Of a stretch of DNA of 21,691 nucleotides, positions 1-21,691 are shown piece by piece. Each line of letters begins with the position of its first letter. Positions within the stretch are counted from its first letter, which is position 1. Under the pieces are notes generated by a model. That model had not been told where the DNA came from, made no database searches, and saw only the letters and a program-made list of their open reading frames with translations. The position numbers and the translations under genes are program-made. Source of the stretch: a virus; the IMG/VR virus record IMGVR_UViG_3300002242_000339, positions 1 through 21,691 of that record. The stretch is one strand, 5' to 3'.

Positions 1-2
1 CC

Positions 3-326
3 GACGGTTTATTGGTTGATTTCGATCAAGTGATTGACGTATCCGAAATGGGCGAGCTGTACAAAATTCTTGGTGTCGAATACGACGGCGATCGCGGAAG
101 GCACAAGACCAAATACACAAGATCAATAAAATGCCACAGCGTTACACTGAGACGGATTTTTCTATCAGAGAGTAATGGCGTGCCTTTCCCTGTTTCGAGT
201 TCGATTTCCGATTGGCTGACGGAATCCGAAATCAAGACCCTCGAGATGCTTTATTTTACAGACTTTCATTTCGCGGAAATGAATGGTATTGATTATTCAC
301 GGAAAGCAAAAGTCGCTTCAACCTAA
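3..326 (+). CDS. 3' end of an unrecognised phage gene (partial)
   Basis: The frame is open to the left edge of the window, so this is probably the C-terminal part of a longer protein; the first start-like codon inside is a TTG at 12. It ends at TAA 324-326, 22 bases before the next ATG. About 107 residues are visible, with no motif I recognise: a mixed basic and acidic segment followed by a short amphipathic helix-like stretch (IKTLEMLYF). By position, just upstream of the prohead protease, it could be the end of a portal, minor head or small accessory protein. That is inference from gene order only. No membrane segment or Cys motif is seen. Confidence 0.5.
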   Translation, partial: DGLLVDFDQVIDVSEMGELYKILGVEYDGDRGRHKTKYTRSIKCHSVTLRRIFLSESNGVPFPVSSSISDWLTESEIKTLEMLYFTDFHFAEMNGIDYSRKAKVAST

Positions 327-348
327 CGAAAAAACGGAGAAACCCACA

Positions 349-693
349 ATGTCGAATCAAATCATCCCACTGGAACAACACCTTGACTTGAAGCTTTGCG
401 TTGAGTCCTTTGTCGTTCGCCGAATCAAATTAAGTCCAGACGAGTCTGGTGATTGGACTATCACCCTTGAAGCGAATATAAGTTGCGGCGATCGCCCTGA
501 AGTTGCTGGTGTCAATCTATCGGAGCACCATATCGTCTCGACGACCGCAAAAGTTACGCGCCAAAATATCGCCGACCACCTTTCGATTACTCCGGAACAA
601 GTTCTATCTGACTTGAGTATTTCGGCTTTGAAGGTCGCGGTCACCGAGATCACGGTGGCGAGAACCGTTGCCGCGATTGGTCCTGTAGAATAG
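349..693 (+). CDS. Small hypothetical protein upstream of the prohead protease
   Basis: A 114-residue protein. The ATG at 349 is preferred over an in-frame upstream codon at 283 because it follows the previous stop and has a purine-rich ribosome site (CGGAGA) about 9 bases upstream. The protein is soluble, with alternating hydrophobic residues suggesting beta strands in the first half (a VVRRIKLSP...WTITLEANI pattern) and a helical second half. I recognise no family. Its place between the left-edge gene and the DUF2213 gene suggests a head-module accessory protein. About 93 bases without a gene follow, holding only the ribosome site of the next gene. Confidence 0.6.
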   Translation: MSNQIIPLEQHLDLKLCVESFVVRRIKLSPDESGDWTITLEANISCGDRPEVAGVNLSEHHIVSTTAKVTRQNIADHLSITPEQVLSDLSISALKVAVTEITVARTVAAIGPVE

Positions 694-786
694 ATTCAAC
701 CCAATAGGCGAGAAGTTCGCGCTATATCTAATCAATTGAGTGTGGCGCTTGTCTGACTTATCCTATAGCAACAGGAGAACAAAACT

Positions 787-2361
787 TTGAAGCACTTCAA
801 ATCAAATTTATCGAAGCGAATCCGCGTCGAAGAAAAGAACGGCAAACGTTATCTCGTCACCAATGTTGTGTTGATTTCGGAAGGCGTGTTGAACGGCATG
901 CTTTATCCGGCCGATGAAATCTCGACATTCCCCGAAGCGTGGAACGGTCGCCCTTTACCTTTGGGCCACCCGAAAGTGAACGGCCAATATGTGTCGGCGA
1001 ACTCTCGAGGAATCATCGACGCGTATTCCGTCGGCCAGATGTTCAATTGCAAATTCAACGAATCGACGGCAACGAAACCGGCGCAACTCGTTGGTGAAGC
1101 ATGGATCGACACCGAAAAGCTTGACCAATTGGCAGAGCAAGGCAATTCGAAAGCCTTGAAGCTACTAGAAAAGCTCGATGTAGACGAGCCTATCGAGATC
1201 AGCACAGGCCTTTTTACCGAGGACGAGGCTACGGCCGGAAACTTCAACGGAACGCCTTACAGCGCGATTGCTCGCAATCACCGTCCGGATCACTTGGCGA
1301 TTCTTACCGATGAAGTCGGCGCATGTTCAGTCGAAGACGGTTGCGGCATGATGGTCAACAAAAAGAAGCCCGAGGAAAAAGGTTTGATCGGAAATATGAT
1401 GAGCCGACTACTCAAGCGCACGGCGAACAACATGGCGGACGAAAATCCGGTTGTTGCGAATGCGTTGACGAACCAAGATCAACGGGTTGCGCTCGAGTCT
1501 GCATTGAAGCAGAAAATCACGCTTGCGCCTTCCCAGTGGCTTTGGATCCGAGATATCGGTGAAGACGACAACGGCCAACGCTATGTCGTTTATGAGCGCG
1601 AGTGGCGCGAAGACGGCGAACGCAAAGAAGCGGACTTCCGTCGCAACTACACAATTTCAGTCGGTGACCAAATCGTTCTAGCGGACGACGAACAAATGGT
1701 TATCCGGAAAACAACCTACATTGCTCAGTCGGCGCAAGCCCCAGAGCCTGTATCACCCCGCGCCAACGCGGACAACAACAAACAAAAGGAGTCCGACCAG
1801 ATGAATAAAGATCAAATGGTCTCTGCTATCATTGCAAATGAAAGCAGTCCGTTCGGCGCGGATCAAAAGGACGTGCTAATGAAGCTCGACGAGGATAAGC
1901 TGAAAGGCTTGCTTCCCGAGGATCTGAAGGCGAATTGTGCGTGCCAAGAAGGCGACGAGGGCAAAGCCCCCGTAGTCATCGAGACAGCCAAGGTGGTAGC
2001 ACCAGCGCAACCCGCCACGAACGAAGCCGACGAAACGGAAAAGCCGTTGACAATGAAAGATCTTCAGTCTTTCATGGTGAACACGCTTCCCGCGATCGTC
2101 AACAATGCCGTCAAGACTGCAAGCGTTGCAGACCAACGCGCCGGTCTAGTTGCTCAACTAAAAGCGAACAACGCGGTACTCGTACCGGACGAACAGTTGG
2201 ACGCGCTTGACTTTGAGGTTCTGCAAGGAATCGCGAAATCTTGTGGCGTGGTCGCGGACTATTCCGGCAACGGTGGTCCTCGTGGAATCGAAGTGAATTC
2301 AACCGATGAAGCTCACGACGTTCCAGATATGCCCGAAATCGATTGGTCCAAGGGCCAATAA
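787..2361 (+). CDS. DUF2213-type prohead protease fused to scaffold domain
   Basis: A 524-residue protein starting at TTG 787, with AGGAG at 773-777 spaced 9 bases away. Residues 1-205 match the DUF2213 phage family: an ISEGVLNG segment near 30, a PLGHPK block at 58-63, EISTGLF at 137-143, and HRPDHLAIL...GACSVEDGCGM at 165-188. His61, Ser139 and His169 are candidate catalytic residues, but I infer this. The family lies beside major capsid genes and is thought to process the prohead. Residues 225-320 form a linker domain with beta-like pattern. Residues 339-524 are acidic, Gln/Glu/Lys-rich and helical, as expected for an internal scaffold. It lies directly upstream of the decoration and capsid genes, as usual. 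A nested start at 1801 probably makes the scaffold alone. Confidence 0.85.
   Translation: MKHFKSNLSKRIRVEEKNGKRYLVTNVVLISEGVLNGMLYPADEISTFPEAWNGRPLPLGHPKVNGQYVSANSRGIIDAYSVGQMFNCKFNESTATKPAQLVGEAWIDTEKLDQLAEQGNSKALKLLEKLDVDEPIEISTGLFTEDEATAGNFNGTPYSAIARNHRPDHLAILTDEVGACSVEDGCGMMVNKKKPEEKGLIGNMMSRLLKRTANNMADENPVVANALTNQDQRVALESALKQKITLAPSQWLWIRDIGEDDNGQRYVVYEREWREDGERKEADFRRNYTISVGDQIVLADDEQMVIRKTTYIAQSAQAPEPVSPRANADNNKQKESDQMNKDQMVSAIIANESSPFGADQKDVLMKLDEDKLKGLLPEDLKANCACQEGDEGKAPVVIETAKVVAPAQPATNEADETEKPLTMKDLQSFMVNTLPAIVNNAVKTASVADQRAGLVAQLKANNAVLVPDEQLDALDFEVLQGIAKSCGVVADYSGNGGPRGIEVNSTDEAHDVPDMPEIDWSKGQ
1801..2361 (+). CDS. Nested scaffold protein from an internal in-frame start
   Basis: ATG 1801 lies in the same frame as the protease gene (codon 339) and has its own strong ribosome site, AGGAG at 1787-1791, 9 bases upstream. 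The product would be 186 residues: the acidic, helical C-terminal half without the protease. This is the arrangement known from lambda C/Nu3, where a scaffold is translated from within the protease gene. Visible features are a short Cys pair (NCAC near residue 43 of the nested product), a helix-rich middle and an acidic end. The site and start are seen directly; its use is inferred. Confidence 0.65.
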   Translation: MNKDQMVSAIIANESSPFGADQKDVLMKLDEDKLKGLLPEDLKANCACQEGDEGKAPVVIETAKVVAPAQPATNEADETEKPLTMKDLQSFMVNTLPAIVNNAVKTASVADQRAGLVAQLKANNAVLVPDEQLDALDFEVLQGIAKSCGVVADYSGNGGPRGIEVNSTDEAHDVPDMPEIDWSKGQ

Positions 2362-2379
2362 GCAGGAGAATATTCAGTT

Positions 2380-2859
2380 ATGAGTACTTCAGCAACATTC
2401 GCGGATCGTATTCGTGCCTACAGCCCATGGGGTCCAATTGGTGAGGCTCCATTGCTCACCGGTGAGACGATCAAGGCCGGTCACGCCGTACGGACAGACG
2501 CAGACGGAAAGGCATACCTACCGGTTGCCGCCGACGTATCAGCCGCTTCAGTCGTATTCAAGGTTGCACTTGAAAACGCATTGATTGGCAACGACGTCAC
2601 GGTCGATTACGACACCGCCGAAGAACGCGTCCAGTTGATCACCCCTCAAAAAGGCGATCGCATTTGGATGCGGACAAGCGCGGACGACGTAGCCGTCAAC
2701 GACAACCTTCAACTCGTAGCGGACACGGGCCAAGTTGCCCCGTTTGGTACTGGTTCCGAAGACCTCGCAATTATCGGACGAGCCCTCACGGCGAATGTCG
2801 GTAATGAACAGAGCGATACTTCAGACGCGGACGATCTAGTCCTCGTTGAAATCGCTTAA
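2380..2859 (+). CDS. Head decoration (capsid cement) protein
   Basis: A 159-residue protein with AGGAG at 2364-2368 before ATG 2380. It has the features of small phage decoration proteins placed just upstream of the capsid gene: a short N-terminal arm, then a beta-rich domain with a GETIKAGHAV segment near 30, and repeated short strands separated by Asp/Asn turns. DUF2190-like and related cement proteins share the 'tail of the protease gene, then decoration, then capsid' order. Such proteins sit on the outer capsid surface and stabilise expanded heads. The exact family is uncertain; the call rests on size, fold pattern and position. Confidence 0.7.
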   Translation: MSTSATFADRIRAYSPWGPIGEAPLLTGETIKAGHAVRTDADGKAYLPVAADVSAASVVFKVALENALIGNDVTVDYDTAEERVQLITPQKGDRIWMRTSADDVAVNDNLQLVADTGQVAPFGTGSEDLAIIGRALTANVGNEQSDTSDADDLVLVEIA

Positions 2860-2889
2860 CAGAAACCCCCAAATAGGAGATCTCATAAT

Positions 2890-3876
2890 ATGAGTGTTCA
2901 AATTGGAACAGCCGCTTTGGGCGACTTCGGACTCAAGCTGAAGCGTGAGCTGTTGAGCGGTAAGAAATTCAACGCGAAGAAACTCCGCGTCAACAACACC
3001 CTGTTGACCAAGGACGAGTGGATTCGCTTGGATTCGACAATCATCGAAGTAGCGCGGATTCGTCTGCGTGCGGTCGCTGATCTGAACAGCCGTGGTTTCC
3101 AGACCACGCTGGACGGTATGAGCAACCCGATTCTTCAATGGCAAACCATGAGCCGCACGAGCGGTGCTGAAGTCGATATGGATCCACGGGCGATCGGAGA
3201 TAACCAAACGGTTAATTTCGGTCTTGAGAGCTTGCCTCTCCCGATCATCCACACGGACTACAGCATTCCGTTTCGTCAGCTACAAGTGTCACGCAAGGGC
3301 AATGCGCCTCTTGATACCACACTCGCGGCTCAAAAAACGCAAGACATTACCGAGAAGGTCGAAGACATTCTTGTAAATGGCCTTGCAGGTTACACGTATG
3401 GCGGGGCAACCATTTATGGTTATCTCGACACGCCAAACAGCGCGGCCGTCACTTTGACGGACTGGCTTGCGGCCTCCGACGGCGTAACGATCGTTACCGA
3501 TCTCTTGAAGATGAAGCAAGCCTTGATCTCCAAGAAAAAGTACGGTCCTTACATGATCTACATTCCGACGGTTCTCGAGACCGTTTTCGACAAGGACTAT
3601 CGTTCTGGTTACAGCCAAACGACCCGTCAACGCGTCGAAAGCATTCAAGAGTTCCAGACGGTGACGGTTCTTGATTCCCTACCAGACGACAAAGTCGTTA
3701 TGGTTGAGATGATGGCCGGTAACGTGGAAATGATCAATGGTCTGCCGATCACAAACGTCAATTGGGAAACCAAGGGCGGTATGGATCTGCACTTTAAGAT
3801 CATGACGATCATGGTTCCGCGTTTCACGTCGGATCAAGACGGCAATCTTGGTGTTGCTGTTGGTAGTCTTCCGTAA
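2890..3876 (+). CDS. Major capsid protein (HK97 fold, encapsulin-like type)
   Basis: A 328-residue protein with GGAG at 2876-2879 before ATG 2890. It lies after protease/scaffold and decoration genes, and its size fits. A segment around residues 118-165 (PLPIIHTDYSIPFRQL ... TQDITEKVEDILVNG) resembles the long-helix and E-loop area of encapsulin/Linocin-M18-like capsid proteins, followed by YTYGG and a central domain with a GPYMIYIP motif. The C-terminal part (VEMMAGNVEMINGLPI) is also typical of this capsid group. It forms the icosahedral shell. A strong terminator follows within 25 bases, suggesting a separate, abundant transcript end. No cleavable N-terminal delta domain is evident, which fits a separate scaffold. 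Confidence 0.88.
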   Translation: MSVQIGTAALGDFGLKLKRELLSGKKFNAKKLRVNNTLLTKDEWIRLDSTIIEVARIRLRAVADLNSRGFQTTLDGMSNPILQWQTMSRTSGAEVDMDPRAIGDNQTVNFGLESLPLPIIHTDYSIPFRQLQVSRKGNAPLDTTLAAQKTQDITEKVEDILVNGLAGYTYGGATIYGYLDTPNSAAVTLTDWLAASDGVTIVTDLLKMKQALISKKKYGPYMIYIPTVLETVFDKDYRSGYSQTTRQRVESIQEFQTVTVLDSLPDDKVVMVEMMAGNVEMINGLPITNVNWETKGGMDLHFKIMTIMVPRFTSDQDGNLGVAVGSLP

Positions 3877-3899
3877 GGAACCTACCTTGACTTAGAAAT

Positions 3900-3938
3900 G
3901 GGTGTCGTCGAATCAAGGCGACGGCACCCGTTTTTTTT
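3900..3938 (+). terminator. Rho-independent terminator after the capsid gene
   Basis: An 11-base-pair stem (3900-3910 with 3919-3929, one G-T pair) with an 8-base loop is followed by eight T residues (3931-3938). It stands 24 bases behind the capsid stop codon. It should end or attenuate transcription and so raise capsid messenger over the downstream connector genes. Confidence 0.9.
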
Positions 3939-3980
3939 CCAAACAAACTCGCTGAATACCCAAAGGGAGAAAACAAGAAC

Positions 3981-4433
3981 ATGGCAACTGCAATTTTTAA
4001 ACTTGTCGCCGGATCGTATCACGATTGGAAGGGCGACGTACAGCGCGGATCACTATTGATCAGTGAGAAGCCGTTGAACAAGACGCACTACACGAAGTTC
4101 AAGCAAATCCAGATCGAGCAACTTTCGCCGGATGAAGTTCCAGCATACGAAGCGGCAATTGATCGTTTCTGTCAAGTGAAAGTCTTGATGGAGCACGGCA
4201 AGTACAATGTCGTTGGTTGTGCCGGTATCCCAATCCTACGCGATTGGACCACGGAAGCCAAAGCCAAGTCGGCGGCAACCAAAGAGCGCGCCAAGCTCGA
4301 CGAGCGCAAGCGCAATTTCCTACGCATGCTTGATCGGGTTCGTCCGGTCATTGAGCGCGAGGAAGAACACAACTCGTTGGAGCTTGAAGAAGAATTCGAC
4401 AATGAAGAAGACGGCGAAGGCGGCCACGAGTAA
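3981..4433 (+). CDS. Hypothetical head-module protein with acidic helical tail
   Basis: A 150-residue protein with AGGGAG about 12 bases before ATG 3981. The N-terminal 35 residues look beta-rich (MATAIFKLVAGSYHDWKGD) and could dock on another head or neck component. The middle is mixed. From about residue 90 the chain is a long charged helix, likely a coiled coil, ending in a strongly acidic tail of Glu and Asp. The stop codon overlaps the next ATG by one base (TAATG at 4431-4435), so it is translationally coupled to the Maf-like gene. It may therefore act with that gene product, but no family is recognised. Confidence 0.6.
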   Translation: MATAIFKLVAGSYHDWKGDVQRGSLLISEKPLNKTHYTKFKQIQIEQLSPDEVPAYEAAIDRFCQVKVLMEHGKYNVVGCAGIPILRDWTTEAKAKSAATKERAKLDERKRNFLRMLDRVRPVIEREEEHNSLELEEEFDNEEDGEGGHE

Positions 4434-5167
4434 TGAACGCAATCGCTCCACTCTATGTTGCACCAACCAACCCCCGTCTTTGGGACGGGGAAACGGTTGT
4501 GCTTGTCGGCAGTGAGGCGGCGGCTCGTGATATCGCGAAATTGAGCAAAGTCGGCAAGGTTCTCTGTGTGGGATCCTTGTTCGGCCTTGTGCCTCAAGAT
4601 CACGTCGACGGCTTCTTTTTTGGCGATCGCCAGCAATTGAACCGTTCGAAGAATATCATTCGCGGCATTGAAGATTGTCTTTTCTTCACCACGGATCAGA
4701 ATGCGCGCCGGTATCCAAACCTGAATGTCTTAACTCAACGCAACGTCGGTATCACTCTTGACGAGTCTCGTATCTGCTTCAACGGAAGCGATCAAGGCGC
4801 GTTGCTGAATCTCGCGGTCATCTTGGGAGCGAAGACGATTGTACTTGCCGGTTTCAATTTCCTGAATGGAGCCAACCGCAAGGCGATCAAGAAGATTCAC
4901 GAGTGCGTTCGTCACTTGAACCGGTTGAAGGTTCGCGTGATCTCAACGGATGAAGAAACGGCGCTCGAGTGCTTCGAGTACATTGAGTTGCGTCGGGTAA
5001 TCACTCCGGAAGACAGCCACCCCGAGGCAATGAAGATTCTGCCGACGGTAGCGATTGACGCGGAAGACGAGCCGGTCTACAATGAAGACGCGCCGGTCGA
5101 TGCGGCCGACGATGATCTCGACTTCATCGACGACGACGACGAGACTCCATTCCCAACACCAAGTTAA
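4433..5167 (+). CDS. DUF115/MptE/Maf-like glycosyltransferase-type protein
   Basis: A 244-residue protein. Residues 17-27 (WDGETVVLVGS) match the first strand and nucleotide-loop area of the DUF115/MptE-like fold, where the usual GGGPS loop has become GSEAA. The segment near 60-66 (GFFFGDR) matches the 'aD..f.gD' strand. Residues 118-143 (GSDQGALLNLA, then LGAKTIVLAGFNF) match the hallmark 'NSGxxAINLAxxLGAKxIxLxGFD' block. Known members include the Campylobacter-type Maf proteins that add pseudaminic or legionaminic acid to flagellin Ser/Thr, and MptE. Many phages carry copies of unknown role. Residues 205-240 are Asp/Glu-rich and the chain ends TPFPTPS. Its place inside the head operon, coupled to the previous gene, suggests it acts on virion proteins. 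The fold call is firm; the activity is inferred and the altered loop leaves catalysis in doubt. Confidence 0.65.
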   Translation: MNAIAPLYVAPTNPRLWDGETVVLVGSEAAARDIAKLSKVGKVLCVGSLFGLVPQDHVDGFFFGDRQQLNRSKNIIRGIEDCLFFTTDQNARRYPNLNVLTQRNVGITLDESRICFNGSDQGALLNLAVILGAKTIVLAGFNFLNGANRKAIKKIHECVRHLNRLKVRVISTDEETALECFEYIELRRVITPEDSHPEAMKILPTVAIDAEDEPVYNEDAPVDAADDDLDFIDDDDETPFPTPS

Positions 5168-5176
5168 GGTATCATC

Positions 5177-5566
5177 ATGGCAATCGAGGTCACCGTAGAA
5201 AGCGTTAAATGCATCTTGAACACGAACTTGACGGACGCGCAAGTATTGTGTTTCATTGAAGACGCAACCTGTTACGTCGAATCCCTTCCGGAATCGATCG
5301 AGGATGCGTGCGGTACCAAGATTGCCAATGTTGTCACCAAGTACTTAGCGGCTCACCTTGTTTCGTTCAGAGACCGGCAACAGATCGAGACCGAGACTTT
5401 AGACGCGGAAGACAAGTACGCCGACACGTTTGGCGTTGGCTTGGATTCTTCCTTATACGGCCAACAGGCAAAGCGATTCGACTCTACCAATCAGCTTGGC
5501 AACGATGACGCTAAAGCCGACGGTATCACTCCAACGCTTCGCTTTAAGGCAATTGGAGTGTGTTAA
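5177..5566 (+). CDS. Head-tail connector (adaptor) protein
   Basis: A 129-residue protein. It begins with a helix and 'LTDAQVLCFIEDAT', followed by a helical segment with IANVVTKYLAAHLVSFRDRQ around residues 48-67, then a loop containing FGVGLDSSLYGQQAKRFD. This is the pattern of gp6/YqbG-like adaptor proteins that form a ring under the portal, which end helical bundles with a 'T.YG..A..LD..G' stretch. Position supports it: directly before the head-closure and neck genes. The stop codon abuts the GTG start of the next gene. The chain ends GVC; the role of the Cys is unknown. Confidence 0.7.
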   Translation: MAIEVTVESVKCILNTNLTDAQVLCFIEDATCYVESLPESIEDACGTKIANVVTKYLAAHLVSFRDRQQIETETLDAEDKYADTFGVGLDSSLYGQQAKRFDSTNQLGNDDAKADGITPTLRFKAIGVC

Positions 5567-6559
5567 GTGCCAAGCATAATCGATCTAGCGTTGATCGACC
5601 CGACCGTCTATTGGGAGCCGTTCACTAACGAGGACGGATACCCCGACGGTGGCAAGATCGCGAGCGCGCCGGTTGAGATCCTTTCTCGTTGGGTTGAGCA
5701 CTGGCACAACCGGTTGCAAGCCGACGAATCTGAAATCTACATTGGAGCCGACGTATTGACGGGTGGTTTCCTTCTCTTGGGGAGCCTTGACGAGCTTTTA
5801 CCGGAAAACGCGGCCGAGTACCCACCCACGGCACCATTCGCGCTTACAGAGTACACAGGGCGTTGGCAGTTCAACGACGACCTTTTAGCCGAGTTCGGTC
5901 CAAACTTCGCACAGAATTCAGGGACTTCTGAATTCATTACCGGCGTAAACGGCGGACAGGCATTGAGCAACAATACCGGCGTTGTCTTCGCGAATGATAT
6001 CGAAACGGTTGGAGATGTGGAATTCAACGGATCGAATGCGTTCTCGATCTGCTTTTGGTTGCACCTTCAATCGCCAAGCATTGATGCAAGCGCGAGTCCG
6101 GCCGCAAGTCCGAGCTTCGACACGATCGTCACAATGTCGATCGGTGGATTGACGATTGAGATCGGTATCGATGAAATCCGGATTGGAAGTGGTGTTTGGG
6201 AAGTCAGCGGCTTGGATGGCGAGTGGAATCAGATTTCAGTTGTCAGCAAGGCCGGTGGTGACTTGCGCTTGTTCGTTGCTGGTGTTGAGGTTGATCCGAC
6301 AACGCCACAGCCGTCGCCGCTTTCTTCGATCGATGAAACGGCTTCAATTTCTTGGTTCAACGACGACGACTCTTATTTCGGAATCGACGAGCTGATCACC
6401 TATTCGGAAAGCTTGGATGCGTTTGGCGTTCAAATGATGGCAGTTCGAAACCCCTTGAACTACAAGCTTGCCAAAGAGATTATCCGGACACAGTTCGCGC
6501 GTAGTTCCGACGGCAAGCGTCGAGTTCGTCGGGTTGTGCTGAAGGGGAACCCGCAATGA
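5567..6559 (+). CDS. Head-closure (stopper) protein with inserted LamG-like domain
   Basis: A 330-residue protein starting at GTG 5567, immediately after the previous stop. Residues 1-75 (TVYWEPF, then PVEILSRWVE, then EIYIGADVLTGGFLLLG) match short phage head-closure proteins, which normally run about 110-130 residues and end soon after this LG motif with a 'P..A.EI.R' helix. Here residues 294-330 (NPLNYKLAKEIIRTQF...) look like that displaced end. The roughly 200 residues between read as a concanavalin/LamG jelly roll (FNGSNAFSICFWLHL, WNQISVV, LRLFVAGVEV, FGIDELITYS). A Ser-Pro-Ala loop lies at 169-184. So a sugar-binding type domain seems to have been inserted into a neck protein and would face outward. 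The boundaries are estimates. Confidence 0.7.
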   Translation: MPSIIDLALIDPTVYWEPFTNEDGYPDGGKIASAPVEILSRWVEHWHNRLQADESEIYIGADVLTGGFLLLGSLDELLPENAAEYPPTAPFALTEYTGRWQFNDDLLAEFGPNFAQNSGTSEFITGVNGGQALSNNTGVVFANDIETVGDVEFNGSNAFSICFWLHLQSPSIDASASPAASPSFDTIVTMSIGGLTIEIGIDEIRIGSGVWEVSGLDGEWNQISVVSKAGGDLRLFVAGVEVDPTTPQPSPLSSIDETASISWFNDDDSYFGIDELITYSESLDAFGVQMMAVRNPLNYKLAKEIIRTQFARSSDGKRRVRRVVLKGNPQ

Positions 6560-7005
6560 GGATCAGAGTCGAGGGAGTAGAGCGAACGAAGTTCAACATG
6601 CAACGGACGGTTCGCCAGATCTATAAGGGTGTTCAGCTTGGAACGGTTGCGGCCGCGAAGATCATCCAAGAGAAATCGAAAGAGAACGCGCCGGTGGACA
6701 CCTCGAATCTTCGAGCGTCCCACTATGTCTATTTCAATGGCGGGGCGGTTCCGCAATCGAGGATCCTGCCAGCGGCCGGAGTCGACGTGTTCCGCCTAAA
6801 GCAAGCTCATGCGCACGCCATGTCCCGAGCAATCACAGAGATCCGAGACGACAAAACGGTTCGAATTGGTGCGTACGCATTTTATGCTCTTTACAATGAG
6901 TTGGGACACAAGTCCAAGGCTCGATTCATGCAGAGAGCCGTTTCAGAGAACACGAACAACATTTTGAGATTGGCGGCGTTAGGTGGTGCAAATGCAATTA
7001 AGTGA
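6556..7005 (+). CDS. Neck protein, HK97 gp10-like tail completion
   Basis: A 149-residue protein whose ATG overlaps the previous stop (ATGA at 6556-6559). It opens with a short strand (MRIRVEGVERTKFN), then a long helix (AAAKIIQEKSKENAP), the VDTSNLRASH motif at about 53-62, a variable loop, a strand with VRIGAYAFYALYNELGHKSKARFMQRAV, and a last helix. This order (long helix, APVDT..LR.S, G..Y..Y.E.G....A.F) is the signature of the HK97-gp10/minor capsid family, which bridges head and tail. The position between head closure and tail terminator fits. Confidence 0.85.
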   Translation: MRIRVEGVERTKFNMQRTVRQIYKGVQLGTVAAAKIIQEKSKENAPVDTSNLRASHYVYFNGGAVPQSRILPAAGVDVFRLKQAHAHAMSRAITEIRDDKTVRIGAYAFYALYNELGHKSKARFMQRAVSENTNNILRLAALGGANAIK

Positions 7006-7474
7006 AGTACCAAATTCACCCGAGCACGATTTCGGGTTGTTCCTCGAGGGCGACAAGATTGGTTCGATCGGCAAAAAGCGCGGTTGGGCAATCTACTTTG
7101 GATTTGATCCGGATTCGCCGAAGAACCTAATCAGTATCTCGAGCACGTCGTCGATCATGCCAATGTCACCAATCAACCAAGTTGGTCCGGACAACGACAC
7201 GGGGCTCGTTGAGTATCCGCAATTGGGCGTTCGGGTTCTGTCGGCTACGTACGAAGACGGCTACAAGAAGTCATACCAGATCATGAGCGCGTTCCGGAAT
7301 CGCGTCGACCTTTCCGGCGAGTATTGGAAGTACCTGAACTTCAAGGCGCTAGGGGTTCCGCTTTATTTGGGTCAAGACGATAAGGGCCGACACGTATTCT
7401 CAACGGATTATTTCTCAGTAAGAACGCCGATAGTTGAAGGGGCTTCTGAATCCGCTTCACCGTCGCCTTCTTGA
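6992..7474 (+). CDS. Tail terminator/completion protein with Ser-Pro tail
   Basis: A 160-residue protein. The ATG at 6992 lies 6 bases after AGGTGG (6980-6985) and overlaps the end of the neck gene; an in-frame codon at 6983 is less likely. By size and position between neck and tail tube, this is the tail terminator or completion protein that caps the tube. The N-terminus (DFGLFLEGDKIGSIG) fits the usual 'D...fL...iG' opening, then beta strands (GVRVLSATYEDGYKKSYQI) and a C-terminal strand (YFSVRTPIVE). The chain ends in ASESASPSPS, an added low-complexity tail with the 17-base string GCTTCACCGTCGCCTTC (7454-7470) that also occurs at 16614-16630. A 96-base gap with the ribosome site of the next gene follows. 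Confidence 0.65.
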   Translation: MQLSEVPNSPEHDFGLFLEGDKIGSIGKKRGWAIYFGFDPDSPKNLISISSTSSIMPMSPINQVGPDNDTGLVEYPQLGVRVLSATYEDGYKKSYQIMSAFRNRVDLSGEYWKYLNFKALGVPLYLGQDDKGRHVFSTDYFSVRTPIVEGASESASPSPS

Positions 7475-7570
7475 TGCAATGCGAAATCACTACGCAAAGC
7501 CAATAAATTGTCACGACGGGCAAAGAGCCCTAATTTCAAATAACGACTAAAACAAACGGAGGTCGCCAAA

Positions 7571-7972
7571 ATGTCAGCGCCACAAGTATCAACCGGAATC
7601 AGCTTTACCTTCGCGACCTCCGGCTTCACTGCAAATTTCATCGACGTAACGCCACCCAACAAATCGCGGGAAGCCTTGAACGTTTCCCACATGTTGACCA
7701 CGGGTTACCATAAGTATATCGCGGCCAAGTTGATCGAGGGCGGTTCGCTTTCGGCAACGATCCAATACGATGCCGGTCAAGAACCGCCTTTGGATGAAGA
7801 TCCCGAAGTCATCACCATTACGTATGCCGACGGCTCAACGGAAGATTTCGTTGGCTTCATGACCGCCGAGTCACCTGCGGCCGCATTGGAAACTGTGATG
7901 ACTGCCGACGTGACCTTCAAGGTTGCCGACGATATCACCTACACGCCAAGCGGTGGCGCGTCACCAAGTTAA
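7571..7972 (+). CDS. Major tail (tube) protein
   Basis: A 133-residue protein with a strong ribosome site, GGAGG at 7558-7562, spaced 8 bases before ATG 7571. It shows the short tube-protein pattern: residues 35-60 with SHMLTTGYHKYIAAKLIEGG, then a beta pair (SLSATIQYDAG), a strand ITITYADGSTEDFVGFMTA, and a final TADVTFKVADDITYTPS. The wording 'GG.L...I.......P......I.I....G' is typical of siphovirus tube proteins that polymerise into rings around the tape measure. It ends GGASPS, a short version of the Ser-Pro tails seen in neighbours. A terminator lies just downstream, consistent with high expression. Confidence 0.82.
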   Translation: MSAPQVSTGISFTFATSGFTANFIDVTPPNKSREALNVSHMLTTGYHKYIAAKLIEGGSLSATIQYDAGQEPPLDEDPEVITITYADGSTEDFVGFMTAESPAAALETVMTADVTFKVADDITYTPSGGASPS

Positions 7973-7988
7973 TCGGTAGTACGGTTGG

Positions 7989-8027
7989 GGCCGCGCGATC
8001 GTTCCACGAGCGTAGCGGCCTTTTTTT
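7989..8027 (+). terminator. Rho-independent terminator after the tail tube gene
   Basis: GGCCGC (7989-7994) pairs with GCGGCC (8015-8020), with further inner pairing (CGATCG region with CGAGCG, one mismatch), followed by seven T residues (8021-8027). It is 17 bases behind the tube gene stop. Together with the capsid terminator it marks the two most abundant structural genes. A run of eight C residues follows at 8032-8039. Confidence 0.85.
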
Positions 8028-8072
8028 ATCTCCCCCCCCTAGAATCCTTAACGCTGAAAGGAAAAATGACGA

Positions 8073-8555
8073 ATGAGTGAAGAAACCAAAACAGACGACG
8101 ACTTGAAGATCCTGTCGTTTGAAGAAATCATGCAGGCCGACGACTTGGACACCGAAAAGGTTCCAGTACCCGAATGGGGCGGTGCGGTTTTAATGAAGAC
8201 AATGAGTGGTAAGAATCGAGACGATTACATTCAGATTCTTCAAGGACGCATGGTTGGTACCGGCAAGGGTCGCAAGCTTTCGAATTATCGCGGGTTGTCG
8301 GCAAGTTTGCTTCAACAATGTTTGATCAAGAAAGACGAATCGCCGCTTTTTACTGCCGCGCAAATCAAAGATCTGCAAGGCAAAAACGGTGCTGTAATCA
8401 GCCGACTTGTTGAGAAAGCCCAAGAAATGAACGGCTTGACTGACGACGAGGTCGAAAAGATTTCGGGAAACTCCGAAACAACCAAGAACGAAGACGATGG
8501 CTTAACGTCGCCGGAAGACTTGGTTGCACCGTCCGAGAATCACAGCAACGACTAA
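8073..8555 (+). CDS. Tail assembly chaperone G
   Basis: A 160-residue protein with AAAGGA about 10 bases before ATG 8073. The motif KVPVPEWGGAVLMKTMSGKNRDDY (residues about 29-52) is the mark of gpG-type chaperones ('V.VPEWGG.V.vr.mtg..R'). The C-terminal third is helical, then Asp/Glu/Asn-rich. The gene sits between tube and tape measure, as in all siphoviruses. A slippery heptamer at 8465-8471 lets some ribosomes enter the -1 frame to make the longer GT product. G and GT bind the tape measure and tube subunits during assembly and are not in the mature virion (family knowledge). Confidence 0.85.
   Translation: MSEETKTDDDLKILSFEEIMQADDLDTEKVPVPEWGGAVLMKTMSGKNRDDYIQILQGRMVGTGKGRKLSNYRGLSASLLQQCLIKKDESPLFTAAQIKDLQGKNGAVISRLVEKAQEMNGLTDDEVEKISGNSETTKNEDDGLTSPEDLVAPSENHSND
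8465..8471 (+). other. -1 ribosomal frameshift site GGGAAAC
   Basis: The heptamer GGGAAAC reads in frame as G GGA AAC, the X XXY YYZ form needed for -1 slippage, and is the same class as lambda's GGGAAAG. The -1 frame is open from 8444 to the stop at 8813-8815, so slippage here gives an uninterrupted GT fusion. Confidence 0.85.
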
Positions 8556-8815
8556 ACTCTAAGGAATTCGCTGAACAGATCGCCTATGATGCCATTGAAA
8601 TGCCGGAGCCGTATCGTACGGATTGGCGCTTTGCTTTTCTTGGATCAATCCTTGTTAGCCTCTTAGGGAGCGGCAAACGACAAATCACTCCAAAGGATAT
8701 TCACGAACAAATGACCCAATACTTCGACAGCTTGCCTCACCAAACGCACGGCGACAAAGTTGAGGAAAAATTGAAGGGTTGGTTGTCCGCGAATAGGACG
8801 AGCGCCAAGGATTAG
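8471..8815 (+). CDS. T extension of tail assembly chaperone GT (via -1 frameshift)
   Basis: This is the -1 frame portion of the GT fusion. After codon 133 of G, the frame continues from CTC 8471 for 114 residues, giving a product of about 247 residues from ATG 8073. The extension has the gpT pattern: LNSKEFAEQIAYDAIEMPEP, then DWRFAFLGSILVSLLG and a charged helical end. There is an in-frame ATG at 8600, but no convincing ribosome site precedes it, so frameshift expression is preferred. The stop lies two bases before the tape measure ATG. In lambda the T domain contacts the tail tube protein. Confidence 0.8.
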   Translation, partial: LRNNQERRRWLNVAGRLGCTVRESQQRLNSKEFAEQIAYDAIEMPEPYRTDWRFAFLGSILVSLLGSGKRQITPKDIHEQMTQYFDSLPHQTHGDKVEEKLKGWLSANRTSAKD

Positions 8816-8817
8816 GA

Positions 8818-10986
8818 ATGTCGCAAAAGATCGGTTCAATTTATTTCGATGTGATCGCCAGAACAACGCAAGTTGATACGGCGCTAGAAAACACGATTCA
8901 GAAAGTCGATACGCTATCTGCGAAGATGAACAAGATAGCGAACGGTTTGACGAACGTGGGTCGCAAATTAACGACTGCCGTCACACTGCCAGCGATTGCG
9001 CTTGGCGGTGCGGCGGTAAAGTCGTTTGCGGACTTCGATCAAGCAATGAATCAGTCGGTCGCCATCATGGGCAACGTCAGCGATGCATTGCGTAACGAGA
9101 TGACCGAAGCGGCAAAGGAAGTTGCGAAGACGACGACTTTCTCAGCCAAGCAAGCGGCGGACGCGTATTTCTTCTTGGCTTCTGCTGGTTTCACTGCCGA
9201 GCAATCGATCGCGGCATTGCCTCAAGTCGCTACCTTTGCACAAGCCGGTATGTTCAACTTGGCGACCGCGACCGACTTGGTTACGGACGCACAAAGCGCG
9301 CTTGGATTGAAAAGCGAAGACGTGGCCGAGAACATGATGAACATGAAGCGCGTGAGTGACGTTCTGGTGAAAGCCAATACACTTGCGAACGCGTCCGTGA
9401 GTCAATTCGCGTTTTCCCTTACTCGTGAAGCCGGTGCGGCTATGAAGGCATTCGGTATCGAGGTTGAGGAAGGCGTAGCCGTCTTGGCGGCGTATGCTGA
9501 TCAAGGTGTCAAGGGTGAGCTTGCTGGTAACACTTTCAGCCGAGGCGTTCGCTTGCTTACGAAAGCGGCAGTTGGAAACGCCGACGCATTCAAAAAGGCC
9601 GGTGTTGAGATCTTCGATGCCGACGGGAAGATGAAGAATTTTGCGGATATCGTCGAGGATTTGACGGATCTACTTGCGGGAATGAGCGCGCAATCTCGAA
9701 TCGCTCAATTGGAAACTCTTGGATTGAAGGCAAAGCAACAAGGCGCGATCCTGCCGTTGCTTGGGACGGCCGACGCAATTCGAACCTATCAAAGAGAGCT
9801 CGAGAATGCCGGTGGAATCACCGAGGAAGTCGCGAACAAACAGCTTGAGTCATTCAAGTCTCAAGTGAAGCTCGTCAAAGACAACGTCAATTTGTTGTTC
9901 ATCGAACTTGGCGAGCGTCTTGCGCCAGCCGTAAAGCTTCTTGCCGACAATGTCGACGGACTCACGGATTCGTTCCGAGAGCTAGACGGTGCTGAACAGC
10001 AATTGTTGATCAATACGGTTGCGTTTGCGGCGGCGATCGGGCCGGTGCTTTTGGTTGCCGGTGGATTGTTGAAGGCATCCATTGCTATCGGTTCCGCGAT
10101 TTCAGCTTTGGGTGTTGGTCTTATTCCGTTGATCGCCACACTTGCGGCGGCGGCGGCGGCTGGTTTCTTGGTTGGTGCGGCCATGATTGAAATCGCCGAT
10201 GAAGTACAAAAGGTTTTGATTGAATTTGGATTGCTCGAGGAAAAGGTCGTCAACAACAAGGGATTCGTTGAATCGATTGTCGAATGGACTCAAGCATTCT
10301 TGGTTTTCGTTCAGGAAGTGAAATTCGGTCTCAAGCTTTTCTTCGATTTGGGGCAAAATCTTTTTGCTGAAATGCTACTTGCGACCAAGCGGTACTTCGA
10401 TTTTGTCACGGGCAACTTCACGAATCTTTTCGCGTTGATCTCCGGCGATATCTCGATCTCTCAATTTCTCAAAAGAACCGGCCAAGAAGTGACTGGAATG
10501 TTTGACAGTATCACAGGAAGCTTCCAAGACGTGTTCGAAAAGAACAGGGCGGCGCGTGACGCGGCTATTGAGGGGATCTTGCAGAAGGAAGGCAAGACAA
10601 TCGAGTCTCAGATCAAGAAGACGGCCCAAGCGGCTGAGAAGGCCGTAGAGAGCGCGGCCGCTAATGCCGTTACGGACTTTTCGGATATCGTCGATTTCGT
10701 CAATGATGACGCGAACATGCCGCAAGGCGCAATGGATCGTTCGGTAATTCCCGAGGGATTGACCCCGCAATTTGCAAACGCGATCGAGGCCGGTAGCGTT
10801 GAAGCTTATCGGATCCAAAACAATATCGTTTCCCCCGAGGAAGCAATCCAGAAGGATCAGTTGGAAGTTCAAAAGAAGCAACTCAAGGAACAAAAGATGA
10901 CGGCAAAGGACGCTAAGAAGACAGCCGAAGCTTCAGCAACGATTGCCCGTACCTTGAGTGGCATTAACACGGTTGGGATTCTCTAA
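8818..10986 (+). CDS. Tail tape measure protein
   Basis: A 722-residue protein. The N-terminal helix-rich part (LTNVGRKLTTAVTLPAIALG, then KSFADFDQAMNQSVAIMGN) and the TTTFSAKQAADAYFFLASAG block are the tape-measure (PhageMin_Tail) signature. Residues 397-461 hold two or three hydrophobic, Ala/Gly-rich segments, typical membrane-inserting parts used in DNA entry. Residues 590-715 are charged and coiled-coil-like. If about 1.5 angstrom per residue applies, the tail is roughly 105-110 nm, an inference from the family. No peptidase or lysozyme domain is visible. The ribosome site is weak (TAGGA), so coupling to GT is likely. Its stop overlaps the next start (TAATG). Confidence 0.92.
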   Translation: MSQKIGSIYFDVIARTTQVDTALENTIQKVDTLSAKMNKIANGLTNVGRKLTTAVTLPAIALGGAAVKSFADFDQAMNQSVAIMGNVSDALRNEMTEAAKEVAKTTTFSAKQAADAYFFLASAGFTAEQSIAALPQVATFAQAGMFNLATATDLVTDAQSALGLKSEDVAENMMNMKRVSDVLVKANTLANASVSQFAFSLTREAGAAMKAFGIEVEEGVAVLAAYADQGVKGELAGNTFSRGVRLLTKAAVGNADAFKKAGVEIFDADGKMKNFADIVEDLTDLLAGMSAQSRIAQLETLGLKAKQQGAILPLLGTADAIRTYQRELENAGGITEEVANKQLESFKSQVKLVKDNVNLLFIELGERLAPAVKLLADNVDGLTDSFRELDGAEQQLLINTVAFAAAIGPVLLVAGGLLKASIAIGSAISALGVGLIPLIATLAAAAAAGFLVGAAMIEIADEVQKVLIEFGLLEEKVVNNKGFVESIVEWTQAFLVFVQEVKFGLKLFFDLGQNLFAEMLLATKRYFDFVTGNFTNLFALISGDISISQFLKRTGQEVTGMFDSITGSFQDVFEKNRAARDAAIEGILQKEGKTIESQIKKTAQAAEKAVESAAANAVTDFSDIVDFVNDDANMPQGAMDRSVIPEGLTPQFANAIEAGSVEAYRIQNNIVSPEEAIQKDQLEVQKKQLKEQKMTAKDAKKTAEASATIARTLSGINTVGIL

Positions 10987-11954
10987 TGGCACTGGATATA
11001 GCGAGCATTAACGAAACCGTCGGAAGCCGTAAGGCGGTGGCGAGTTGGGAAGAATCAGCCGAGCGTAGAGAATACACGCGGGTTTTCTTGGTGGTTGCGA
11101 ACGAAACCGTAACGGATATGAACGAGCTGATTGATTTGGCCGGTGACAACTCTTACGGCGGCGAGCCTTACCAAGAGATACCGGAAATGGGTCAAGAGTA
11201 CCCGAGCGATCCAAACGCGACGGTTCACGTGATCGAGCCCCAAGAGAAAGACGAGGGCTATCTGACGTTTTTGATCTTTGTCCACTACCGGCAACCGGAC
11301 GCGGGTGGGCAGAATCCGGACCCGACCGATAATGATTGGGTAATCTCAACGGACTTTGAACCGTTTCAGAAGATCGTCGAGAACGAAACGACATTCGACG
11401 GCGGCGGCAATCCAAACGGGAAGCCTATCGAGAACAGCGCCAGAGATCCGTTCTTTGATCCGGTTATGGAGACCTACTACCGGCTTGTGATTCATGCTTC
11501 CAAGTGGTTCGACGATTGGGATTTGGCTATCCAAGCGCAACGACAAGGCGCGATGAATGACGCGAATCTTTTATTCTTGGGGCAGATCTTTCCAGCTCAT
11601 ACGCTTCGCTGTACGCGGTGGACGACGAGTGGCAAGCAGATCCTAGAGACCGGCGAATTCTACCAGCTCAATGCAACTTTTGTTTACAAGCCAATTTTTT
11701 CCGTTGAGTCGAAAGGTAATCAAATTGAAATTGCCGGTTGGGACCGTGCGATTTTGGATTTGGGATTCAATCGCTTGAATGCGAATGGAGTCAAGGTACC
11801 AATCCAGACCCGAGGCGGCACGGCGCAAGTCCCGTACAAGCTAGACGGAAATGGACGATTCGACCCCGACGACGTCGAGACTGTTTTCTTGGAATTCCAA
11901 ACGGTGTACGAGGAAGATATGAGCACTTGGGATTTGCCGGACACGATGCCGTAA
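10986..11954 (+). CDS. Distal tail component (putative)
   Basis: A 322-residue protein, starting one base into the tape measure stop. The N-terminal half is loop-rich with many Asp/Gly/Pro/Asn. A middle segment (ETYYRLVIHASKWFDDWDLA) and the strand set RCTRWTTSGK, FYQLNATFVYKP, IAGWDRAILDLGFNRLN are beta-like. The last part (QVPYKLDGNGRFD ... FLEFQTVYEEDMSTWDLP) has a wording seen in several phage structural proteins ('LDGNG......fl.f..Y...dfs.l.lP') of unknown precise role. Position after the tape measure points to the tail tip or baseplate hub. No catalytic motif is visible. Nine bases separate it from the giant gene. Confidence 0.6.
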   Translation: MALDIASINETVGSRKAVASWEESAERREYTRVFLVVANETVTDMNELIDLAGDNSYGGEPYQEIPEMGQEYPSDPNATVHVIEPQEKDEGYLTFLIFVHYRQPDAGGQNPDPTDNDWVISTDFEPFQKIVENETTFDGGGNPNGKPIENSARDPFFDPVMETYYRLVIHASKWFDDWDLAIQAQRQGAMNDANLLFLGQIFPAHTLRCTRWTTSGKQILETGEFYQLNATFVYKPIFSVESKGNQIEIAGWDRAILDLGFNRLNANGVKVPIQTRGGTAQVPYKLDGNGRFDPDDVETVFLEFQTVYEEDMSTWDLPDTMP

Positions 11955-11963
11955 GGGGAAGCA

Positions 11964-14900
11964 ATGCCAAATCTACTCACAGATGAAGCCCACCAAAGAA
12001 TGTCCAAGTCCGTTCGCTTCACTGAAGCGTTCAAGCGGCAATCCATGGGCGGACAGATGCAATTGCCAGCGCGGCCTATGCAAGAGTTCGTCGTCGTCCG
12101 GATCACTGCCGATTTGACCGGTGGTTTCTATGAAGCGATCGAGATATTTTGGGATAACGACAAGCGTTGGATTGACGACGAGGATCAAAGCAGAGACTTC
12201 GATTGTCCAACTATTATCATGGAGCGGAACCAGCGCGAGAACATTCGCATTGGTTCGATCGTCAAAATTGTTTACTCCGGAGAATTCGACAACAGCGAAT
12301 CATTTCAGCAATTCACTTCCAAGTGGTGGTTCGAATGGAATGGAGAGGAAAACGATTTCGTCGGCCGTATCATTTGGGAATCGGACGGATCGCGAAAGCT
12401 TCTAATTGAAGGCGGAACGGTTCAGGTAGGTCGCGAGGTTGTCGACGTCGACGGCATTCAACTTGGCTTGGAGAATAATGTCGTCACTTGTGACGGCGAG
12501 AGTGCGAGCGCGGATATCATTGGCGAGGGATCCGACGGCGTTGATCCTTCCGAGGAAGGTTGCTTTGGCTTTGAGCGTTTTTGGGTAGAGATCAAGCTAC
12601 GGTATGAATGTGCGAATTGTCCGGACTTTTGGGTTTACGAGATCAATCCGACAGTTCAGCGCGGTACCGAGTGCGAGCGTTGGGAGGTCACCGAGGAATG
12701 CGCCGAATTCACTGAGATCATTTGGCGGCAATTCATTGGATACACGAAAGCCGAGGATTGGATCCAGCAATACAGCGGCTCGATTATGCATGAAGGGTTT
12801 ACGCCGTGGCCCTTGATTTCAAACTTCGATCCAAGTCAAAGACAGGTGATTTACCATGAATTCGGAACCGTATGTTGGGCAACGATCGACAATCTTCCGG
12901 AAGACGCATTCAAGACCTGTTGCTTCAGCGCGAGCCCGAGCCCGTCGGAATCACAGAGCCCGTCGCCTTCTCCGAGTCCGAGTCCGTCACTGATAGAGAG
13001 CGGGTCGCCTAGCCCGTCGCCTTCACCTTCACCGTCTCCTAGTCCTATCGGGTCACCGTCGCCTTCCGCGTCGCCAAGCCCACAAGCCTCGATTCCTTGC
13101 GACTGCGTAAAGCTTGTCGGATTCGGTACCGAAGGCGTAGACGGGGAATACGAAGGCGTTGCATTGGCCGAAGACGGCACTTGTATTTTTGAGAACGAAA
13201 ACGGTTTCCGCGTTCTTTGGTCCGGTGGTGTTTGGTATGTCGGCAAGTCCGGCAACAGCAATATCTATTACACGGCCGGAGTTCCACCGGAAGGACCGGA
13301 TGAAGACGACGTCCCTGTTTCGGGGAATTGGTCGCTTGGCTTCAACGGCCAAAATCCGGTTGGTAGTTCTCAGGTTTGTTTTTCGGTTTCGCCAAGCCCG
13401 TCGCCATCACCGTCGCCGTCGCCATCGCCATCACAGTCGCCATCGCCGTCGCCGTCTCCATCGCCGTCGCCTAGCGAACAGCCTTCTGATTCACCTTCCG
13501 AGCAACCGAGCCCCAGCGAACAGCCGTCGCCGAGCCCACAGCCGTCGCCGAGCGAACAGCCGTCGCCGTCGCCTTCTGACGATTGCCCGTGCTTCGACGG
13601 CGAGCATTGCTCGACGGTTGGTGGGCCGGTTAGCATTGTCGGTGGCTTCTTGGTTCAGGAAATCACGACGATTTGCACGACATACAATTGCGGCCGCGTT
13701 TGCTCGATCGAGGAAACCAAGAGCACGAAGACGATCGGCGAATGGTGTTGTGAGAGTCCAAGCACCGAGGGAAGCCCAAGCCAACAGCCTTCACCAAGTC
13801 CAAGCCCGATACCTTTCCCAAGTCTTAGTGGTAGCGCGTCTACCGACGCGTCTGAGAGTGTTTCGGCTAGTGCCTCAGAAAGTGCGAGCGAGCCGGAAAG
13901 CCCCTCCGAGAGCGCCAGCCCGTCACCGTCAGTATCCCCAAGCCAAAGCGTAAGCGCATCGACTAGCTTCAGCGCATCACCAAGCGCAAGCGAAAGCTCC
14001 AGCGCGTCACCTTCCGCGTCTGGCGGCGGAGGCGGTGCTTCCGAATCTGGATCACCTAGCGTTTCAATTAGCGCGTCGCCTTCAATTGATTGCGCGCCAT
14101 GCGTTGAGGTTTCCGGTGGTGGTTCAGGCCTAGCAAACGGAATATACAAACAAGGCGATCCCCCAGCGAACGAAGATTGTTATTGGCAAAAAGACGGCGC
14201 GATTTACGAGATCACGGTTATTGGTGAGGTTTGGATTATCCGCGATCCGTTTGTCACTCTGTACCAAAGCATTGACGGCGGAAACACTTGGACTGTTGTT
14301 GATGGAGATGGACCAGCGCCGTCGGTTAATGAGGTAGATTGTCCGTCAGAGTCCGCGTCGGCATCACCGTCACCAAGCGTTTCGCCTTCTCCGGAAGTTT
14401 CACCGTCGCCTTCCGCGTCTCCGATCCCTTCAATATCTCACGATTGCGAATCGCTTTGCATCAAGGCGAGCGGCTTCCTTGCTGACGTCAACAATGAGTT
14501 CACAGGCGTACCGGATCCGACGACCGGCTGTTGTAGGTATGAAGACGGCTTTGGTAACGGAATACGATGGAGTGCAACTTACAACACTTGGATCCTCGAG
14601 GCGAGTGGCGGCGGACAGTGGGATCTATTCCCAGATCTTTCGGACGCATGCGCGGATCCGATTGGAGATTGGATACCGCATTCAACGGAACCAGACGGCG
14701 GAACGACGGCGATTTGTTCCTCGATCAGCCCGAGCCCTGAATCAAGTATAACCCCTAGCGCGTCGCCGGATTGTGATTGCCAGCCTTGTATCCAAGTAGC
14801 GTTTGCTGGCGATCCGGTTGCAAATGAAGAATATGAGGTTGACGGTTGCACTGAGCCTTGCCAATGGATAAGTGCGTTTGATTACACGATTACTTGGAAT

Positions 14901-15956
14901 GAGGGCGGCGACTTTTGGGGGATCAGAAATGACTCCGGAGTTCTTCTTTATGTTATCGCCGGTACCGCCGACACGGCCCCACAGGGTTCATGGACTTCGA
15001 TCGCTCCTGCCAACAACCCCGCGCCATTGAGTCGCGCTTGCTTGGAAAGCCCAAGCATAAGCCCAAGTGTTGACGCAAGCCCGAGCGCGGAACCAGCTTG
15101 CGACGCATGCTTACTTGTTGATGGGTTTGGTTCTTCGGGGGTTGACGGGGAATATGAGTCAATCGGGGCAGACTCGAGCGGTGCTTGTGTTTACGTCAAA
15201 GGCCTTTTCTCCATCGAGTATGTTGGAGAATGCCCGACTGCTGGATATTGGGTGATCTTCAACGGAAGCGGCGATCGTCTTTATGAATCTTGGGGTGGGG
15301 CAAACTGCACAGAGCCACCGATCGGCCTTGTTTGGTCTGCTGTTGACGGTGAAGATCCAATTGGTGAAGTGATCGCATGTCCAAGCCCGTCACCAAGCCC
15401 GTCACCGAGCCCGAGCCCGAGTCCGAGCCCGAGCCCGAGCCCGAGCCCAACGCCAAACCACGGGTATGTTCTTTGTGAAAGCCCGTCACCTTCTTTTGGT
15501 TGCGTCCATGCTAGTGCCGCACCAGCCGGTTGCCCTATCGAAACTTGGCAAGGCGCTCCGCCGTGGGACCCTAACCCAGACACTGGACTTTACGCACAAT
15601 ATCGTATTCAATTCAGTATCCACACCGCAGACCACAAGGACAATTGCGATTGTTCAAACGCAGAATCAAACCCTAGTGACAAAGACATTGACGTCATAGT
15701 CGACGCACTGTCTGGGGCTGATTGCAGTTGGATAGGCTCTGATGCAGGAACGCCCGTGAATCTTTATTTGTTCAATGGGAATTGGGAATTTGAGACCGAT
15801 TATCCTGATAGTGCCCCCTGTGTTGGAATCGGTGGGTTGACGCCCGATTGCGCAATTTGGGAAGATCAGTCAGTGTGTGATGATTGCGGTCAAAATTTCA
15901 CCGATTCGATAAGTGCCACTTATTCAAACATAAGCATAACGCCGGTGTTGCCATAA
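11964..15956 (+). CDS. Giant Ser-Pro/Cys-module tail protein, likely receptor binding or adhesin-like
   Basis: A 1330-residue protein. Residues 1-320 form a non-repetitive head, probably tail-attached (FVVVRITADLTGGFYEAIEIFW; later Cys pairs CANC and CC). The rest alternates Ser-Pro linkers with Cys-bounded modules. Five modules are related, at 13098-13379, 14091-14342, 14445-14717, 14772-15041 and 15099-15380; each begins with a Cys pair, contains a 'GEYE/NGIY' start, an aromatic 'I.W...WxI' core and a 'LY.S' or similar strand, then ends in Cys. A sixth, at 13584-13751, is Cys-rich and different. The C-terminal domain (15498-15956) has more Cys and a Trp/Tyr-rich beta pattern. It looks like an extended stalk of modules for binding the cell surface. 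The placement after the distal tail gene fits a tail fibre or side fibre. The function is inferred. Confidence 0.7.
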   Translation: MPNLLTDEAHQRMSKSVRFTEAFKRQSMGGQMQLPARPMQEFVVVRITADLTGGFYEAIEIFWDNDKRWIDDEDQSRDFDCPTIIMERNQRENIRIGSIVKIVYSGEFDNSESFQQFTSKWWFEWNGEENDFVGRIIWESDGSRKLLIEGGTVQVGREVVDVDGIQLGLENNVVTCDGESASADIIGEGSDGVDPSEEGCFGFERFWVEIKLRYECANCPDFWVYEINPTVQRGTECERWEVTEECAEFTEIIWRQFIGYTKAEDWIQQYSGSIMHEGFTPWPLISNFDPSQRQVIYHEFGTVCWATIDNLPEDAFKTCCFSASPSPSESQSPSPSPSPSPSLIESGSPSPSPSPSPSPSPIGSPSPSASPSPQASIPCDCVKLVGFGTEGVDGEYEGVALAEDGTCIFENENGFRVLWSGGVWYVGKSGNSNIYYTAGVPPEGPDEDDVPVSGNWSLGFNGQNPVGSSQVCFSVSPSPSPSPSPSPSPSQSPSPSPSPSPSPSEQPSDSPSEQPSPSEQPSPSPQPSPSEQPSPSPSDDCPCFDGEHCSTVGGPVSIVGGFLVQEITTICTTYNCGRVCSIEETKSTKTIGEWCCESPSTEGSPSQQPSPSPSPIPFPSLSGSASTDASESVSASASESASEPESPSESASPSPSVSPSQSVSASTSFSASPSASESSSASPSASGGGGGASESGSPSVSISASPSIDCAPCVEVSGGGSGLANGIYKQGDPPANEDCYWQKDGAIYEITVIGEVWIIRDPFVTLYQSIDGGNTWTVVDGDGPAPSVNEVDCPSESASASPSPSVSPSPEVSPSPSASPIPSISHDCESLCIKASGFLADVNNEFTGVPDPTTGCCRYEDGFGNGIRWSATYNTWILEASGGGQWDLFPDLSDACADPIGDWIPHSTEPDGGTTAICSSISPSPESSITPSASPDCDCQPCIQVAFAGDPVANEEYEVDGCTEPCQWISAFDYTITWNEGGDFWGIRNDSGVLLYVIAGTADTAPQGSWTSIAPANNPAPLSRACLESPSISPSVDASPSAEPACDACLLVDGFGSSGVDGEYESIGADSSGACVYVKGLFSIEYVGECPTAGYWVIFNGSGDRLYESWGGANCTEPPIGLVWSAVDGEDPIGEVIACPSPSPSPSPSPSPSPSPSPSPSPTPNHGYVLCESPSPSFGCVHASAAPAGCPIETWQGAPPWDPNPDTGLYAQYRIQFSIHTADHKDNCDCSNAESNPSDKDIDVIVDALSGADCSWIGSDAGTPVNLYLFNGNWEFETDYPDSAPCVGIGGLTPDCAIWEDQSVCDDCGQNFTDSISATYSNISITPVLP
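12927..13097 (+). repeat. Ser-Pro linker A
   Basis: A low-complexity coding stretch of alternating Ser and Pro codons (TCG/TCA/AGC/AGT with CCG/CCA/CCT) with a few Glu, Ile and Gly, between the N-terminal domain and the first Cys module. The DNA uses mixed codons, so selection acts on the protein as well as on repeat expansion. Confidence 0.85.
13380..13577 (+). repeat. Ser-Pro linker B with SEQPSP units
   Basis: A long pure Ser-Pro run, interrupted once by Gln, followed by repeats of the type SEQPS(P/D). It links module 1 to the divergent Cys-rich module. The antisense strand reads as Gly-Asp repeats, a shadow only. Confidence 0.85.
13752..14090 (+). repeat. Ser-rich linker C
   Basis: The longest linker: Ser-Pro pairs, then a Ser-Ala-Glu segment of SAS/SES type, then a five-Gly run and more Ser. 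It is the most Ser-rich region of the window and is mucin-like in composition. Confidence 0.8.
15381..15450 (+). repeat. Ser-Pro linker G
   Basis: An uninterrupted run of Ser-Pro codons written largely as AGCCCG/AGTCCG units, the most DNA-repetitive of the linkers. It separates the last repeat module from the C-terminal domain. Slippage or assembly error is possible here. Confidence 0.85.
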
Positions 15957-16453
15957 TGATTACAAAAGAAATTTTGTTGAGTAAAAGATGCTGTTATTGG
16001 AATGACCCGATCAATCCAAGCGAGCTTGGCGAAATGGTTGACCTAGAAGGCATACTCCCGATAACGATTGCCGGATTGTTTGAATTGAAGTGCATACCTG
16101 AAAGTGATAAACTTTGGGTGTTCCTGCGACTTATGGATCGTGCTCAAAGACGATTGTTTTCAAGGCGAGCGATGCTTGCGTCAATTGAATTTTGGGAACC
16201 GACGCGTGATATTCTGAACATTTTGGTTTCTGATGACCCTAGAGCATGGAGATATGCGCGAGATTTCATGCGCTTCAATGATGACGCGCGAGAAGCTAGA
16301 GAATTCTCTAGGGAATTCCTCAAGAGCGAAATGGTAAAGAACGCTTACTTTATACTTTCAGGTAAAATCGTAGATTGTTCAGATTATATGAGCGAGTTTG
16401 ATCTTGATGGATCTTTACCCAATTGCCTTGATTGCCGCAACGGAGAACAGTGA
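15956..16453 (+). CDS. Hypothetical protein following the giant tail gene
   Basis: A 165-residue protein. The ATG at 15956 overlaps the giant gene's stop by one base (TAATG), which decides the start over an in-frame codon upstream at 15884. It is mostly helical, with many charged residues (RDFMRFNDDAREAREFSREFLKSE around residues 104-127) and two Cys at 12-13 (KRCCYW). The chain ends near LPNCLDC, a short CxxC motif like that of the following peptide. The family is not recognised. Coupling to the giant protein suggests a chaperone or accessory factor for it, such as a tail-fibre assembly protein; this is only positional inference. Confidence 0.55.
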   Translation: MITKEILLSKRCCYWNDPINPSELGEMVDLEGILPITIAGLFELKCIPESDKLWVFLRLMDRAQRRLFSRRAMLASIEFWEPTRDILNILVSDDPRAWRYARDFMRFNDDAREAREFSREFLKSEMVKNAYFILSGKIVDCSDYMSEFDLDGSLPNCLDCRNGEQ

Positions 16454-16457
16454 TGAT

Positions 16458-16643
16458 ATGAGCACGATTGTATTCAAAGACTATCAAGGCGAGTCGATCA
16501 AGGTTGACGGCAAGTGCTATTCATACATTGGTGAAGTCGAAGAAGACGTCACGAATGAGCCCGAAGACGTTGAAAACAATTACCTAGACTGCTTGGATTG
16601 CTTGGATTCTTTGGCTTCACCGTCGCCTTCACCGTCGCCTTAA
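16458..16643 (+). CDS. Small acidic peptide with CLDC motifs and Ser-Pro tail
   Basis: A 61-residue protein starting at ATG 16458, four bases after the previous stop, with CGGAGA about 11 bases upstream. The first 30 residues look like a small beta unit (IVFKDYQGESIKVDGKCYSY), followed by an acidic stretch, two tandem LDC units (YLDCLDCLDSL) and a tail of ASPSPSPSP. The tail DNA shares the 17-base string GCTTCACCGTCGCCTTC with the tail-completion gene. No family is recognised. The N-terminal 'KDYxGExIxVDGKCY' pattern could be a small capsid- or fibre-associated module. Confidence 0.6.
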   Translation: MSTIVFKDYQGESIKVDGKCYSYIGEVEEDVTNEPEDVENNYLDCLDCLDSLASPSPSPSP

Positions 16644-16776
16644 ACTAAAAAGGAAAATCAATCTATTCGGCGAAAGGTGCTGACTGGCCGTAAATAAATA
16701 AATTATGTGGTTTTATATCACGGCAAAACCGGCGCACTGCTGAAAGCGCGCCACAAAAACGGGAGAGAGTGAAAAA
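16644..16776 (+). promoter_or_regulatory. AT-rich gap before the accessory gene block (possible promoter)
   Basis: This 133-base gap is the only sizeable one between 8815 and 20440. It holds an AT-rich stretch (TAAATAAATAAATTATG, 16690-16706) and a small hairpin (GGCGC 16731-16735 with GCGCC 16748-16752) without a T run. GGGAGAG lies about 9 bases before ATG 16777. A promoter for the glycosyltransferase block is plausible, but I see no well-spaced -35/-10 pair. Confidence 0.25.
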
Positions 16777-17193
16777 ATGAAAAGTGAACCATTTACGCAA
16801 TTGGAGATCGAAGCAAGTTACGACGGGCTTCGACACGGCAAGACCGTCCGTGAGTGCGCGTTGATTCATGGGCGCGGTATCTGGATGGCCTCCGAGCTTC
16901 GACGCGGGTTGTACGATCGCTACGGTGAAGACTTGATCCGGAAGACGATCGACAATTTCGTCCGGCCTAGCACCTTGACGATCGTCAAGAAAGCGACCGA
17001 GAAAGCAAAGAAGGTTTTGTCCGAGCCGTTCGATATTGAAACCAGCGACGAGGAAGCAGAGCGGCGGCAAAAGATTTGCAACGCATGCCCGAAACAAGAG
17101 CAAGGCCGGTGTACTTTTTGTGATTGCCCGACTGAGGATCTTGTACGCTTCCGTTTGGTCGACTGTGAGTTGGGGGCTTGGAATGATGCATAA
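16777..17193 (+). CDS. Cys-rich zinc-ribbon-like protein
   Basis: A 138-residue protein. Residues 8-50 form a helix-turn-helix-like segment (LRHGKTVRECALIHGRGIWMASELRR). Residues 98-135 carry Cys101, 104, 112, 115, 117 and 130 in a 'CxxC..7..CxxCxC....C.LGAW' layout, similar to small zinc-ribbon ends found in phage proteins (DUF6171-like wording, ending in 'G.W'). It could bind zinc and perhaps nucleic acid or a protein partner. It overlaps the next gene by 11 bases and heads the glycosyltransferase block. The exact function is unknown. Confidence 0.6.
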   Translation: MKSEPFTQLEIEASYDGLRHGKTVRECALIHGRGIWMASELRRGLYDRYGEDLIRKTIDNFVRPSTLTIVKKATEKAKKVLSEPFDIETSDEEAERRQKICNACPKQEQGRCTFCDCPTEDLVRFRLVDCELGAWNDA

Positions 17194-17755
17194 GGGCGGA
17201 CACATTGACGCGAAATCGCTTAGACGCGGAACGGTTGCGGTTGTCGGAAACTCTGATTTAATGCTTGCGAATCCCATGGGGCGCGAGATTGACAGTCACG
17301 ACTTCGTGATCCGATTCAATCGAGCATGGCCCAATATGGCGAATCAACGAATGTTCACCGGAAGAAAAACGACTCACATGAGCTTGGTTATTCGACGCGG
17401 TTACGGACCAATGATCAAACGAAACCCAAGGATTCAGTTTTTCCTTCCAATGCCGCCACCAGTGAAATTCGTACCGGATGAATGCAAGAAATTGCCTTGT
17501 ATTGCGTCTGTCGTCGTTGCTGAGACGCAATTAGCCATGAAGACGCGCCGTCGGCCGTCTAGTGGCATGACGGTGCTTACATGGCTCCTGAGAGAGTCTG
17601 ACTGTCTCAAGATCAGTATTTTTGGGATGGACGGCATGCAGAGCGGCAAATGGTACGAAGACAAGCCCCATTGGGTTGGTCACGACAAGAAAGCCGAAGC
17701 CAACTATCTAAAAGAGATCCAAAACGACAAACGAGTAGTGTTTTACCAGCCATGA
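17183..17755 (+). CDS. GT29 (sialyltransferase) family protein
   Basis: A 190-residue protein; the start is ATG 17183 (or 17186), overlapping the previous gene in another frame. All sialylmotifs are visible. Motif L spans 18-48 (VAVVGNS... GREIDSHDFVIRFNRA), with a following TGRKTTH at 59-65. Motif S is 125-148 (PSSGMTVLTWLL ... ISIFG). His163 stands for motif III, and H167xxxxE172 is motif VS. The family transfers sialic acid from CMP-sialic acid to glycans. The N-terminal part is short: no membrane anchor or signal peptide, so it would act in the cytoplasm. The Cys pair typical of animal enzymes is not conserved in the motifs. It overlaps the next gene by 4 bases. Fold and family are firm; the real sugar substrate is unknown. 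Confidence 0.85.
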   Translation: MMHKGGHIDAKSLRRGTVAVVGNSDLMLANPMGREIDSHDFVIRFNRAWPNMANQRMFTGRKTTHMSLVIRRGYGPMIKRNPRIQFFLPMPPPVKFVPDECKKLPCIASVVVAETQLAMKTRRRPSSGMTVLTWLLRESDCLKISIFGMDGMQSGKWYEDKPHWVGHDKKAEANYLKEIQNDKRVVFYQP

Positions 17756-18039
17756 CCGACCAAGAACAAAAACAATTCCTCGACGGCCTTGAGGACGGCT
17801 TAGTGCCGAATGAGATAATCGAGGGCCGCACGAACGGCATTAAGATTTTGCAATCACTCCGGAAGCGAGTCGGCAACGGAACTTTCCGGACGATCATGCA
17901 CCGGCTTGTGATGCCAAACCGAATGGCGCGCAAACTGGAAAAGGAATGCGGCTACGTTGAGACGCAAGAGCAATACAAAGACCTTGAGCGCCGAATTCTT
18001 CAATCCCTTCAGTCTATCCGGTTGCAGGTGAAAAAGTGA
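17752..18039 (+). CDS. Small helical hypothetical protein
   Basis: A 95-residue protein. The ATG at 17752 overlaps the GT29 stop (ATGA), so this start is preferred over in-frame codons upstream. The sequence is helical and charged, with a GLEDGLVPNEIIEGRTNGIKILQSL segment (about 12-36) reminiscent of a helix-turn-helix, then a basic part (FRTIMHRLVMPNRMARKLEKE) and a final long helix. I recognise no family. It links the two glycosyltransferase genes by tight overlaps, so it belongs to the same operon. It overlaps the following GTG start too (GTGA). Confidence 0.6.
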   Translation: MTDQEQKQFLDGLEDGLVPNEIIEGRTNGIKILQSLRKRVGNGTFRTIMHRLVMPNRMARKLEKECGYVETQEQYKDLERRILQSLQSIRLQVKK

Positions 18040-18689
18040 AGAACATTACAGTTTTGGCGGTGAAGTCCGTCACGGGTTCAGCGTTTATTGATCAGCTCGA
18101 AGAAATGTTGATTGAACGATTTGGTGCTGGTGAGATCGATATGCGCCGGTACCTTTGCTCAAATGATTATTGGGACAAGTGGCGGCAAGCTTCGAATTTG
18201 ATCACTTGGGGGATCAAGTGGAAAAGCGATCGGTACCGGAAGAAAACCCGAGCCTACCCGAAGCAGAAAAATACGCTGTACGTCGAGAACGGTTTGATGA
18301 AGCAAGGCGTTGGCTTTTATGTCGATCACCGTGGCTACTTCTGCGATTCGTCGATGGTTCTCGAGGAAACAAACAAGTCGCCGTATACAGCGGCCGAGCT
18401 TTCTTGGCTCGAGTCATTTATTAAGCGTTCATGGAAATGGGGACTACGGGAAGACGACGGCGGATCCGGACGGTCCAATCTTGGTGGCGTTGCAGACAAA
18501 CAACGACGCGCCAATGCGACACCACTTTCCGGCCGCACGGGGAACCAAGGGCCGCGAGTGCCGCAAACTGAAAATGCTGGAGCTCTGCCGCGAATACCTT
18601 CCGTACGATCGAGAAGTCATCATACGGCCGCATCCAAAAGAGCGATCGCTACCAAAGGATTTCGAGATGCCGGACAACTGGCGCGTTGA
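18036..18689 (+). CDS. KpsC/KpsS-like transferase, N-terminal half (frame breaks near 18441)
   Basis: The frame starts with GTG 18036 (GTGA overlap). Its first 135 residues look coding: MKNITVLAVKSVTGSAF, then LYVENGLMKQGVGFYVDHRGYF, ending at SWKW (18429-18440). Beyond this the frame becomes Arg/Gly-rich with no pattern, while the next frame carries the matching C-terminal half. Skipping one G in GGGG (18439-18442) joins both halves into about 391 residues. 'YVENG.....GFYVD..GYF' resembles the segment before the donor domain of capsule-synthesis transferases. A programmed +1 shift, a sequencing error or a real mutation are all possible. The frame's own stop at 18689 would yield a 217-residue protein. 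Confidence 0.6.
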   Translation: MKNITVLAVKSVTGSAFIDQLEEMLIERFGAGEIDMRRYLCSNDYWDKWRQASNLITWGIKWKSDRYRKKTRAYPKQKNTLYVENGLMKQGVGFYVDHRGYFCDSSMVLEETNKSPYTAAELSWLESFIKRSWKWGLREDDGGSGRSNLGGVADKQRRANATPLSGRTGNQGPRVPQTENAGALPRIPSVRSRSHHTAASKRAIATKGFRDAGQLAR

Positions 18690-19212
18690 AAACAATGGAC
18701 CTATATACCCGTTGCTTCCGTCGATCTCCGGATTGGTTGCGGTGAATTCGACGGTTGCGACTGAAGCCATGGGGATCAACATACCGATCGCCACTCTTGG
18801 CAACGGTTCGTTCGACAACACCGGCGCGACCCTTGATTGCTCCAAGGATCCGTCATTGATCGCCGGAGTCCTGTCGGCTGAGATCGATCGAGAAGCGCGA
18901 ACGCGTTACTTGTGCGAGATCTTCAGAAATCACCAAGCGCCAAGAAAGAAGGCAAATGTTGCCGACTTTCTTAATCGATCGACTTCGATTGCAACTTGGA
19001 TGGATAATCTTCACGACACAGATGGAAAACCTTCATACCGAAACGAATCGGAGGACAAGAAAGAGGACACACAAATCGTGCCGAAAAGGCCAAATGCGAA
19101 AAGACGGCGCAAAGCCGTAAAGTTGAAAACATGCGTTTATTGCGCAAAAGATACAAGAGATACGGGTTGCGCACGTTGTAAGTGCCAACACTGCAAACAA
19201 AGGAACTGCTGA
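18442..19212 (+). CDS. KpsC/KpsS-like transferase, C-terminal half (+1 frame)
   Basis: This half is in the +1 frame relative to 18036. It holds the recognisable donor-domain motifs of capsule-synthesis (Capsule_synth, Kdo-transferase-like) proteins: GPILVALQTNNDAPMRHHFP near the start, VIIRPHPKER (RPHP motif), and GLVAVNSTVATEAMGINIPI followed by LGNGSFDNTG. Known KpsC/KpsS enzymes transfer Kdo from CMP-Kdo. An independent start in this frame (ATG 18310 or ATG 18511) has no good ribosome site. The last 45 residues form a basic and Cys-rich tail (CVYC, CARCKC, C..C). A GTG at 19078 with AGAGGA upstream might make this tail as a separate 44-residue protein. Cell role: probably glycan or glycoprotein decoration. 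Confidence 0.6.
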   Translation, partial: DYGKTTADPDGPILVALQTNNDAPMRHHFPAARGTKGRECRKLKMLELCREYLPYDREVIIRPHPKERSLPKDFEMPDNWRVENNGPIYPLLPSISGLVAVNSTVATEAMGINIPIATLGNGSFDNTGATLDCSKDPSLIAGVLSAEIDREARTRYLCEIFRNHQAPRKKANVADFLNRSTSIATWMDNLHDTDGKPSYRNESEDKKEDTQIVPKRPNAKRRRKAVKLKTCVYCAKDTRDTGCARCKCQHCKQRNC

Positions 19213-19214
19213 GA

Positions 19215-20126
19215 ATGAAATACCTACTGATTTTAACCATTTTGATTACCGGCTTCGGTTGCGACTTTCGCGCCAAGGAAGTCGAATATGCTGACGTTCC
19301 GGAACCGATGGTTGCGCCGTCGATCGAAAGCGTCGGTGAAGCGGCCGAAGATATCTCGACCGTTACGAAAGACTTAGGCGGCGTTGCCAAGTCGATCACG
19401 ACGACAACGGTTGCGATCGAGAAGAAAGACGACAAGCGAAAGATGGTCAAGGAAGTGAACCAACTTAGGCGCGAGGTTCCGAGGATCGAGAAAAGTCGAG
19501 ACGAACTAACCGGCGTTACCGCATCGCTGATCCATACGCAAGCGGAATTAAGCAATGCTCAAACAAGGCTCGAAGAACTTCAGCAAATTATCGCTAGTGA
19601 TAGGCGAATCATTGAAGAACAGAAAGGCGAGATCGCAAACAGGGACGAAAACATTCGTGAACTTGAAGCTGAAGTCGGAAAGGCAACTAAGCGAATGTTG
19701 ACGTGGGCTATCTTGGCTGGCGTTGTCTGCATTGCGGTTTGCGCTATGCTGGTGTTCAATGGCAAGGGCGGTATAGGACTTGGCGTGTTTGGCGTGTTCT
19801 TGATCGTCGGAAGCACGGCCGCGAGCTTTATTCTTTCGCACGCTTGGATTGGTGGTCTTGCAATTATGTTTGCCGTCGGCGTTGTCGGCTACAAGATTTG
19901 GGAGCTTTGTCGATCGAAGCGCGGGAACAAGGAATTGGTCGCTACGGCCGAGAAGCTGAAAAAGCACCTTGAGCCTTCCGAAAGAGTTGAAGAATTTGGC
20001 GACTTGGTTGGTGACGGCCAAATCGGGATGATACAATCGGAAGGCACGAAAGCGATCGTCCGAGAAGAAAGAGCAAAGTTGCGCGGCCTCGTAACCGAGA
20101 TTGTGCCGCGAGAAAATAGAACATAA
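19215..20126 (+). CDS. Lipoprotein-like coiled-coil protein with three membrane segments (spanin-like?)
   Basis: A 303-residue protein; ATG 19215 is chosen because it opens a signal peptide (MKYLLILTILITGFGC) and follows the previous stop by two bases. Cys16 fits lipid attachment, although the lipobox (GFGC) is not ideal. Residues 75-160 are a charged coiled coil. Hydrophobic segments lie at 161-181, 187-208 and 209-229. The tail of about 70 residues is charged. N-terminal lipoprotein plus coiled coil plus C-terminal membrane anchor resembles unimolecular spanins, which fuse the two membranes in lysis; three membrane segments and a long tail are unusual. The neighbour is a holin/XhlA-like gene. 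Alternatively it is a membrane exclusion or host-modifying protein. Confidence 0.5.
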   Translation: MKYLLILTILITGFGCDFRAKEVEYADVPEPMVAPSIESVGEAAEDISTVTKDLGGVAKSITTTTVAIEKKDDKRKMVKEVNQLRREVPRIEKSRDELTGVTASLIHTQAELSNAQTRLEELQQIIASDRRIIEEQKGEIANRDENIRELEAEVGKATKRMLTWAILAGVVCIAVCAMLVFNGKGGIGLGVFGVFLIVGSTAASFILSHAWIGGLAIMFAVGVVGYKIWELCRSKRGNKELVATAEKLKKHLEPSERVEEFGDLVGDGQIGMIQSEGTKAIVREERAKLRGLVTEIVPRENRT

Positions 20127-20137
20127 AGGGAAGTGCC

Positions 20138-20440
20138 ATGCCAGACGAGAACAGCGCATCAAGCACGGATACGGATCACCGCCTCGAGGTTAGTTCGTAT
20201 TTGAGAGAGCTTGTTGCAGGTCAAACCGAGATGAAAGAACGCTTGGGTAGACTTGAAAACATTGTTGACGGCGACGAGCCGAAGAACATTGCCGGTATCG
20301 GTGAGCGCGTTCGTCGGCTTGAAGGGAGTGTCGCCCTCGTCTGCAAGGCGGTTTGGTGCGTTGGCATCGCCGCCGTGATTGGATTCGGCAAGGCAGTTTG
20401 GCTTGTCGTAACTTCAGGAAGCCACACACCAAGTCCATAG
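20138..20440 (+). CDS. Holin- or XhlA-like coiled-coil membrane protein
   Basis: A 100-residue protein with AAAGGGA about 7 bases before ATG 20138. Residues 15-66 form a coiled coil (LRELVAGQTEMKERLGRLENIV..., RVRRLEG), and a single hydrophobic segment lies at 68-92 (ALVCKAVWCVGIAAVIGFGKAVWLVV). The chain ends GSHTPSP. Size, coiled coil and one C-terminal membrane segment match XhlA/holin-type lysis proteins. It is the last + strand gene before a strong terminator. No endolysin is visible nearby, so the lysis role is inferred. Confidence 0.6.
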   Translation: MPDENSASSTDTDHRLEVSSYLRELVAGQTEMKERLGRLENIVDGDEPKNIAGIGERVRRLEGSVALVCKAVWCVGIAAVIGFGKAVWLVVTSGSHTPSP

Positions 20441-20475
20441 ACATTTTTGCCGTTCTCTCCCGAGAAGCAAAAAAC

Positions 20476-20517
20476 GAACCCCGTAACGGTCAGCGGCGTT
20501 ACGGGGTTCACTTTTTT
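20476..20517 (+). terminator. Strong bidirectional terminator at the end of the + strand block
   Basis: A perfect 13-base-pair stem (20476-20488 with 20497-20509) with an 8-base loop, followed by T6 (20512-20517) and preceded by A6 (20469-20474). It can stop transcription from both strands and closes the late operon. Confidence 0.93.
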
Positions 20518-20520
20518 CAA

Positions 20521-20851
20521 ATTGGATCGCCTACCCATTTGAATCTTACTACCGAGGGCGATTCTCGATTTCGATTCGGGCCTTGCCGCGCTCCACTAAA
20601 CGGCTTGCCGGTTTTTTACGTCGCGACCGGTGAGGACTTACGCTTCCACTTGTTTGGTGTCTGACGTTGGCTTTCGCCGGTGGCACCTACTTGTGGTTTG
20701 TAATGGTGACTCAAGGTAGAATCGAACTACTTCAAATTCGCTTATTGATATCGTTTCCGCGAATCCTACGGGACCAACTCTATGGCTTGCCGTGGGGTTA
20801 AGTACTGTGACCCCGTTTTTCGACAAATTGCACCCACTTGAGACATTGTTT
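20521..20851. other. Apparently non-coding region with tRNA-like 3' half
   Basis: No convincing gene lies here on either strand. Read on the minus strand, 20731-20704 looks like a tRNA 3' end: a T stem (4 of 5 pairs) around TTCGATT, a 7-base acceptor-like strand, then ACCA. No matching 5' acceptor or anticodon arm was found at normal distance. A weak hairpin with T6 lies near 20599-20617. A short inverted repeat (GGGGT 20793-20797 with ACCCC near 20810-20814) lies to the right. This could be an attachment-site remnant or a degraded tRNA. Confidence 0.35.
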
Positions 20852-21466
20852 TTATCTGTTAAGTGACACGACCGGCGAGTTTCTACGGGTGAAGGTTCGG
20901 CCCCAATTGGTCTCGAGCGTGTTGCCCTTGATCGTGAATTCGGGATTGGTTGATCCGTTCAGGAAGACCTTGTCGCCGACTCTGTGATATGTGAAAGACT
21001 TCTTAACTCGTCCACTTATCACGCTTTGACAGGTTCTCGAGGTGACGAATCTAAACGTTTGCTTCGGGTGAACCCAATCGCCAACGAGCGTATCGACTTC
21101 AGTGACTTCAAGGTCCATGACTCCGGAAAGCTCGACGGCAATGTCGGCGACTCTGCTTTGCTGGCATACGACAAGCTCTTGATATGCTTTCTTGAGCGTT
21201 TCGCGCTCTTGGATCGCCGGTTTGTACTTGAGTACCCAAGCACCGTGTTTGGACTCTTGAGCGGCGTAAGCGGCCTTGCGTTGGGCAAGCGTGCCGCGAA
21301 ACTTGAACGAGTCGGGGTGCTTTTCCGGTGTTTGCTCAAGATCTTGGATCGTATTCGTCAGCTCGACCCCACGGTTGCGGATTTTTTCCATTAGTTCGAG
21401 ACGGTCAACTGCGAACGAGTTGATTGCCGTTGCGGCGATTGCGAGTAGTGCGAATAGCTTTTTCAT
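20852..21466 (-). CDS. Secreted hypothetical protein with helical and beta domains
   Basis: A 204-residue minus-strand protein. GGAGG stands 8 bases before its ATG. The N-terminus is a clear signal peptide (MKKLFALLAIAATAINSFA), probably cleaved after FA, so the product is exported. Residues 20-110 are helical and charged (coiled-coil-like). Residues 125-200 are beta-rich (VGDWVHPKQTFRF ... VFLNGSTNPEFTIKGNTLE), resembling small lipocalin-like or beta-barrel ends; no firm family. It has its own promoter and palindrome and points against the phage block. It may be host DNA, or a phage cargo gene expressed on its own. Confidence 0.6.
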   Translation of the reverse strand: MKKLFALLAIAATAINSFAVDRLELMEKIRNRGVELTNTIQDLEQTPEKHPDSFKFRGTLAQRKAAYAAQESKHGAWVLKYKPAIQERETLKKAYQELVVCQQSRVADIAVELSGVMDLEVTEVDTLVGDWVHPKQTFRFVTSRTCQSVISGRVKKSFTYHRVGDKVFLNGSTNPEFTIKGNTLETNWGRTFTRRNSPVVSLNR

Positions 21467-21501
21467 CTTTCGACCTCCATTTGTTGTCGTGTCTTTAAGT
21501 T

Positions 21502-21522
21502 AAGACGACATTTTGTCGTCTT
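21502..21522. promoter_or_regulatory. Perfect 9-bp palindrome between promoter and gene (operator-like)
   Basis: AAGACGACA and TGTCGTCTT flank TTT. There is no T run, so it is not a terminator. It lies about 9 bases past the -10 box of the minus-strand promoter, near the expected start of transcription, as expected for a repressor operator or a 5' leader hairpin. Confidence 0.55.
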
Positions 21523-21531
21523 CTACAAATC

Positions 21532-21559
21532 ATAATAGCGCAATCGTTGTTGTTGTAAA
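21532..21559 (-). promoter_or_regulatory. Sigma-70-like promoter of the minus-strand secreted protein
   Basis: Read on the minus strand: TTTACA (21559-21554), 16 bases, then TATTAT (21537-21532). Each box is close to consensus (TTGACA/TATAAT). It is the best promoter match I see in the window. Confidence 0.6.
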
Positions 21560-21575
21560 GCTTCTTTTAGAAATT

Positions 21576-21691
21576 TTATCTTGTTATCTGGATTCTACCC
21601 TTGAGCATCAAGGTAATTTCGCTTGCGATCTGAGACGGCGTTTCGTCCGATACGCGCAAGTCGAATCGCTTTGGCGGCGTGAAGATCTGGT
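21576..21691 (-). CDS. 3' end of a minus-strand gene (partial; kinase-like?)
   Basis: One minus-strand frame is open from the right edge to TAA at 21576-21578 and gives 37 residues: FTPPKRFDLRVSDETPSQI followed by a short helix and basic end. 'PP.R.DLRV.DE....IA.EI' resembles the C-terminal end of P-loop nucleotide or APS-kinase-like proteins, but the fragment is too short to be sure. Another frame is open for 32 residues and looks less protein-like. Confidence 0.4.
   Translation of the reverse strand, partial: QIFTPPKRFDLRVSDETPSQIASEITLMLKGRIQITR

Follow-up and report, generated by a model that had tools for sequence, protein, structure and literature searches.

The window, the whole 21,691-nt stretch of DNA analysed, is part of a 44.8-kb, possibly incomplete record of an uncultured phage. 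Three lineages of one small siphovirus group were compared, namely the window phage (of which locus L008 is a copy), L004/L005/L017, and L262; a prophage or host was sought by an MCP scan of genome_contigs and none was found. The following features, in which SP denotes Ser-Pro-rich segments, were recognized.

4433–5167, plus strand: GT42/MptE-fold protein of the head-tail module, with an acidic C-terminus ending PTPS (phrog_4603, 3.5e-8)
5567–6559, plus strand: head-closure protein with a weak Laminin_G_3-like insert (2.4e-4, under the curated cut-off)
6071–6121, plus strand: SP loop of the head-closure protein, 17 aa (sequence and relatives)
6983–7474, plus strand: tail terminator protein (Pfam Phage_tail_terminator_6, 1.2e-7)
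7442–7471, plus strand: terminator C-terminal tail ASESASPSPS (sequence and relatives)
7571–7972, plus strand: major tail (tube) protein ending GGASPS (phrog_158, 1.4e-4)
11964–15956, plus strand: giant tail protein, 1330 aa, a conserved N-terminal domain followed by SP-joined beta domains
12924–13091, plus strand: SP linker 1 of the giant protein (position kept in L005/L017 and L262)
13377–13589, plus strand: SP linker 2 (pattern in L017, (SSPA)n)
13770–14084, plus strand: region of SP linkers 3 to 5 (13770–13829, 13893–13955 and 14052–14084)
14343–14438, plus strand: SP linker 6 (S/P density)
14715–14759, plus strand: SP linker 7 (S/P density)
15372–15461, plus strand: SP linker 8 (S/P density)
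16458–16643, plus strand: small Cys-rich ORF ending ASPSPSPSP (sequence)
17183–17755, plus strand: GT29-like glycosyltransferase (PF00777, 2.9e-12)
18036–19212, plus strand: KpsC/S-like (Capsule_synth, PF05159) coding region in two frames
20138–20440, plus strand: small protein ending SHTPSP, in which a hydrophobic segment was noted by eye

SP segments occurred at matching sites of the head-closure protein, the tail terminator and the giant tail protein in all three lineages; their length and pattern varied between lineages, for example (SP)n versus (SSPA)n, with the sites fixed. The head-closure gene, conserved in position, encoded a protein sharing 37% to 40% identity with its relatives, and the SP segment at the site of its loop measured about 26 aa for L005 and 41 aa for L262. 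The terminator of L262 ended in an SP tail of about 64 aa, and that of L005 carried an SP linker of about 71 aa followed by an extra C-terminal domain. No match to the ORF at 16458–16643 was obtained in the PHROG search. The first-pass annotation had described Ser-Pro segments on several virion proteins, and these were seen in the head-closure loop, the terminator tail, the giant protein and the 16458 peptide. The exception was the supposed tail of the tube protein, consisting only of GGASPS and replaced in the relatives by GGASAS and GGGGSGSGGAS; judged by these ends, it is a Gly/Ser tail and not an SP tail. The closest relatives retained the SP segments, and their contigs stopped before the positions of the GT29-like and KpsC/S-like genes.

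The N-terminal domain of the giant protein shared 60% to 62% identity with those of its relatives and was followed by Cys-containing beta domains of about 95 aa with SP linkers between them, the 8 S/P-dense linkers totalling 256 aa. Small beta domains set apart by SP runs were found in the giant proteins of all lineages. A beta domain, alternating with linkers, was modelled at pLDDT 87; its fold had no match in the PDB and a best match in BFVD at E about 0.1 only.

On balance, the SP segments are probably conserved disordered linkers and tails at fixed sites of the virion, the transferases being a separate layer. In the giant protein, the linkers would space the small beta domains, allowing them to reach out as a tail adhesin; the SP segment of the terminator would serve as a linker or tail and that of the head-closure protein as an exposed loop, and domains may be gained or lost behind such segments, as in the L005 terminator. 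The separate layer would comprise a GT42-fold head-module protein probably without catalysis, one GT29-like enzyme, and other sugar-active genes. If the segments are spacers only, this is a clear case of low-complexity linkers whose virion sites phages keep constant while the domains behind them are exchanged. It is quite improbable that the SP-coding repeats are mainly features of the DNA, produced by slippage or used as recombination sites at which domains are shuffled. Short tandem arrays (6, 12 and 18 bases) were present, and gene ends were repeated (CACCAAGTTAA at 5167 and 7972, TTCACCGTCGCCTT at 7474 and 16643), as would be expected of such features; however, all six Ser codons were used in the linkers, with a Ser codon entropy of 2.31 bits inside versus 2.53 bits outside, and the mixing of Ser and Pro codons taken together was nearly equal inside and outside. 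Since the linker codons were nearly as mixed as those elsewhere, selection on the protein rather than simple DNA slippage is indicated.

A linker role leaves one set of motifs unexplained, because nothing comes after them. Short C-terminal S/T-P tags ([ST]P[ST] or P[ST]P in the last six residues) were carried by 5 of the 25 genes in the late plus-strand block, the fifth being that at 20138–20440. Only 0.13 were expected, and none of 20,000 shuffles reached the observed number. The 27 genes outside this block had no such tag, and the background, drawn from 233 viral loci, was 12 tagged ORFs among 2,137, with 3 of these 12 located in L008; in L005, the tag was present in 0 of 12 genes.

The protein encoded at 4433 had been proposed as an ulosonic-acid-type (Maf/DUF115-like) transferase. 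It matched phrog_4603, labelled "alpha-2,3-sialyltransferase", only at the level given above. Its model, at a pLDDT of just 63, had CstII (1ro8) as the top Foldseek match (1.3e-4) and gave a VIA-align Z of 10.9 to Cst-I, compared with 4.9 and lower for unrelated folds, placing the protein as modelled within the GT42/MptE fold. This predicted fold is common to GT42 (CstI/CstII), archaeal MptE, phrog_4603, P1 PmgO and PAJU2 ORF010, and the last three also share the protein's place in the virion gene block. Unlike canonical phage members, the window protein and its L005 and L262 orthologues lacked both SGPS and HW-x2-H, which were found in L011, L013, PAJU2 ORF010 and P1 PmgO. The catalytic base in CstI/CstII is a His (PMC4202792), to which, as CstII His188, we infer that the His of HW-x2-H is equivalent. 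A GT42/MptE-type fold is thus predicted, but the motifs were absent in every lineage seen and catalysis has probably been lost, a warning that a family label does not by itself make the product of a phage gene an active sialyltransferase. There is about an even chance that this family is a GT42-fold protein recruited, without chemistry, as a structural or assembly part of the head-tail region. Its place is conserved in three lineages with both motifs lost, its C-terminal extensions are acidic, and PAJU2 ORF010, of the phrog_4603 type, is annotated as "structural protein"; weighing against such a role are the canonical members, which have all the motifs and are therefore probably enzymes, and the low pLDDT of the fold model.

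Among the three transferases named in the first-pass annotation, the GT29-like one alone looks intact. Its gene follows the tail genes, and the assignment was upheld by the significant Pfam match and by retention of the sialylmotifs, as defined in PMC8433944: L (GNSDLMLAN..IDSHDFVIRFN), S (PSSGM) and VS (H-x4-E), the last read from the sequence, with an alignment made to 2wnb. KWYED, beside the VS motif, was a partial fit to motif III, (H/y)-Y-(Y/W/F/h)-(D/E). Pig ST3Gal-I (2wnb) was matched by phmmer at 2.1e-5, and residues 16–187 gave a profile match at 3.4e-4. Motifs L, S and VS are shared with GT29 sialyltransferases such as pig ST3Gal-I and ST8SiaIII; in contrast to these, the phage protein is short (190 aa) and lacks the Cys of motif L. 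It is probably a working enzyme with the main motifs. A peptide-pattern search for its relatives yielded none in viral contigs and one weak match in named phages.

The KpsC/S-like region consisted of two overlapping frames, 18036–18689 and 18310–19212. Of the two, the second (3′) frame alone matched Capsule_synth (5.3e-8; 33.1 bits against a curated cut-off of 20), and a read-through of both matched it at 8.3e-8. The frames become one only after a +1 shift near 18440, in a GGGG run, which may reflect a sequencing error; a search for a second copy of this stretch found none. Hence the suggested KpsC/S-like transferase stood as a profile match over the cut-off, but not as a single intact frame. 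As in KpsC/KpsS-type proteins, the C-terminal half of the region matches the profile, whereas the two frames and a Cys-rich C-terminal extension set it apart. A PDB sequence search with the fused protein gave chance matches only, and named phages searched for KpsC-like and Zn-cluster-like proteins gave one weak match each.

Beyond the window, the record encoded a Glycos_transf_2 (GT2) protein (1e-10), a Sulfotransfer_4 protein (9.2e-13) and a phrog_1962 glycosyltransferase (6.9e-18). The CMP-ulosonic acid synthetase and nonulosonic acid pathway genes that an ulosonic system would lead one to seek were not matched in the 44.8-kb, possibly incomplete record, either as CMP-nonulosonate synthetase/NeuA (PF02348) or as NeuB (PF03102). 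DNA hypermodification, considered as a target of the transferases, was rejected, as no thymidylate-synthase family modification gene was found.

In other phages, SP segments and transferases occurred separately. The viral_contigs were scanned for TCN-CCN runs, most matches being not SP-coding, and the non-SP matches of the TCN-CCN and AGY-CCN scans served as controls. In this small sample of incomplete records, GT2 was found in 3/15 SP records versus 4/32 controls (Fisher p 0.66), and MptE-like, GT29 and Capsule_synth genes in 0/15; the four long SP records (37–77 kb) had no match to GT2 or to any of these three. Conversely, SP runs were found neither in the transferase clusters L011–L015 nor in the P1 and PAJU2 regions, and SP-free phages carried GT29-like, GT42-like and heptosyltransferase-like (by reading) genes between the capsid and head-tail genes. 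SP runs in unrelated phages were located in a baseplate wedge protein (L088; phrog_232, 4.1e-97), tail-fibre-like proteins (L032/L202) and a Hoc-like protein (L184); these S/P- or T/P-rich runs lie between or after domains, as here, but in a single protein each, versus several proteins plus C-terminal tags in the window phage.

It had been stated that no phage system of this form was described, which is too strong: according to PMC12619734, citing Freeman et al. 2023, the capsid and tail-tube C-termini of mycobacteriophages bear glycans, and their virion glycosylation (Freeman et al. 2023) is likewise reported in PMC12691614 and PMC10568470. Because of this precedent, glycosylation here would be a possible variant, not new in kind. 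Virion C-termini including that of the tail tube are reportedly modified there, and the candidate acceptors here are likewise C-termini; the glycosyltransferases are phage-encoded there, and here GT29 lies in the window and GT2 and phrog_1962 outside it. The two differ in transferase families and in the long SP linkers of the window phage, and the mycobacteriophage glycans were detected on particles, whereas the present phage is uncultured.

A phage-built virion glycan is a sound idea with real phage-encoded transferases, but the three-transferase ulosonic system first envisaged is unsupported, with the 4433 motifs lost, the KpsC-like gene frame-shifted, PF02348 and PF03102 not found and the two traits apart elsewhere. 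These same points, together with the GT2 comparison and the tagless L005 genes, make it rather unlikely that the GT29-like enzyme, using host-supplied donors and perhaps aided by the sulfotransferase and the additional glycosyltransferases encoded beyond the window, glycosylates Ser residues in the SP tails and linkers. Such O-glycosylation has in its favour the intact GT29-like motifs, the excess of tags, the other sugar-active genes of the record and the mycobacteriophage precedent. The linker reading, for its part, must face the tags, the intact GT29-like gene beyond the tail genes, the resemblance of the tube and terminator tails to mycobacteriophage glycan sites (PMC12619734), and the small size of the association test and its incomplete records. 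It is conceivable, at somewhat less than an even chance, that the transferases act not on SP segments but on the host envelope, for receptor masking or progeny release from debris, or on a soluble glycan. The clusters between capsid and head-tail genes of SP-free phages are consistent with such targets, as is the fact that Capsule_synth relatives act on surface polysaccharide; against them, seroconversion genes typically lie at prophage ends, not inside the virion gene block. PmgO, the GT42-like homologue of P1, is dispensable for lytic growth (PMC10695390), also consistent with a target other than the virion.

The linker reading remains the preferred one. We are very doubtful of a multi-protein virion glycosylation code, in which the short C-terminal S/T-P motifs of late proteins and the SP linkers would be decorated with an acidic or sulfated glycan by the phage's own GT29-like transferase, together with two further glycosyltransferases and the sulfotransferase of the same record. 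Should the tags be sites of glycosylation, the range of phage virion glycosylation would reach past mycobacteriophages, and its acceptor motif could be read from sequence.

As judged from the sequences, the Ser/Pro-rich (SP) loops, tails and linkers are real and conserved features of virion proteins in this phage. The window covers the initial 21,691 bases of an IMG/VR virus record that is 44,761 bases long; stretches L002 and L003 make up the remainder. It carries a siphovirus-like late block encoding a major capsid protein (DUF6260 match, 6.8e-17), a tape-measure-like protein (PhageMin_Tail match, 7.3e-32), a terminator and a tube protein. No tRNA genes were found in the record, and a major-capsid scan of genome contigs found no host. 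The SP segments assigned earlier to the giant protein, head-closure protein and terminator stood, whereas the tube tail had been overstated, as the protein ends only in GGASPS.

11964-15956, giant protein, eight S/P-dense linkers, 256 residues summed
6071-6121, head-closure SP loop, short
7442-7471, terminator SP tail, short

Comparison was made with L262 and with the L004/L005/L017 lineage, whose major capsid protein is about 80% identical to that of the window. The head-closure loop occupied the identical site across lineages, with 17 (window), about 26 (L005) and 41 (L262) residues. The terminator tail had 10 residues in the window and ~64 in L262, while in L005 an SP linker of ~71 residues leads into an additional domain about 150 residues long. 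Linker positions in the giant protein were kept, with the pattern shifting from (SP)n to (SSPA)n. Tube C-termini were GGASPS (window), GGASAS and GGGGSGSGGAS; thus Gly/Ser, not Ser-Pro, is the conserved tube feature. Five copies of a ~95-aa Cys-containing beta domain lie between SP linkers, at 13095-15371; the domain was modelled at pLDDT 87, for which no significant structural match was found.

Ser codons were nearly as mixed inside the linkers (entropy 2.31 bits) as elsewhere (2.53 bits) despite short tandem arrays in the SP-coding DNA, which points to selection for protein composition and flexibility. The simplest reading, and a rather probable one, is that the SP segments serve the virion proteins as disordered linkers and tails. 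This leaves unexplained a set of C-terminal tags, sought, after the tails in the first-pass annotation, as [ST]P[ST] or P[ST]P in the final six residues of each called gene. Tags were present in 5/25 late genes (4433, 6983, 7571, 16458 and 20138; positions 5153-5164, 7442-7471, 7952-7969, 16614-16640 and 20426-20437) versus 0.13 expected from within-protein shuffles, a descriptive result, the motif having been widened to Thr after the sequences had been inspected. None of 27 genes outside the late block was tagged. Among 233 viral loci, 12 of 2,137 ORFs were tagged; L008, which is a copy of the window phage, accounts for three, and no other locus had two. None of 12 L005 genes was tagged, indicating that the tag is lineage-specific. 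Genes in two pairs share identical DNA at the tag.

Virion O-glycosylation is an alternative, possible although unlikely. It is favored by these tags, by one intact transferase in the window and further ones elsewhere in the record, and by a precedent: PMC12619734 describes mycobacteriophage virions whose capsid and tail-tube subunits carry glycans at their C-termini, and PMC12691614 and PMC10568470 also report mycobacteriophage virion glycosylation. The first-pass annotation had proposed an acidic glycan added by three ulosonic-acid-type transferases; the claim of three such transferases did not hold, since the 4433 protein lacks the SGPS and HW-x2-H motifs and the KpsC/S-like gene lies in two frames. 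The intact gene encodes a GT29-like protein (PF00777, 2.9e-12; closest solved relative pig ST3Gal-I, 2.1e-5), and a profile including L013 and L015 relatives aligned over residues 16-187 (3.4e-4). Motifs L, S and VS, as defined in PMC8433944, were found and motif III fitted only partially. Among the transferases, this protein is the strongest candidate for enzymatic activity. Adjoining it, 16777-17193 encodes a small Cys-rich protein, probably metal-binding, weakly matching phrog_13558 and Roseobacter phage CRP-143.

The 4433 protein matched phrog_4603 (3.5e-8). Its AlphaFold model (pLDDT 63) matched CstII (Foldseek, 1.3e-4) and Cst-I (Z 10.9); archaeal 6-HMPDK and human sialyltransferases also scored high, versus Z 4.9 and lower for unrelated folds. 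Both motifs occur in the canonical phage relatives L011, L013, PAJU2 ORF010 and P1 PmgO, and both are absent from the family proteins of the window, L005 and L262. The catalytic base of CstI and CstII is a His (PMC4202792), to which we infer that the HW-x2-H His is equivalent. Since the gene keeps its place in the gene order of all three lineages, its product is probably useful with catalysis lost. Catalytic-type motifs are intact in the GT42-like P1 pmgO ('putative morphogenetic'; L261, 3474-4136), which is dispensable for lytic growth (PMC10695390), and PAJU2 ORF010 (annotated structural; L260, 3992-4561).

In the KpsC/S-like region, the Capsule_synth match (5.3e-8) was confined to the second frame; the 5′ half lies in a different frame and would be joined to it by shifting +1 at the GGGG run close to 18440, and the break may be a mutation or an assembly error. 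No second copy of this stretch was found. Among genes that would supply ulosonic acids, the CMP-nonulosonate synthetase and NeuB families were absent from the 44,761-base record; the thymidylate synthase family was absent too. Other sugar- and sulfate-related genes were as follows.

Record 35939-36475, Sulfotransfer_4-like, 9.2e-13, outside the window
Within record 36868-37755, phrog_1962 glycosyltransferase, 6.9e-18, outside the window
Record 37817-38599, GT2, 1e-10, outside the window
21576-22049 (window to 21691, rest in L002), minus strand, APS_kinase-like P-loop protein, 1.2e-13

The first three adjoin each other upstream of the terminase (35939-38599, L003). Together, the sulfotransferase and the APS_kinase-like protein, whose typical APS kinase residues look altered, could suggest sulfation.

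Whether SP segments and TRANSFERASES occur together was asked of 15 SP records and 32 control records. SP runs lay on a baseplate wedge subunit in L088 (phrog_232, 4.1e-97), tail-fibre-like proteins in L032 and L202, a Hoc-like/tail protein in L184 and virion-like proteins in L156 and L164. GT2 was not enriched (3/15 versus 4/32; Fisher p 0.66; per-base p 0.37), and MptE-like, GT29 and Capsule_synth matches numbered 0/15 in SP records. Conversely, contigs L011-L015 carry GT42-like genes inside the head-tail module and have no SP runs; in most of them GT29-like genes lie alongside, together with what reads as a heptosyltransferase-like gene. The P1 and PAJU2 regions likewise have a GT42-like gene within this module and no SP runs. 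Each of the two traits was thus seen without the other, which, because the records are incomplete, speaks against an obligate link and not against any link. In the siphovirus-like L012-L015, clusters of GT42-, GT29-, heptosyltransferase- and methyltransferase-like genes lie between capsid and head-tail genes.
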